A stretch of DNA of 64,000 bases. Origin: Diplonema papillatum. Taxonomy: Eukaryota; Euglenozoa; Diplonemea; Diplonemida; Diplonemidae. A model generated the notes under the pieces. It searched no databases. It saw nothing but the letters and a program-made list of their open reading frames with translations, and was not told where the DNA came from. The translations under genes were made by a program, and so were the position numbers. Positions 1 to 64,000 of the stretch are shown in pieces (position 1 is the stretch's first letter; every line of letters begins with the position of its first letter). The stretch is taken from NCBI GenBank assembly GCA_030068145.1, contig JAPJBO010000989.1, positions 1 to 64,000 of the forward strand, given 5' to 3'.

Positions 1-38
1 ACTGGCATGCGAAGAAACTACAGCCTTGTAGTTGACCA

Positions 39-917
39 GTGCTGCCAGGTGCACCAACCGGACGACGGCCTGCGCATTCAGTGCTGCCGGGCGCATCGGC
101 TGACGCGATGGGCTGCCCGAACGCCGACGCGTGCTGCGGACGGGGGCATCACAGGGGTGGTGCTGGCCGCGACAGCAGCAGTGGCGACGGGGGTGGCGGT
201 GGTCGTGGCGGCGGCCGCGGCCGTGGCCGCGGCCGCGGCGGCCGAGGCGGCGGAGACGACAGTGACGGAGACGGTGGCGGCGGCCGCGGCACTGGTCGCG
301 GCCGCGCACGCGGCGGCGGTCGCGGCAGCGGTCGCGGCGGGGATCGCGGCGGCGGCGGCGGTGGCGGTCGCAGCCTAGGCGAGAGCGACGGCCTCACAGG
401 CCGGAAGCGGCGCGCGCCGTCCCCACCTGGAACACCTACCAGCCGTGGCCGGAGGAGGCGGACGACGAAGTCGCCCCCGAAGCGCGCCCCCCCGCCAGCA
501 GGCAGGAAGCGACCCGCGCCATGCACCCCCACGGCCTCTCCCGCAGCCGCGCTGCGCGCACGACGACGACGACGCGCCGATCTCGGCGACGACGGCACTG
601 GCCTCGCCGGCCCGAACACACCGCGCCCACCCGGCCCCGCCCGGCCCTCTTCGATGGCAGGCCCTGACTCGGGCCCTTTTACTGATTCTGGTTCCGACCC
701 TCCACGGGTCACACAACGATCGCGCCCTCCCGCCGGCTCTTCCCGGCTACTCGCGTCCTCCGCATCGCGGCGTGCCTACCGGCGCAAACGAGAAAGCGAA
801 GATTCCGATTCCTTTTCGGATTATGAAATCGTCAGTAGTTTCCAAGAACAGTTGCAACCGACTAGAGTTGCGCCGCGCCGAAAGCGCGGAAAAAGTGACC
901 CTTCTGGAGTCACGTAG
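39..917 (+). CDS. RGG/basic low-complexity protein, copy 1
   Basis: An open frame of 292 codons. Residues about 45-120 are almost entirely Gly and Arg with a few Asp/Ser (RGG/GRGR runs, a composition typical of RNA-binding RGG regions). A Pro/Arg/Ser-rich middle follows, then a more ordinary end with an acidic SEDSDSFSDYEIV patch and a basic Arg/Lys tail ending in SDPSGVT. From about codon 75 to the stop it is matched, in inverted orientation, by the frame at 11143-11790. The protein stays readable in both copies despite substitutions, which argues that the C-terminal two thirds is really coding. The true start is unclear: upstream codons lie in simple GC-rich sequence and an exon junction may precede. 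Function unknown; a nucleic-acid-binding or mobile-element protein is only a guess. Confidence 0.45.
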   Translation: MLPGAPTGRRPAHSVLPGASADAMGCPNADACCGRGHHRGGAGRDSSSGDGGGGGRGGGRGRGRGRGGRGGGDDSDGDGGGGRGTGRGRARGGGRGSGRGGDRGGGGGGGRSLGESDGLTGRKRRAPSPPGTPTSRGRRRRTTKSPPKRAPPPAGRKRPAPCTPTASPAAALRARRRRRADLGDDGTGLAGPNTPRPPGPARPSSMAGPDSGPFTDSGSDPPRVTQRSRPPAGSSRLLASSASRRAYRRKRESEDSDSFSDYEIVSSFQEQLQPTRVAPRRKRGKSDPSGVT

Positions 918-987
918 CGAAAAGCTGGCATAGTGTGGTACTCATTTGCTTGCAAATGACTCCCCACTAACGCAACAAGACGACGAT
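259..987 (+). repeat. Left arm of ~0.72 kb inverted duplication
   Basis: This stretch matches the reverse complement of 11072-11791. The shared part includes the end of the RGG gene, its stop, and about 70 bases after the stop with a CATTTGCTTGCAAATG palindrome. Identity is high but not perfect, with small indels in the GGC repeats. The arms enclose about 10 kb and the two gene copies converge. Confidence 0.8.
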
Positions 988-1170
988 TTCTTGTGATTTT
1001 TTGTGATTTAGAACGATTTTCTTTGTGATTTTTACTGATTTTTTGTGATCTAGAACGATTTTCTGTGACGTCGTCAGCAGGCAGGTGCTGTAGTGCACCT
1101 GGGTTTTAGCGGTTTACCTGTGGGCAGTTTTTTTTAGAGAGTGTTAACACAACCACCAGCTTTGGAAAAA
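988..1170. repeat. Short AT-rich repeats
   Basis: From about 990 to 1066 a motif of the type TTGTGATTTAGAACGATTTTC recurs two to three times with variation. The rest of the stretch to 1170 shows nothing recognisable. Confidence 0.45.
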
Positions 1171-1174
1171 AAAG

Positions 1175-1240
1175 AGTCATGAACGGTCACACGGAGACCA
1201 TAAAACCCCGGAATTTCAAGCGAACTTTAACTCTAAAAAG
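1175..1240 (-). repeat. R3 repeat end next to an acceptor
   Basis: Reading on the plus strand, this is the GAACGGTCAC...CCGGAATTTCAAGCG segment that also precedes acceptors of the megasynthase on the other strand (near 16230 and 35290). Here it is followed by GAAGATTTCAG at 1241-1251, a plausible 3' splice site for the plus-strand exon starting at 1252. Confidence 0.6.
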
Positions 1241-1251
1241 GAAGATTTCAG

Positions 1252-1567
1252 CACCATGGAACCAGCCAATGTCGCAACTGTCGCGCCCCCTGCCGAACCG
1301 GTTACGCAAGTTGCGGTCACGTGCAACGGTATCCAGATGAGTGTGGGGTGCATGGATTTGGCAGATCTGTTCTCCAAGCTCGAATTGTTGGGGATGGAGC
1401 TTTCTTCTGGGACTGTATTCGGTTACGACGGTGACGAGTGGGTATTGTTGGGACCCGGTATTCCCTTCTCCTGCTTCAGCCGCGTCGCATTGCAGGACCC
1501 GGCAGTCGAAGAGAGCAGTCGAAGAGAGCAGGCTGTAGTGGCATTCTGTTATGAGGTTTGCCGATAG
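1252..1567 (+). CDS. Hypothetical small protein or terminal exon
   Basis: An open frame of 103 codons starts at ATG 1256 in a good eukaryotic context (CACCATGG) and ends at 1567. The acceptor-like TTTCAG at 1246-1251 suggests it is either the last exon of a longer gene or a gene with a spliced leader exon. The protein is mixed and globular-looking, with a hydrophobic Leu/Met-rich centre (residues about 30-75) and no motif I recognise. An in-frame near-duplication of a short Glu-Ser-Ser-Arg segment lies near residues 86-92. The R3 repeat immediately upstream is the same family that borders acceptors in the megasynthase, which supports a spliced origin. Function unknown. Confidence 0.4.
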
Positions 1568-1836
1568 GGACCTTCGAGTTGCAACGTAGGATCAGACAGT
1601 TTTGACGCAGCAAGAGGTGTATTGAGACCTGACAAGTGGTTCTTTTCCAAAATCGGGAGAGGGATGGTAATCCACTGTCAAGTCTTTGGGAGGGCAGCCG
1701 ACTCTTTGGATAGGCACCCCTGCGTTGGGCCTCCTCAGCTCACTTTGGAAAATACCCTTTTTCGGTTTTGTGTGGTCGTCTCATCGCGTATATCTCGCGA
1801 TGTACAGCCAGGTCCTCCACAGAAAAGTAAAGTTCC

Positions 1837-2121
1837 ATGTCTTCAGCACATCAGCCAGTTGATCTGCACGGTCCAGCACCCGACCAGCCCTTGCAATCCG
1901 CTCCAGTACAGCCGACCCAGCCTGCAGTACCCGTAGCACTCGTCCAACCGACCCAGCTTGCAGTACAAGCAGCGCTCGTCCAGCCGCAGCCTGGGCAGCA
2001 CCCGGCGACGCAACAGCCGGCCCAGCAGCCTGCAGGGCACGGAAGCCTCGACCAGCAGCCGGCAGCACTTGGAAATTGTTACCTTGACTTTTGTCAGGGA
2101 AATGCACTTAGCAGATATTGA
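1837..2121 (+). CDS. Pro/Gln-rich open frame
   Basis: A 94-codon frame starting ATGTCTTCAGCACAT. It encodes imperfect repeats of VQPTQPAV / LVQPTQLAVQAALVQP type (residues about 23-52) and then GQHPATQQPAQQP. The internal period of 12-15 residues and the Pro/Gln bias indicate either a disordered coding segment or simply translated DNA repeats. The last 15 codons after the repeats look unrelated. There is no homology I can name. Confidence 0.25.
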   Translation: MSSAHQPVDLHGPAPDQPLQSAPVQPTQPAVPVALVQPTQLAVQAALVQPQPGQHPATQQPAQQPAGHGSLDQQPAALGNCYLDFCQGNALSRY

Positions 2122-2295
2122 GCAAACCCCGGAAATTCCCAAAATCCGGAAAAATCGGCAAAAATGGCCGAAAATGGCCAAAATCTGCCAAAAATCTGGA
2201 AAAATCGGCCAAAATGGGCCAGAATCCGAAAAATCCGAAAAAACTGAAAATTTCCGAAAATTTGCTAAAAATTTGCGAAGTACACTTCCCTGGCA
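2122..2295. repeat. Degenerate A-rich simple repeat
   Basis: Irregular repetition of short words of the type CGGAAAAAT, TGGCCAAAA and CCGAAAAAT. No coding signal in either direction. Confidence 0.6.
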
Positions 2296-2299
2296 AAAG

Positions 2300-2500
2300 G
2301 TCCAATGAAATTGAATGCCCTTAGGGGACTAGTCCCCTAAGGGCACATTTTCATTGGGAAGTACTGGGAAATGCACTTCGCAAACTTTTTTGCAAATTCT
2401 TACCAGGAATTGTAATGCAAAATAGGGACTAGTCCCCTATTTTGCATTACAAGGGCACATTTCACATTGGGACTAGTCCCCTAAGGCACTTTTCCCTTTT
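2300..2500. repeat. Palindrome cluster centred on GGGACTAGTCCC
   Basis: A perfect 30-base palindrome spans about 2314-2343 and a 39-base one about 2411-2449. Both have GGGGACTAGTCCCC or GGGACTAGTCCC at the centre, and a third half-copy lies near 2467. Strong cruciform or hairpin potential; resembles a foldback MITE. Confidence 0.6.
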
Positions 2501-2615
2501 TTTTCTCCAAAAGATTTATTTTTGCGCGCGCGCGCGGAAAATTTTGGGGGTCAAAATAACATGGGCACAAAAAAAAAAAAAAGACTTTCTACCCTAATAC
2601 AAAAAAGAACAGCAC

Positions 2616-3745
2616 CTTGCACAGGTCACCCTTGTCCTCGATGGAGCGCGCGGAGGCCCGCCGGGACGGCGAGTGCTCCGCAGACGAGATCGTCGCGACC
2701 GACGCGGTGCGCGTCGTGCGCGAGTCGTCGGAGTTGTTGCCGTGGGGCACCGGGTTTCCGCCGTTGGCGGCCGCGGCCGCGGCCGCCACCGCGTCTGCCG
2801 ACGGCGAAACGGCGGCCGCCGACGACTGCTGCAGGCCGCTCGTCGGAGACGCTGCCTGCGGCAGCGTGCAGTCGTGGGGGTCGTCCCGCTTCCGCTGCGA
2901 CGCAGTGTCGCTGGGTGCGACGGGGGAGAGGTCCCCCGCCGCACTGCGAACAGCATCGGGTGCGGGTTCTTCGCTGAGGCCTGCTTCCGACGCAGCTTGG
3001 AGGATGATGCTTTCCCGGTGTTTGTCGGTCCGGGTTGACGTGCCGAGCTTCAAGCTGACTTCTGCCGCGTCAAGTTCTTTCAACGCGTCGGGCACGTCGT
3101 CCTCGCCGTCTCCCCTGCTTGACCAAAGCGCGGTTTCCCCGTGTTGCAAGCTTTGCCGCCTGTCTCCCGACGACACTTCGTCGTCTTCTTTCAGCTCGAC
3201 TCCGACGTCTTCTTGCGTCGAATACGCGCTGTTTGGCGCCGTGGTGTGGTCGCTGAACGTGGGCTCCGCGGTCTCCGGGGCCCTGGTCTTGAACGGGTTG
3301 CCTCGCCGCTTCCGGTTGCTCGGCAGCAGAGTGGGCGAGTACTCGATCACGTCGTCCACGACCGAGCTCATCAGCGCCACGTCGCGAGCTAGCGCTTCAT
3401 TCTCGCCAAACATTCGGCGCCCGGCTTCGGTTCGACTGCGTGCCCTCGCGGCACGAGCCAGGCGGAACCCACTCCCGCGCTACTACGACCGGATTTGGGC
3501 ACACGCAACCCTCCTTCCGGTTTCGGCTTATTTTCCTTTTTCGGTGGGGAGGGTGTCCGGGTGTGGGGTTGGGGGGGGGGGTCGTTTTTCTTCTGTATTT
3601 TCGTTGTTTTCTTCTGCGAGGCGAGGTGATGTTCGGAGAATATAATAGTTTCAGGGTTCAGAGAGAAGAGTGAGAAAGAGAGGTACTCACGACTTAGCAG
3701 TCCCAGGGCGTCTTCCCGCCCACCCGTATGTGTTCTCGTCGTCAT
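2616..3745 (-). CDS. Two-exon hypothetical gene, C-terminus not found
   Basis: Exon 1 is 3745-3691 (ATG plus 17 further codons and one base), ending at a canonical donor, GTGAGT, at 3690. A compatible acceptor (CCGAAG, AG at 3426-3425) starts exon 2 at 3424, which runs open to 2616 and ends at AAG before GTGCTG. The product (about 288 residues so far) is hydrophilic and low in structure. Residues about 20-45 (FGENEALARDVALMSSVVDD) could form a helix; the rest is rich in Ser, Asp, Glu, Ala and Thr, with a poly-Ala run and a final Ser/Arg-rich segment. The continuation beyond 2616 was not located. No known domain. The opposite strand is also open for 342 codons, but its protein lacks a plausible splice context. 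Confidence 0.45.
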
Positions 3746-3906
3746 CGCTACCGCGCTGACCTTACGAGAGAGTAAGAGGGAAGAATTAGAGCCGGAACAC
3801 GACTACCTAGGTCCTGTTCTGGGGCGCAACGTTTGGTTGCAATGTCACTACGCATCGTTCCTTCGTCGGTTTTTGGAGTGGGTCGCGTCCCTTCCTGGTT
3901 TGAATC
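3746..3906. other. Upstream flank of the two-exon gene
   Basis: Short intergenic stretch between the start codon at 3745 and the 205-base array. I see no TATA box or other clear promoter element. Confidence 0.4.
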
Positions 3907-4365
3907 GCTGCTTCGTCCGGGCTGGTTGCTTCGCGCTTCCTCTTCGTTTTGCATCACCCTCCACTCGCTGCTGTGCGGAAATGCTGCATATAAGTCGAAC
4001 TTCGAGTGCGTGGGCCCCAAAGAAAGGCCCATCACACTGGTTCCAGATTACATAGCCCGGGTCTCTGGGCCGCATCCCCTCCCTGCTCTCGGTCGCCTGG
4101 TCTTGAATCTCGCTGCTTCGTCCGGGCTGGTTGCTTCGCGCTTCCTCTTCGTTTTGCATCACCCTCCACTCGCTGCTGTGCGGAAATGCTGCATATAAGT
4201 CGAACTTCGAGTGCGTGGGCCCCAAAGAAAGGCCCATCACACTGGTTCCAGATTACATAGCCCGGGTCTCTGGGCCGCGTCCCCTCCCTGCTCTCGGTCG
4301 CCTGGTCTTGAATCTCGCTGCTTCGTCCGGGCTGGTTGCTTAGCGCTTCATCATCGTTTTGCATT
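3907..4365. repeat. 205-base tandem repeat, 2.2 copies
   Basis: Copies begin at 3907, 4112 and 4317, each with GCTGCTTCGTCCGGGCTGG. The first two are complete and nearly identical; the third is truncated. A diverged single copy occurs at about 6236-6435. Open frames here are just the repeat translated. Confidence 0.85.
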
Positions 4366-4381
4366 CACCTGTCTCGTGGTT

Positions 4382-4585
4382 CGCTCGTGAAAGCCTACAA
4401 TCGGGTTCGCCTCGCCCAGCTCGCTGTCCGCTCGTGAAAGCCTACAATCGGGTTCACCTAGCCCAGCTCGCGGTCCGCTCGTGAAAGACTACAATCGGGT
4501 TCACCTAGCCCAGCTCGCGGTCCGCTCGTGAAAGACTACAATCGGGTTCACCTAGCCCAGCTCGCGGTCCGCTCGTGAAAGCCTA
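4382..4585. repeat. 47-base tandem repeat, about 4.3 copies
   Basis: CGCTCGTGAAAG recurs at 4382, 4429, 4476, 4523 and 4570 with a constant 47-base spacing, each followed by a CTACAATCGGGTT segment. Confidence 0.9.
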
Positions 4586-5110
4586 AAAAGGAAGGACAAG
4601 GCTGAGCAGAATTGCTTACGAGCACAAACGAAAGGATGTTGTTACCGCTGGGACGACGCCGCGCGAACACGAAAAAGAAGAAAAAAAAGATACAAAGATT
4701 TATTTCGGAGTTCACACTGTTTTGATATAAAACGAATGCGCAGGCGATATCAGCACCGAGCTTCTCTGGAGGGCAGTGGCGTGGTTAGCAAGAACATGCT
4801 TGGGACGGAGATGGGCTTGGCATCGCACTGTCCCCGTCTGCGCATTGTTTCGGTCTTTTCAAGTCACGTACACATAAGGCGGACCCGATATCAGCGCGGA
4901 ACCTGGACGTTTCCCTGGACAGCGGTGTGAGTCTGGTTTGTCCGGCGGCTGTTCGTAGCTCGTCACAGCCGGGACCACCCATGCTACTAGAACACAGGCG
5001 AATCCGTCACGGGAGAAGGCCCGTACGACCGTGTGTGAACAATCAAGCAAGCTCAGGGACCCCCACCCTGACTGTGACTGCAACTACGCTAGACCGAGCA
5101 GACTTCCTTT
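4586..5110. repeat. R5 dispersed repeat, copy 1, with left flank
   Basis: 4586-4780 has no recognisable feature. About 4785-5110 is a diverged copy of R5, a ~300-base family beginning AGAACGTGCTTGGAATGG and containing GGCGGCTGTTCGTAGCTCGTCA. Other copies are at 9115-9400, 46190-46520 and (partly) 59695-59850. Confidence 0.7.
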
Positions 5111-5748
5111 TGTTTTGGTGACAAGCTGCGTAAACGAGTGTGGGGGAGCGTTTGCTTCACCTTCTGCTCACGTGCGCCGCCGCTGTTCGGAAAATGTTCC
5201 TTTCAGTAAATAGAGTTGTAGAATGCAAAGCAAAGCCAGTATCGCAGGCATTTCGTGAAACTGTTGTCGCAACGCATGCTGCTCTGCCAGGGGGGTTTTT
5301 TTTTTGTTGCTAAAATGGCGAAAAGGCGCAGAGTCAAGCGAGTAAAGGCGAACCATCTTGCCTGCATTCTATGTAGTGTGCCGGCAAATAAAGGCGGGCA
5401 CGTGAGTTTGTTTGCATTATGATGAACAGTGCTATCCTACACGGACGGGGGATTTCTTTTTTTCAGTTTCTGGCGACTATCGCGCAGTCAGTTGCATGTG
5501 ACGGTGTTCTTTTTGATTGCTGCTAAATAGTCAACTTCTTTTTCTTTGAGTAAACGTCTCAGGGTACCCATTTTTCTATGGTAGCCGCCTTTCCCTGGAT
5601 CGTAGTTGAGCCACTTCGGCACCCACACAGACAACCTGTGCAGCCGTTTTTTACAGAGACTGGGCTGGGAGTTGCATTCAGGAGCCAAACCATGAACACC
5701 TGGAAAACTAGTTTAGGAGGAATCGAACCGTGGTTGAATGGGATAATT
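5111..5748. other. Intergenic, nothing recognised
   Basis: AT-richer sequence with homopolymer T runs. I see no gene, RNA or clear repeat here. Confidence 0.5.
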
Positions 5749-5749
5749 A

Positions 5750-5818
5750 CAACCCCGTGCGGGACACGAACCCGCAACCTTTGGATTCGAAATTCCTATG
5801 TCGCGCGTGCGAGGCCGG
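5750..5818 (-). pseudogene. tRNA-Arg(TCG)-like sequence
   Basis: On the minus strand there is a D-arm-like GGCC...GCGCGAC segment, a TTTCGAATCC anticodon region with TCG at the anticodon position, the junction AAAGGTT, and a good T-arm (GCGGG-TTCGTGT-CCCGC). The anticodon-to-T-arm part resembles eukaryotic tRNA-Arg(TCG). The acceptor stem does not pair, so this is a degenerate copy or the head of a tRNA-derived SINE rather than a working tRNA. Confidence 0.45.
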
Positions 5819-6235
5819 GACGAAGGTGGTGTCGCTTGCAACTACAGGGTGAACACGCGTCACATTTACCCGCGGTCCGCATACGGGTTCAAAAAAGACA
5901 GGCGCTTCGTTTCGGTTGTGTGTGCCGGTTGATTGTTTTCCCACCCTGTGACATTTCCAGGTTGGGGAATTCTGATCAACCGCAATACACCCTAAGCCCT
6001 TTTTTTTTTTTTTTAGCCTGGCTGCCAAAAAAACGCCAACATTTTGACCCCTGCTACTGTTCGACACACCATGCCTCCCCGGAATTATTTTTAGTATTCG
6101 ACAAATCGAATAATGACACACGTGTTTATTGTTCGACCGGGCCCTTTAAATATGCGAAAGGGGGGGGGTTAGGTCCTGCGTCAGGTAGATGCTAGTTTGG
6201 GGTTTCGACTCCCGCAATATGGGCAGCCCAGTTTG
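5819..6235. other. Intergenic, nothing recognised
   Basis: Contains a poly-T run near 6000 and a G run near 6163. No feature seen. Confidence 0.5.
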
Positions 6236-6440
6236 CGTACGTTCTGCGTATAAGTCGATCTTTGAGTGCGTGAGCCCCTCCGAAGAAAGGTCCATCACAC
6301 TAGTTCCAGGCTACTTAGCCCGGGTCTCTGGGTCGCGTCCCCCTCCTTCTCTTTGTCGCCTGGTCTTGCGTCTTGTTGGCCCGTCCGGGCTGGTCGCTTC
6401 GCGCTTCCCCTTCGTCGTGCATCACCTCGTCTCCACTCCC
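6236..6440. repeat. Diverged copy of the 205-base unit
   Basis: Shares the TATAAGTCGA...GAGTGCGTG...AAGAAAGG.CCATCACACT order with the array at 3907-4365, with about 10-15% differences by eye and a small insertion. Confidence 0.75.
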
Positions 6441-6784
6441 TGCCGCACGGGCTTCTACGGTTTGTGCCACCTGCGACGCGGGTCGCTTTACTGCTTTTCT
6501 GCGCGACGGCTGCTCTCTACTCGTTGCCTTATCCGCGATTGCCGCTTCTCGTACCGACCGCGCCTGCCTTTCCTGTTCTGCCTTTCGCCTCTGGGTCCGT
6601 CGGCCGCCTCAGCTCTGGCGTCCTGCTGTGCTGTCTGGATCTCCTCTCCTTCTTACGTTGCTTGCGCACGTTCTAGGGATAAAAGGAGTCGACTCTGCTC
6701 GCGTGAGCAGGGAACGTCGGTCGTACCCTTTGTTGTCTTTCGTTCAGGCACCGTACTACGGTTGGCCCTTTTTTACATTTTGCG
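6441..6784. other. Pyrimidine-rich GC stretch
   Basis: Strong C/T bias on the plus strand (A/G on the minus). Overlapping open frames exist in several frames, none with a protein-like composition I trust. Confidence 0.35.
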
Positions 6785-6960
6785 CCAGCTTGGAAGGAAA
6801 TGCTCGACAATAGCTGCCAGACAAAGAACCGAAGGGATTCCCAAGTGCTGCAACTACCGAGCGAACGTGAGGTCATGCGGGTCTACCCCAACGCGAACAA
6901 CACACATCACACAAACACAACAGGTCAAAAGTCCTGAGTGAGAAAACAACACCCGCGAAG
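6785..6960 (+). repeat. R2 dispersed repeat
   Basis: Contains GCGCCAGCTTGGAAGGAAATGCTCGAC and further shared words (TGCGGGTCTACCCC, CAAACACAACAGGTCAAA). It is the same family that follows the donor of exon 6 of the megasynthase (27055-26780). Other copies: 18600-18790, 30470-30615 and 51000-51290. Confidence 0.8.
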
Positions 6961-7769
6961 AACAACTTCGCGTTCTTGTGTTCCCGCTAGGTGGTAACGG
7001 CTTTGTCGTTGATTGTTGTTTATATTTGTTGTCCTCTAGAGCCGAGGGGGGCAGTGCTTGGAGTGGCTATGTGCTCAACACCGCACCGGTGGGGGGGAAG
7101 AGTGAAATAATGATTGAAATTGCGGGGTTTAGGGTCTCTGGCGGTGACCAATTCTTAAGGCAACTAATTTTTTTTTTCTTTTGGTACTACAACAGGGCCT
7201 TATATATAAAAACTCCTCCCACGTAACTGTCCATAAATTGCTCGGAGTTACTAAAAATCCCAGTTGCGGCACAACTGCACGTTTATGTACCCGACAGGGT
7301 GCACCTCTTTTGTGGTTGTCACTACTGTCCACCACAGAGACTGTCCTTCGGGAAGCAAAAGAGCCATGCGAAGAAGGCAAGTGTTGGGGTACTGTAGCAG
7401 TGTGCCGGGATCATTCAAGAACGTTGAAGTATGGCTAAAAAAGTGGTGTCACCTGAGGGGGTAATCTCGGCGGACAGCCGCGGTCTTCGCTTTCTTGGCA
7501 ACACGTCATGAAACAGCCAGAAATACCAGCGCCGCAGGCGCGGAAAATTTTTCAAGCTATTGGGCCAGTCGCAGGTTCCAAAATTGAGGCTGTACATTGC
7601 TTATCCAAAGGTGCAGTAACCGGTGCTGTGTACTGCTAGTGTGACTGCTGTACTGTAGCACTACTACTGGACCCCTCAGCCGGGGCATTCTGTGCTTTTT
7701 TTTTTTTTTTTTTTCGTTGCTCGGACTTGGTCCGAGCACCAGACCCATATATAAGCCACTGTACTACAA
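6961..7769. other. Intergenic, nothing recognised
   Basis: AT-rich with poly-T runs near 7170 and 7690. No convincing gene. It ends at the target duplication of the hAT-like element. Confidence 0.5.
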
Positions 7770-8914
7770 CAGTGCTCCCGCTAACCTCACTTTAGGTGAT
7801 ACCGTCTCTACGGATCTTCTCAGCGCAAGCGCTCAGCTTCAGAGGTACGCCACGCTTTGACGCTTCGGTTCGGGAAATTGGTTTCACAGAAGAGGATATC
7901 AAAAGGCAACGAACCCAAGTAGAAATGTGAAAACGGGTTAAGATCGGGGAAAGATTTTGGAAGGTGGCGCATTCGTCGGCGGAGCGTTTGCAGGTGGCGC
8001 ATTGGTGGGCGCCCTTGGACGAATCGGCTCGTGCAGCTTGGCCGGACTGTCTCCGTCTTGGCCGCGTGACAAGGCGACTTCTGTAAACAATTGTATTCCA
8101 AGACAATTCTATTCAACAACTGTCAAGTTCTGCCGGGGCAGGGATTGGCGTGCGTGCTTTGGAATACAATTGTGCACAATTGTATTCCAAGACAATTCTA
8201 TTCAACAACTGTCTACTCTGTAGTTCTGCTGGGGCAGGGATTGGCGTGCGTGCTTTGGAATACAATTGTGCACAATTGTATTCCAAGACAATTCTATTCA
8301 ACAACTGTCAAGTTCTGCCGGGGCAGGGATTGGCGTGCGTGCTTTGGAATACAATTGTGCACAATTGTATTCCAAGACAATTCTATTCAACAACTGTCTA
8401 CTCTGTAGTTCTGCTGGGGCAGGGATTGGCGTGCGTGCTTTGGAATACAATTGTGCACAATTGTATTCCAAGACAATTCTATTCAACAACTGTCTACTCT
8501 GTAGTTCTGCTGGGGCAGGGATTGGCGTGCGTGCTTTGGAAGACAATTGTGCACAATTGTATTCCAAGACAATTCTATTCAACAACTGTCAAGTTCTGCC
8601 GGGGCAGGGATTGGCGTGCGTGCTTTGAATACATAATTGTATTTAGCCCCCCCCCCCCCCCCCTGTAGGCTCTCGCGTTTGGTGCAGGCTACTAGCTTCT
8701 GTTGCTGGGGGGTCCGGTGGGTCCGGGGGGGCTCCGCCCCCCCCCGGCGAACGGTATCAACGGGAAAAGGGTGAGGAATTCCTCATGAGGAATTCCTCAC
8801 CCTCTTTTTTCCAGCCTCTTTTTCTTTTTTTCGACTGTTTCTTGTAGTAAGCGGTCGTTTTTCTTTTTTTTTTTTGAGGAATTCCTCGCACTTTTTTCGT
8901 TAGCGGGAGCACTG
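7770..8914. mobile_element. hAT-like non-autonomous element 1
   Basis: The element starts CAGTGCTCCCGCTAAC and ends with the reverse complement, GTTAGCGGGAGCACTG. It is flanked by an 8-base target duplication with one mismatch: TACTACAA at 7762-7769 and TACCACAA at 8915-8922. An 8-base duplication and a CAGTG end are typical of the hAT superfamily. Inside the right end, GAGGAATTCCTC palindromes occur at 8773, 8787 and 8876, possible subterminal transposase-binding sites. No transposase is encoded. Elements 2 (52629-53405) and 3 (62005-63107) share these features. Confidence 0.8.
8091..8645. repeat. Tandem array of 89/96-base units with a 32-base palindrome
   Basis: Units start at 8091, 8180, 8276, 8365, 8461 and 8557, with periods 89, 96, 89, 96, 96. 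The two lengths differ by a short TCTACTCTGTAG versus TCAAG segment. Where adjacent units meet, TTGGAATACAATTGTG is followed by its exact reverse complement, making a 32-base palindrome. Open frames across the array are translated repeat. Confidence 0.9.
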
Positions 8915-9114
8915 TACCACAACGTATCGTGAACAACTGCTACAAAATACGTAAGAACAGCGTGTTTTTGGTGGTTGAACAGAATTCCCAGACCCGAATG
9001 GGAAGCAGGGTAAAAAGCAAGTGGGAAAATAGTTGATCGACCCGGCACGCACAAAACAAAAGGAGCTCGCCCGTCTTCCTCGGTGTCAAGGATCCAGAGT
9101 TCTTGCGATCCCTG

Positions 9115-9400
9115 GGGGGTGGTTTGCAAGAACGTGCTTGGAATGGATATGCGCTCAACACCGCACTGGTCCCGTGTTTCGGTCCTTTAAGCCACGAACG
9201 CATAAGGCGGACCATCATCAGCGCGGAGTCTGAGTGTCTGCAGACAGGACAGCGGGTGTGTGAGTTTGGTTTCAGGCGGCTGTTCGTAGCTCGTCATAGC
9301 CAGGACCATCCGTGCTACCAGAGCACAGGCGAATCCTTCACGGGGAGAAGGCCCCTACAGCTGTTTGTGACTGCGACTCACTACGCAGCACTGACGTGTC
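9115..9400. repeat. R5 dispersed repeat, copy 2
   Basis: Well-preserved copy of R5 running from GGGTGGTTTGCAAGAACGTGCTTGGAATGG to about 9400. Confidence 0.8.
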
Positions 9401-10325
9401 TTCTACTTGCGGTGGCAATCTGTGAAATAAAGTCCGCAGAGCACAGTGGACGTGGGGTTGCCGTGTGCAGCACCAGTGGTTGAAGTGCCAAAAGGAAAAG
9501 AGTGCGAGTTGATCCCTGGGGGGACGGGGCCAGCAGGTATTGCTTCCCTTGGTCGTTTCCCTTTCTACATCAAAGGACGCGTGAACCGTGCGGGCTTCGA
9601 TGATTTCAACGCCCGCAGGCGGACGCGTTTCACGCAAACATCTGGACGAAAGTCTTTCTTCATAATCATCGCGGGAGAGCCTTGCGGCTACATCGCAGCG
9701 GTTATCTGCGAGGGGGTTTGGAATGAGAATTCGCTTGAAGCAGGAATAGTTGAGCTGCAGCTCTTGACAAAGATAGATGGAAAAAAAGAAGGTGTTTTTA
9801 TTCTTCGCTTTTTCTCACGAAGGGGGGTCGGTCCTGCTTTTGGCTTTGTAGGCTCCCGACTCCCCAATTCGTGGTTAGCACAAACTCAAGAGGTCTATTC
9901 CCTGCAGTATTGGCATACTTTGAAAAGAAATTAGAGCCCAGTCACTCGCACAACCGCGGCTGGTACAACACTGATGACAGTAGAGAGTTGTTTTCATTGA
10001 CCGCAGCGCTAGCTAGATTCAGACGTTTTTGACAGCGACTCGGTTTGCGGTGACGAGCTTCTGAGTTGACACCACAGGCATGCATTCAACCAGTCAGAGC
10101 CTTCACTGGCTTGCATCACCCACAAAAATGCAACGTGTGCAGCGGGCAGCGTCCGACCTGCAGCTGGTTTTGCGCCTCCGGTGACTTTCAGCAACTGGGA
10201 TATCCTACTTGCGCAGCACGTTCCCAAAGGTTGGACACACAACGTAAGAAGAATTGCTCTTGCGTTCGTTGCCTGAGCGGTGGAGCGGTTGAAGGTGACA
10301 ATCTGTTCCCGCGTTACCGTCTTCT
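9401..10325. other. Repeat mosaic
   Basis: A 162-codon plus-strand frame (9446-9934) exists. Its second half (about 9745-9880) is shared in inverted form with 58945-59110 and partly with 46150-46190, so I treat it as repeat rather than gene. About 9945-9990 resembles R10. The rest is unassigned. Confidence 0.5.
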
Positions 10326-10492
10326 CCGTATTGCTGTCGGAATGCGCTGGCCCGATGGGCTCTCTCTCCATCAGTAGGGTGTCTCACGACGGTCTAAACC
10401 CGTTCCCTGATAGCGGGTGAACAATCCAACCCTTAGACAATTCTGCCTGTCTAGGTTAGGAAGAGCCGACATGGAAGGATTAAAAAGCACGT
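10326..10492 (-). rRNA. LSU rRNA fragment, degenerate
   Basis: The reverse complement reads as the part of large-subunit rRNA (domain V-VI) containing GACCGTCGTGAGACA, CTACTGATGGAGAGAGAGCCC and CCAGCGCATTCCGACAGC. Compared with 48160-48350 it lacks a short segment after the GTAGGG stretch and another before GTTCCC. It is therefore a decayed piece, not a functional rRNA gene. Confidence 0.85.
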
Positions 10493-10564
10493 GTTCATTT
10501 CAGGGGATTTGTCTAGCTTGCGTACGTAGCGTACTCTGCAACAACGGAGTATTGAAATTTTAGA

Positions 10565-10650
10565 GTGCAAGTTCGCTTAGGGATCCGGGGTTTTATAGTC
10601 TCCGGGTGACCATAGACGGTAAAGGTTCCTTTTAAGGTATAGTATGTTTC
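10565..10650 (+). repeat. R3 repeat fragment
   Basis: Contains AAGTTCGCTTAGGGATCCGGGG followed by GTCTCCGGGTGACC, the diagnostic core of R3. Confidence 0.65.
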
Positions 10651-10794
10651 GAGACTGAAAGTCCTATGAACATTCAATGTGAATAGCCTCTATTCGAGCC
10701 AACCCGGCTTTGTCTACACTAAAAAAGTGTATTGTTTTTGGACTAGATAATAGTGTGGAGACTTATTTTTTTTCCCTGGTCCCGGGCAAAATGC

Positions 10795-10867
10795 ATAGGG
10801 GTGGCAGAGTGAGCAGGCGTCGGCCTTTAGGCCGGTGCGCCCGGGTTCGAACCCCGCCCATCACACT
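10795..10867 (+). pseudogene. tRNA-like sequence with A and B boxes
   Basis: TGGCAGAGTGAGC fits an A box and GGTTCGAACCCC fits a B box at tRNA-like spacing, with a GGCC-TTTA-GGCC hairpin where the anticodon arm should be. A run of T follows within 10 bases. The acceptor stem does not pair, so this is a tRNA-derived or Pol III-type element rather than a proven tRNA. Confidence 0.4.
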
Positions 10868-11071
10868 TTTCCGGTCGAAAAGATTGTTTTCGAGGTTAGT
10901 TGCGTTTTGGGGTCGTGGGGATGTGCCCGATATTAGCGTTTTTTGCGGAGCTTCTCAGTATCTCGCGGTATTTGGGTCCACCCCGGGAAACGGAGTCGGG
11001 GCGCCGCCGTAAGCGCCGCCATCGCTGTGATGTGTTCCCCCCGCTCCCTTGCCAGTCTCCCCCACACAACT

Positions 11072-11791
11072 TTTCGTCGTCTTGTTGCGTCAGTGGGGAG
11101 TCATTTGCAAGCAAATGAGTACCACACTATGCCAGCTTTTCGCTACGTGACTCCAGAAGGGTCACTTTTTCCGCGCTTTCGGCGCGGCGCAACTCTAGTC
11201 GGCTGCAACTGTTGTTGGCAGTTGCTCACGATCTCATAATCCGAAAAGGAATCGGAGTCTTCGCTTTCTCGCTTGCGCCGATAGGCACGCCGCGATGCGG
11301 AGGACGCGAGTAGCCGGGAAGAGCCGGCGGGAGGGCGCGATCGTTGTGTGACCCGTGGAGGGTCGGAACCAGAATCAGTAAAAGGGCCCGAGTCAGGGCC
11401 TGCCATCGAAGAGGGCCGGGCGGGGCCGGGTGGGCGCGGTGTGTTCGGGCCGGCGAGGCCAGTGCCGTCGTCGCCGAGATCGGCGCGTCGTCGTCGTCGT
11501 GCGCGCAGCGCGGCTGCGGGAGAGGCCGTGGGGGTGCATGGCGCGGGTCGCTTCCTGCCTGCTGGCGGGGGGGCGCGCTTCGGGGGCGACTTCGTCGTCC
11601 GCCTCCTCCGGCCACGGCTGGTAGGTGTTCCAGGTGGGGACGGCGCGCGCCGCTTCCGGCCTGTGAGGCCGTCGCTCTCGCCTAGGCTGCGACCGCCACC
11701 GCCGCCGCCGCCGCGACCGCCACCGCGTGCGCCGCCGCGTGCGCGGCCGCGACCAGTGCCGCGGCCGCCGCCACCGTCTCCGCCACTGTCG
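11072..11791 (-). repeat. Right arm of the inverted duplication
   Basis: Reverse-complement match of 259-987. Beyond about 11791 the similarity stops in a run of CTTTGCAGA-like repeats. Inside, beyond 11072, the sequences also diverge. Confidence 0.8.
11143..11790 (-). CDS. RGG/basic low-complexity protein, copy 2
   Basis: Open for about 216 codons from the duplication edge to the same stop (SDPSGVT end). It has a shorter Gly/Arg region than copy 1 and conservative differences near the end (EIVSNCQQQL against EIVSSFQEQL). The 5' part present in copy 1 is missing; upstream codons come from unrelated sequence, so the copy is probably truncated or starts in another exon. The preserved frame in both copies suggests selection or recent duplication. 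Confidence 0.45.
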   Translation of the reverse strand, partial: DSGGDGGGGRGTGRGRARGGARGGGRGGGGGGGRSLGESDGLTGRKRRAPSPPGTPTSRGRRRRTTKSPPKRAPPPAGRKRPAPCTPTASPAAALRARRRRRADLGDDGTGLAGPNTPRPPGPARPSSMAGPDSGPFTDSGSDPPRVTQRSRPPAGSSRLLASSASRRAYRRKRESEDSDSFSDYEIVSNCQQQLQPTRVAPRRKRGKSDPSGVT

Positions 11792-12585
11792 CTTTTCACA
11801 ACTTTGCAGACCTTTGCAGAGCTCTGCAGAACAATGTGTCAAACCTAATTATGAAAAGTTGTGACTTTTTGTGCTAAGAAATAGGTGGATCACCCCAGCT
11901 CGCGCTCTTTTTTCCTATTGTGCTTTGCCAAGTCCATGGCTCTTGTGACCGACACCGAGTTCACGTTCGCGAGGAAAGCGATCTCGGGCCCCCCACGTGC
12001 ATAAATTTTAGAGGAAAGTCCAAAAAGTAATAATAATCTCTTCCGGTGACTTTGCGCGTCATTTCGTTGTCACCTTCGTCAATATGATTTTTTTTAGAGC
12101 TATAGTTCGCTTGAGAATCCGGGAATTTAGAGTCTCCGGGTGACCTTCGTCGAATGGGTTCTTTTAAAGCTAATACGTTGGCATGCATGGCTTCTTTCGT
12201 GTACACTTTACTTGCTCGCTTTGGCGAGTCAGGTTCGAAACAATTTGTGACCGACACCAAAGGGTTTTTTGTGTTCAACTCTTCGCGTCGTACGTATCGT
12301 TCCGGTTGTTGAGAACCAATACGCGGCTTCGTCAAAAAGGTTCCGCCCTCTAGAGGATTTTTTGCGCGCGCGGAAAATTCAGGGGGCCAAACTAACGTGG
12401 CCCGTCGTGGGCACAAAAAGACCTATTAGCTTCGAAAAGAGCCAAAATGTGGCTGCCTATCAACCTGTTTTGACCCCTGGCTGGCAGAGGTCCCCGTCCA
12501 CGTGCGCAAGCACGGCTAATGGCAACACGTGCACAGTCGAAGGCCTGTCAGTAGTCCCGAGGGACGGTAGTACGAATGCAATCCC
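11792..12585. repeat. R3 long copy and flanks
   Basis: About 11935-12270 carries R3 in extended form: TATAGTTCGCTTGAGAATCC, the GGTGACCTTCGTCGAATGGG core, GGCATGCATGGCTTC and GCGAGTCAGGTTCG. It is closely related to 51959-52205. 12355-12415 shares GCGCGCGCGGAAAATT with 2523-2545. No gene was found downstream of the megasynthase stop in this stretch. Confidence 0.65.
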
Positions 12586-15500
12586 TTACCGTACCCCTGG
12601 CGGCCGGAGCCTGTCCCTCTTTTGATGATGAAAAGAAAGCCGTACCCCTTCTTCTTCTGACGTGAGGTGGATCGCCATTTCGAAGTTGTCGCTGTCTTGC
12701 GCCCCGTTGTCGCCCGGGTAGCGTTTCGTAGACCTCCTGTTCTGGAGATGCATCAACTCACCGCCTTCAGCTGCATCGAGGTCGTCAGTTGCAGCGGCCC
12801 GCACGAGGAGCGACGTGTCGTATGCGGGTAAGCCTTCATCCAGGGTCGCAGGCCGCATCCAGGCAGCGTCCTCCCGTTCGCAGACTCGGGCCGGGTTCCC
12901 GATGAGGGCCGCGCAGCGGTCTTCTTCAACGTGGGGGAGCAGCACGCTGCGGGGGCCCACTGTGACTCCGTCGTTCATGTGCACCCCGGGGACTACGTGG
13001 CATGAAGTTGGCATCCGAACGCCGCGGCCGATGACTGTTCTCTCGTACTTCATGTTCCCACCCGCGAAGTTATGAGCGTACATATTCCCGCCCAAGTCGG
13101 TGACGACGACGCCGTCACCGAACTCGACGAGGTCAGCCTCCGGCGACTGCGGGGCGCTGGTCATGATGACGTTGGCGCCCACCTTTCCCCCCCGCAGCCG
13201 GTGGTACCACTGCATGATGTGCGTGCCTCCGTACACCAGCCGCAGGGGCTGCACCGCGCCTATCGACAGCGACAGGCACGCGATCCACCGAGCGTGGTAA
13301 AACGACCGCCAGGCGTGAACCTCGCTTTCGGACACCCGCCCGAGCAGGATCCACTTCCCCGCGATCGCGAGCAACGCCTGCAGTGGGGCCACAACCATCC
13401 CGAAGCACGCGAAAAAGGTGACCGTTGCGACCGCCGTCGTCAAGGACCAGGGCTGGTGCAGGTCGTCGTGCACACCGCTGGCGACCGCGGTACCGAAGAC
13501 TAGCGCGCAGATTATGAAGAAGCTGTCGGCGACGCCCCTCATCGCGCTGAAGACCATGTTGTAGCACTGAAACGGAAAGTTCGCGGCTGTATCGTGCTTC
13601 GGGTTGTACGCGACGGTGATCTTGTTTCCGATGGACATCGTCTTCGTCCGCACAACTCGACCGGCAGCAACCAAGCCCCCGGCCGAAACCGCGGACAAAG
13701 CTTCAAGCTGCGCGCCCGGGAGGACGAGGGACAACGGGCCAACGAAAGAGTCGTCCCCGAGGTGGGTCGACATGAACGTGACCGTTCCGCTGCGCACGTC
13801 GCATAGGACGCAGGGGAACACGGGGATGAACCCCCAGTACACTCGCTCCCCGGCTGACACCAACCCGGGGACCGCGTGGAACGGGCTGAGGATGTTCGAG
13901 ATGGGTATGCGGTACCCGAGGCAGCGGTACCATAGCCACATGACCGGCGTGTAGCGGAAGAGAGGCATCAGCAGCCGTTCCGTCATCCGGATCAAGCGCA
14001 GGACGAACCAGAAGCGCACGACCAGAGGCGGCGTCACCTTCTCGGTCCCGGGCTTCACCCTTCCCAGCAGCAACCACCGGACGATGAGGGTCTCCGCGAT
14101 GAAGACAGAAGTCACCAGCAAGGGGATGCAGACCAGCCGCATGAGGGACGTGGCGGTCAAGTACACGTGCTTGCCCCCGAGGGTCAGCGTCGGCTCCGGG
14201 GCTGGGTCACCAAGGCGGCCGACGCAGTACCCGGGGACCTGCGCGATCGTCCAGGCGAAGTGGGCCGTGAGTAACGCGAGGCAGACGGAAACCGTGACCA
14301 GCAGCGCTGCCAGCGCAGTGAGCTGGAGCGAGACGAGCCAAAGCGAGGTGCCCTCCTTCGTCCGCAGGAACACGTTCCCGCAGACGTCAACCGGCGGCGC
14401 GGTCCCGGGCGGAAGGACGTTGTTTTCGTACACCGTCGAGCCGGAGGGAACGACGCCTTCTGCGACCCCCCTCGGACACACCACAACACCCCTCCCCAAC
14501 TGCGTCCCCGCCATCGTGTACGACTCCGGCAGGAGGACACACTCAGCGCCGATGTACGTGTGCTTCGACACGGAGTTGACGCCGTCTGGAGTGTACGTCG
14601 TCACGCAAGCCGCGCCGATGATGGCGTCGTCCCCCACGTGCAGCAAGTCGAAGTCGCCCGCGAAGGGTCCCTCGAAGAGCACGTTCTTCCCGATTTCCGC
14701 GCCCTTCAGCCGGCAGACGATCGAAATCAGCTCGGTCTCCGAAGCCGGCGAAAGCACCGAACTCTCGATGCTCTCCCACTTCGCCACGACGTGACGCTTC
14801 AAGTCGTACCACGAGTGCCGCTTGAAGGTCCTCGGGCGGTACCTCCCGATGACTAACCACTTCAGGGCGATGCCGTACAAAATGATGCTGACGGCGAGGA
14901 CCGAGACGAAGAGGGAGAGGCGTAGGATCAAGTGTCCGAAGGTGTAGGCGGAGATCAGCGCGCCGTACGACGTGAAGCAGTCGACGTCGAGGAAAACGGC
15001 GTTCGTCGCGTGGTGGATCTGCGCCGCGTACGCAGCGATGAACGCGCTCAGGAACAGGCCCAGGCACGTCGAAGCGAATGGTGCCACCAAGAACCCAAAC
15101 TCCAGCGGCACGTTGGGCTCTGCCTCGGCGATGGCGGTGATCCGCCGCAAAACCTCGTTCTCCAGCTCATGATCGAGCAGCTTCTCCCGCAGCTTTTCGA
15201 CTTCAGCAGCGCTCGCGCCGCCGGCATTCCACGGTTTCGCGTGGCCCGGAGCTCCGTTCGCGTAGGAGTGGCGGGGCTCTTTTTCGTGGGTCTTGCCGTT
15301 GCGGGGCAGGGCGCGCATGGCGACCTGGACGACCTCTTCAACGGACTCGGCTTCGAGCACCGCCATGGGGCCAACTTTGCAGGCGAGGCTTTTGCTGATG
15401 TCCTGCGCGATGGCTGCCATGTCGACGCTGTCCAACGCAAGGCCGATCAGCGCGGCCTCCGGCGTGACGGCCCCGCCGCCTTTCGCGTACTTGGCGAGGA

Positions 15501-16212
15501 TGGCCACGACTCGGTCTCGCACGGCGGCCTCGCTGAGGACGGCGTGCGCTAGGGCCGCCGGCTTCGGGGTCCAGCGCTTCTTCGCCGGCTTCTTGCCGTT
15601 CGCGGCCTGCTGCCGCTCTGTGTGCGAGCCCTGCTGCTTCTTCCGGAGGGCACCGCGCACGGAGCCGGAAAGCTCTGCGAGGCTCTCGGCCTCCATCACC
15701 GTCATCGGCGGCACTTTGACGCCGAACTTCTTCGCTAAATCCTGCGCGACCGCGGCCATGTCGACCGAATCGAGGCCCAAATCAACCAAGGCGGTGGCCC
15801 CTGTTGTCGCCCCCAGGAGGCTCCCGGTTGCCGTCACCTTCGCGTACCTCGACACCACGGCCGTGACGCCTTCCAACACCTCCGCCTCGCTCCAACTCGG
15901 CGGGGGAGTTGGCTGCGCGTGGTCTGCGGCGTCCGCCTTGCGGGGCTTCCCTTTTCCCGCGGGCCTTCCGTTCTGCTCGCGCTCGTCCCGCTTCGCCTTA
16001 GGTGCCTGCTTGCCGAGAGCAGCGGCCGCCGTGTCGACCAGCTCTCCGATGTGGCCCGCCTCCATTACGAGCATCGGGCTGAGCCGGATGCCGAGGCTCC
16101 TCCCGATCTCCTGCGCCACCGCCGTCATGTCGACACTGTCGAGCCCCAGCGAGACCAGCGTCGCAGCCTCCGTCACAGCTCCCGCGCCTTTCGCGTACTT
16201 CTTGAGGACACC
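12586..16212 (-). CDS. Megasynthase exon 11: three ACPs and membrane terminal domain
   Basis: Starts after CTGAACAG and continues to a TAA stop at 12588-12586. A donor-like GTACGG at 12645 could instead end the exon with phase 0. The first ~330 codons hold three ACPs. Each has the phosphopantetheine serine in LGLDSVDM or LALDSVDM, near 16135, 15770 and 15430, separated by Lys/Ala-rich linkers. After a short coiled segment comes a ~850-residue region with about seven hydrophobic membrane segments alternating with three hexapeptide-type left-handed beta-helix stretches (for example HVGDDAIIGAACV and IGRGVRMPTSCHVVPG). This layout matches the terminal domain of Pls (poly-lysine synthetase) and PosA-type bacterial synthetases. 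Its role here would be membrane-linked processing or release; that is inference. Confidence 0.85.
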   Translation of the reverse strand, partial: GVLKKYAKGAGAVTEAATLVSLGLDSVDMTAVAQEIGRSLGIRLSPMLVMEAGHIGELVDTAAAALGKQAPKAKRDEREQNGRPAGKGKPRKADAADHAQPTPPPSWSEAEVLEGVTAVVSRYAKVTATGSLLGATTGATALVDLGLDSVDMAAVAQDLAKKFGVKVPPMTVMEAESLAELSGSVRGALRKKQQGSHTERQQAANGKKPAKKRWTPKPAALAHAVLSEAAVRDRVVAILAKYAKGGGAVTPEAALIGLALDSVDMAAIAQDISKSLACKVGPMAVLEAESVEEVVQVAMRALPRNGKTHEKEPRHSYANGAPGHAKPWNAGGASAAEVEKLREKLLDHELENEVLRRITAIAEAEPNVPLEFGFLVAPFASTCLGLFLSAFIAAYAAQIHHATNAVFLDVDCFTSYGALISAYTFGHLILRLSLFVSVLAVSIILYGIALKWLVIGRYRPRTFKRHSWYDLKRHVVAKWESIESSVLSPASETELISIVCRLKGAEIGKNVLFEGPFAGDFDLLHVGDDAIIGAACVTTYTPDGVNSVSKHTYIGAECVLLPESYTMAGTQLGRGVVVCPRGVAEGVVPSGSTVYENNVLPPGTAPPVDVCGNVFLRTKEGTSLWLVSLQLTALAALLVTVSVCLALLTAHFAWTIAQVPGYCVGRLGDPAPEPTLTLGGKHVYLTATSLMRLVCIPLLVTSVFIAETLIVRWLLLGRVKPGTEKVTPPLVVRFWFVLRLIRMTERLLMPLFRYTPVMWLWYRCLGYRIPISNILSPFHAVPGLVSAGERVYWGFIPVFPCVLCDVRSGTVTFMSTHLGDDSFVGPLSLVLPGAQLEALSAVSAGGLVAAGRVVRTKTMSIGNKITVAYNPKHDTAANFPFQCYNMVFSAMRGVADSFFIICALVFGTAVASGVHDDLHQPWSLTTAVATVTFFACFGMVVAPLQALLAIAGKWILLGRVSESEVHAWRSFYHARWIACLSLSIGAVQPLRLVYGGTHIMQWYHRLRGGKVGANVIMTSAPQSPEADLVEFGDGVVVTDLGGNMYAHNFAGGNMKYERTVIGRGVRMPTSCHVVPGVHMNDGVTVGPRSVLLPHVEEDRCAALIGNPARVCEREDAAWMRPATLDEGLPAYDTSLLVRAAATDDLDAAEGGELMHLQNRRSTKRYPGDNGAQDSDNFEMAIHLTSEEEGVRLSFHHQKRDRLRPPGVR

Positions 16213-19200
16213 CTGTTCAGAAGAGCGTTTTTAACTGAAGGTTCGCTTGAGGATCCGGGGTTTAGAAGCCTCCGGGTGGCCACCGTTCATGGATTGATCG
16301 TATATTGCTATGCACAACCTTATTCTTGGCGGTGTGCATGTTCGTGTGTGTTTTTGTTGCCTGTCGTAACTGATCTTATTTGAGGTTGAAATCGGGGTAT
16401 TAGCTAATCTCCGGCCTGCAGTCAGAATTGGTATTAGTTCCGATTGCGAGAGGGTCTAAAAACGGGGCTCGAACAGGTGGAAGCGGCGTGAAAAGGTGAC
16501 AAGATAGTACTAAGATTAGAGCGGCGAGCGGAACTCGTTACGTGTGTATGAGTGCACACCTTTACGATACCGGCCACGTCAGCGGGCGCGGACTCCGCCG
16601 GAGATTCGTCTTCGGCGGCTTCTGCGTCCTCTCCGTCATCTTCGGCGTCTTCGTCGGTACCTTCCTCTTCCTCCGCCTGCGGCGGCTGTTGGTTGTGGTA
16701 AGAAGTGACAAACTACTGTGTGCGCCGTGACCACCTGCAAGACAGACACTTTTTGTAGCGTTATTTGTTGTTCTAACAACAAAGTGGACGGACCCCAACT
16801 TACTTCACCCACCTCATGCGACGATTGCTACGTCCTTGCTGATGACATCCGTCCTCAGTAAGGGCGGCCTTTTTCTTCTTCTTCTTTTTTTCTTCTCCTA
16901 CAACAGGATCCTGGGTACCAGGGAAAGCCTGCTACACGGGAGACGTGTTCGGCGGTACTGCAGAGCCACGGGCCTGCGGGTCAAGTGGCTACCGACCTCC
17001 CAAACTAAAGCATCAAGGCATGGAACACCTTGGGGCTTGGCGCTTGCGCTAAACACAAGCTCGTCGAGACGGTCAGCCACTGGGCAGAGCGGACGGGGTT
17101 GTGGCACTGTGTTGCCCCCGACTCAAGCTTTGCAAGCTGTGGTTGACCGTCACGTTCCTGAACCAGGAGCGGCCTTTTTAGAGTGAAAGTTCGCTTGAAA
17201 TTCCGGGGTTTCAGGGTCTCCGTGTGACCGTTCATGAATGGGTTCTCTTAGAGCAAGAAAGGGCTACACGGCTACGCGTTGCATATTTAGTGCACGCTTT
17301 CGTTATGGTTATGGCTAGCCATGTCCGGGACTGTTTGTGACCGTGACACCAAGTACATTCCTTCGTGGGGTGTAGTCTTGGGCCCCCCACGTTCTACAAG
17401 TTGAGCAGGGGTTGCCTTGTAGCCCGTACCGGTCTGTTGTCCGCGTTTTTATGTCTTTTCTCGTAGAGTAGTTCTTGGGTTTCGCGACACTTGCGGTGCT
17501 TCACGTGGTGCGGGTTGTTTCCGCCCTAATATAAGGTTTTTCTTTTTTCTTTTTCTTTCTCTTTCTTCTCCTTGCCCTGCCTCTCGACGCGGGATCACCG
17601 CTGTGTCCACGTCTCTTCTCAGGAGAAGAAGCCGTCAGGTGTCACCCATGTTGTGTCACCCATGTTGTGTCACCGGATAAAGTGACAGGAGAGGGACTCC
17701 CCGTTACGACCTACGTCCGGGTTGCTAACTGATTCTCTGCCACTACCTACGTTTCGAATGAGGCGGATCGGGAGAACTAGGGAGCCGGCCACAACCCTCC
17801 GCCCTCTTCCCACCGTGGCCCAATGGGCCTGAAAGAAAGGGAGCTCGTTACTCGCGCAAACCCAAAGTCTGACATAAAACCAATGATGATGTATGAGAAA
17901 GGGAGAGTTGTTCTCGTTGAATGCAGTGCCTGATCGATTTACGTATAGCTGCAAGTGAAAACGCCACGGGTTGCGGTGACAGGCTTCGCATTTCTTCCGA
18001 CATTTCATGTTTTGGGAAAAGAATCAAGGACTTCATCACGAAGTGGCGCCTTGGGACTTCGCTCCGCATTCGCCACCTGACAGTCGAAACAGCGCTGAGA
18101 GAGCTTGCACTAACCGGCCCTGTCAAGCAGCTTCTCCGCCGGGGCAAACGTGTTTGTGCGTGTCGTCGAAGTCGCCTCCTGTAACCAACTCGATTCAGCC
18201 TTGTGGCCTTGAAATCGCGGGGTCGAGGTGGGTACCAAAAAGTTGCCGCACATGAGAACCGGAAATACTCGACGCAGCTGCTTCGACTCCGAATGGAAGG
18301 GAGAGGTACCTACCCTCCCCCGTGCATAAGATGGATGAAAAACTCGGGTTTTAGCAGTATCCATCTTAATCAAGGGGGGTATCCATCTTAAACACGAGAC
18401 TACAGAGTAGTCACTTTGCACAGGGGTACCTCACCGCCGTGTTTAAGATGGATTGGCATTATCGCCCGTTATCCATCTTAGTCAAGGGGGTTTGGCTATC
18501 CATCTTATGCACGGGGGGGGGGGGGGGGGGGGGGGGTAGGTAAGGGGCAAATACAATACAAACACAATCTGTTTTGTTCTTCGCTTACACCACCGTGTGT
18601 TACTTTCTCACTCAGGACTTTGACCTGCAGCTGTGTTTGTGTGTGTTTTGTCGTGGGGGTAGACACGCATGACCTCACGTCCGTTCAACACGTGGTTCGG
18701 TGGATACAGCACTTGGGATCCCTTCTGTTCCTTGTCGGGCAACTTCGTCGAGCGTTTCCTTTCAAGCTGGCGCTTGTGTTACACAAGAAAAAGCCAGGCA
18801 CCGGGATCTTCCTGACGAGCACGCAACCCGGTGAACTTAATCAAGAGTCGAAGATTAGCGTCGAAACTTCCTGGCTTTTCACGCCGCAGCAGAACGACCA
18901 CACCCTACCCAAACCCAAGCACCCTCTAAACGCGTTAGGGGACTTCACAAGGTTTCACAACGGAGTGACACAACACCCGAAACGAGTCGCACTCTTTTAC
19001 TTTTCTCAACCCCCCGCCATACCCAAGCCTCTACGGTCAACCGGAGACTTTAAAATACCGACCTTCTAATCCACAAATAACGCTAAAAAGCACACCGTGA
19101 CCAATTCGCTGAAGAAGTTGTTGTTCCACGGACTGTCGCCCATCAGCTCGCGGAGGTTGCCCCACTTGAAATCGCTCACGCATAGCACGGGATCGGCGCC

Positions 19201-22200
19201 GCTGTACAGGACCTGCGGTGGAAGGGTTGGTTGAAGGCGTCCTCGGAGAAGAAGAAGAAGAAAAAGGCCGCTCCTGGTCCAGGAACGTGACGGTCAACCA
19301 CAGCTTGCAAAGCTTGAGTCGGAGGCAGCACAGTGCCACAACCCCGTCCGCTCTGCCCTGCGGCTGACCGTCTCGTCGAGCTTGTGTTCAGCGCGAGCGC
19401 CAAGCCCCAAGGTGCGCCAAGCCTTGATGCTTTAGCTTGGGAAATCGGTAGCCACTTGACCCGTAGGCCCGTGGCTCTGCAGTACCGCCGAACACGTGAA
19501 GCTTGGCTCCCGTGTAGCAGGCTTTCCCTGGTACCGTCCTCAGAGAAAATAAAAAAGGCCAGTCGGACTGGTCGGACGAGTGAAGGGGCTGAGCCCCTTC
19601 AGAAACGCTGGCTCACATCAAGACGAGACCTGTAAAGGCCTGTAAAGGCGAACTCCTGACTCACATCAAGACGAGACCTGTAAAGGCCTGTAAAGGCGAA
19701 CTCCTGACTCACATCACAACCGCGGTTGGTACAGAAGTAATGACAATGATAGAGAGAGAGACGAGTTGGAGTGCAGGGACCATGCACTCCGAGGGATTTC
19801 CGGTCGCCTCACTACTGCCACGTACTTCTAACGCGGGCGTAGGTCGTTCCGTCGGAGACGCGGTGCGGACCAATGGTAATGATGATGAAATCCCACGGAA
19901 TCCGTGCGAGTCCGAGTAGGAATATTACTATTCCGTGTGAGTCCGACAAAATCCAAAAAATGAGAGGTCGTCAGTCGCACCACAACGGCTGGCACAAAAC
20001 TAATATGAAGGAGACAGATGAGTTGGAGTGCCGGGACCATCTCTTCGGGGGAGACTGTACAGCTCGATCCAGGACGCAAAGTGAAAAACGCCGCAGTTTG
20101 CAGTAACGAGCTTCTCATTTCCTTCGATATTTCATGTTTGGTAAAAAATACTCGAGGGGCTGCCTTGTGCTCACTTCGAAGGAGGCTAGAGCCCCCTCTA
20201 GGGAAAATACTCGAGGGACTGCCTTGTGCTCACTTCGAAGGAGGCTAGAGCCCCCTCTAGGGAAAATACTCGAGGGACTGCCTTGTGTTCATTTCGAAGG
20301 AGGCTAGAGGGGGAGAAAACAATACAACTACAAAGTGGGTCTTTTTTGTTGAACGCTTACGCCCGCCACTAAACCCAGGGTTACCTGTGTTTCGTGTGCT
20401 ACAGCACATTTACCTCCTTTGATCTATCGCAACTGGCAGTCTCCTCAAGCATTTCCTACAAAGCAGGTGCTTATACAAGAAAACAATACAACTACAAAGT
20501 GGGTCTTTTTTGTTGAACGCCCGCCACTAAACCCAGCTCTACCTGTGTTTCGTGTGCACATTTACCTCCTTTGATCTATCGCAACTGGCGGGTCTCCTCA
20601 AGCATTTCCTGCAAAGCAGGTGCTTGTACAGAACTTTTCCGGAGTCGGGGCTTGCACTGATAAACGAAGCAACGGATGATCAGCATCAACTGACCAAAGG
20701 TGATGAAAATGATAAGGCAAAAGTTTCTTGTTCTTCGCGTGTACAGCGTATAAACCTCTCTGGGGGGGCTTATATTAGCACTTTTTCGTTGGCTTCGTTT
20801 TCTCTTTCATGTGCAACCGTTGTTCCGGAAAATGTTCCCGTCAGTACAGATGTACTATTAAAAATACTCGAGGGACTGCCTTGTGCTCATTTCGAAGGAG
20901 GCTAGAGGGGGAGAAAACAATACAACTACAAAGTGGGTCCTTTTTGTTGAACGCTTACGCCCGCCACTGAACCCAGATTCACCTGTGTTTCGTGTGGGCT
21001 ACAGCACATTTACCTCCTTTGATCTTTTGCAGCTGGCAGCCTCCTCAAGCATTTCCTACAAAGCAGGTGCTTATACTTTATTTCCCTTCTCTAGGCCCGC
21101 TAGCACCTTTTAAGAAGGCCGCGAGAGTCGGCTGAGCCGGGAGCTACCGGAGAAGGTGTGTATGTGCTTAGGTAGGCCTGGTTCGATTGCAGGATAATAA
21201 AACCTCGGGGATAAAAGACTGCGTGTTTTTCCCGTTCAACAAAAAAATAAAAACACGGTTCTCATGTACACACCGCGTCGAGAGCGCCCCATCCGACGGC
21301 CGGAGTAAGAGGTTGCCAGACGTTGTTGACGCCGTCTCCGTCTTCCATGAAGGCGGCCATGCCGTGGCCCCCCCAGGGGCCCCACTGAATAGACGTGCAC
21401 TTAACGCCGGCGGTGTGCAGCTGCCTCGCGAGAGAATCGAGCATCGCGTTCGCGGCCCCGTAGGACACCTGCCCCACGTTGCCCATGAGGCTCGTGACCG
21501 ACGAGAAGAGCACGAAGAGCGGGGGGCAGATCGACTTCGACATCAACCGGCGGAGCACGTACACGATGCCGCCAACCTTCGGCGCGATCACTTTTTCGAG
21601 CCGCGCCTCCGTCTGCGAAGGCAGCAGCCCGTCGTCGAGGATCCCGGCGCAATGGATCAGCCCTCCCGTCGCGAGCTCGTCCGCGTGTTCGTCGACCATC
21701 GCGTTCGCCTTGGCCGGGTTCGAAACGTCGCACACCTTCACGACGACCTCCCCTCTGCACTGCTGCGAGACCGCAAGCAAATCGTCGAACAGCTTCTTGT
21801 TCGCTTCCGCGATCGTTCCGGTCCGGGACAAGAGGATCACCTTGCTCACGCCCCTCTTCAGCAGCCAGCCGGCCAGCTGCAAGCCCAGCGCGCCGGTGCC
21901 CCCAGTCAGGATGACGGTGCCCTTCGGGGGTTGATAGCGCGGGGGCGCGGCGGGGCAGCCGCCGGGTTGCACGCGGTGCTGGTACTCGACGACGCGTTCG
22001 ACCTTCCGCTTGGCGCCGTGCCCGGGGAGGCGGACGTTGTTCCGGCCGAAGGTTGAGGTCCGCAGCTCGAGCGACAGCGCCCGCGCGATTTCCCGCGACG
22101 ACGACTTCTCGTGCGCGTCGCAGCACTGCAGCAGCGGGCCGTCGGCCAGCTCCAGCCGGGCGGACTTGATGAACCCCCAGAACCCGGACTGGCACACGAC

Positions 22201-25200
22201 GCAGATGTCGAGCCCTTTCTCGTTCGCGGTGTCGCCGTAGACCCCGCGGGTGACGAGGAGGAACCTGTTGATCTTCGCCCGCTTCGTCGCGAGGACCACG
22301 CGCATCAGCGCGGCGGTGCTCTGCACGAAGTCGGGGCTCGCGCTGCTGAACACGACCGCGTCCGGTAGCCGCGGCGCTGAGTCCAGCAGCGCGTGGATTT
22401 GGTCGGACGTCGTCTCGGCCGCCGCTTTGTACACCCAGTGGTGCACGGAGCACTTCTGCTCTACAAGGAGCCGGTCGAGCTCCGCGATGGCGGTGTTGCC
22501 GTCGGAGATGATGAGCACCGCGCGGAGGGCGAACGCCGAGTCCTGCACGGCCTGCTCCTTCCAAGCGGTCGTGAAGATCGGGCCCTTCCGGTCGGCTGCG
22601 AGGGCCTTCGCCTGCTTCTGCCGCTTCGTGGGCCGCAGCTCGTCGACCCAGTACTCCTCCGTCGTGAACGCGGTCGGCGGCAGCCGCGACCGGTTCCCTC
22701 CCGACGGAGACAGCGCCGCCCACGGCAGGCGGACGCCGGCATTGTGCAGGTGCCCCGCGGAGGCCGCGAGGAGCTCAGCCTCGTCCTTGCCGGCCTTCAG
22801 CGTCGAGATCACCGCGAAGTGCTTCGCCGACCCGGCGGCGATAGCATTAAGCTGCACCGACAGGTGCGGCTGGGGTCCCAGCTCTAAGAAGACGTCGACG
22901 CCCTCCGCCAGGGCGGCGCCCACTCCATCAAGGAACAGCACGGCGGAGCGAGCATGGCGAACCCAGTAGTCGGCGTCCGGCAACACTTCGCTCGCCGTCC
23001 CCGTCACGTTCGAGATGACCACCACGCCGTTCCTCGGCGGCTTCGCCTTGAGCTTCGCAGCCACCGCCCGCAGCTTCTCCAAGGCTGGGTCTACCTGCGA
23101 CGAGTGGAAGCCATGGGTGACCTCCAGCGGCCGCACCTTCTTCCCGACCCCCTTCAATGCGGCAATCGCGGTGCCCAGCGCCCCCTTCGTCCCGCTGATC
23201 ACACACGACCCGGGCGCGTTCACCGCAGCGATGCTCACCCCAGGCGCGTCTCTATCCAAGATGGCCTGCAGCTCTTCCCTGTCAACCCTGCACGCAGCCA
23301 TCCCGCCCTGTCCTGACGGGACACACGCCATTGCAGCGCCGCGCCCAGACGCCAGTATCAGCGCGTCCTCTATGGTGTACACTCCGGCGACGGCGCAGGC
23401 TGTAATCTCGCCGAGGCTGTGCCCCATGACGACGTCCGGGGTGACCTGGAGCTCCGCTTCCGTTTGCTTCGCGAGGGAGTATTCGACGGCGAGCAACGCC
23501 GGCTGCAGGAACTGCGCCTGCTTCAGCGCCGCGACGCAGGTGTCCTCGCTGCCGTACAGCGTGTCGAGGAGCGAGACGCCCTCCGGGAGGAGAGCGTGCT
23601 CCTCGCAGACTCGGTCGCACTCGTCCATGGCGGTGCGGAAGGCTTTGCTGGTGTCGTAAAGCCCGCGGCCCATGCCGACGGACTGAGAGCCCTGCCCGGT
23701 GAAGACGAACGCGACCTTCGGAGACGACGCCACGGCTTGTCCGACGGGGGCGCAGTCGTGCTTGCCCTTGTCCGCGACGATCTTCAGACGCTCGACGAGC
23801 TCGCCCATGTCGGCCGCCACAATTGTCGTGCGGTGCGGCCGCTCGCGCGCACCGTGGCACCGGTGCCTGCTGGCGGTGACCGCGAAGTCGGCCAGCGTCG
23901 GGTGCCCTGCCACCGCGGCTTCCTCGGCCGCCGCCGCCCAGCGCTCGCACGTCAGCCGCAGCGCGTCGTAGGTGTGCGCCGAGATCGGCACCAGCACGCG
24001 GCCGGACGGTCGCAGCGCAGTAGTGTTGCTGCGGGCGGAAAGGTTTTGCACTCATACATATGATTCGTGTTATTATAAACCACTCACGGGTATGTGCGTC
24101 GTTTAATACAAAGAGTTTTCACGGAGCATATATCTCTATATACGAAGTCAATGTCAAACAAAAGTGGTCGTCGTTTGTGTTATTTGGCAAGATCTGACTC
24201 GAAAGACGCACGCGACCTTCGGAGATGACCCACCGCTTGCGAGGGGCGCGCAGTCGTGCGTGCTCTTGTCTGCGAATACCTGCCCTGCTACCGCGGCTTC
24301 CTCGGCCGCAGCGCTCGCAGGTCAGCAGCAGCGCGTCGTAGGTCGGCACCAGCACGCGGCCGGACGGTCGCAGCGCGGTAGTGTTGCTGCGGGCGGAAAG
24401 GTTTGCACTCATACATATGTTTCGTGTTATTATAAACCACTCACGGGTCTATGCGTCGTTTAATACAAAGAGTTTTCACGGAGCATATAAATTTACGAAG
24501 TCAATTTCAAACAAATGGGGTCGTCGTTTGTGTGATACGGAAAGATCTGACGCGAAAGACGGACGCGACCTTCGCAGACGACCCCACCGCTTGCCCGACG
24601 GGCTCGCAGTCGTGCTTGCCTTGTCTGCGAATACTTGCAGACGCTCGATGAGCTCGCTCATGTCGGCCGCAGCGCGGTGGTGTTGCTGCGGGCGGAAAGG
24701 TTTGCACTCATATATTTTTTTCGTACTCTTACTATAAACCACATAAGGACGAACGACGCGTGTATGCGTCGTTTAATACAAAGGGTTTTCACGGGGCGAG
24801 TATATACTTTCAGCCACATGCCATGTGTGAGGAAACTGAATGGCCCAAGTAGGACCTTCTGATCATGATCATTTTCCGATTTGCCACCTGAAACCACGTC
24901 CAAGATTTGGGTTCAGGGTAGTGCGGTCACCGAAAACTCCAGCTTCCCGTTCTAGACTTCGCGTTTGGAAGAAGATTATAATCCGCCTCCGGCAAATACA
25001 AAAACAAACACGCGCCTACTCTTTTAAGGAAAGAGTTGTGAACATGAAGGGGAAAAAGAGCATACACTACAGCCTGCCGGTGCTGCTGCAGTATGCAGTG
25101 GCCGTTGGTGCCACCGAAACCGAAGCCCGACACACCAATCACGGGGGGGACTCCAGATGACGGCATCGGTAGGTCGCGAACGCCGCCAGAAGTGCCTGCG

Positions 25201-28200
25201 ACCTCGAGTCCAAGTGCCTGTTGCATGGAAGTAGTTTGTCCACGTCTTTTCGCCTGGCCAATACATTGCAGGACAACCCACAAGATTGAGAGAGAGAGAG
25301 AGACGAGTTAGAGTGCAGGGACCATCTCTTCGAGGAGTATCCGGTCGCCCCACTACTAGATTGATAGTACAACAATACTCGAGGGGCCGCCTGCTAACCT
25401 CGACGGAGGCTAGAGGGGGGGCAACAACAACAAAGTAGATACTTTTTTGGAGAACGATAACTGGAGTTTTATGTCAGCTTCGTGGGCTTCGCAATTCGAC
25501 ACAAACAGGAGTAATTCTCGTTCCCAATCTCTCGCGTCCCAATGCTCTGCCAACCAGTTAAAGGAAGTGAACCCAGTTGGCAGGAACCCCTGTTTGGGAG
25601 AAGAGGAGTCGGTCATAAAACATAGGTTAAATTGACATGAGCCACTCAAAGAGATTTTAACGTGCTCGTTACTACGAGCACAACCGCGGCTGATCCAAAA
25701 CTAATGATGATGACGATGGGGTAAGTTGTTTTCGTTGAACGCATTTTACTCCTCATCTCCTCCAACAGAAACACTCGAGGGGCTGCCTTGTGCTTACTTC
25801 GAAGGAGGTTAGAGGGGGAGAAACAATACAACTACAAAGTGGGTCGTTTTCGCTGAACGCTTACGCCCGTCACTAAATCCAGATTTACCTGTGTTTCGTG
25901 TGGACTACCGCACCTTTACCTCCTTTGGCTCTTGTTGCGGTAGCGATGTTTGAGGTGTGAAAGTGCCTGCCTTTGTCCCCCGTGAGGAGGGAGCCGACAG
26001 GCAACCAAAGGATCCCCTTGCGACCCCCCACACGGGGCGACAAAGTGGATTATAATCCTCTTTGTCGTAAACCCAATCTACTTTTTGTCGGTTTCCCAAA
26101 ATAATGACGAATCTTTTTGGTTGAACGCTGACGCCCGCCACTAAACCCAGATTTACCTGGGCTACCGCACCTTTACCTCCTTTGGCTCTTGTTGCGGTAG
26201 CGGCTTGTCCTATGTTTGAGGTGTGAAAGTGCCTGCCTTTGTTACCCGTGTGTAGGGAGCCGACAGGCACCCAAAGGATCCCCCACAAATGCCCCCACAC
26301 GGGGCGACAAAGTGGATTATAATCCACTTTGTCGTAAACCCAGTTTTATAGAATCTACTTTTTGTCGGTTTCCCAAAAAAAGAATAACGAATGTTTTTGG
26401 TTGAACGCTGACGCCCGCCACTAAACCCAGATTCACCTGTGTTTCGTGTGGGCTACGGCACATTTACCTCCTTTGATCTATCGCAACTGGCTGTTTCCTC
26501 AAGCATTTCCTACAAAGCGGGTGCTTATATAATAAAAAATCCTCACTCCTATGCTTGTGTCTGTCACTCTCGTCCACCGCTCCTGCTCTGCTTGCCGCGC
26601 GCCGTATGGTTGGAGTAAAAAGGTGAAGCCAGAAAGCTGCTAATCTTGCTGCTGACCACATGAAGTGGTGCAAGCTACTTTGTTTCTCTGGACGGATTGG
26701 AGCGGCAAACCTGTCGTTCGGATTATTATTAGTCTTCAAAGACAACAAGTTTCTTTTCCTACCAAAATACTCGACGTAGCTGCTTCGACTCCGAATGAAA
26801 GGGGGGAAATATAGAGGTAAGGGGCAAATACAATACAAACACAATCTGATTTGTTCTTCGCTTACAGCACCGTGTGTTGTTTTCTCACTCAGGACTTTGA
26901 CCTGTTGTGTTTGTGTGATTTGTCGTGTAGGGGTAGACCCGCATGACCTCACGTCCGTTCAACACGTGGTTCGGTAGTTACAGCACTTGGGATCCCTTCT
27001 GTTCTTTGTCGGGCAGCATCGTCGAGCATTTCCTTTCAAGCTGGCGCTTATGTAAAAAAAAAAAAAAAAAAAGGGCGCAGACCTCGAAACGGACCAGGCG
27101 GTTGGGCGTTTTGTAGTGCAGCGACGGCGGAATGCGGCCGCGCGACAGAATTAGGGCGGCCTTGATCACGCTGGCGAGGGCCGCGGCGCACTCGAGGTGC
27201 CCGATGCCGCTCTTGACGCTGCCGAGCAGCAGCGGCCGCGCCCGGCGCGGCGCGCCGAGCACGCGGCCTAGGGCGCTGAACTCGATCGGGTCCCCCAGCC
27301 GGGTTCCTGTACCGTGCGCCTCGACGTACACTACGTCTTCCGGGTCAACCTCCGCTGCTGCATACGCAGCCCGGAGCAGGCTCTCCTGCGCCGCGGGGTT
27401 CGGCGCCGTCAGGCCGTTAGACCGTGCGTCTTGGTTCAGGGCGGTGGCGAGCACCTTCGCGTAGATCGGGTCTCCGCAGGCAACGGCGTCGTCGAGGCGA
27501 CGCACCAGCACCGCGCCGACGCCTTCGCCGCGGACGTAGCCGTCGGCCGAGTCGTCGCCGAACTTGCACGAAAACGTCGCGGACAGCATCCCGGCGACCG
27601 CGAAGCAGTCGCTCCACGCTTCGACCAGCTGAATGTTCGCGCCACACACCAACGCGCTGTGGCACTGCCCGGCGCGGATGGCCTTCAGCGCGGCGTCCAT
27701 CGCCGTCAGCGAGCTTGAACACGCAGTGTCCATCGAAACGCTGGGCCCGCTGAAGTCGAGGGCGTACGATATCCGGTTCGCGGCTATCGACAAGTGCCAC
27801 GCGGTGCCGGAGTAAGGGGTCGGGTCCATGCCGCCCCGCTCGACGGCGGCCATGCACAGCGTGCCGTACTCCACCATCGACACGCCGACGAACACACCGA
27901 CCCTTCTGTCCTCCAGGTCTTCGACGACGATCCCCGCGTCCTCAAACGCCTCCCGGGCCACCTGCAGCAGCAGCCTCTGCTGCGGGTCCATGCACCGTGC
28001 CTCAGCCGCCGAGATGTTGAACGCCTCGCGGTCGAACCCTTTCACGACCCCCGCGGAGAGGTACCCGCTAGGCCGCCCGTTCGACGGCCGATCGCCCGGC
28101 GTCGGCACGACGCAGTTCTTCTCGGCTTCGAGGTTCCGGAAGAACTCGCCCGGCGTGTTCGCGTTCCCGGGGAAGCGGCAGCCCATGCCCACGATGGCGA

Positions 28201-31200
28201 ACTGGCTGGCCGCAGCCGTCGGCGGGAGGCTGCGCGGGGCTGGGGGAGAGCCCGGGTGGACGGGCGGGCTCATCGGCGCCACGGCCGGCGTGGCCGCTGG
28301 GGTGGCCGTGTTCTTCAGCGGGAGCTCCTCGAGTAAGAGATCGCAGACAGCGTCGAGGGTCACGCATTCGTACACGAAGGTGGGAGATAAGTCTTCCAGT
28401 TGAGTTGCTTCGATCTGTTTGTGTTTTGTTCGTGTTAGTGCTATCCAACTAGTCCTTCCGAAGTGCTATATTTCCATTTTGTGGTGCAACAACCATTTTG
28501 CGACCTGCTGCCGAATGGTGTGAGTATTACACTGAGTAACCCCTAAAAAGGTTTTATTGCGCCTTTACCCCTCTCCTCTCCCAGAAAGGTTCCGGAAGAA
28601 CTCGCCCGGCGTGTTCGCGTTCCCGGGGAAGCGGCAGCCCATGCCCACGATGGTGAACTGGCTGGCCGCAGCCGTCGGCGGGAGGCTGCGCGGGGCTGGG
28701 GGAGAGCCCGGGTGGACGGGCGGGCTCATCGGCGCCACGGCCGGCGTGGCCGCTGGGGTGGCCGTGTTCTTCAGCGGGAGCTCCTCGAGTAAGAGATCGC
28801 AGACAGCGTCGAGGGTCACGCATTCGTACACGAAGGTGGGAGATAAGTCTTCCAGTTGAGTTGCTTCGATCTGTTTGTGTTTTGTTCGTGTTAGTGCTAT
28901 CCAACTAGTCCTTCCGAAGTGCTATATTTCCATTTTGTGGTGCAACAACCATTTTGCGACCTGCTGCCGAATGGTGTGAGTATTACACTGAGTAACCCCT
29001 AAAAAGGTTTTATTGCGCCTTTACCCCTCTCCCAGAAAGGTTCCGGAAGAACTCGCCCGGCGTGTTCGCGTTCCCGGGGAAGCGGCAGCCCATGCCCACG
29101 ATGGCGAGCTGGCTGGCCGCAGCCGTCGGCGGGAGGCTGCGCGGGGCTGGGGGAGAGCCCGGGTGGACGGGCGGGCTCATCGGCGCCACGGCCGGCGTGG
29201 CCGCTGGGGTGGCCGTGTTCTTCAGCGGGAGCTCCTCGAGTAAGAGATCGCAGACGGCGTCGAGGGTCACGCATTCGTACACGAAGGTGGGAGATAAGTC
29301 CTCCAGTTGAGTTGCTTCGATCTGTTTGTGCTTTGTGTTCGCGGTAGGGCTATCCAACTAGTCCTTCCGAAGTGCTATATTTCCATTTTGTGGTGCAACA
29401 ACCATTTTCCGACCTGGTGTGAGTATTACACTGAGTAACCCCTAAACAGGACGTTTGCATCGCACCAGCGGTTCTCACAGCACGCGGAGGTATCAGAGTT
29501 TCAGACATCCCTTTGCGAGTGCAAGTTCATTTTTTTGCGATCTCTCTCGAAGGGGGGTGTCAGTGTTCGTTAGGTAAGGCACAAGAAACGTCATACCAGC
29601 TTCTGGGTGATGTCGACGACGTGCATTGACGTGAGTCCCAGCTCCACTACAGGCGCTTCGACGTCAATCTGTGTGCATCGAAGTGTGGCGAGCAGCAAAG
29701 ATACTTAAAGTATGGTTAACAGCGTAGTTCCTTGTTTCTTGGCAATGATGCGCCCACCTGATACCCCTGCTCCTGAGCGCAACACCTCCATCTCCATTCT
29801 TCTCCGCGCCGGGAAGCTCCCGCTCCGGCCCAGAGCTCAACCTTTTTTCAAAGGGAGCCGAGGGCCAGTACAAGAATTTGTTTGTACGTGCCGGGGAAGG
29901 TTTAGCCTGTTAGTGAGTGATGGTGAGTGAATATGATCGGTAGGCTAAACTTCTCCCAAACACGCTGCCAGAGTTCTCTTTCGTGTTTACAATTAATTGT
30001 TATTACTAAAAAAATGGCGAGGGGGTGAGGGCCTGAAAGAGGGTATTTTAGCGGGCGAGGGGTCACGGTGGTGTAAGCGCCAAACAAAACTCGCAGCGCT
30101 GGGGGTTTCCTCATACCAAACGGGTAGATAGCGTCAAGGTTGTACACCAAAATTGTAGATTGGAACTTCTGTGGTATGAGCCTGTTGGAAAACACCAAGA
30201 AACAGACGTTAAACAGTAGAGTAAAAGCGACACATAGTATGAAGGAATGCAAACACACTGCCCAGGCCCTGCTCTAACAGCACAGAAGGCAAACCCCCCC
30301 TCCCCACGGGCGCAGACGGGACCAGTGCGGTGTTGAGCACATACCCATTCTAAGCACGTTCTTGCAAACCTCCCCCCCCCGCCTCACAAGTCCACCGGGG
30401 ACTTCAAAAAACCGACCGCTTACTACCAAGGTCGAGAGACAAGCTTTGAGATTTCGTCGCGAGGTGTGCTGTTTTTCTCACTATGGACGTTTTGACTCGG
30501 TCGTGTTTGTGTGTCTTGTCGTAGGGGTAGACCCGCATGACCTCACGTCCGTTCCACTTGGGATCCCTGGCAGCTTTGTCGAGCATTTCCTTCCATATAA
30601 GCTGGCGCTTATGCAAAATACTCGAGGGGCTGCCTTGTGCTTACTTCGAAGGAGGCTATAGAGGGTTGAACGCTAACGCCCGCCACTGAACCCAGATTCA
30701 CCGGAGTTTCGTGTGGGCTACAGCACATTTACCTCCTTTGATCTTTTGCAGCTGGCAGTCTCCTCAAGTATTTCCTACAAAGCAGGTGCTTATACAAAAA
30801 AAAAAAGGGGGGGGCAGACCTCCTGGTCCTCGTCGTCCAGCAGCTCCTTCGTCAGCTCGACGAGCATCTTCAGCAGCGCCGCCTTGCGCTGGCGGGACGG
30901 GAGCGCCTGCAGGACTCGCACCATCTCCGGCGCGTTCGGGTCCGCCGCGGGGGCGCCGCCGCCGATCCCGGCGACGGCGGCGTCGATGCAACCCGACAGG
31001 TCCGAGAGAAGCCTCTCGGCTAAGGCCCGGACGGTCACGCACTCGTAGACGAGCGTCGGAGAAACGTCGTCCAATCCAGACGCGTCGCTTAGCTGCGTCG
31101 TCAGGTCAACCACGTGCATGGAGGTTAGGCCCAAGTCCACGACCGGCGCCGTCGGGTCGACTTCCTCCTCGTCTCCTCGCAGCTCGCTCACAATCGCGAT

Positions 31201-34200
31201 CAGCGCCCGCTCCATGGCCGCCTGCCGCTGGCCAACGGGCACCGGGACGACGGCCCGCACCAGGGGCGCGAGCCGCGGCGCCGCCGCCGCTTCGAGGAGG
31301 CCGAGGTCAGCCGCCGCCGCCGCCGCGAGGTCGGCGCAGACGGGGTGCACACCGGCCTGCTTCCGCTGCTTCGCGTACCGGGCCCAGTCGGCCGGGAACA
31401 CGCCGGCGTGGGACAAGGCGGGGTTCGTCATCGACTCAGCGCAGAGCGTCCCTGTGAGGGTGTTTTGACGGTGCATGGACATCGATGGATGCGCAGCATC
31501 GATACAGCATGTGATCCGTCTTCGGAGAAGTCACGGAGGACAGTCTTTTGGCACGCCCTCTTCCCGGAGGAGTGACGTATCCGTCTAGTGTACTAGTCGG
31601 AGAAGTCACGGAGGACAGTCTCTTGGCACGCCCTCTTCCCGGAGGAGTGACGGAGACAGCCTCTGAGAATGGTACACAGCCTTCTTGGAGACGTCACGAG
31701 AGGACAGTCTCTGGGACAGGGGACGTTATTCTGTGCATGTGAATCAGTGCATGCGCCTCGATGTCATACCAGTGCACGGACATCAATGCATGCGTATTAG
31801 TGCAGAACAATCGAAGCATGCGTATTAGGTGCATGCGCCACGGACGTCGTGACGACCCAGGACACTAGGCGTTGCAACTGGCGGCCTTCCTCAGTGCTCC
31901 CTCCCCCCTGCAAAAAGCAGCTTCGTTTTTCGAGCTGCGCCGGTTGATCGGTTTCCCACTTGTATTCTACTGTTTCATTTTCAGGTTAGGAACTCAATCA
32001 TCGAGGCAATGAGCCAATTTTCGTTTCGCTGATATCCAACGAGCCAGGTTTCGTTTCGCTGATATCCAACGAGCCAGGTTTCGTTTCGCTGATATCCAAC
32101 GAGCCAGGTTTCGTTTCGCTGATATCCAACGAGCCAGTTTTCGTTTCGCTGATATCCAACGAGCCAGTTTTCGTTTCGCTGATATCCAACGAGCCAGTTT
32201 TCGTTTCGCTGATATCCAACGAGCCAGGTTTCGTTTCCCTGATACCGCCAGAGTTGACAATTTCAAACGTCATCTGAGGGGATAACGACTACTAATTGAG
32301 GAGGGGCGGCGAGACGTAAAACACACCAAGCGTGTTCATGCCGGCCTCGAGGGGGACGAACTCCATGCCGAGGCTCTTCCAGAACGCCTCGAACCCGGAG
32401 CCGAAGCGGGAGGCCATGCCGGCGTCCGCCCACGTGCCCCAGCTGACCGCGAGGGCCGGGAGCCCCGCCCGGCGGCGGGCGAGGGCGAAGCCGTCCTGGA
32501 ACGCGTTGGCCGCCGCGTAGTGCGCCAGCTCGCGGTGCCCGAGCACGCCGTAGATGCTTGAAAACAGCACGAAGTGGTCCAGCGGCAGCCCGTGCTCCTC
32601 GGCGGCCGTGTGCAGGTTCACCGTGCCGGCCACCTTCGGCCGCAGCACCGCCTCGACCCTCTCCCACGTCTGGTCAGGCACCGCACCGTCGTCGACCACA
32701 CCCGCCAGATGGAATATACCCTTCACGGGTAGGGCTGGTGTGTCTGCATTCTGCCCACCTGTTTTTTCTTTTCTTTTAGAGTTCAAGTTCGCTTGAAACT
32801 CCGGGGTCTCCGTTGTTATATGGGTTCTCGTGAGCTTTTTAGTAGGTGTGTGTTCACTTTTTGTGCTAACGATGCATTGTTGGCACCAAGAAGTAGTCGT
32901 CGTGGCAGCGTACTGCATGAAACATAATGACGCGGGTGAGTTCCAAGACATCCACCGATAAGTGCAATTGATGTCAACCTCGATCGACCGCAGTTGAGCC
33001 GTGGGGAACAGTTGTTTTGCCTTTCCGATTGCTCGGGAATGGACGGAGTACCCGAGCACGCCAGCAACCTTGTTACGACTTTTGCTTCCTCTAGCTGAGA
33101 AATATTACTTGGATTCCGCCAGTGCGCACAGACGAAGCAGTAGTAGGTAGTAGTATGTGGGCAGTTTGGCTCTTTCTTTACTTTTCTCTTCTTCATGATG
33201 GAGACCCGCCCCCAGGCAATCGACTGTCCAATCAACGGTCGCGGAAGGTTTGTGCCCTGTAGTGATGAGGGCCTCCAAGCCGCCTAATGCACAACACGGC
33301 TACAACACGAGGACGCAGCCCTGCTTAGGTGTGCACTCAGCCCTCACAGGGCCCCAGTTGTTTGTGGTAACTACCGCCGTTGTCATTATCAAAAAGTGAC
33401 GGTTGGCAGCGTCCTGTGGAAATTACCATACAGGTGATAGCACATACGCACAAACAAACTTCCCCCGGTACACGTGCTCGCCGTAAGGGACTCTATCCTG
33501 GAATGGCCTCGGCCACATCCAGCGGCTACCCGCAAAGCCCAGCCCCATCCCGCAGGGCGCACCCAAAAATACTCGGGGGGCTGCCTTGTGCTTACTTCGA
33601 AGGAGGCTAGAGGGGGAGAAACAATACAACTACAAAGTGGGTCTTTTCTGTTGAACACTTACACCCGCCACTGCACCCAGATTCACCTGTGTTTCGTGTG
33701 GGCTACAGCACATTTACCTCCTTTGATCTTTTGCAGCTGGCAGCCTCCTCAAGTATTTCCTTCAAAGCAGGTGGCTATACAACAAAAGAAAGCGCCATAC
33801 CAACTTTTTTCAGCCGCGCGAAGAGCTCTCGGACGGAGTCCAGATCCGACACGTCGGCGAGTTCGACGCTGACGCGGGCCCCCGTTTTGCCCTCCACAGC
33901 CGCGATCTCGGCGAGGAGCTCTGCTGACGGCTTCCGCCTGGCCACCAGCACGATCGACCGCAGCCCCCAGCGCTCCGCCATGGTCTGCGCCAGCCGCATG
34001 CCGAGGCCGCCGGTTCCCCCGGTGATGACGTACGTTGCGTTCTTTTCGAACTTCGCGTCCGGGGTGGCGTGCGGGAGGAGAGTACGCCGAACCAGCCTGG
34101 GGGTATACCGCTGGCGGGCTCTGTAGGCGGATTCGCCGAATGCGAGTCCTTCGTCGGCACTGGAGATCTCTGCAAGCAGCGAGCGCGCAACGAATTGCGC

Positions 34201-37200
34201 GTCGTCATCGCCCGGGCACAAGTCGACGATGCGGCAGCGTATCGACGGCCGCTCGGCCGGGACGACCCTGGCCATGCCCCAGAGCGCCTGGTGCGCGGCG
34301 TCGACCGCCGCGCACTTCCCGGGCACCGGGCGGCCCCCCGCCAGATCACTCACCGCAGCGCCCCTCGTGACGACCCAGAGCTGGGTGCCGGTTTTCGCAC
34401 CCGCGCGGTACACCGCCTGCAGCACGGCGAGGAACCCCCGGAGCACGGAATGCGTCGCTTCGACGGTCCCCGGGCCCAAGCCCGCAGCCTCCCCCCCCGC
34501 GAGCGCCCACATGAAGACCACCCCGGAGACGCCGGTTTCAAGCGCCTTCGTGTTGAATCCGGCATCGCCGGCTGGAGGCGGGGCGATTAGGTCGACTTGC
34601 GCGGCGCCCGCCAGCTTCAGCCCCGCGGCAACCCGCGCCGCGAGCCCCCGCTTGTCGCCGCCGAGAACGACCCACCGGCCCCGCACCGCCACAGGCGGCG
34701 TCCGCAGGGCCTCCGGCCTCCACTCGACGCTGTACGTGTCATCCTGCAGAGCGGCAGCGGTGGCCGCTCCGGGAAGCCCCGCTGGCGTCGCGAGTTTCGC
34801 CCGGGTTTCGCCGTCGCGGCGCTTGAGTTCCGCCTTCGCGACTTTGCCGGTGCCGGTCAGCGGCATGTCCGCGAGGATCTCGATCTCCCGCGGGACCTTG
34901 TAGTCGGCGAGGAGGCGGGCGCAGTGCCGGCGCAGGGTCGCCTGCGTCATTTCGGAGCCGCGGTGCAGCTCCACCACCGCCTTCACGACCTCGCCCAGCA
35001 GTGGGTTCGGCACCCCAAACACGCCGACATACTTCACGTCCGCGTGGCCCTGGAGCACGCGCTCAACTTCGACGGAATACACGTTCTCCCCGCCGCTCAG
35101 GATCATGTCCTTCTTCCGGTCGCACACGGTGATGTACCCGTACGCCCCGACCGTCGCCAGGTCGCCGGTCTTGAACCAACCTCCCTCCGCAAACGCCTCG
35201 GCCGTGGCCTCGGGTAGGTTGTGGTACCCTTTGAACACCGTCGGTCCCCTAATCTGCACTTCTCCGACCTCGCCTGTGTTGCGTGTATTTTGAGTTAAAG
35301 TTCGCTTGAAATTCCGGGGTTTTAGGGTCTCCCTGTGACCGTTCATGAATGGGTTCTCTTAGAGCAAGAAAGGGCTATGTGGTTACGGGTTGTATATTTA
35401 GTGCACGCTTTCGTTATGGGTTATGGCTATTTGTGTCCAACAAGCGCAGGTTGTCGAAGAACAAACCCCGATTGACGGCAGCGTACCATCCTCATTCAGC
35501 TGAAGAAAACAGGTTTGAAGAACCTCACCTGTGTTGCATTTGTGTCCAACAAACGCAGTTTGCTACAGCACATTTACCCCCTTTGGGGTTGGAATATTGT
35601 TGCGATAGTGGGGAGTCATCGGCATGCTGATCGAGAACCACACTATACCTGTGAGATTTCGCACAACTGGCAGTCTCCTCAAGGATTTCCTACAACGCAG
35701 ATGCTTGTTACAAAATGCTCGAGGGGCTGCCTTGTGCTTACTTCGAAGGAGGCTAGAGGGGGAGAATCAATACAACTACAAAGTGGGTCTTTTTTTTGTT
35801 GAACGCTTACGCCCGCCACTGAACCCAGATTCACCTGTGTTTCGTGTGGGCTAAAGCACATCTACCTCCTTTGATATTTTGCTGCTGACTGCCTCCTCAA
35901 GTATTTCCTGCAAAGCAGGTGCTCATCTTGCAAGGTGGCCGGTGCGTCCTCACGGGCCCCGACGCACGCCTGCGTCCTCTTCATCCAACCTTTAAGAAGG
36001 CCGCGGAAGTCGGCTGAACCGGGAGCTACCGGAGAAGGTGTATGTGCCTAGGTATTACAACCTGGTTCGATTGCGGGGTAATACCTCGGGGATGAAAGAC
36101 TGCGTATTTTTCCATTTGTTGAACGCTTGTGCCCGCCACAAAACCCAGATTTACCTGTGTTTCGTGTGGGCTACAGCACATTTACCTCCTTTGATCTATC
36201 GCAACTGGCAGTCTCCTCAAGCGTTTCCTACAAAGCAGGTGCCTATACAAGAAACAATGGAAACGTACCTGACAGAGGGGCGACCAGGGCGCCGTCGTCT
36301 TTGATCACTCGCATTTCGAACCCGGGGAGCTCGAAGCGCTTGCCTGAAGTGCACACGAGGTCGATCTGCTCGCCGGGGGGCAGCGAGCGGACGTCGGCGC
36401 TGTTCAGCAGCGACATCGCGATTTTGCCGCAGCTCTCGGTCATGCCGTAGGACTGGAACACCTCGCACCCGAAGACCGCGATGGCGCGGAGCGTCGTCTC
36501 GCGGTTGAGCGGAGCGCCGCCGCAGGACAGCATCTGCAGGCTCGTAAAATCGCGCTTTTCGACGCCGGGGTGCGCGAGGAGCAGCGTCGCCATCGTCGAC
36601 GCCATGTTCGTCACCGTGACCCGCCGCTTCTCGATCGCGGCCAGCGCGCCGGCCGCGGTGAACGACGGCACGAACACGTGGCTCCCACCCACCCACGTGA
36701 TAGAGAACATCCCGTACGCGTCGACCAGGTGGAACATCGGCGCGATGTGCCCCCACACGTCTTTTTTGTGGTGCCGGTGCTCGATCATGCACCCCAAGGC
36801 GTGCAAGCAGACGGCACGATGCGACAGGATCACGCCCTTCGGCCGCCCCGTCGTCCCCGACGTGTAGTACATCTCGCAGTTCCCGTCGGCGGTGTTCTCG
36901 GCCCGCCGGAAGGCGGAGGCCGCGGGCTGCGAGGCTGTCGCCTCGAAGTCGTCGTGGAACACGCCCGGCAGCGCGGCGCGGCCCGCGGGCGGTACGCCAC
37001 CGACCCACAGCAGCCCTTTGACCGTGTTCTTCTCCGAACACCGCACGGCGTCGATGATCAACGGGGCGAACTGCGCCGACGCCACCAGCACCACGGGCTC
37101 CGCGTCGTCGAGCACGAAGCCCAGCTCATCCGCGGACAACCTCTGATTCAGGTTCAGCACGCACGCGCCCGCCCCAGCGGACGCGAAGTGCGCCTCCATG

Positions 37201-40200
37201 CACTGATACACATTCGGCAGGATCACCGCCACTCGGTGCCCTTTCGGCACCTTCACGGAATCGCGAAGGTACGCTGCCAGGGCGCAGGACCGCTGGTAGA
37301 AAGCCGCGTACGTGGCGGTGTGGTCGCCTTGGTAGTACGCCGGGTGGTCCGGCCAGCGTTCGACGGCGTGGCAGAGGATGTCCCACGTGTTGAACGCGCC
37401 GCTGGCTTCCCGCCGGGCGAGCTCCCCGCGCGCGAACGACGTGTCGAATGCGCGGACGGTCGGTGCGTAGAACTCGCTCGGGTCGTCCTTCGCCCGCTCG
37501 AGCCGCTGCCCCCGCGTGAGGTGCTCGCGCAGGCCTTCCTCCGGCGCCGGGTTGCCCCACGCCTTGCCCAGCGACGCGCCCAGCAGCGGCAGCGCGATGT
37601 GCGCGGGCACGTCCGCACACCGGCGGACGTCCACCACCACCACCAGCGGCGGCGCGCCGGGGCGCCGCCCCCGCAGCACCTCGGCGAGTTCCTCGGCAGT
37701 CCCGGCGACGACGGCTTCGCACCCGAACCCGCCCGCAAGCTCCGCGAGCGCCGCCGGGCCGGGGACCGATGCGTCGAGGCACTTGGGGGGCGGTTTCCCG
37801 GCGAGCGCGCTGGGGAAGGACAGGGCGCCACGCGCCTGGTTGCAGAGGACGAACAGCGCCGCCGGCGCCGCTGGGCCGGCGAGCAGAGCGGAGAAGGCAC
37901 GCGCGTGTGCCAGGAACGCCGTGTCGCCGGCGATGACGACGGGCCGGGGTTCCCCCCGCCCGGCGAGCAATTCGGCGGCGGCGATCGACCAACCGGCGGC
38001 GGCGGAGCCGGGGGGGAGCAGCCGCGGGCTGCGGCGGAGGCGTTCCGCGCCGAAGGCCGCGGCGCAGCCCGGCCCGCACACGGCGGCCGCCGGGCCGAGG
38101 AACTCGTCGAGCTGCGCGAAAAACGCCGCGCACGACAGCCCCAGACCACGCCGTTTTGGGGGGGAAACCTCAGATTCTAACCCCGTTTCGGGCAAGACCT
38201 CGCCAGCGACCGCCGCGTGGGCGGCCGCGATCCGCGCGTGCAGCGCACTCGCTTCCTGGCGGCACGCGGGTCCCAGGCGGGCCGCGAGCGCCGCGACCCC
38301 TGCGGAAGCCCCGCCGGCGCACGCCGCAACAACGAGCGCCGCGGCGGGCGTTGCGGGGCCGGGGGGCAGGGCGGACAACGTCAGGGAAAGGGGGGAGACG
38401 GTGAGGACGAAGTCGCAGGACCCGACGACGGGCAGGAACGCGTCGGGGATGAACAGCTCGGCGGTGCCGGCGGTCGCCCAGACCCATGCCTCGTGGCCCC
38501 CCGGGAAGCCGTCCACGAACGCAACGTCGGCGACCACCGCCGCCTGCAGCCCCTCGACAACCTCCACCAGCGCTGCCCGCCCGCTGGAATCGAGCGCCGC
38601 GGAGACCCTGACCAGCAGCCGGCCGTGGGCGGCACGTAGCCTCGGCAGGATCTCCTCCGGGATGACGATTGCCGGCGGCGGCGCGGCCGGGGACTCGGGC
38701 GGCGGGGCGTCGATGAACCCCAGGCCGCAGGAGAAGCAGGTGATCGCGGGGGGGTGTCCTGCGCCGTTCTCGGCGGCGCGCGTGAAGGCGGCCGCGAGGT
38801 GATCGGCGGAGGGGAGGGGGACGAGCCGGGCTGAGGGGTTCGAAGGCAGGACGACGGCGGAGAAAACGGCCTCGAAGGCGGCTCGTTCGGCGGCCGTCGC
38901 CGCGATCGACGCGAGGAAGACGGGGCGCTGCAAGGGAACGGGGGCGTCCGGGAGCGCGAGCGAGCGGGAAGCAGGGGAAAAGACCGCGAGCGGCGCCGCC
39001 GCGGAGCGGTCGCCGCTCGAGGCGCCGACCGCCGCCGCCAGCGCGCTGGCGACGCACCACGCGGCGTCCGGCCCCCGTATTGCGACCGCCAAGCGGCCGG
39101 CGTTCGCCTCGTCCACGAACACGTCTCCGAGAACCCCCGTCGCCACCGCCGCAAGCGGCGGGGCCCCCCCTGGGACCTCCTCCGGCGCCGCAGCACCGTC
39201 GTCGTCGGCGGCGCCCCAGTCGCCGCCGACGTCCTCGATCGCGACCCAGGACCCGGCGCCGCCGGCGAGCGCAGCCTTCAGATCTTTCGAAGGAGGCCCT
39301 CCGCCGGCAAAGTGGCACGCCCGGCCGAGCCCCGCGGCCAGGGCCGCCAGCGCGGTCCGCGCCGCGCCCGGGATTTTCCCGGGAAACGGGATGAGCACCG
39401 AGACTTTCGGTGCGCCGGCTAGCTGCCCGCACTCGTGGCGGGTCAGGTAGGCGTGCGTGGCTACCAGGATGACGGGGGCTTCGCGGGACGGCGCCTGCTG
39501 CTGTTCGGCGGAGCAGCCGATGAGCGACGCGAAGAGGGTGCCGGGGCGGGTGAGGTCAGCGGCGGCGACCGAGACGCCCGCGGGGAAGCGCGCGGCGGCG
39601 CCCGCAGCAAGCGAATGGTGCGGGGTGAACAGCGTCGAAACGGGCGGCAGCCACGCCGCGATACCAGCGGCGGCCGGCGAATCTCCGGGCGCGGGAGCCC
39701 CGCCGCACGCCGCGAAGAACGCGCCGGAGGCGGTGGGTGCGGCACCGGGGGGTTTTGCGACCTCGCGGGTCAACTTCAGCACGGAGGGGCCCGCCTTCAC
39801 GGGCGACTTCAACAGCGCCGGAGGGAATAACAGGACGCAGGGCGTCCTGGTATTCGCTTCCGCGAGCGCTCGAACCACCATTTCCAACGCGCCTTGGACG
39901 CCGGCGTGCGGCGGAGACACGCCGTGGGTCGAAGCGCCTGTGCCCTCGCAGATCCGGCGCCCGCAGGCCGGGTCGTCGATGCACGCGAGTACGAAGAAAG
40001 GCACGCTTTTCGAGCTGGCAGCCCGCAGCGCGCGGCGGAGGCTGTGCAGGGACTGGGGCCCGGACGCCAGGGCGCACGGCAACCCGCCCGCGAACGCGGC
40101 GGAGGCGAGGCACGCGTCGGCGGCTTGGGCCTCCGACGGCGTGGGGACGAAGCGGACGCCGGCGGCCGAGAGGGTTTCGGCGGCGAAGCAAGCGGCTTGT

Positions 40201-40331
40201 GTCGTGGGTTTGCCGAAGGCGACGGACACGCCGGCGGTCCGGAAGAGCTCGGCCACGACGCGGGCCACGGTGTACGTCCGGTCCTCCTCCAAGCGACCCC
40301 CCGAAACGGAAAACCCGTTGCGGAAGCCCAT
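12586..40331 (-). CDS. Giant modular polyketide synthase-type megasynthase, 11 exons
   Basis: The proposed gene joins 40331-36269, 35273-33801, 32734-32327, 31451-30820, 29668-29597, 28414-27083, 25217-25078, 24028-21274, 19212-19096, 16685-16560 and 16212-12586. Reading phase is kept across every junction, giving about 4,914 residues. Domain order: ThDP enzyme-like, AMP-binding acyl ligase, KR, ACP, ACP, KS, AT, KR, acidic linker, ACP x3, and a Pls/PosA-like membrane terminal domain. There is no dehydratase, enoylreductase or thioesterase. Known family logic suggests acid activation, one malonyl extension and ketoreduction on carrier-bound intermediates. The ThDP and terminal domains are unusual partners. 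Introns consist of dispersed repeats. Because junctions were chosen by eye, single boundaries could shift. The locus could also be two transcripts, but ACP and KR domains split across exons tie most exons together. Confidence 0.75.
16213..16559 (-). other. Intron 10
   Basis: Donor GTGTGC after GTAAAG, acceptor CTGAACAG. The acceptor-proximal third (about 16228-16310) is an R3 copy. Short, 347 bases. Confidence 0.65.
16560..16685 (-). CDS. Megasynthase exon 10: acidic linker and start of ACP3
   Basis: A 42-codon exon between acceptor CAACCAACAG and donor AAG|GTGTGC. It encodes PPQAEEEEGTDEDAEDDG, more Glu/Asp/Ala, then SAPADVAGIVK. That last segment fuses with GVLKKYAKG of exon 11 to complete helix 1 of the third ACP. 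The strong acidic bias, preserved phase and the completed ACP helix support it. The same region is also open on the plus strand, but there it makes no known domain. Confidence 0.7.
16686..19095 (-). other. Intron 9, repeat-filled
   Basis: Donor ACG|GTGTGC. The first ~285 bases (19075-18793) are R8, nearly identical to 52215-52495. Then come R2 (18790-18600), a foldback element (18317-18540), an R10 segment (about 17876-17960), R3 (about 17420-17180) and R4 (17180-16905). Small open frames in it look random. Confidence 0.65.
18317..18540. repeat. Foldback element with GATGGAT inverted repeats
   Basis: Ends are CCCCCGTGCATAAGATGGAT and its reverse complement, and inside are more inverted copies of ATCCATCTTA. 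A run of about 20 G ends it. Confidence 0.7.
19096..19212 (-). CDS. Megasynthase exon 9: end of second KR
   Basis: A 39-codon exon between CACCGCAG and ACG|GTGTGC. It encodes VLYSGADPVLCVSDFKW followed by GNLRELMGD, the typical segment after a polyketide KR in which a small helix is followed by a strand ending in D.DW or DFKW. Phase 0 at both ends fits exons 8 and 10. Confidence 0.75.
19213..21273 (-). other. Intron 8, repeat-filled
   Basis: Donor GCG|GTGTGT. Directly behind it lies R9 (about 21240-21085), then R1 copies (21075-20866, 20640-20330 and shorter pieces to 20147), R6 (20864-20637), R10 copies (about 20120-19972 and 19880-19715), a 48-base tandem duplication near 19625-19715, and R4 (19550-19255) just before the acceptor. 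Confidence 0.65.
21274..24028 (-). CDS. Megasynthase exon 8: acyltransferase and second ketoreductase
   Basis: 918 codons. The AT has the GQGSQSVGMG entry motif (near 23690), the nucleophile elbow GHSLGE (near 23420) and, further on, VTHGFHSSQ near 23115. That is a HAFH-type signature pointing to malonyl rather than methylmalonyl units. A linker with a KR structural half (22600-22000) follows. The catalytic KR has NADPH-binding TGGTGALGLQLA near 21900, the serine segment LFSSVTSLMG near 21500 and the YGAANA tyrosine near 21460. No dehydratase or enoylreductase lies between AT and KR. The exon opens with NTTALRPSGRVLVPISA, the usual KS-AT linker. Confidence 0.9.
24029..25077 (-). other. Intron 7 with decayed copies of the AT exon start
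   Basis: Donor read as CG|GCAGG (GC-AG type), acceptor CGCCCGCAG. The right part has R7 (about 24960-24820). 24119-24412 and about 24476-24710 are truncated, rearranged copies of the first part of exon 8 (acceptor, NTTALRPSGR..., then internal deletions), each with the same upstream flank CGTCGTTTAATACAAAG. Confidence 0.65.
24119..24810 (-). pseudogene. Two truncated copies of the AT exon 5' end
   Basis: Copy A (24412-24119) starts with the same acceptor and NTTALRPSGRVLVP codons, then jumps by deletion to the EEA/LTCER part and to a KVAF-like part. Copy B (about 24710-24476) keeps less. Both end where exon 8 would continue. Neither can supply a functional AT. Confidence 0.75.
25078..25217 (-). 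CDS. Megasynthase exon 7: end of ketosynthase
   Basis: 47-codon exon after CATGCAACAG. It encodes ALGLEVAGTSGG and GVSGFGFGGTNGHCILQQHR. The GFGFGGTNGH motif is the conserved C-terminal KS element. It completes the KS begun in exon 6, whose last codons are RLVRFE. Confidence 0.85.
25218..27082 (-). other. Intron 6, repeat-filled
   Basis: Donor GAG|GTCTGC followed by an A run (minus sense) and R2 (27055-26780). R1 is at 26530-26398 and 25860-25770, R10 at about 25770-25675 and 25365-25270. A ~245-base direct duplication (25905-26110 and 26155-26395) contains GACAAAGTGGATTATAATCC. Confidence 0.65.
27083..28414 (-). CDS. Megasynthase exon 6: end of ACP2 and ketosynthase body
   Basis: 444 codons. 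The first ~35 (IEATQLEDLSPTFVYECVTL...LLLEEL) finish ACP2. A Pro/Ala linker leads into the KS: FAIVGMGCRFPGNA, the active-site cysteine in DTACSSSL (near 27730), the first catalytic His in EAHGTGTRLGDPIE (near 27310) and the second in SVKSGIGHLECAA (near 27205). All three catalytic residues are present, so the KS should condense. The exon ends at RLVRFE before GTCTGC. Its 5' 280 bases occur twice more upstream. Confidence 0.9.
28135..29455 (-). repeat. Triplicated exon 6 5' end, ~450-base units
   Basis: Three copies begin, in transcript sense, with the acceptor at 29321, 28870 and 28414. Each encodes IEATQLEDLSPTFVYE... to GEFFRNL (about 95 codons). Only the third (28414) continues into the KS body. 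The other two turn after CGGAACCT into a shared TTCTGGGAGAG...TAAAGGCGCAATAAAACC tail. Differences among copies are few; the units are nearly identical. Confidence 0.9.
28415..29596 (-). other. Intron 5 with two extra copies of the exon 6 start
   Basis: Donor CTG|GTATGA, acceptor CACAAACAG. Between them lie two tandem copies (unit about 450 bases) of the beginning of exon 6 plus its upstream flank. See the repeat entry. Confidence 0.7.
29597..29668 (-). CDS. Megasynthase exon 5: core of ACP2
   Basis: A 24-codon exon bounded by GCACACAG and CTG|GTATGA. It encodes IDVEAPVVELGLTSMHVVDI and TQKL. ELGLTS carries the phosphopantetheine serine and resembles DLGLTSMHVVDL of ACP1 in exon 4. Phase 0 on both sides connects exon 4 to exon 6. 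Confidence 0.8.
29669..30819 (-). other. Intron 4, repeat-filled
   Basis: Donor GAG|GTCTGC, then R1 (30797-30610) about 20 bases inside, and R2 (30615-30470). An R5 end fragment may lie near 30310-30365. The stretch 29710-30290 has no recognised element. Confidence 0.6.
30820..31451 (-). CDS. Megasynthase exon 4: end of first KR, ACP1
   Basis: About 211 codons after CACAG. The start (GTLCAESMTNPALSHAGVFPADWARYAKQ) is the usual end of a polyketide KR. An Ala-rich linker (AAAAAADLGLLEAAAAPRLA) leads into ACP1 with DLGLTSMHVVDL near 31130 and a complete helix 4 (SPTLVYECVTVRALAERLL). A tail (LPSRQRKAALLKMLVELTKELLDDEDQE) looks like a helical linker to ACP2. Confidence 0.85.
31452..32326 (-). 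other. Intron 3 with a 30-base tandem array
   Basis: Donor CTTG|GTGTGT, acceptor CCTCACAG. It contains an 8-copy 30-base array (32011-32250), a ~72-base direct repeat with GGAGAAGTCACGGAGGACAG at about 31529 and 31601, and GTGCATGCG-type short repeats near 31735-31840. Confidence 0.65.
32011..32250. repeat. 30-base tandem repeat, 8 copies
   Basis: Copies begin every 30 bases from 32011 with GAGCCA and contain TTTCGTTTCGCTGATATCCA. Only a G/T difference and edge changes separate the copies. Because 30 is divisible by 3, it is open in several frames. Confidence 0.95.
32327..32734 (-). CDS. Megasynthase exon 3: catalytic half of first KR
   Basis: 136 codons after GACACACCAG. LPVKGIFHLAGVVDDG continues the KR Rossmann fold of exon 2. 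FVLFSSIYGVLGH holds the catalytic serine (near 32570). HYAAANAFQDGFA holds the Tyr-x-x-x-Asn pair (near 32515). VSWGTWADAGMAS is the lid-region motif. All catalytic residues are present. The exon ends at MNTL(G) before GTGTGT. Confidence 0.9.
32735..33800 (-). other. Intron 2, repeat-filled
   Basis: Donor GTTG|GTATGG. R1 (33785-33565) follows within 20 bases. R12 lies at about 33350-33185. The R3 core (32830-32776) ends about 40 bases before the acceptor. Confidence 0.7.
33801..35273 (-). CDS. Megasynthase exon 2: acyl ligase C-domain and first KR N-half
   Basis: 491 codons. The first ~150 finish the AMP-forming ligase: GWFKTGDLA (near 35180), DRKKDMILSGGENVYSVEVE (near 35105) and PLTGTGKVAK with the catalytic lysine (near 34845). 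Then comes a structural KR half with WVVLGGDKRGLA, and the catalytic KR nucleotide-binding motif VITGGTGGLGMRLA (near 34030). It ends at ARLKKV before GTATGG. No KS precedes this KR, so in this order it would reduce a carrier-bound group made or loaded by the N-terminal domains. Confidence 0.9.
35274..36268 (-). other. Intron 1, repeat-filled
   Basis: Canonical donor CAG|GTACGT and acceptor CAACACAG. From the donor: R1 (36255-36115), R9 (about 36110-35985), a second R1 (35930-35710), and R3 (35420-35290) ending about 15 bases before the acceptor. Confidence 0.75.
36269..40331 (-). CDS. Megasynthase exon 1: ThDP enzyme-like region and acyl ligase N-domain
   Basis: About 1,354 codons from ATG 40331. 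Residues about 15-170 resemble the N-terminal domain of thiamine-diphosphate enzymes such as acetolactate synthase: TVARVVAELFRTAGVSVAFG, a Glu in PSEAQAADACLA near residue 66, then GPQSLHSLRRALRAA. A long Ala/Gly/Pro-rich middle follows. Residues about 740-900 resemble the ThDP-binding domain, with GDTAFLAH... and an Asn about 29 residues later (FVLCNQ). The second half is an AMP-forming ligase: YYTSGTTGRPKGVILSH (near residue 1154) and QSYGMTESCGK (near 1295). It would activate a carboxylic acid. Whether the ThDP part is catalytic is uncertain because GDG is GDT here. Confidence 0.8.
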
Positions 40332-40695
40332 TTTCCCACTTACACACACACACACACACCCACACACAACGAGCTATATTCCGCGCAGGGATTGCCCACA
40401 ACTGAGCTCTAACAGCACACACAAACACACACACACAAACACAAAAGCGTCGTACTTTTCGTGAAGGGAGGCACCACGTTAAAACGTGGTCCGTAACACT
40501 CACACACACACACACCCACTACAAGCGTGGTTGCACTTCCGTGAAGGGACCACGTTGAAACGGGTCTGGAACTCACACACACAGGACACACACACACACA
40601 CTCAGACGAGGTCCGTCCTTTGTCGAAACAAGAACTTTGTCGGCGGTGCAAACCGCGTCGAACGCCACTGTGTGGGTCTCCCACCAGGCGCGGGG
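40332..40695. promoter_or_regulatory. Divergent intergenic region with CA repeats
   Basis: 365 bases separate the megasynthase start from the ATG of the small plus-strand gene. The sequence has several (CA)n blocks (40345-40365, 40420-40445, 40500-40520, 40573-40602) and repeated CGTGAAGGGA..CACGTT words near 40460 and 40540. It must hold the promoter(s) if both genes start here, but I see no TATA box. Confidence 0.4.
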
Positions 40696-41161
40696 ATGCC
40701 GGTGTCTCGACCGGGCCCTCAGGCACAGAATGCCGCTCGGAGAAAGATCAACACGCGCGCGCGTCGAAAGAGTCGCCGCGTTTGGTTGCCAATTGTTGCG
40801 TGCCGACTGCCTGGGTCAAAACTGCTTTTTCTTTTTTTTTTTTGGTATTTCCGACGATCCCGTGTGGGGGGGTACAGATTCTGGTATATTCTTGTGTTTC
40901 TTTTTTTTGTTTTGTTTTCCTCTGTTTTTTCTGGCTTTTTGGTCCTTTTTTAACCTGGTTTTTGTGCAGGGTGTTGCGGCGAGCCCGACAACTGAACGCA
41001 TTTTGCATTTCGAAAAGGCAACCAAAAAAAGCCTTCGGCAGTCTCGCCAGTTGGAACGGGATGATGTTGTGTTCCGACTCCAATACGAACGGGCCTCCGC
41101 CGTTAACGGCGATGAACCGCCGGCCGAGGCAACGTATGCACTGCCTGATGTGAGGGGCTGA
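40696..41161 (+). CDS. Small two-exon hypothetical gene
   Basis: Exon 1 from ATG 40696 to about 40807 encodes a very basic start, MPVSRPGPQAQNAARRK and more Arg/Lys with no acidic residue, like a mitochondrial presequence. Exon 2 starts at 40970 after a textbook acceptor (long T-rich tract and TTTTTGTGCAG). It encodes a helical segment FEKATKKSLRQSRQLERDDV, then VFRLQYERA, ending at TGA 41161. The donor of exon 1 is not clear (GTCAAA near 40809 is one option). I do not recognise the family. The acceptor and exon 2 are the best-supported parts. Confidence 0.4.
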
Positions 41162-42890
41162 TGGCGTGACCATGTCCCGGCGGCAGTCATAGCCTCATGG
41201 CCGGTGTTCTTCCCGTTCGTTTGTTTGTAAGTATCCGGCTTGGTTTCACCTTTTGTTTGAGATGGAGATGCACGAGCGAGCTAGACCGGAGGAAGGGGCC
41301 ACCAAAAGCCCCAAAGAGCCAAGCCAGTGCGAGAGGCCAGAAGACGCCAGCGATGTGCTGTCCAACTTGTGACCCGCTTTGAGAACCCTGGAACCCGGCA
41401 TGTGTGCCGTTTACGGGATACATGTCGGCTTCCTACTCATGGGGGACCAAGGTAGGCACTTTCACACCTCAAAACCGGACCAACCACTGCATGGGATAGG
41501 TCCGGCATGTGTGCCGTTTACGGGATGCATGTCGGCTTCCTACTCATGGAGGACCAAGGTAGGCACTCTCACACCTCAAAACCGGACCAACCACTAACGC
41601 AACAAGAAGGATCAGGACGTGGGACCGTGCCAAGCCGAAGAAGGAGTCCAAAAGCGAAGCAACAACACCAACACGGAGACGCAAACCGAAGGCAGTCAAG
41701 CAGACCTCCCAGGGCAGGGGGGGAACCTGCGGCGGTGAAGTAACGAAGCTCATCCGAGTGTCCGATGAAACCCCTTGTCAATACCACCCGACGACTGCGA
41801 CGCGCGTGCGAAATGTCGGACGCTAGCGTCTGTCAAGAGCATGCGTGACTCAGCCGTGTTTTAAAGGTGAGATGAGAGGCATCGACTCACTCTGTCAAAG
41901 GACCATCCCACTAACGCAACAAGAAGACGACAAGGTGTGTGTGAATATTCGCTCTTCATCTGGTGCATTCCCACCACATGTGCTGCTCGTCTTCGGGTAC
42001 TCCTATCTCAAGCTGCAGAAGGTGGCGATTCAACACCATTAACAACAGATACGTTGCACAATTCCAGACCGCCGATCGTACCCTCGGATGCTGAAGGCCG
42101 GCTGAAACTAAAAGTGAAGCAAAAGAAAACGGCAGTGTTTGCCACCCATGTGTTTTTGCGAAGTGGGTGCTTTTTCACTATAAAGATACACAGCCGAACT
42201 GTGGATACAGCTTCCCAGGAAGAGGGAACCGACTCCCAGGCAGCTTGCGCCGCATCCCGGAGAATATCCGTAGAAAGCCGGTTCAGGATTGGGCACTGCC
42301 CTGCTGACTCGTAGCTATCCTAGGGAAACTTTGGAGTGAACCAGCTACCAGATGGATGGGTCTTTCGCCCCGTTACAAGGAGCATCTTTGTTGCTTTCTT
42401 TCCCCGCGCTGAGTCGGTGAGTGAGAAGCTTCAATTCAGCGAATCAATACAGGAGAAGTTGAAGATAGGTGCCGTCGCGCGACGAGAGAAGAGCTGACAA
42501 TCGTAGGATGTCTGATCGGTACGAAGCGACCTGCAAGACGACGGATATCTGCGCTACGACCAGCGGAGGAAGCCGCGATTGGCTCATGCCACCGGGGTGT
42601 CGTTTGCGCAGAGATCGGGGCTGGCGGCGATGGCTGCAATGCCGGAGCGTGAACCCCCATGTGGTATGTTTATTCGTTATCGGCATCCCCCTTAACGATT
42701 CGAGTGTGCCACCGCCATTTGAAGTTATCGAGGCGAGGTCATGCCAGGTTAGCTAGCTAGGAATGCACGCCTCATTGCATTCTGTGATTGACCCACAAGA
42801 TTGACGACCCTCGGTTCGGGACAATCGGCAGTCGCTCTCCATTCAAGACCTACTGATCGTGCGCTGCCCACTTGCGTTGTGTCGTGGGAC
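41162..42890. other. Intergenic with a 105-base duplication
   Basis: A direct repeat of about 105 bases (CCGGCATGTGTGCCGTTTACGGGAT...) begins at 41397 and 41502. CCCACTAACGCAACAAGA, also seen after the RGG gene copies, recurs near 41593 and 41910. No gene that I trust; the open frames are short and in repeats. Confidence 0.5.
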
Positions 42891-42894
42891 GTGC

Positions 42895-43005
42895 GGATTT
42901 CAAAATTCGCCCTTTGAGAGCAAGGGCGGGCCGAGGACAGGTTGCAGCGCCAGATTTCAAAATTCCCCTTTGAGAGCAAGGGCGGGCCGGGGACAGGTTG
43001 CAGCG
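42895..43005. repeat. Short direct duplication after Maf
   Basis: GATTTCAAAATTC followed by CTTTGAGAGCAAGGGCGGGCC appears twice, about 56 bases apart, just downstream (in gene sense) of the Maf stop. Confidence 0.75.
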
Positions 43006-43614
43006 CTAGGCCGCCTTGACCGGCACGCCGAAGGCCCGCAGCTCGTCCCGGAGAACTTCCAACGGCAGCCCGACCACGTTCGAATAGCTGCCGTCGACCG
43101 TCTCGGCAGGGCGGAACACCTCGTCTTGTATCGCGTAGCTCCCGGCCTTGTCGAAGGGGTCCCCCGTCGCAATGTACCGGTCCATTTCACCATCCGTGTA
43201 CTGCCGCATGCAAACTTTCGTTTCGACCAGCCTTGAAACGCAGCGCCCGTCGGACGAAAGCAGCGTGAACCCGGTTGCGACGGTGTGGGGAGTCCCCCGT
43301 AGAAGGACGAGGGTCTCGCGGGCCTCCGCCGGAGTGTCAGGCTTGCCCAGCGAAGTGCGCGCCCCTGACGACCCAGGCCGGATGATCACGGTGTCCGCAG
43401 CGAGGACGACGAAGGGCGCGCCGGCGGGTGCCGCGGGCTGCTGGTGGGCTACCGCGCTCGCCTTCGCCTTTGACAGCCGCAAAACGTGGTCCAGGGCGTC
43501 CTCCCCCGCCAGCTGCGCCTCGTCGACGTCCGGCTTCGCCACCTCGAAGTCGTCGATCAGCTCCCGCAGGAGCTCCTTCCTTCGCGGCGAGCTGCTGCCT
43601 AAAATGAACCGCAT
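43006..43614 (-). CDS. Maf/YhdE-type nucleotide pyrophosphatase
   Basis: A complete single-exon frame of 202 codons. Maf-family marks in order: the N-terminal ILGSSSPRRKELL phosphate loop, E/D residues in PDVDEAQLAGED, AADTVI with the catalytic-base region, the LGKP.T..EA helix start, the TDGEMDRYIATGDPFDKAG stretch, SYAIQ and GSYSNVVGLPLEVL near the end. Length is normal for the family (about 190-210). Such enzymes hydrolyse non-canonical or UTP/dTTP-type nucleotides to monophosphates. The start ATG 43614 is the natural family start. GC-rich and intronless like the PKS exons; R3 lies about 60 bases upstream. A truncated copy of its 5' half lies at about 44080-44290. Confidence 0.9.
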   Translation of the reverse strand: MRFILGSSSPRRKELLRELIDDFEVAKPDVDEAQLAGEDALDHVLRLSKAKASAVAHQQPAAPAGAPFVVLAADTVIIRPGSSGARTSLGKPDTPAEARETLVLLRGTPHTVATGFTLLSSDGRCVSRLVETKVCMRQYTDGEMDRYIATGDPFDKAGSYAIQDEVFRPAETVDGSYSNVVGLPLEVLRDELRAFGVPVKAA

Positions 43615-44510
43615 TTCACCCGTCCCTCTATACCCGCATCCCCAGAAGGGAGGAAGGGGGAAATCTTAGTTTATTAGAGTGAAAGTTCGCTTGAAACTCC
43701 GGTCTCCGGGTGATATGATATCCTTTGTGTTCTGAGTGTTCTGAAGAGTGGTGGTGACACGAGGTAAGAGAATTGTAACGGTACCTTGCTCTTGTTAGCC
43801 ACATGCAATGTCTGAGGAAATTGAATCGCCCAAGTAGGACCTCCTGATTACGATCATTTGCCAATTTGCCCCCTGAAACCACGTCCAGGATTTGGGTCGA
43901 GGGAAGTGCGGTCGACGAAAACTCTAGGTTCCCCTTCTACTTTCTGCTGTAGTCGAGCTGTTGTATTGTAATCTCTCCCCCTAGCCTGCGTCGAAATAAG
44001 GACAAGGCAGTCCCTCGAGTATTTCTCTCCCGCGGGTTGTCCTCGAAGTTGAGAACCTATTGAGCTAGCTGCAGAACTGATGTCTATCACGGTGTCCGCG
44101 GCAAGGATGACGAAGGGCGCGCCGGCGGGTGCCGCGGGCTGCTGGTGGGCTACCGCGATCGCCTTTGTCCTTGACAGCCGCAAAACGTGGACCAGGGCGT
44201 CCTCCCCCGCCAGCCAGCTGCGCCTCGTCGACGCTCCTTCCTTCGCGGCGAGCTGCTGCCTAAAATGAACCGCATTTCGGCACCCGTCCCTCTACCCGCA
44301 TCCCCAGGAGGAAGGGATGGGGGAAATCTTAGTTTTATTTTTGCGCCACATGCAAGAGGAAACTGAACCGCCCAAGTAGAACCTCCTGAGTATGATCATT
44401 TGCCAATTTGCCACTTGAAACCACGTCCAGGATTTAAGTCGAGGGAAGTGCGGTCGACAAAAACTCTAGGTTCCCTTTCTACATCCTGCTGTAGTCGAGC
44501 TGTGGTTATG
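43615..44510 (-). repeat. Tandem duplication of Maf 5' region and flank
   Basis: The unit consists of the Maf start, its CCCGCATCCCCAGGAGG-type leader and the R7 segment upstream. It is present as 43574-43990 and again, truncated inside Maf, as about 44080-44510. The second copy keeps MRFILGSSSPRR-type codons, then deletes to the VLRLS / HQQPAAPAGAPFV part and stops after AADTVI. Confidence 0.8.
44080..44290 (-). pseudogene. Truncated Maf copy
   Basis: Carries two Maf segments: the start to about codon 17, and codons about 45-77 with substitutions (KAIAVAHQQPAAPAGAPFVI). The C-terminal half with the GSYSNVVGLP motif is absent, so no active enzyme. Confidence 0.8.
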
Positions 44511-44659
44511 GAGGACAGAACGAGGAAGGCGGAACAACCGAATGGGGAGCAAAGCGGCGCAGACGTTTTCGTGTGTGCCCATACCACCCGGGGTGGGGAG
44601 TCGGGGGTGAGGTGAGTCGAAATATAGGCCACCGGTTTCCTTGTCAGTTTGTAGAGGTC

Positions 44660-44885
44660 TGGATGTAATTTGGAAGTTGCCGTTCGCCGAAGCTAGTCGT
44701 GTCCTATAAACCCGATGTGCCCTGAGTAACTCACGCATTCTTCTAGACTGGGTTCTGGCTCAGAGGCGTTCAGCCATAATCCATCCAGTGGTAGCATCAC
44801 GGCACTGTCCGATCGAACAACCGTAGATACCAAGGGACTAGAAACGGGAGTTCCTCTCGTACTACCCCCATCCGCTCGTACTCAG
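44660..44885 (-). rRNA. LSU rRNA 3'-end fragment
   Basis: The reverse complement contains TACGAGAGGAACTCCCGT (sarcin-ricin region neighbour), TCGATCGGACAGTGCCGTGA, CTGAACGCCTCTGAGCCAGAA and a further ~90 bases resembling the extreme 3' part. Both ends run into unrelated sequence. Confidence 0.8.
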
Positions 44886-45640
44886 GTGCTCACACGGAAG
44901 TGCCATAACCGGAAGGGCAACTGTATCCGACGCGAGATTCCGTCGCGTAAGAGTGCTTGCATGGCATTTACCACCACCATATCCTCCTCAGGATGACCTC
45001 AGGTCGAGATCCCAAGCTCGTAGTGGAGCTCGTAGTACACCTCTGAGGAGTGGTATCACCACATACCACCACGTAGTACAAAAATACCTTACATGGGTAT
45101 ACAGGGTACCGTAATCGGATTAGGGTAAAACCTGGGACACCCCCCAAAATGGGCTGGGTGTCCCAGGTTTTACCCGGTACCGGCATATCTTTTTTCGGGT
45201 TTGCGACTTGGCGTACTTCGTCAACGTACTGCGTCGATAATTGACCTCCCCTCCCCCCCCCTCACCCCGGCAGCGTCTTTTCAACGCAGAAGGCACACGT
45301 CAAAGGAGGTTAGGATACGAAGAACAGAAGGAGGCTAGAAATCGTGCACGAAAGCACCTGTGTCGGGGCGAACCGGGTCGCTACCTGTGGCTCGGAACGC
45401 TCGCTCAGGAAACGATGGCCACAAAATCCTTGCCAGCAATTTCAATTCCACTTGAAGCCACTCGAATGCGAAAATGAGAAAGCAAGCAACAGTCTATTTA
45501 TCGGACTTAACCATATGGGAAGCACTTTAGTCGGGAAAAATATATAACGGAAGCTGCTTCCGTTATATATATTTCCCAGCTTCCGTTATATATTTTTTCT
45601 GCTTCCGTTATATATTTTCCAGGGGGCACTCTTCATGCGG
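44886..45640. repeat. Hairpin-forming intergenic sequence
   Basis: 45126-45176 forms a near-perfect hairpin (GTAAAACCTGGGACACCC and its reverse complement around a short loop). 45540-45620 has four copies of GCTTCCGTTATATA, one inverted. 44965-45080 has several short inverted repeats (ACCACCA, CTCGTAGT). Confidence 0.65.
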
Positions 45641-45719
45641 CGCGGGGCTGGTGGTATGCATAATTACAGGGACAGAAGTCCCGCACCACAGTACAAGACC
45701 CAAGGACCAAGCAGAACTC

Positions 45720-45940
45720 GCAGCATGTACAAGTTCACGAAGATCCCGGCGCGGTGGGTGAGTGCAAGGACAACGCGGACGAGATCTGGATGTCCTCGTC
45801 GTCCGCGACGTGTGGTTGACAACGGCGTCGACGCGAATAAGGTGATCCTGATCCCTGAGGCCATCGACGTCTACTTCTTCGACCCCGATGTGGCGGAGAA
45901 GATGCCCGTGGGGCCGTTCAAGCTACTAAAGCTCAGTCAG
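45720..45940 (+). pseudogene. Glycosyltransferase (GT4-like) fragment with frameshifts
   Basis: Frame 1 first reads MYKFTKIPARWVSA. The next matching segment, NADEIWMSSSSA, is in another frame, and RRVVDNGVDANKVILIPEA and IDVYFFDP return to the first frame. The series IP.RW-DEIW.-S-V..GVD..KV..IPEAIDV.FFDP is the acceptor/donor linker of family 4-type glycosyltransferases. Two frame changes within 100 bases and no flanking domains indicate a decayed or mis-spliced fragment. Confidence 0.6.
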
Positions 45941-46189
45941 CGCCCGGGAACATGCTTTGCACAGTTTTCCAAAACGCCGCCCAGCGGTTGCTGGTTCCAA
46001 GTGTCAGTAGTTCGCAGCATACTGCATGCGACTTACCATCACACAGGTGAGTCCCGCTGGTGTGCAAGAGCGCTGAGCCAATTTTTGGAGCGAATTCGTC
46101 GTAATGAATCCGTCGGGTCGCGTCTTTTCACAGAACACAGGTAGCAAAAAACGAGTGCCTTCTGTTCTTCGCTTTCTCTCACAAAAAGG

Positions 46190-46520
46190 GGGGGATTGCA
46201 AGAACGTAGGAATGGATAGGTGCTCAACACCGCACTGGTCCCGTCTGCGCCGTGTTTCGGTCCTTCAAGCCACGGACACATAAAGGCAGACCGCCATCAG
46301 CGCGGAACCTAAGTGTCTGCAGACAGGACACATCGGTGTGAGTCTGGTTTGTCAGGCGGCTGTTCGTAGCTCGTCACAGCCAGGACCACCCGTGCTACCA
46401 GAGCACAGGCGAATCCGTCACGAGGAAACCCCTACAACCGTGTCTGAGCAATCAGTTTAAAAACTCAGGGCCCCCGGCCCTGATTGTGACTGCGACTCGC
46501 TAGGCAGCACTGACTTGTGG
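46190..46520. repeat. R5 dispersed repeat, copy 3
   Basis: Complete copy from GCAAGAACGTAGGAATGG to the GCAGCACTGACTTGTGG end. Confidence 0.8.
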
Positions 46521-46760
46521 AAGGGGAAGGAAGAGGGTCGGTCCTGCTTGAGCGTACGTTCAGGCTTCCGCCTCCCGCAATCGTGAGCAGCAGAAGCTCA
46601 AGAGGTCGAGACAAGTATGCTGCGGTATTTGCATATTTTCGAGAGCAGCTACCATAGAGTGGTTGGAGGGGTCAGTCCGAAGGGTATTAATCATCCAGAT
46701 CAAAGGATCTCGCACGACAACAAAAAAGATGCTTTGGAGGTTGGAGTAAAGGGGGTCCGC
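46521..46760. other. Intergenic, nothing recognised
   Basis: No gene or named repeat seen. Confidence 0.4.
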
Positions 46761-46896
46761 TTAGGATACTGTGCACGTCCCCAACAGAGCATTCACTCGA
46801 CTCTCCCGTTGGACGCGCTCAACGCGGTCCGGGTCATGCCGCTCTTCACAAGGGTGCACAGGTTGCGGCGGCAGCTGCGCCACTTGTGGCGGGGTG

Positions 46897-46940
<44 letters not shown>

Positions 46941-47012
46941 AGGCGGCTGGGCGTACTGCGGTGGGGGGTACGTTGGCGCGTCTGTCGTTTCCTGCTGGTT
47001 GCCGCTTCCCAT
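46761..47012 (-). CDS. Poly-Gln protein or exon
   Basis: An 83-codon frame from ATG 47012: MGSGNQQETTDAPTYPPPQ, then a run of 14 Gln encoded by pure CAG (CTG on the plus strand, about 46901-46943), then YTPPQVAQLPPQPVHP. Pro/Gln-rich flanks on both sides suit a disordered coding segment rather than a bare microsatellite. No domain; the ending codons are less convincing and a splice could lie near the GTGCAC at 46855. Confidence 0.35.
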
Positions 47013-47976
47013 TTTTTTGTCTTCCTTTTCTTGCTGTTGCGAGTATGTGTGTGACAAGGGCCTGTTTTGTTTGAGATTGCGCCGAAATCAGGTTCGGATC
47101 AAAAAGCATCCAACACTGTGTAGTCTACCCTGCGCCGAAATCAGGTCGGATCAAATAGCATCCAACACTGTGTTGTTTACGCTGTGTTGTTTACCCTCCT
47201 ACCACCAGGTATCCCCAGCGGCCTAACCCTCCTTCCACCCCATTCTGCGCCGCCGGCCTGTACTCGCAGCCGAATCGATGCTCGTCGGGATGCAGGCATC
47301 CGCAAATGACTAAAGGCGCCGCCGTGTTCGTGGGTCTTCCTTTGCCGCAAGGTCCGTGATGACCTGTGACACTCAAAGCAGGCGTGTGGCAGTGTTGCTG
47401 CTTTTCGCAGGCCGCGAGGCTCTTGCGGTTTACTGAGGGAATAGGAGCAAGACGCATGGCTGGATGAGCACGACCACCTCGAATCGACACCAGGAGAATT
47501 CGGGTGGAGCTGGCTTCTACAACTAGTAATATTCCGGCAAAAGGTAGCACTCCTCAACTAGCCCGAACCAACAGGATCAAAGAATGTCAGTCACACCTTC
47601 CCGATTATTTTTGACCGATGGTGCTGCACCGGCGTCGGTTGATGATGTGCCACTGCTAGGTCTTGTGGCTCTTGGCGATGCTCAATGGGTGCTGGCTGCA
47701 GTTTTTCTGTACTTGGCTGAAACTAAGCTTGGCCCAACTAGTGGCGACAAGTGATTCGCGCCACTTCCGCGTGCGAGCGAGTCTCGCAAAACTGTGACCC
47801 AGGTAGTGACTGCCGACCATGACGGGTGCTTGCACCAGGAGTTTGGAACAGCTGGTCAGGCCAAGCTCATTGCGACAAAAAGAGTCGAGAAAAACACCCA
47901 CGCACACAAGTGAACCCAGGTCAAGTTTCCCCGATCTATCAGATCGGGGAACAGAGTCAGTCAGGGTCGCGCCCAC
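47013..47976. other. Intergenic, one low-confidence frame
   Basis: About 47060-47180 has a duplicated GCGCCGAAATCAGGT...ATCCAACACTGTGT unit. A Cys/His-containing minus-strand frame (47550-47191, with CEKQQHCHTP and ICGCLHPDEH) is open for 119 codons but has no recognisable family, so I do not call it a gene. Confidence 0.4.
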
Positions 47977-48012
47977 ACGATCTCTCTCTCCATCAGTAGG
48001 GTAAAACCAACG

Positions 48013-48048
<36 letters not shown>

Positions 48049-48222
48049 GTTAGTGGAGCTTAGAGGCGTTCAGCCATAATCCATCCAGTGGTAGCATCAC
48101 GGCACTGTCCGATCGAACAACCGTAGATACCAGGGACTAGAAACGGGAGTTCCTCTCGTACTACCCCGTATTGCTGTCGGAATGCGCTGGCCCGATGGGC
48201 TCTCTCTCCATCAGTAGGGTAA

Positions 48223-48266
<44 letters not shown>

Positions 48267-48314
48267 GTTAGTGGGTGAACAATCCAACCCTTAGACAATT
48301 CTGCTTGTCTAGGT

Positions 48315-48346
<32 letters not shown>

Positions 48347-48375
48347 AACGTCGCTATGAACGCTTGGCTGCCACA
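47977..48375 (-). rRNA. LSU rRNA fragment, rearranged
   Basis: The reverse complement of 48061-48375 covers from GCTTGTGGCAGCCAAGCG through CTTTTTGATCCTTCGATGTCGGC, GTCGTGAGACAGGTTGG and the CTACTGATGG region to CTGAACGCCTCTAAGC. 47977-48060 repeats an internal part (CTCACGACGGTCTAAACCC...) out of order. This is the best-preserved of the LSU pieces, but the joint shows it is not a working gene. Confidence 0.9.
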
Positions 48376-48929
48376 AGCTTCAGCACGGTTTCTCGGTATG
48401 ACATAACATGGTCTAACGATTCGCAGCTGCCAGTGCCGCGATTGCGTGTTCGCTCCTCTTGTGGCGTTGCTGCCGTGTTTGCTCCTGATGTTGCCGTCGT
48501 TGCTCCAGTTGATCTGTCTCTTTGTGATGAGTGACCACTAGGTGGCCTACCCACTCGACCGACCCGCGTGGCCGTGACCACAGGCTCTTTTCGCCAGCTA
48601 AGATGGAACCAAGCACGACACTCTTTTCGTTCGTGATACTATCCTCAGGTAGCCTTGGCTGGACATCACACCCTCCCCGGGAGGCTGCTCCTGCTGTAGT
48701 AGGCAACGAAGGAGAGGCAAACGGAGCGTGTTTAGTGCGAAAAATAAAAGGGTGAAAAAAAAGAAGGCGCTGCGGAAGCAAGGCTCAGTCGGAAACTTTG
48801 TGCAAAGAAAAGAAAGGGGGAAGGGAGGGCAGGGAGGACGAGGGATTGGGATAGGGAAAGGGACAGGTGTAAAGGCGTCGAAAAGAAAACTATGGTAAAA
48901 GAGGATTGACGAGCGCTGGAGGCGAACGA
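48376..48929. other. Intergenic, nothing recognised
   Basis: Purine-rich from 48745 to 48900. No gene or known repeat. Confidence 0.4.
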
Positions 48930-49165
48930 ACATTTCCGGGGCTTGCACCTGATAAACGAAGCAACGGACGATCAGCATCAACTGACCAAAAGTGATGAAA
49001 ATGATGAGGCAAAAGTTTCTTGTTCGTTGCGTGAACAAGGTATAAACCTCTCTGGGGGGGGGGTTCCTGTATTAGCACTTTTTTTCGTTGGCTTCGTTTT
49101 CTCTTTCATGTGCAACCGTTGTTCCGGAAATGTTCTCGTCAGTACAGATGTACTATTAAGAAGAA
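48930..49165. repeat. R6 dispersed repeat
   Basis: Shares GATAAACGAAGCAACGGA and TATAAACCTCTCTGGG...GCACTTTTTTCGTTGGCTTCG with 20637-20864 (intron 8) and, in part, 53165-53300. Confidence 0.85.
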
Positions 49166-49440
49166 ATACGTGCTTTAGAAATTGTCTGTGCTGAACACCG
49201 TCTGCACCGTGGTTTCGTGTGTTCTAGGTGAACCTCCGTCAGTCGCAGCCAAAATACCTGAGGGGAGAGGCCCCCGCTGCAACTGTGCCTGAGTGTTCCG
49301 TTCAGTTCAGAAAAGACAAGCGCTTCGTTTTGTTCACGCGTCGGCACCGGTCGGTCGGTTTCCCACTTCTTTTCGCCCCCCCGTGTTCCATTTTCCGGTG
49401 AGAAATTCCGATAAACCACCAAAACACGCTGCCACGTCCC
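49166..49440. other. Intergenic, nothing recognised
   Basis: No gene or named repeat seen. Confidence 0.35.
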
Positions 49441-49444
49441 CTAG

Positions 49445-49570
49445 CCTTTCGCAGCACGTCGTGGGACATCTCAGATTGCCAGTCACCACACGCTTTCGCA
49501 GCACATCGTGGGGCAACTCTCAAGATTGCTGGTTACTGCACGCTTTCGCAGCACATCGTGGGGCAGGATG
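49445..49570. repeat. ~52-base tandem repeat, 2.3 copies
   Basis: CTTTCGCAGCACATCGTGGGGCA recurs near 49446, 49491 and 49543 with small differences. Confidence 0.75.
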
Positions 49571-50539
49571 TGGAACACCCAGGGCTTATGCTCCACGTGT
49601 GGAACGTGTGGATTTCCACACGTTAATTCCTTTTGGATTTTTTTCCCCCACGTGTGCTTGCCACAGGTTGGTCCACATGCAGGGGAGTCTAGGCCCACAA
49701 GTCGCCAAGGCGTACAGCCAGGTTTCGCCCAGTGAGGCTATTTTCAGAGTGAAAGTTCGCTTGAAAGGCTATTTTTGCGTTTCCTTTTTCTGCCCGCCGC
49801 ACATAAAGGGGGGAAAGGTTTTTTTTTCCCCTCGAACCTTAAGCGCCCACATGGCGGACCACACGTATTATACCTGAAGGCCGAAAACGGAGCGTAAGCC
49901 CTGGGAACACCCGCACATGCGGGGCACGGCACTAACGCATTTTGGCGCTAAATACAAGCGAATTTCATGTCTACTTCGCGGGAACCCTCCGCTACTTGTT
50001 CACTCCCGCATGCACTCCCCCAATGGGGTCAAATTTCGCGCGGGCTCCCACGATTCCGCGCGGTCAATGGATGGGTTCGCTTGCGTCCTCTTGCTCAATC
50101 CACGACGGTTTCGTGATCACGAGAAGCTCGGAGAATTCGCAACTCGTGCGTCGTCGCTGTTCCCTGGTGTCGCCCACCTTAACTGGCTAAGACCCAGGTT
50201 TCCGCTCCAGGGTACATTAGGGTAGAGATCAGAGCTAGCTGTCGTATACTAAATCCTGGGAACCCATTTCCGGAGTTGAGCCGGGTGCGGGGATTTTCGT
50301 GAACCAGCACGAGTTGATCGGCTTCGTTTATCGTTGTTGCCGGAAACGTTTCTTCGGAACAACAGTTCTACCAAGAAAAAAAAAAGGACAAACGAGGGGC
50401 CGCTGAAAGAGAAGAAAGGGGGGACAGGGTGAGTGCGTATGTTTCGAAAATGTTGATGCAACATGAGAAAAAACCCACAGTGTAGGGGTGTCGCGGAAGA
50501 AGAAAATCGTGGCTTTGTGAAACAGCGGTGTCGACGGCT
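49571..50539. other. Intergenic
   Basis: Holds an R3 core fragment near 49747-49770 (GAGTGAAAGTTCGCTTGAAA). No gene that I trust. Confidence 0.4.
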
Positions 50540-51460
50540 TTACGCTGCTTGTGAGAGAGGAAAAGACGAGTTAGCGTGCAGGGACCATCTCTCCGGGGAT
50601 CAATCGGTCGTCACTAACCAGGGCAGCTGATTGCCGGTGGGATGCAACTGCACCTTCACCCTTCGTGCTTCCAGGTAATGTCAATCGGAGGGTTGAACCA
50701 TGATGACTAATATCTAAAGCCGCACCCACGCGGCGTTGACTGTGGTTGGTCACCTTTTTGATGTTACTTATACCGATCAAACTCACGCCAAGCTGAAAAA
50801 CTACCCCGTACTACTACGGCAGCCAGGTCATTTGCTTTGCGTTATTATTTACACGCACATGAATGGACCCGCCCCCGGCAATCCCGACTGTCCAATCACG
50901 GTCGCGAAAGGGTTGTGCCATACAGTCATAATGATTTTCGGGTTTAAAAATACTGGAGGACTGCCTTGTGCTCATTTCGAAGGAGGCTAGAGGGGGAGAA
51001 ATACTCGACGTAGCTGCTTCGACTCCGAATGGAAGGGGAAAAATATAGAGGTAAGGGGCAAATACAATACAAACACAATCTGATTTGTTCTTCGCTTACA
51101 CCACCGTGTGTTGTTTTCTCACTCAGGACTTTTGACCTGTTGTGCTTGTGTGATTTGTCGTGTAGGGGTAGACCCGCATGACCTCACGTCCGTTCAACAC
51201 GTGGTTCGGTAGTTACAGCACTTGGGATTCCTTCTGTTCTTTGTCGGGCAGCATCGTAGAGCATTTCTTTTCAAGCTGGCGCTTATGTAAAAAACAATAC
51301 AATTACAAAGTGGGTCATTTTTGTTGAACGCTTACGCCCCGTGCGGCCCACCACTAAACCCAGATTTATCTGTGTTTCGTGTGGGCTACAGTAGTTACCT
51401 CCTTTGATCTATCGCAACTGGCATTTCCTACAAAGCGGGTGCTTATACAAAAAAGACAAA
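50540..51460 (-). repeat. R10, R12, R1 and R2 cluster
   Basis: R10 at about 50560-50640 (TGCAGGGACCATCTCTCCGGGG). R12 at 50855-50935 (GACCCGCCCCCGGCAATCCCGACTGTCCAATCA). An R1 fragment at 50945-51000. R2 at 51000-51290, close to 26780-27055. R1 again at 51290-51460. The R2-R1 order is the same as in intron 6 of the megasynthase. Confidence 0.75.
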
Positions 51461-51955
51461 AAGAACGCAGGCGATTCTCCACCCGAAAAGTAAGCGGCTT
51501 TGCTTGCCCGTTCTCCGCCCCTCAATCTTGCTGCACACCCCCCTTCACCCCAATACCATCATCAGCGTGGAAACAGAGTGTCTGCCAGGAGGTGTTGGGG
51601 GCAACTAGACTAAAAGTGATGTGCCGCGAGAGACAAAGCAAAGTATGATGCGTGAGAAAGCCGCGACTTGGAAACAACAGTTTGTAGGGTACAAACTGCT
51701 TGTACCCTACAAACGCTTAAGCTTACCGGGCTACCAAGTCACCTTGATTTGCCTCTCCGGCGATTCACGCGGCCTTTTTTTAAGTATCGGGAGGAACTAT
51801 GCCGGTGTGCACCGTTTCTTGCCAAACCCAATAAATGCAAGCAGAACGAGTCAGCCGAAATCTTTCGGCTCCGGCCGAGGGAAGTCAGAAACTGGCCGCT
51901 TTCAGAACTGCCGAAGCAGCCGGAGGAGGAAGGTCTTGCTTTCCTTTTTTAGCGT
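51461..51955. other. Intergenic, nothing recognised
   Basis: Contains TTTGTAGGGTACAAACTGCTTGTACCCTACAAAC, a short hairpin near 51680. Two overlapping plus-strand frames (about 95-113 codons) lack known domains. Confidence 0.4.
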
Positions 51956-51958
51956 TAT

Positions 51959-52205
51959 TTAGAGTTATAGTTCGCTTGAGAATCCGGGATTTTAGAGTCT
52001 CCGGGTGACTTTCGTCGAATGGGTTCTTTTAAAGCTATTACGGGTGGGTTTGTGGGGGCATGCATGGCTTCTTTCGTGTACACCTTACTTGGTCGCTTTG
52101 GCGAGTCAGGTTCGAAACAATTTGTGACCGACACCAAGTTCTCGCCAGGTTAGGTGAGTGTTCTTGGGCTCCCCACGTCTTACAAGTTGAGCAGGAGTTG
52201 CCCTG
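51959..52205 (+). repeat. R3 long copy
   Basis: Extended R3 with TATAGTTCGCTTGAGAATCC, the TCTCCGGGTGACTTTCGTCG core, GGCATGCATGGCTTC and CTTACAAGTTGAGCAGG. Close to 11935-12270 and 17180-17420. Confidence 0.85.
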
Positions 52206-52214
52206 TTTGTGGAT

Positions 52215-52495
52215 TAGAAGGTCGGTATTTTAAAGTCTCCGGTTGACCGTAGAGGCTTGGGTATGGCGGGGGGTTGAGAAAAGTAAAAGAGTGCGACTCG
52301 TTTCGGGTGTTGTGTCACTCCGTTGTGAAACCTTGTGAAGTCCCCTAACGCGTTTAGAGGGTGCTTGGGTTTGGGTAGGGTGTGGTCGTTCTGCTGCGGC
52401 GTGAAAAGCCAGGAAGTTTCGACGCTAATCTTCGACTCTTGATTAAGTTCACCGGGTTGCGTGCTCGTCAGGAAGATCCCGGTGCCTGGCTTTTC
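52215..52495 (+). repeat. R8, near-identical inverse of intron 9 start
   Basis: About 280 bases (GGATTAGAAGGTCGGTATTTT ... GATCCCGGTGCCTGGCTTTT) match the reverse complement of 18793-19075 with almost no difference by eye. Confidence 0.9.
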
Positions 52496-52628
52496 TCTTC
52501 ACCCTCATGGGGGCGGGCCATCGCGGGACCTCGTGCAGGCAAGGAGTTCCAGTTCTTCCTTGTCGTTGGTGTTTGTGGAGTGTACAGTGCTGGGTATAGT
52601 GACCTTGAATTTTTTTGACTCTTTTGCC

Positions 52629-53405
52629 CAGTGCTCCCGCTAACGAAAAAGTGTGAGGGAATTCCTCAAAAAAAAAAGAGGCTGGAAAAAAGAGGGTGAG
52701 GAATTCCTCACCTTTTTCTAGTATCATGTAGCCAAAGTACTGCATCACGGTCTACTCTCTGCTGGGCAGAAGTTTGGCTGCCGAGTAAGAGTCGAGGCTC
52801 AGAAGCAGCCCCTCCAAGTCGACGCAAGTGCCTTGTTCCATCTGATCTCTACTTGTGCCAATGATTTATCAGCACGCAGTATCTGGGTGGCGGTTGAAAT
52901 TGAAATGGGCTGTTGTCGCCGTTTTCTGGGGCAATCCAGACAAGTCAAGTCATCTGAACAACACAGCCGAACAGGTTGGTTTTGGGGCGGCGGCGCAGAG
53001 CAATCAGTCTTGGAATGTGCACTTTTCATTGGACAAACAGACTGAGAAGTGCAAACTTTCTCCACCTGAATGTACCACACCGTTCGCCGGGGGCAGAGCC
53101 CCCCCGAACTCCTCCCCTCCCGTTGAAAGATTCGGGTGGAGCACCTAAACAACATGCACCAACAATTGTTCTTCACGTGTACAGGGTATAAACCTCTCTG
53201 GGAGGGATTTTCCTGTATTAGCACTTTTTCGTTGGCTTCGTTTTTCTCTTTCGTGTGCAACCATTGTTCCGGAAATTTTCCCGTAGGTACAGATGTACTA
53301 AATTTTACTACTAAGTCTAATAAAAAAACTTGGGGTGCACTAAAAAAAAAGGCCCAAACCAGGTTTTTGGGTTTCTCACCAAAAGTGGGGTTAGCGGGAG
53401 CACTG
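52629..53405. mobile_element. hAT-like non-autonomous element 2
   Basis: Starts CAGTGCTCCCGCTAAC and ends GTTAGCGGGAGCACTG. Flanks are CTTTTGCC (52621-52628) and TTTTTGCC (53406-53413), an 8-base target duplication with one mismatch. GAGGGAATTCCTC and GAGGAATTCCTC palindromes lie in the first 90 bases. An R6 piece (53165-53300) is inside. No transposase frame. Confidence 0.8.
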
Positions 53406-53439
53406 TTTTTGCCTTCAAAAAACTTAAAAAATTCAAAGT

Positions 53440-53620
53440 CAAAAAATTCCAAAGCCGCACACCGCGAGAGTAGGAGAAAGTAGAAAGGGAAACTAGAGTT
53501 TTCGTTGAACGCACTACTCTGAGCCCAAGTCCTGGACGTGGTGTCAGGTGGCAAATTTGGCAAATGATCATGATTAGAAGTCCTACTTGGGCGGTTCAGT
53601 TTCCCCACACATTGCACCCG
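53440..53620 (-). repeat. R7 dispersed repeat
   Basis: Reverse complement of the segment near 24820-24960 and 43800-43960 (GAACCGCCCAAGTAGGAC...ATGATCATTTGCC...CCACGTCCAGGA). Confidence 0.8.
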
Positions 53621-53739
53621 GGGGTTATGCACTGCAGCGGTTGGGTGAGGTAACTCAGTAGTAGTAGTAGTATGTGTCGTCTGCCGAAGCAGCCGGAGAC
53701 AGCAGGCGCAGCGGGCAGGTCTTGCTTTACAATTCTCTT

Positions 53740-54120
53740 CTTCATGGAGACCCGCCCCCGGCAATCCCGACTGTCCAATCACTGTCGAGAAAGGTTTGTG
53801 CCCTATAGTATAGTGATGAGGTGGTGGACCAGGCCCCCACGTAGCCTTATACACAACACGGCTACAACACGAGGATGCAGCCCTGCTTAGGTGTGCACTC
53901 AGCCATCACAGGGCCCCAGATCTCGCTACTTGACCTGACACAGCTGCCACCCAGAAGGCCGCAGCAGTAACCTTCGCAATGAAGGCACGCGCGGCTGAGT
54001 GTATGTAGGCGATCCATACAACAGCTGCATCAGACGCAGCTTGATCCGAGAGCTCGCTAGGGGAGGTGACGCTGCTCACCTGCCAGTCTCACAACTGACT
54101 GCTGCCCCGTCAAGGGAGGT
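53740..54120. repeat. R12 and R11 repeats
   Basis: R12 at 53745-53920 resembles 33185-33350. R11 at 53925-54120 (GTAGGCGATCCATACAACAGCTGCATC ... CTGCTGCCCC) is a near-identical direct repeat of 58605-58800. Confidence 0.8.
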
Positions 54121-54429
54121 AACTCAAAAAAAAAAACTAGGAATCGGGTGGGAGGTTGGGTTGATTTACACTACCTCGGATTGGGTTGGACAGCGTTCTG
54201 GTGTCTGTATTCTGGGTTGGCAGGCTAAGTGTCTTCTGAAGGAGAAAGTTGGCTGCAGAAGGCCTGCCTTCAGGACATCAGATTCTGAGGCTCAATGTAC
54301 CGTACCGTCTCCCGGGGGGCGGTGCCCCCCGAACCCCCCCCTGTATTAAGACTCGCCAGAGAAAACGGGCTTGGTGTCTATTTCTGAAGGAGAAAACGGG
54401 CTGCATAAGGTCCTGATTGCACGTGGCTA
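54121..54429. other. Intergenic, nothing recognised
   Basis: Contains a GGGGGGCGGTGCCCCCC hairpin near 54310. Confidence 0.4.
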
Positions 54430-54735
54430 AAATACTCGAGGGACTGCCTTGTGCTCATTTCGAAGGAGGCTAGAGGGGGAGAAAACAACAACTACAAAGT
54501 GGGTCTTTTTTGTTAAACCCAGATTTTCCTGTGTTTCGTGTGGGCTACAGCACATTTACCTCCTTTGATCTATCGCAACTGGCAGTCTCCTCAAGCATTT
54601 CCTACAAAGCAGGTGCTTATACAAAAAAAAATTAAGGACTCACAACACTGGGGACTCGGACTCGCCTCCGACAATCCCGACTGTTCCATTTCGGTCGCGA
54701 CAGGTATGTGCCCTGCAGTGACGAGGTGCCTGACG
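54430..54735 (-). repeat. R1 copy followed by R12 piece
   Basis: R1 at 54430-54630 is nearly complete (from ACTCGAGGGACTGCC to AAAGCAGGTGCTTATAC). R12 segment at 54650-54725. Confidence 0.8.
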
Positions 54736-55309
54736 AAGTCCCCAAGCCCAGGCCTTACGTTCAGCATGCTGAACGTACTGATTTCAGCACGTTAGTTTTT
54801 TTTGTACACATGCTGAATCAGTACGTTATCAGCACGTACTATCTTTTCTGCAGATTCATCTGGGGAATCAACCGCAGTACCGGGGATTCCGGTCGGCAGA
54901 TCCTGCTGTTGCTTACCACTGCGACACTGGAGGGTTGAGGCCGGAGAGGAGGCAGAGACAAAGCCATGCAACACTGGCAGGTGAGCCCCCTGTGCTCTAT
55001 TTTTTTTTTTTTTTTTGCCTGACCCTACGTACTGACTTTCAGTAGGTATTTAGCTCCAAGACAAAAGAGCTGCGTAAGCCCTGCCCAAGCCGCCTTCTGC
55101 ATTGCGCAAGAGGCAGCCCTGTTTTTGGTGCGCAGTCGGCCATCACAAAAACACCAGGCCCCGCCGCTTAACCTTTTACACGCCCGCCCATCAAAATTTA
55201 ACTTCCCCCCCACAAAAGAAATGGCTGGGCGCAGTCCTCGGAAGAGGCGTGCACCCGCATTCCAAAGAGGGGTGGGCAAAAAGGGGTGCAATATTATTTT
55301 TTTTCGCTG
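54736..55309. other. Intergenic with short palindromes
   Basis: ACGTTCAGCATGCTGAACGT near 54758 is a perfect 20-base palindrome, and inverted CAGCACGTA/TACGT words follow to 54840. No gene. Confidence 0.45.
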
Positions 55310-55590
55310 GGCCAGGTACCAGGGAAAGTCTGCTACACGGGAGCCAAGCTTCACGTGTTCGGCGGTACTGCAGAGCCACGGGCCTACGGGTCAAGTGGCT
55401 ACCGATTTCCCTACTAAACTAAAGCATCAAGGCTTGGCGCACCTTGGGGCTTGGCGCTCGCGCTGAACACAAGCTCGTCGAGACGGTCAGCCGCAGGGCA
55501 AAGCGGACGGGGTTGTGGCACTGTGCTGCCTCCGACTCAAGCTTTGCAAGCTGTGGTTGACCGCCATGTTCCTGGACCAGGAGCGGCCTT
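55310..55590 (+). repeat. R4 dispersed repeat
   Basis: GGTACCAGGGAAAG...CACGTGTTCGGCGGTACTGCAGAGCC...CTCAAGCTTTGCAAGCTGTGGTTGACCG. Matches 16905-17180 directly and 19255-19550 inverted. Confidence 0.85.
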
Positions 55591-55953
55591 TTTCGTTTTC
55601 TTTTTCTTTTTCTTCGCTTGTACGGGGCAGCCTTCTTGTGGGCTCTCCATGCAACGCCTGCCTGTCACACCTCATCAGCACCTTGAGATGGACATCCTAC
55701 GTATATCCCCGTTGGCAAATGATACGCGTTGGCAGAGTCAGTCACGACGTCTGCACTTCAAAAGTTGGCCCGCCTACTCGGCCGTCTTTCGGCGGCTTCC
55801 GTATGACACACGGCGTGTGTCTTGGTGACCCGCAACAGGAAGCTTTCGGCAGATTTCGTGCCGCAACAGCAACGTGACCTGTTGCGGTTGGTCTAGCTAC
55901 GATTCGCGAATAAAATGCGACTCGTATCGCATACGACGAAAGACGGCCGAGTG
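55591..55953. other. Intergenic
   Basis: CTACGATTCGCGAATAAAATGCGACTCGTATCGCATACGACGAAAGACGG (55895-55945) recurs at 56055-56107. No gene. Confidence 0.4.
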
Positions 55954-56300
55954 ATCGTTAGAAGTTGCCGTTCGCCGAAGCAAAGTCGTGGCCCGACGCA
56001 TCGGATATGCCCTAAGAAGCTAATAGCTCACGCAATTCTCCAGGCAGGGTTCTAGCCACGATTCGCGAAGAAAATGCGACTTGTATCGCATACGACGAAA
56101 GACGGCCGAGTGATCGTTGGAGGTTGCCGTTCGCCGAAGCGAAGTCGTGGCTGTAGCTCGGCAATTCTCTGGCTCAGAGGCGCTGAGCCGCAATCTAGCA
56201 TCACGGCGCTATCCGATCGAACAACCGTCGATACCAGGACGGGAGTTTATCTCGTGCTTCGCCGTATTGCGGTTGGCATGCAATGGCCCAGCTGCTAGAA
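55954..56300 (-). rRNA. LSU rRNA 3'-end fragments, duplicated
   Basis: The reverse complement of 56113-56300 includes GGTATCGACGGTTGTTCGATCGGATAG and GGCTCAGCGCCTCTGAGCCAGAG, a diverged LSU 3' region. 55954-56057 repeats the extreme 3' part (CGAACGGCAACTTC). A GACCGTCGTGAG piece appears again at 56757. More diverged than 44660-44885. Confidence 0.7.
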
Positions 56301-57240
56301 CCCATGCAACGAGTCACACTCCGCTGGCCTGCCACCCCGTGATGCCGTCTAGCTCGCGGCCATTGGCGGAGATTGGGTGCCTCGGGACGCGTACAGCCGG
56401 ATGGCGCAAAGCAGTACCTGTTCCCGATGCAGAGTTCTTCTCACGATCGTGGGCGCAGCCTTCGTGGCCTTTGTCGGTGCGTAGTGGGGCGCACGTGACC
56501 GTTGTATTGGAAGGCAGTCGTGTGAGTGGAACCTATCCAGTCTTGGGCATGTGATAGTATCCTCTGCTGTGACTGAGATTGAAGTCGAAATCCAATGCAG
56601 CGCACCATTGAGCGCCATCCATACAACTGATGCCCCCGTGGGTCTGTCCCTGTCGCTTGCTGCACCAGCCAACCACGGGATGAACCGTTCGCACCTCCCT
56701 TCCGGCAAGTCGATCTTCAGGCTGTTCAAGTAAACGGAGACGTTGTCCACTGGCTCACGACGGTCTAAACCGAGCTCCTCTGGAAGAACCGCCCAGAGCG
56801 ACAGAGTGACAACCCGTTCGCAGGCTTCGGCGCTGTGACCTCCCAGTGGGGGGAACGACCAAGCGACCCACGCGTCGGCTCGCAACCCTGCAGACCAGCC
56901 CTCTTTTCGGCCATTTTTTGACGGGCCGAGCGCCGAACGAAGACGGGTTTTGCTCCGAAACGAGATGTCGCATCGGCTACGATTCTCTCCCGGGGATGCT
57001 GTTGCCCCATTGCGTCTCGTTGCAGCCGTTCTTTCGACCGCCGAGCGCGGCGAACGAAAACGGCATTTTCTCCCCCGGGGTTCCTAGGCGGAAAGGCCCA
57101 CCCTCCAGTCACGCGCCTCGCTGCTCGGGCTTCTCCTTTCAGGCCCCTCGATCCAGATCCGAGACGGGGCGTTCTGTGGGGATAGACGTTGCAGTTGGAT
57201 CTGGTTCTTGGGAACAGGGGGGGAAAGTCTTAGTTAGTGA
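56301..57240. other. Unassigned, GC-rich
   Basis: A minus-strand frame (56885-56349) of 178 codons starts inside the rRNA-like word at 56757 and has a partly protein-like stretch (PVDNVSVYLNSLKIDLPEG). No family recognised; the junction with rRNA makes it suspect. Confidence 0.35.
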
Positions 57241-57249
57241 TAGTTAAAT

Positions 57250-57475
57250 TAAGGTGCATTTCCCTTATATCCCACCACTTCAAATTTTGTTCCCTTATAT
57301 CCCAATGGGACAACAGATTTTGTTCCCTTATATCCCAATGGGATTACGTTGGGCAAGGCAATCCCATTGGGATATAAGGGAACAAAATTTGTTGGTTGGG
57401 ATATAAGCCTGATAATAAGGGAACAAAATTTGTTGTCTCATTGGGATATAAGGGAACAAAATTTGTGGTCATGAC
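57250..57475. repeat. Foldback array of TTCCCTTATATCCCAATGGGA
   Basis: Three forward and three inverted copies of a TTTTGTTCCCTTATATCCCA word. 57310-57390 alone can fold into a long hairpin around ATTACGTTGGGCAAGGCA. Confidence 0.85.
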
Positions 57476-58080
57476 GATTTTTGGGGGACCCCTTTAAAAA
57501 ATTTTCCCGGGTGTCAAAGTGACTATTCGGGGACGTTTGGTGCCGTTGAAACAAAAAAATTCCAAATCTGAGGCTGCGTTTACCTCAAAAATGAGGTTTC
57601 AATTTCTCAAATTTCACTGCCACTTCGGCCCTTGTGGTCATGCGGCCAGAGGAAGAGGAAGCAACCGTCGTAGCAACATTGGCAGCAGGACCAGCACCAG
57701 CAATTTCAATTCTGGAAGCAGTCAGCACATGTTTAGCACTGCCCTACTTCGCATCCGGTTGCGCTGCAGCTTCTTGCATGTTTGCGTGTTTTACGTTACG
57801 GATAAATTGGCCGATTTTTTCCATCTGCATGAGCCCCGCGTGCTCGTGCACCCGTATCCTTTTTTACACTCTGCTCAACGACGCCTTTTCTTTTCGGGAG
57901 GGCAAAGAGGGAAGGGAGGGGTAATATTGCATCGTCCTGCGTAAAGTCATCTGCACCATGATCGACGGAATTCGCTCTCTAAGTACGGAGTCAAGTCTCG
58001 TCTGTATACGCGATGCGGTTTACCGAAGCCATCGAGCGCCACGGCCAGGGATGGATACGTTTACTCGCTGATCGATGCTA
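57476..58080. other. Intergenic, nothing recognised
   Basis: Two overlapping plus-strand frames (57519-57944, 57634-57924) lack domains or splice support. Confidence 0.4.
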
Positions 58081-58084
58081 CGGC

Positions 58085-58495
58085 AGTTCCGCAAACCCAC
58101 TATGCAGCCTGAGTTCAGCCCCGCGCATCTACGCTCACAAGGCAACCCATGATCACTTCGGTGTGAGGGATCAGTCCTGACCGAGCCTAATGCCTGCCGG
58201 GCGCCTGCTCCGTTGCGGTGTTTGATTTTCTGACCAATGCGTTCCACGTCTGAAGGGTCCTTGCGTTAAGTTCGCGCCTTCTGTGGGTATACAGACTTGA
58301 TCACGACTTTTGGAAACGAAGCTTACTCTTGAGATCCGGTGTGGAGGGCCATTGTTACCTGACAAAACCCACTCATGCAGCCTGTGTTCAGCCCCGCGCA
58401 TCTACGCTCACAAGGCAACCCGCGATCACTTCGGTGAGGGATCAGTCCTGACCGAGCCTTGCCTGCCGGGCGCCTGCTCCGTTGCGGTGGTTATC
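58085..58495. repeat. ~130-base direct repeat separated by 150 bases
   Basis: CAGCCTG.GTTCAGCCCCGCGCATCTACGCTCACAAGGCAACCC ... GCCGGGCGCCTGCTCCGTTGCGGTG occurs at 58087-58222 and 58360-58492. Confidence 0.85.
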
Positions 58496-58499
58496 GCAA

Positions 58500-58800
58500 A
58501 AAAATACTCGAGGGACTGCCGTGCTCATTCCGACGGAGGCTAGAGGGGAAAAATACTCGAGGGGCTGCCTTGTGCTTACTTCGAAGGAGGGTAGAGGGCA
58601 CAGGGCCCCAGATCTTGCTACTTGAGCTGACACAGCTGCCACCCAGAAGGCCGCTGCAGTAACCTTCGCAACGAAGGCACGCGCAGCTGAGTGTATGTAG
58701 GCGATCCATACAACAGCTGCATCAGACGCAGCTTGATCCGAGAGCTCGCTAGGGGAGGTGGCGCTGCTCACCTGCCAGTCTCACAACTGACTGCTGCCCC
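58500..58800. repeat. R1 fragments and R11
   Basis: Two R1 ends (AATACTCGAGGGACTGCC and AATACTCGAGGGGCTGCC) at 58503 and 58551. R11 from 58605 to 58800. Confidence 0.8.
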
Positions 58801-59335
58801 ATGTTATTTTGTACCAGGCCGAGTTTGGGCCCTGGGTTTCTTCTTCTTTTTCACCTGGTATGTCTTGAGTTAGGGATCTCCATGTGGTGTGGGCTCGCTC
58901 GTTGCTCAGGCTTACATTTTTGGAACACATTGCAATGTCTCGAAAAAGGAGAATAGTTGAGTTGCAGCTCTTGAAAAAGACACAAGGGTTTGACCCTGCA
59001 TGGAGACCTCTTGAGTTTGCGCTAACCGCGAATTGGGGAGTCGGGAGAACCTACAAAGCCAAAAGCAGGACCGACCCCCCCCGTTCGTGAGAAAAAGCGA
59101 AGAATAAAAACACCTTTTTTTTTCCGTCTATCTTTGTAAAAGGGGCCGATGGCTCCCCCAATTTTTTTGGAATTTTGGAGGAATTTTTTTTTTTTGTATA
59201 AGCACCTGCTTTGTAGGAAATACTTGAGGAGGCTGCCAGTTGCAAAAGATCAAAAGAAGGCAAATGTGCTGTAGCCCACACGAAACACAGGTGAATCTGG
59301 GTTCAGTGGCGGGCGTAAGCGTTCAACAAAAATGC
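58801..59335 (+). repeat. Repeat mosaic ending in inverted R1
   Basis: 58945-59110 shares GTTGAG.TGCAGCTCTTGA and the CTCCCGACTCCCCAATTCG region (inverted) with 9745-9880. 59195-59335 is R1 in plus orientation (GTATAAGCACCTGCTTTGTAGGAAATACTTG...). In the megasynthase that orientation marks the start of an intron. Confidence 0.75.
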
Positions 59336-59351
59336 CGAAGCAACTCGACAG

Positions 59352-59517
59352 GTCGGGCGCGGTGAGTTGGGTGAAGAGGGTGGTCGGGACTGATGTCCCG
59401 TCCCTTCTTTCATTCACCGCAAACAACCGCCGACTCGCGGCGGTGCTCAAGGTCGCACGCGACGTCGAGGGGACCGCGGAGGCGGGGCTGAGGCGCCTTC
59501 TGGGGGGAAAAACTTAG
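59352..59517 (+). CDS. Possible terminal exon
   Basis: After an acceptor-like CAACTCGACAG, a GC-rich 55-codon frame encodes VSWVKRVVGTDVPSLLSFT, ANNRRLAAVLKVARDVEG and TAEAGLRRLLGGKT, then TAG. The composition is globular and unlike the surrounding AT-rich repeats. R1 in intron orientation lies directly upstream, as in the megasynthase introns. The earlier exons were not found, and the frame from ATG 59332 is an alternative. Confidence 0.35.
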
Positions 59518-59923
59518 TTTAATGTTTAGGCAGAACGCTGCCTCGCATGCATGTTTGATGCTAGCATCAAGTCTTCGTCGAAGAAGGTGTAAAATAAAAT
59601 AGGGGAAAGGGAAAAAGGGTCGCAGGGAGTGTAAGACTCCGCAGGTAGGGTCTGGAACCTTGAGGGACTATTCCTCTTTTTTTTGGGGGGGGGGGGGTTG
59701 CAAGAACGTGCTTGGAATGGGTATGTGCTCAACACCGCACTGGTCCCGTCTGCGCCGTGTTTCGGTCCTTTAAGCCACGGACACATAAGGCGGACCATCA
59801 TCAGCGTGGAACCTGAGTGTCTGCAGACAGGACTGCGGTGTGAGTCTGGTGGTGGTGGTGGTTTTTTTTGGGGGGGGGGGGGTATCCAAAAAGACACAAG
59901 GTTTTGACCCCTGCATGATACTT
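59518..59923. repeat. R5 truncated copy and G runs
   Basis: 59695-59850 is R5 from GCAAGAACGTGCTTGGAATGG to CTGCAGACAGGACTGCGG. G runs border it at about 59684 and 59872. Confidence 0.75.
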
Positions 59924-61951
59924 TCAAAAAGAAAACGGACCGGAATCAGCCCACGGCGTGTCTTGCGGGAGCGGCGGGCCCCGCGCCGCGCCCTGCGGAG
60001 TCCTGCGCATGTCCGGCATCGTCGTGGCCGCCGTCGGCGACGAGGCGTCGGGCGCGAAGCCGGAGCTGCCGAATCCGCCGGTCGTCGTCCGGCGGCCCGA
60101 CCCCCCCGACGGCGGCGTCGCGTCGCTGCCGCTGCTGCTGCAGGAGACGGTGCCGCCCACGGCGTCGCTGGCGGCGCAGGCCGGATTGACCGACAGGCCC
60201 CGGCCTTCGTTGCGGCGCCTCGGCACGTCACTTGCGGCCGCGGGTTCCGTCGGGACACCGCCTTCTGTCTCACCAGGCGACGTGGTGATGATGGGCGGCG
60301 GCGTACTGTCTGCGGTGACTGACTTCACCCCGCTCGCCTTGGCGGGATCTTCGGCGAGAACGCTGCCTTCTGCTCTATCACCGGACGTAGTAGTGATGGG
60401 CGGGGGTTCACAGTCTGCGGGGACTCCCTCGGACTGGACCGACTCCACCCCGCTTGCCTTGGCGGGATCTTCAGTGAGACCGCTGTCTTCTGCGTCATCA
60501 CGGGACGTAGTAGTGGTAGGCGGGGGTTCGCAGTCTGCGGTGACTCCCTCGGATTGGACCGGAATTTCTCCCCTCGCCTTCGCCGGACCTTCCGTGAGAA
60601 GGATGCTGCCGTCTGTTTCATCACGGGACGTAGTAGGGATGGCCGGGGATTCGCAGTCTGCGGTGGCGTCCTCGGATCGAACCGGCGATTCTCCTCCCGC
60701 CTTGGCAGGGTCCTCCGCGGGGGGAATGCTGCCTCCTGTTTCACCAGGTGACGTAGTACGGACGGGCGGGGGTTCGCAGTCTGCGTTGACACCCTTGGAT
60801 TCGACCGGAATTTCCCCGCTCGCCTCGGCGGGAGCTTCCGCGACGATGCCGCCATCTGTTTCGTCGGGGGACGCAGTAGTAGCGATGGGCGCGGCCTCGC
60901 GGTCCGCGTTGGGTTCTCCCCTTGCCTTCGCAGGACCTTCCGTGGCGGTGCTGCTTTCTACTCCACCAGAGGACGTGGGTTCACTGCCTGCGTTGGAGTC
61001 TCCACCCGCCTTGGTAGGACCCCTCGTGGGGATGCTGCCTTCTGTTTCATCAGGAGACGCGGATTCAGCAGAAGGGATCCCCTGTTTGTGCCCATCCGGT
61101 TCGGCGTTTTTTCTCACGCCCGCCTCCGCAAGGAGGGGTTCTTCCTCGCGGTGCGACTGGGTTCCATGGGTGGATCCCGGGGAGTTTTTCCCCCGCGTGG
61201 AAAGGCATTGCCCGCCGTCACGGCCTGCGGCGCCCTCCTCTGATCGCACGGCAGCTCCCTCGATCGGCGGTGGATCTCCGCCAGCAGCGGCAGCTTTTTC
61301 ACCCGGCGACGCCGGCGCACCTCCTTCCAGTTGCCCCACAGGCTGCGAGGGGGTAGTCTGCTGGCGGTCTTCGCCCGGCGCCGTGGCGAGCTCTGGATGC
61401 TGCTGGGTGGTAACTCGGATAGACCCCCCGCCTGCTTCTTCGGAGAGTGCCGCGGACGATCGACGACACCGCGAGCTGGTGGCCGGCGCGGCGCGGGCGG
61501 CGGCGGCGACCGGTTCCCGCTGCGCGAAAGCCGCTGGGCCGCGGCTCCCAGAGGCAGCAACGACCCTCCGGATATCTGCTGTTTCTGTGTCGGGAGCACC
61601 GTCGGACGGTGGCGCGAAGGGGCTGGCGGCGGCGGCGGCGGCGGTGGCCATCTGCACCGGCCGCCCGAAAGCGGCAGGGTCAGGGCTCCCAGAGGCAGCA
61701 GCCTCTTCCCGGGGGTCTGCTGTTTCTGTGTCGGGTGCTCCGCCGAACGGTGGAGGGCCGCGGCTCCCAGAGGCAGCAACCCCCCTTCGGGGGTCTGCTG
61801 TTTCTGTGCCGGGTGCTCCGCCGGCCGCTGGCGCAAAGGGGCTGGCGGCGGCCTCGGCGGCGGCTGCGGCGGCGGCTGCGGCTGCGGCACGCGAAACCTG
61901 AAGGAGGTTTTCAGGTTCTGGCAGGTCTAGCTGGCTGCCTGAAGGGTACAC
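59924..61951 (-). CDS. Long Ala/Pro/Thr/Glu-rich repetitive protein
   Basis: Open for 675 codons from ATG 61951 to TAG at 59924. A plausible acceptor (CTCCTTCAG, exon from 61897) suggests an internal exon of a larger gene. Features: a poly-Ala start; three ~40-residue repeats with GAPDTETADPR; then seven or more ~32-residue repeats of the type EDPAKASGVESVQSEG...ADCEPPPITTTS. The whole is hydrophilic and disordered. The opposite strand is also open for 647 codons, with a periodic hydrophobic product. I favour the minus strand because its product is an ordinary acidic disordered protein and its neighbour gene is on that strand. Function unknown. Confidence 0.45.
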   Translation of the reverse strand: MYPSGSQLDLPEPENLLQVSRAAAAAAAAAAAEAAASPFAPAAGGAPGTETADPRRGVAASGSRGPPPFGGAPDTETADPREEAAASGSPDPAAFGRPVQMATAAAAAASPFAPPSDGAPDTETADIRRVVAASGSRGPAAFAQREPVAAAARAAPATSSRCRRSSAALSEEAGGGSIRVTTQQHPELATAPGEDRQQTTPSQPVGQLEGGAPASPGEKAAAAGGDPPPIEGAAVRSEEGAAGRDGGQCLSTRGKNSPGSTHGTQSHREEEPLLAEAGVRKNAEPDGHKQGIPSAESASPDETEGSIPTRGPTKAGGDSNAGSEPTSSGGVESSTATEGPAKARGEPNADREAAPIATTASPDETDGGIVAEAPAEASGEIPVESKGVNADCEPPPVRTTSPGETGGSIPPAEDPAKAGGESPVRSEDATADCESPAIPTTSRDETDGSILLTEGPAKARGEIPVQSEGVTADCEPPPTTTTSRDDAEDSGLTEDPAKASGVESVQSEGVPADCEPPPITTTSGDRAEGSVLAEDPAKASGVKSVTADSTPPPIITTSPGETEGGVPTEPAAASDVPRRRNEGRGLSVNPACAASDAVGGTVSCSSSGSDATPPSGGSGRRTTTGGFGSSGFAPDASSPTAATTMPDMRRTPQGAARGPPLPQDTPWADSGPFSF

Positions 61952-62004
61952 GGCTCAGTCACCCAAGGTGGGCGTTGAAAAAAACTTTTTTTTTGTCGTA
62001 TAAG

Positions 62005-63107
62005 CAGTGCTCCCGCTTACCTCCGAAATGCCGGAGAATCAGGAAAAGTTTCTTTTTTTTTTTTTTTGGTGCTGTCGCGGTGTCGCGCTTTGTTTAGCAG
62101 TGTCTGTCAGTGCTCCCACGGTGAGCTGGAGTTGTTGCTCCACCACAACCAAAATGCGTGTGAATCCGCACCACTCCCGCTGTTTTCACTGTAGCTTTGA
62201 CTCCAGCTTCTGACCGCCAACCCTCCGACATGCCGGAGGAAGCAAACACCAGCAATTTCATGATGTTCGTGCAGTGCACAAGCTGGGTAGTGGTAGATAG
62301 AAGCAGATGCCACTGCAGTGTGTCAGCCGAAAGGTACTGAGCACTAGAAATCCTCATAAGCGAGATCTCATGCCGGGATATCACTGCACTCCTACCTGTC
62401 ATCAGCACACCTTATAAATTTGATATGAATCCCTTGCCGGTGGACACTTTGAACAAAACGAGACAAATAATGAGATAGTCCTACATAGTCAAGAATAGGC
62501 GCGGAAAAAAATGGAGGCATTGTCAGGGGCGGTACGAAGATGCCAAAAACTGGCATGTTGTCACAGCAGTCTGCCCAAAGAGTATTTGAGAGCACAAGAA
62601 CTCCTGATAGGCATGAGGATAGCACTGTCCTTCCCTCTTCACCACAGTTTTGCGTTGTGCTCAGTCAGTTTTGACGCCCAATGTGACAACATGCTCGTAC
62701 CATCAGCCCCCAGGCGCGGAAGCTTTTGAAGCAGTCCGTGCCGCAGGTGCCAAATTCTGCAAAGACTTCATGACCAGTACTAGTCGCGAGCACACCCACA
62801 CGGGTTCACTCCTACACCCCCAGGTACCAGGCCGGAGGAATTCCTCAGGGCCCCCCGGAGGAATTCCTCCGGGGCATTGTTCAGCACCTTTTTTTTTAGT
62901 ACTAACAATCTTGTGGGTTGCCCTTCAATGTATTGTGCAAGCTAAAAAGACGTAGCAGCGTGTTTTGGTGGTTGATCAGAATTCCTTACCTGAATACACA
63001 CAGGGTAAATACAAGTGGGAAAACGATCAACCGGCACGCACAAACAAAACGAAGCGCCTGTCTTTTTTTGAGGAATTCCTCCGGTTTTTTCCTTAGCGGG
63101 AGCACCG
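62005..63107. mobile_element. hAT-like non-autonomous element 3
   Basis: Begins CAGTGCTCCCGCTTAC, ends CTTAGCGGGAGCACCG. Flanks CGTATAAG (61997-62004) and CGTACAAG (63108-63115) form an 8-base target duplication with one mismatch. Contains CAGTGCTCCCACGGTG, a second end-like word, at 62109, and GAGGAATTCCTC palindromes near 62836, 62860 and 63070. No transposase frame. Confidence 0.8.
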
Positions 63108-63224
63108 CGTACAAGACACTAGTCGTAGAAGATTAATATTAACCGACTAACGATATACTGTGAAACAGGGCCTCTCGCTCCTCACACAACCGCTCACGCT
63201 CTTGCTTACCCACCATCCCGCCCC

Positions 63225-64000
63225 CTAGCTTTCCGTGTCCTGAGGCGCCACCGGATCGACGGCAAACGCGTCGGCGGCGTCGCCGGGTAGCTGGAGGCTG
63301 CCGGCCCGCGGCGCGATCGGGTGCGAGCACCGCCTCGAGCTGAACATCGGCTCCGGCGGGTAGATGTCGGCCGCGAGAGCCGGCGAAGCCGACGGGGTTG
63401 CGTCGGGCTGCAAGAGGAGGAGCGAGGTGCTGCCGGCACCTGGCGTCGCGTGCCCGTGCTCCGGAGACGGCGGGGTGTCTGCAGCGCTGTGCGTTGCGAG
63501 CCCGTCCCGACAGAACAGCGAGGACCCGCGGCACTTGTCGGCGTCTCCGCAGGAGATCGTCGACAACCCGCCGGTGGATTCGGTGCGGTGCGACGACGCA
63601 GACATCGCACCCGCCGCGCCCCCCACGACCAAATGCTTCGGGCCCCCCGGGTGGTGGTGGTTCCCGCTCGCGTTCGCGGCCCGGATCCCTTTGATCCAAG
63701 CTTTCTCCAGCACAGCTTGCATCGAAGAGGCTCATCGAAGAGAGCAGGATGCTTTTTTTGGACATGCTGACTCATTCCAGCTGCCTTTACTTTTACACGA
63801 CATGCAGGGCATTCAGCCATGCAGTGGCATTGAATGCGGTCGCGATGTGCTGCGTCGATATGGGCAGCCATCGAGGATTCCACAGCTTTTTTGCCACAAA
63901 AGTCGCACGGCAAATATGTTTCCGTTTCTTCTTCCTCTTCCTCTTCGTCTTCTTCTTCGTCTTCGTCTTCTTCGTCGTCTGCTTTCTCCTCACACTTCTC
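63225..64000 (-). CDS. C2H2 zinc-finger protein, 3' part
   Basis: The gene enters from beyond the window end. The first codons encode a long Glu/Asp tract (about 63990-63920), followed by two C2H2 fingers: CDFCGKKAVESSMAAHIDAAH and CPACRVKVKAAGMSQHVQKKH, both C-x2-C-x12-H-x4-H. Near 63740 the natural frame is lost and a second frame (63722-63225) reads like a normal Ser/Pro/Ala-rich tail ending VDPVAPQDTES and TAG. A tiny intron or a frameshift must join them. A 13-base near-duplication, CTCTTCGATG(AGC), sits exactly there. Probably a nucleic-acid-binding regulator. Confidence 0.55.

Follow-up and report, generated by a model that had tools for sequence, protein, structure and literature searches.

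A single nuclear gene of Diplonema papillatum almost certainly encodes one type I polyketide synthase (PKS) chain of the architecture described here. In this chain, a degenerate acetolactate-synthase-like thiamine diphosphate (ThDP) region is followed by an acyl ligase (AL), a ketoreductase (KR1), two acyl carrier domains (ACP), a module of ketosynthase (KS), acyltransferase (AT) and ketoreductase (KR2), three further carriers and a Pls/PosA-like membrane domain. The gene lies in a window of 64,000 nucleotides, which is the whole stretch of DNA analysed here (C989:1-64000) and belongs to a genome of 271.4 Mb in 2,910 contigs. Since the sequence is already public under the uninformative name 'EryA1', the new part of the finding is the architecture and the family that shares it.

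Eleven exons on the minus strand join into one open reading frame of 14,781 nt and 4,926 residues with a single terminal stop, and all ten introns of the joined model have a GT donor and an AG acceptor (Table 1). The public protein P0017 (NCBI 'EryA1 [Diplonema papillatum]', 4,912 residues), a check independent of the splice-site choices made in the present analysis, is identical to the eleven-exon protein over residues 1-4907. It ends exon 11 at 12646, and its C-terminus EEEG-ITAAM needs a donor after this position, for which one acceptor within the window fits (9705-9688). The last 19 residues of the eleven-exon model are probably intron read-through, and a very short twelfth exon approximately 2.9 kb downstream may form the end of the gene; apart from these residues the gene model is unaffected. 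A GT is present at the homologous place of a second genomic copy on contig C9 (see below), where a pattern search found no homologue of exon 12. The protein of about 4,900 residues from eleven in-phase exons that the preliminary description had proposed was thus recovered with the same span (12586..40331) and exon number, and it is only the C-terminal end that the public model places elsewhere.

Table 1. Features of the synthase gene in the window, with the evidence for each.
Feature	Position	Strand	Evidence
Whole gene, 11 exons and a probable 12th	9688..40331	-	joined frame, splice sites, public model P0017
Exon 1: ThDP-enzyme-like region and beginning of acyl ligase	36269..40331	-	ORF join, Pfam
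Exon 2: end of acyl ligase, beginning of KR1	33801..35273	-	ORF join, Pfam
Exon 3: remainder of KR1	32327..32758	-	ORF join, Pfam
Exon 4: carrier domain 1 (Ser2100) and beginning of carrier 2	30820..31451	-	PF00550
Exon 5, 24 codons: carrier 2, Ser2214 region	29597..29668	-	conserved with C9 copy
Exon 6: ketosynthase, Cys2456, His2591, His2630	27083..28414	-	PF00109, PF02801
Exon 7: C-terminal extension of ketosynthase	25066..25217	-	conservation with C9 copy; PF16197
Exon 8: acyltransferase (Ser2923, HGFH 3024-3027) and KR2 (Tyr3575/Asn3579)	21274..24028	-	PF00698, PF08659
Exon 9: end of KR2 region	19096..19212	-	tblastx conservation with C9 copy
Exon 10: acidic linker and helix 1 of carrier 3	16560..16685	-	tblastx conservation with C9 copy
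Exon 11: carriers Ser3744, Ser3867, Ser3980 and Pls-like membrane domain	12586..16212	-	PF00550 (three stretches), PF00132, TIGR02353
Probable exon 12 (ITAAM-stop)	9688..9705	-	single matching acceptor for P0017 C-terminus
ThDP region, residues 21-891: PYR1 (Glu67), degenerate PP1, presumed PYR2, TH3, PP2	37659..40271	-	PF02776, PF02775, P0020 alignment
Acyl ligase (AMP-binding, AMP-binding_C), exons 1-2	34807..37370	-	PF00501 2.7e-73, PF13193 1e-15
KR1, exons 2-3, Tyr1926/Asn1930	32424..34038	-	PF08659 and residues
Pls/PosA-like domain: three repeats of helix pair and left-handed beta-helix	12879..15105	-	hydropathy, alignment, fold model, fold search

The Pfam scan of P0017 recovered, in its strong part, two KR stretches, AMP-binding with its C-terminal domain, both KS parts (N and C) and the AT, and further four PP-binding stretches, the KS extension PF16197 and a hexapeptide match. 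The fifth carrier (ACP2, split over exons 4-6) was recognised by its LGLTSM motif and by alignment. The acyl ligase is complete, stands ahead of the carriers and contains TSGTTG and Lys1498, while KS, AT and carrier share one chain with Cys2456, His2591, His2630, Ser2923 and the carrier serines, the features by which a type I cis-AT PKS is recognised. No dehydratase (DH), enoylreductase (ER) or thioesterase (TE) was among the Pfam families matched by the exons or the full protein. The catalytic assignments rely on motifs that we take to be diagnostic (KS Cys-His-His, AT Ser-His, KR Tyr-Asn, carrier Ser, ligase Lys), as do the PYR Glu and the GDG-NN cofactor motif, which were located in the sequence in the same way. 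Presumably, HxFH in the AT suits malonyl-CoA and LDD/VDD in the KR suits B-type reduction. The domain series announced earlier was therefore found again by Pfam and NCBIfam scans and by alignment, and the catalytic residues said to be visible in both KRs, the KS and the AT could all be located.

The genome holds a full-length collinear paralogue at C9:614873-635818 (10 exons, 4,958 residues), which is 66.4% identical to the window protein over 5,024 columns with 203 gaps. Nine junctions are shared, each with matching position and phase in the two copies. Several splice sites, chiefly those of exons 7-10, were chosen by comparing the copies, which makes the two models interdependent at these places. 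The window copy has an intron between exons 2 and 3 that the C9 copy lacks, and a comparison of the intron sequences at E 1e-8 found only repeats and partial exon copies in common. Omega between the copies, calculated after Nei-Gojobori with dS of at least 1 in several parts, so that single values are rough, was 0.13 for the AL, 0.16 for the KS, 0.15 for the AT with linker, 0.26 for KR1, 0.24 for KR2, 0.21 for ACP1-2, 0.35 for ACP3-5, 0.35 for the ThDP region (PYR1 0.15, the stretch behind it 0.49) and 0.30 for the Pls-like domain. Every part is constrained, most weakly the three tandem carriers and the two ends. At C809:100791-101381, C2532:10007-10597 and C36:172671-172820 lie short segments with 53-66% identity to the ThDP region, one of them with a stop, which are perhaps remains of further copies.

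Several observations concern the repeats and the surroundings of the gene. The 5' part of the KS exon stands together with its acceptor three times in tandem (29038-29339, 28587-28886 and exon 6 from 28414; copies 96.1-99.7% alike), the first two copies running into stops and being absent from P0017, and the AT exon of the C9 copy likewise has three extra copies. Repeat-bounded genes of D. papillatum are described in PMC10161547. Approximately 10-15 bases past the donor sites of introns 1, 2 and 4 lies a repeat of 140-220 bases (36112-36260, 33566-33791 and 30614-30806); a genome search with it brought up 797 candidates at first look, and the 40 that were scored had 94-100% identity. Intron 2 could have been gained with such a repeat. 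Upstream of the synthase and on the same strand lies a gene for a Maf-like protein (43009-43665, minus strand; PF02545 2.2e-50), which was the single Pfam match among ten neighbouring open frames scanned for a gene cluster. Long open frames on the opposite strand of the GC-rich exons were attributed to base composition.

A protein search with exon 1 among full-length candidates scored 1,130 proteins, nine of which passed, namely the window protein, P0018, P0019, P0020 and five adenylation-domain proteins (two of them named Kribbella and Streptomyces) with 13-24% query coverage and no TPP domain listed. P0018 is a EukProt transcript with a 'complete' ORF of 5,022 residues and PF02776 listed, P0019 is a EukProt transcript ORF of 4,400 residues in which a Pfam scan detected no TPP domain, and P0020 is an ENA ORF of 6,114 residues on a contig of 18,948 bp. 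All three keep the domain order from the acyl ligase onward; that P0018 and P0019 are diplonemid sequences is a guess. Identity to the window KS amounts to 90% for the C9 copy and to 70%, 65% and 58% for the three relatives elsewhere. The search for the same architecture, suggested at the outset for other protist genomes, thus yielded relatives. The preliminary description's claim of an undescribed combination stands as far as it was tested, but the synthase is not a singleton: the genome has a second copy, and three related sequences come from other samples.

In a tree of 86 KS sequences (the window and C9 copies, P0018-P0020, 80 bacterial loci and one of the four other KS loci of the same genome), the window, the C9 copy and P0018-P0020 formed one clade with support of 100/100 on a long stem, apart from the 80 bacterial KS. 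The loci L003 and L004, which matched fewer than 250 columns, and L006, which gave no match, were left out. Among the other KS matches of the genome, L003, L005 and L006 (on C11, C284 and C600) lie in open frames of 1,256, 3,475 and 3,577 codons. For the bacterial set, 502 pattern matches contained 329 relatives, from which 80 loci were kept; 44 of these 80 were at least 20 kb long, and all were chosen by KS patterns, so that a bacterial relative whose KS has diverged or whose contig is short could escape. Their KS were 37-50% identical to that of the window, 24 of the 80 loci had an acyl ligase match, and none matched the ThDP or Pls parts of the window protein or of P0020, or the Pls part of P0018 (E 1e-4). 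An origin in bacteria as judged by the closest KS was rejected on the KS identity and on the lack of any ThDP or Pls match in these loci. One scan of viral contigs with the ligase alignment returned 19 pattern matches and no relative.

Within the ThDP region, PF02776 covers residues 21-116 and PF02775 residues 774-891. In the exon piece, TPP_enzyme_N scored 27.5 against a cut-off of 26.8 and TPP_enzyme_C a marginal 21.9 against 21.9, and in the full protein the scores of 24.9 and 19.7 were both under these cut-offs (26.8/21.9). The resemblance to acetolactate synthase is clearest in P0020, whose precomputed list contains TPP_enzyme_N, M and C and whose N-terminal region reached 217.6 bits with TIGR00118 (cut-off 538) in two stretches, the better one at residues 669-1101; the subdomain borders in Table 1 are a reading of the alignment to this protein. 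The region is approximately 900 residues long, whereas a normal enzyme has about 550-600. P0020 offers an explanation for the surplus in the form of a second, degenerate PP copy, seen in a single BLASTP comparison (29% over 135 columns, E 8e-7) and in the hhalign alignment of the PP1 and PP2 family profiles (E 1.7e-4, probability 49%). A second PYR copy is presumed; no PYR1-PYR2 repeat was detected by hhalign (E 0.39). A fold model of the ThDP region (mean pLDDT 34) was rejected as evidence.

The cofactor motif differs between the members of the family. It reads GDT...CN in the window copy (GDT802-804, CN830-831) and in the C9 copy, not the intact GDG...NN, and GDG...ND in P0020; no motif of the GDG...NN type was found in P0018 by pattern search, and P0019 keeps GDG at a shorter spacing but lacks the glutamate and a large part of the region. 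Glu67, which we take to be the catalytic PYR glutamate, aligns with the glutamate of P0020 and is kept in four of the five family members. Thiamine chemistry is likely to have been ancestral to the synthase family, and in the window copy its persistence is doubtful, because the cofactor motif is altered and the Pfam matches are marginal. The 'ThDP enzyme-like' assignment of the preliminary description consequently stands as homology, of the acetolactate synthase type, and becomes doubtful where it is taken to mean an active enzyme.

The terminal domain carries KW/RW..GR motifs at residues 4169, 4430 and 4671 and matches TIGR02353 with 4.5e-36 and 124.5 bits, which is under the curated equivalog cut-off of 423.1. 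In a whole-genome search with this model, the C9 copy reached 106.8 bits and three pieces of the window copy 56.8, 39.8 and 37.6 bits. Given that 13 of 14 well-known control genomes also gave matches at E 0.001 (one above the cut-off), the score alone is weak, and weak TIGR02353 matches signify little beyond beta-helix acyltransferases. Hydropathy peaks stand in three pairs within the domain; seven further peaks above 1.6 lie in soluble domains. His4765 is one of 15 columns invariant in all 18 aligned sequences, which comprised the window protein, 14 of 15 database matches (P0015 was left out) and P0018, P0019 and P0020. A fold model built on this alignment (mean pLDDT 67.6, pTM 0.70, 218 of 822 residues below 50) showed three repeats of a long helix pair, short helices and a beta-helix, and the same architecture of helix pair and beta-helix was predicted for the terminal domain of PosA (PMC10522769). 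The nearest solved folds were left-handed beta-helix acetyltransferases and carbonic anhydrases, with five of 429 matches at E <=0.001 and TM values of about 0.1 when normalised by the model and up to 0.5 when normalised by the target. As judged by these sequence and fold comparisons, the domain is homologous to the Pls/PosA domain. The Pls-like membrane end named in the preliminary description is accordingly upheld by the motifs, the invariant His4765 and the fold model, at a score under the NCBIfam cut-off.

The best overall explanation, to which we give about an even chance, is an acid-started PKS with a relic ThDP region and release at the membrane. The acyl ligase would adenylate a free carboxylic acid and load ACP1/ACP2, and KR1 would reduce a keto group of the carrier-bound starter; the substrate of KR1 is a guess, because it has no KS of its own. 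The KS would add a malonyl unit selected by the AT, and KR2 would reduce the new beta-keto group to a hydroxyl, which would be retained because no DH or ER was found. The product would then queue on the three tandem ACPs until the terminal membrane domain, in place of a thioesterase, passes the acyl chain from an ACP to an amine or hydroxyl acceptor at the membrane; the homologue of this domain makes the amide bonds in epsilon-poly-lysine and delta-poly-ornithine synthetases. We infer the individual reactions, the location at a membrane and the release step from the domain order and from homology, and hold the roles of the AL in starting and of the Pls-like domain in releasing with roughly balanced confidence and the chemistry of the starter with low confidence. 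The ThDP region of the window copy would be a relic or a scaffold. The variation of the ThDP motif between family members favours a relic, whereas purifying selection (omega 0.35; PYR1 0.15) and the retention of Glu67 argue against a pure one.

It is also possible, though rather unlikely, that the ThDP region has remained active and supplies the starter in cis. Like acetolactate synthase, it would couple one keto acid, after decarboxylation, to another, so that the AL would activate an alpha-hydroxy-beta-keto acid and KR1 would reduce its beta-keto group to give a dihydroxyacyl starter. This would supply KR1 with a substrate and account for the order ThDP-AL-KR, and it would agree with P0020, in which the same order comes with GDG...ND, TPP_enzyme_M and the match to acetolactate synthase, as well as with the glutamate shared by four of five members and the low omega of PYR1. 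However, the motif is GDT...CN in both D. papillatum copies and its pattern is absent from P0018, P0019 lacks the glutamate and a large part of the region despite its GDG, and the acetolactate synthase score of P0020 is itself far under the cut-off. Equally improbable in our view is an iterative enzyme whose Pls-like domain links many short hydroxyacyl units into a membrane oligomer, in the way Pls and PosA treat amino acids. Homology to a polymerising domain, three tandem ACPs and the nucleophile that hydroxyacyl units bring with them would fit such a polymerisation, but the Pls/PosA substrates named in PMC10522769 are diamino acids that an adenylation domain activates, whereas here a polyketide module intervenes and nothing indicates repeated use. 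Less probable still is a bolder reading that covers D. papillatum and the three other samples (P0018, P0019 and P0020), in which the family builds its own starter with a single-chain acetolactate synthase pseudodimer whose one good site is formed by PYR1 together with PP2. The starter would be reduced within the loading module, the product would be exported or polymerised via the membrane-embedded Pls-type acyltransferase, and some members would have lost the thiamine step while retaining everything else.

We consider it very improbable that the locus gives at least two mRNAs, for example one ending in KR1, and no single chain of 4,900 residues. The EukProt model P0001 of the paralogue, the first 469 residues of which equal the C9 copy, does stop after 1,758 residues in the KR1 region, and wrong structures were reported for 125 of 319 automatic models on three contigs (PMC10161547). 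Yet P0001 omits a conserved stretch after residue 469 and breaks inside a domain, as a model error would, and its truncation is apparently an error of gene prediction; the public model covers the window gene without a break, and the two transcript ORFs of other samples are 5,022 and 4,400 residues long. Transcripts ending between modules had been named beforehand as evidence against one chain; P0018 and P0019 span all ten junctions in the alignment, which is close at most of them but has gaps or is weak at junctions 2, 9 and 10, with junction 7 as a further such place in P0019.

Diplonemids are abundant, poorly known marine protists, and the synthase suggests that D. papillatum, and perhaps other diplonemids, make a polyketide not yet looked for. 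It further suggests that a polyketide line can be terminated by a membrane domain that is known from amino-acid chemistry and makes polymers there, and, via P0020, that a thiamine enzyme may be wired into a polyketide loading module, a point that is testable since the relatives stand at different stages of ThDP decay. Every part of the synthase is of a known kind, and their order was not found described in the literature searched. In this literature, mostly non-subscription and covered as titles and beginnings of abstracts, we found neither a ThDP region joined to a polyketide line nor a Pls-type end on one, in agreement with the preliminary description, which knew of no synthase combining the two, nor did we find such a synthase from a diplonemid. 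Passages of PMC10161547, PMC10522769, PMC4661987 and PMC7073580 show none, and the word 'polyketide' is absent from the main text of the genome paper PMC10161547.

Among the systems compared, P0020 is alike in its order ThDP-AL-KR-ACP-ACP-KS-AT-KR-ACPs-Pls-like, with 58% identity in the KS and 54% in the AL, and unlike the window protein in its GDG...ND, its listed TPP_enzyme_M and an AT-like stretch after the Pls-like domain (residues 5635-5920, 27% identity, E 2.7e-11). Acetolactate synthase large subunits (TIGR00118) have PYR, TH3 and PP parts that are recognisable in P0020, whereas the region of the window protein counts about 900 residues, includes a second degenerate PP copy, is fused to a synthase and is altered in its cofactor motif. 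Acyl-ligase-started type I PKS (NF045894 PKS_plus_SDR, and NF040607 Pks13, high-scoring by part) share the AL in front and the KS-AT-KR extension, and differ from the window protein, which has KR1 within the loading part, a ThDP region in front, no TE found and a Pls-like end. The Pls/PosA homo-poly-amino-acid synthetases (TIGR02353; PMC10522769) have the same three helix pairs and three left-handed beta-helices, but there an adenylation domain and a carrier precede the terminal domain (A-T-Pls), whereas here a polyketide synthase does (PKS-Pls), and the KW..GR motif occurs three times in the window domain compared with once in the bacterial P0013 and P0014. A Pls-type end (TIGR02353, 199 bits) is also borne by a nonribosomal peptide synthetase of the same genome (C253:175339-180930, L124 1839-7430), in which condensation, adenylation and carrier domains stand in place of the polyketide domains.
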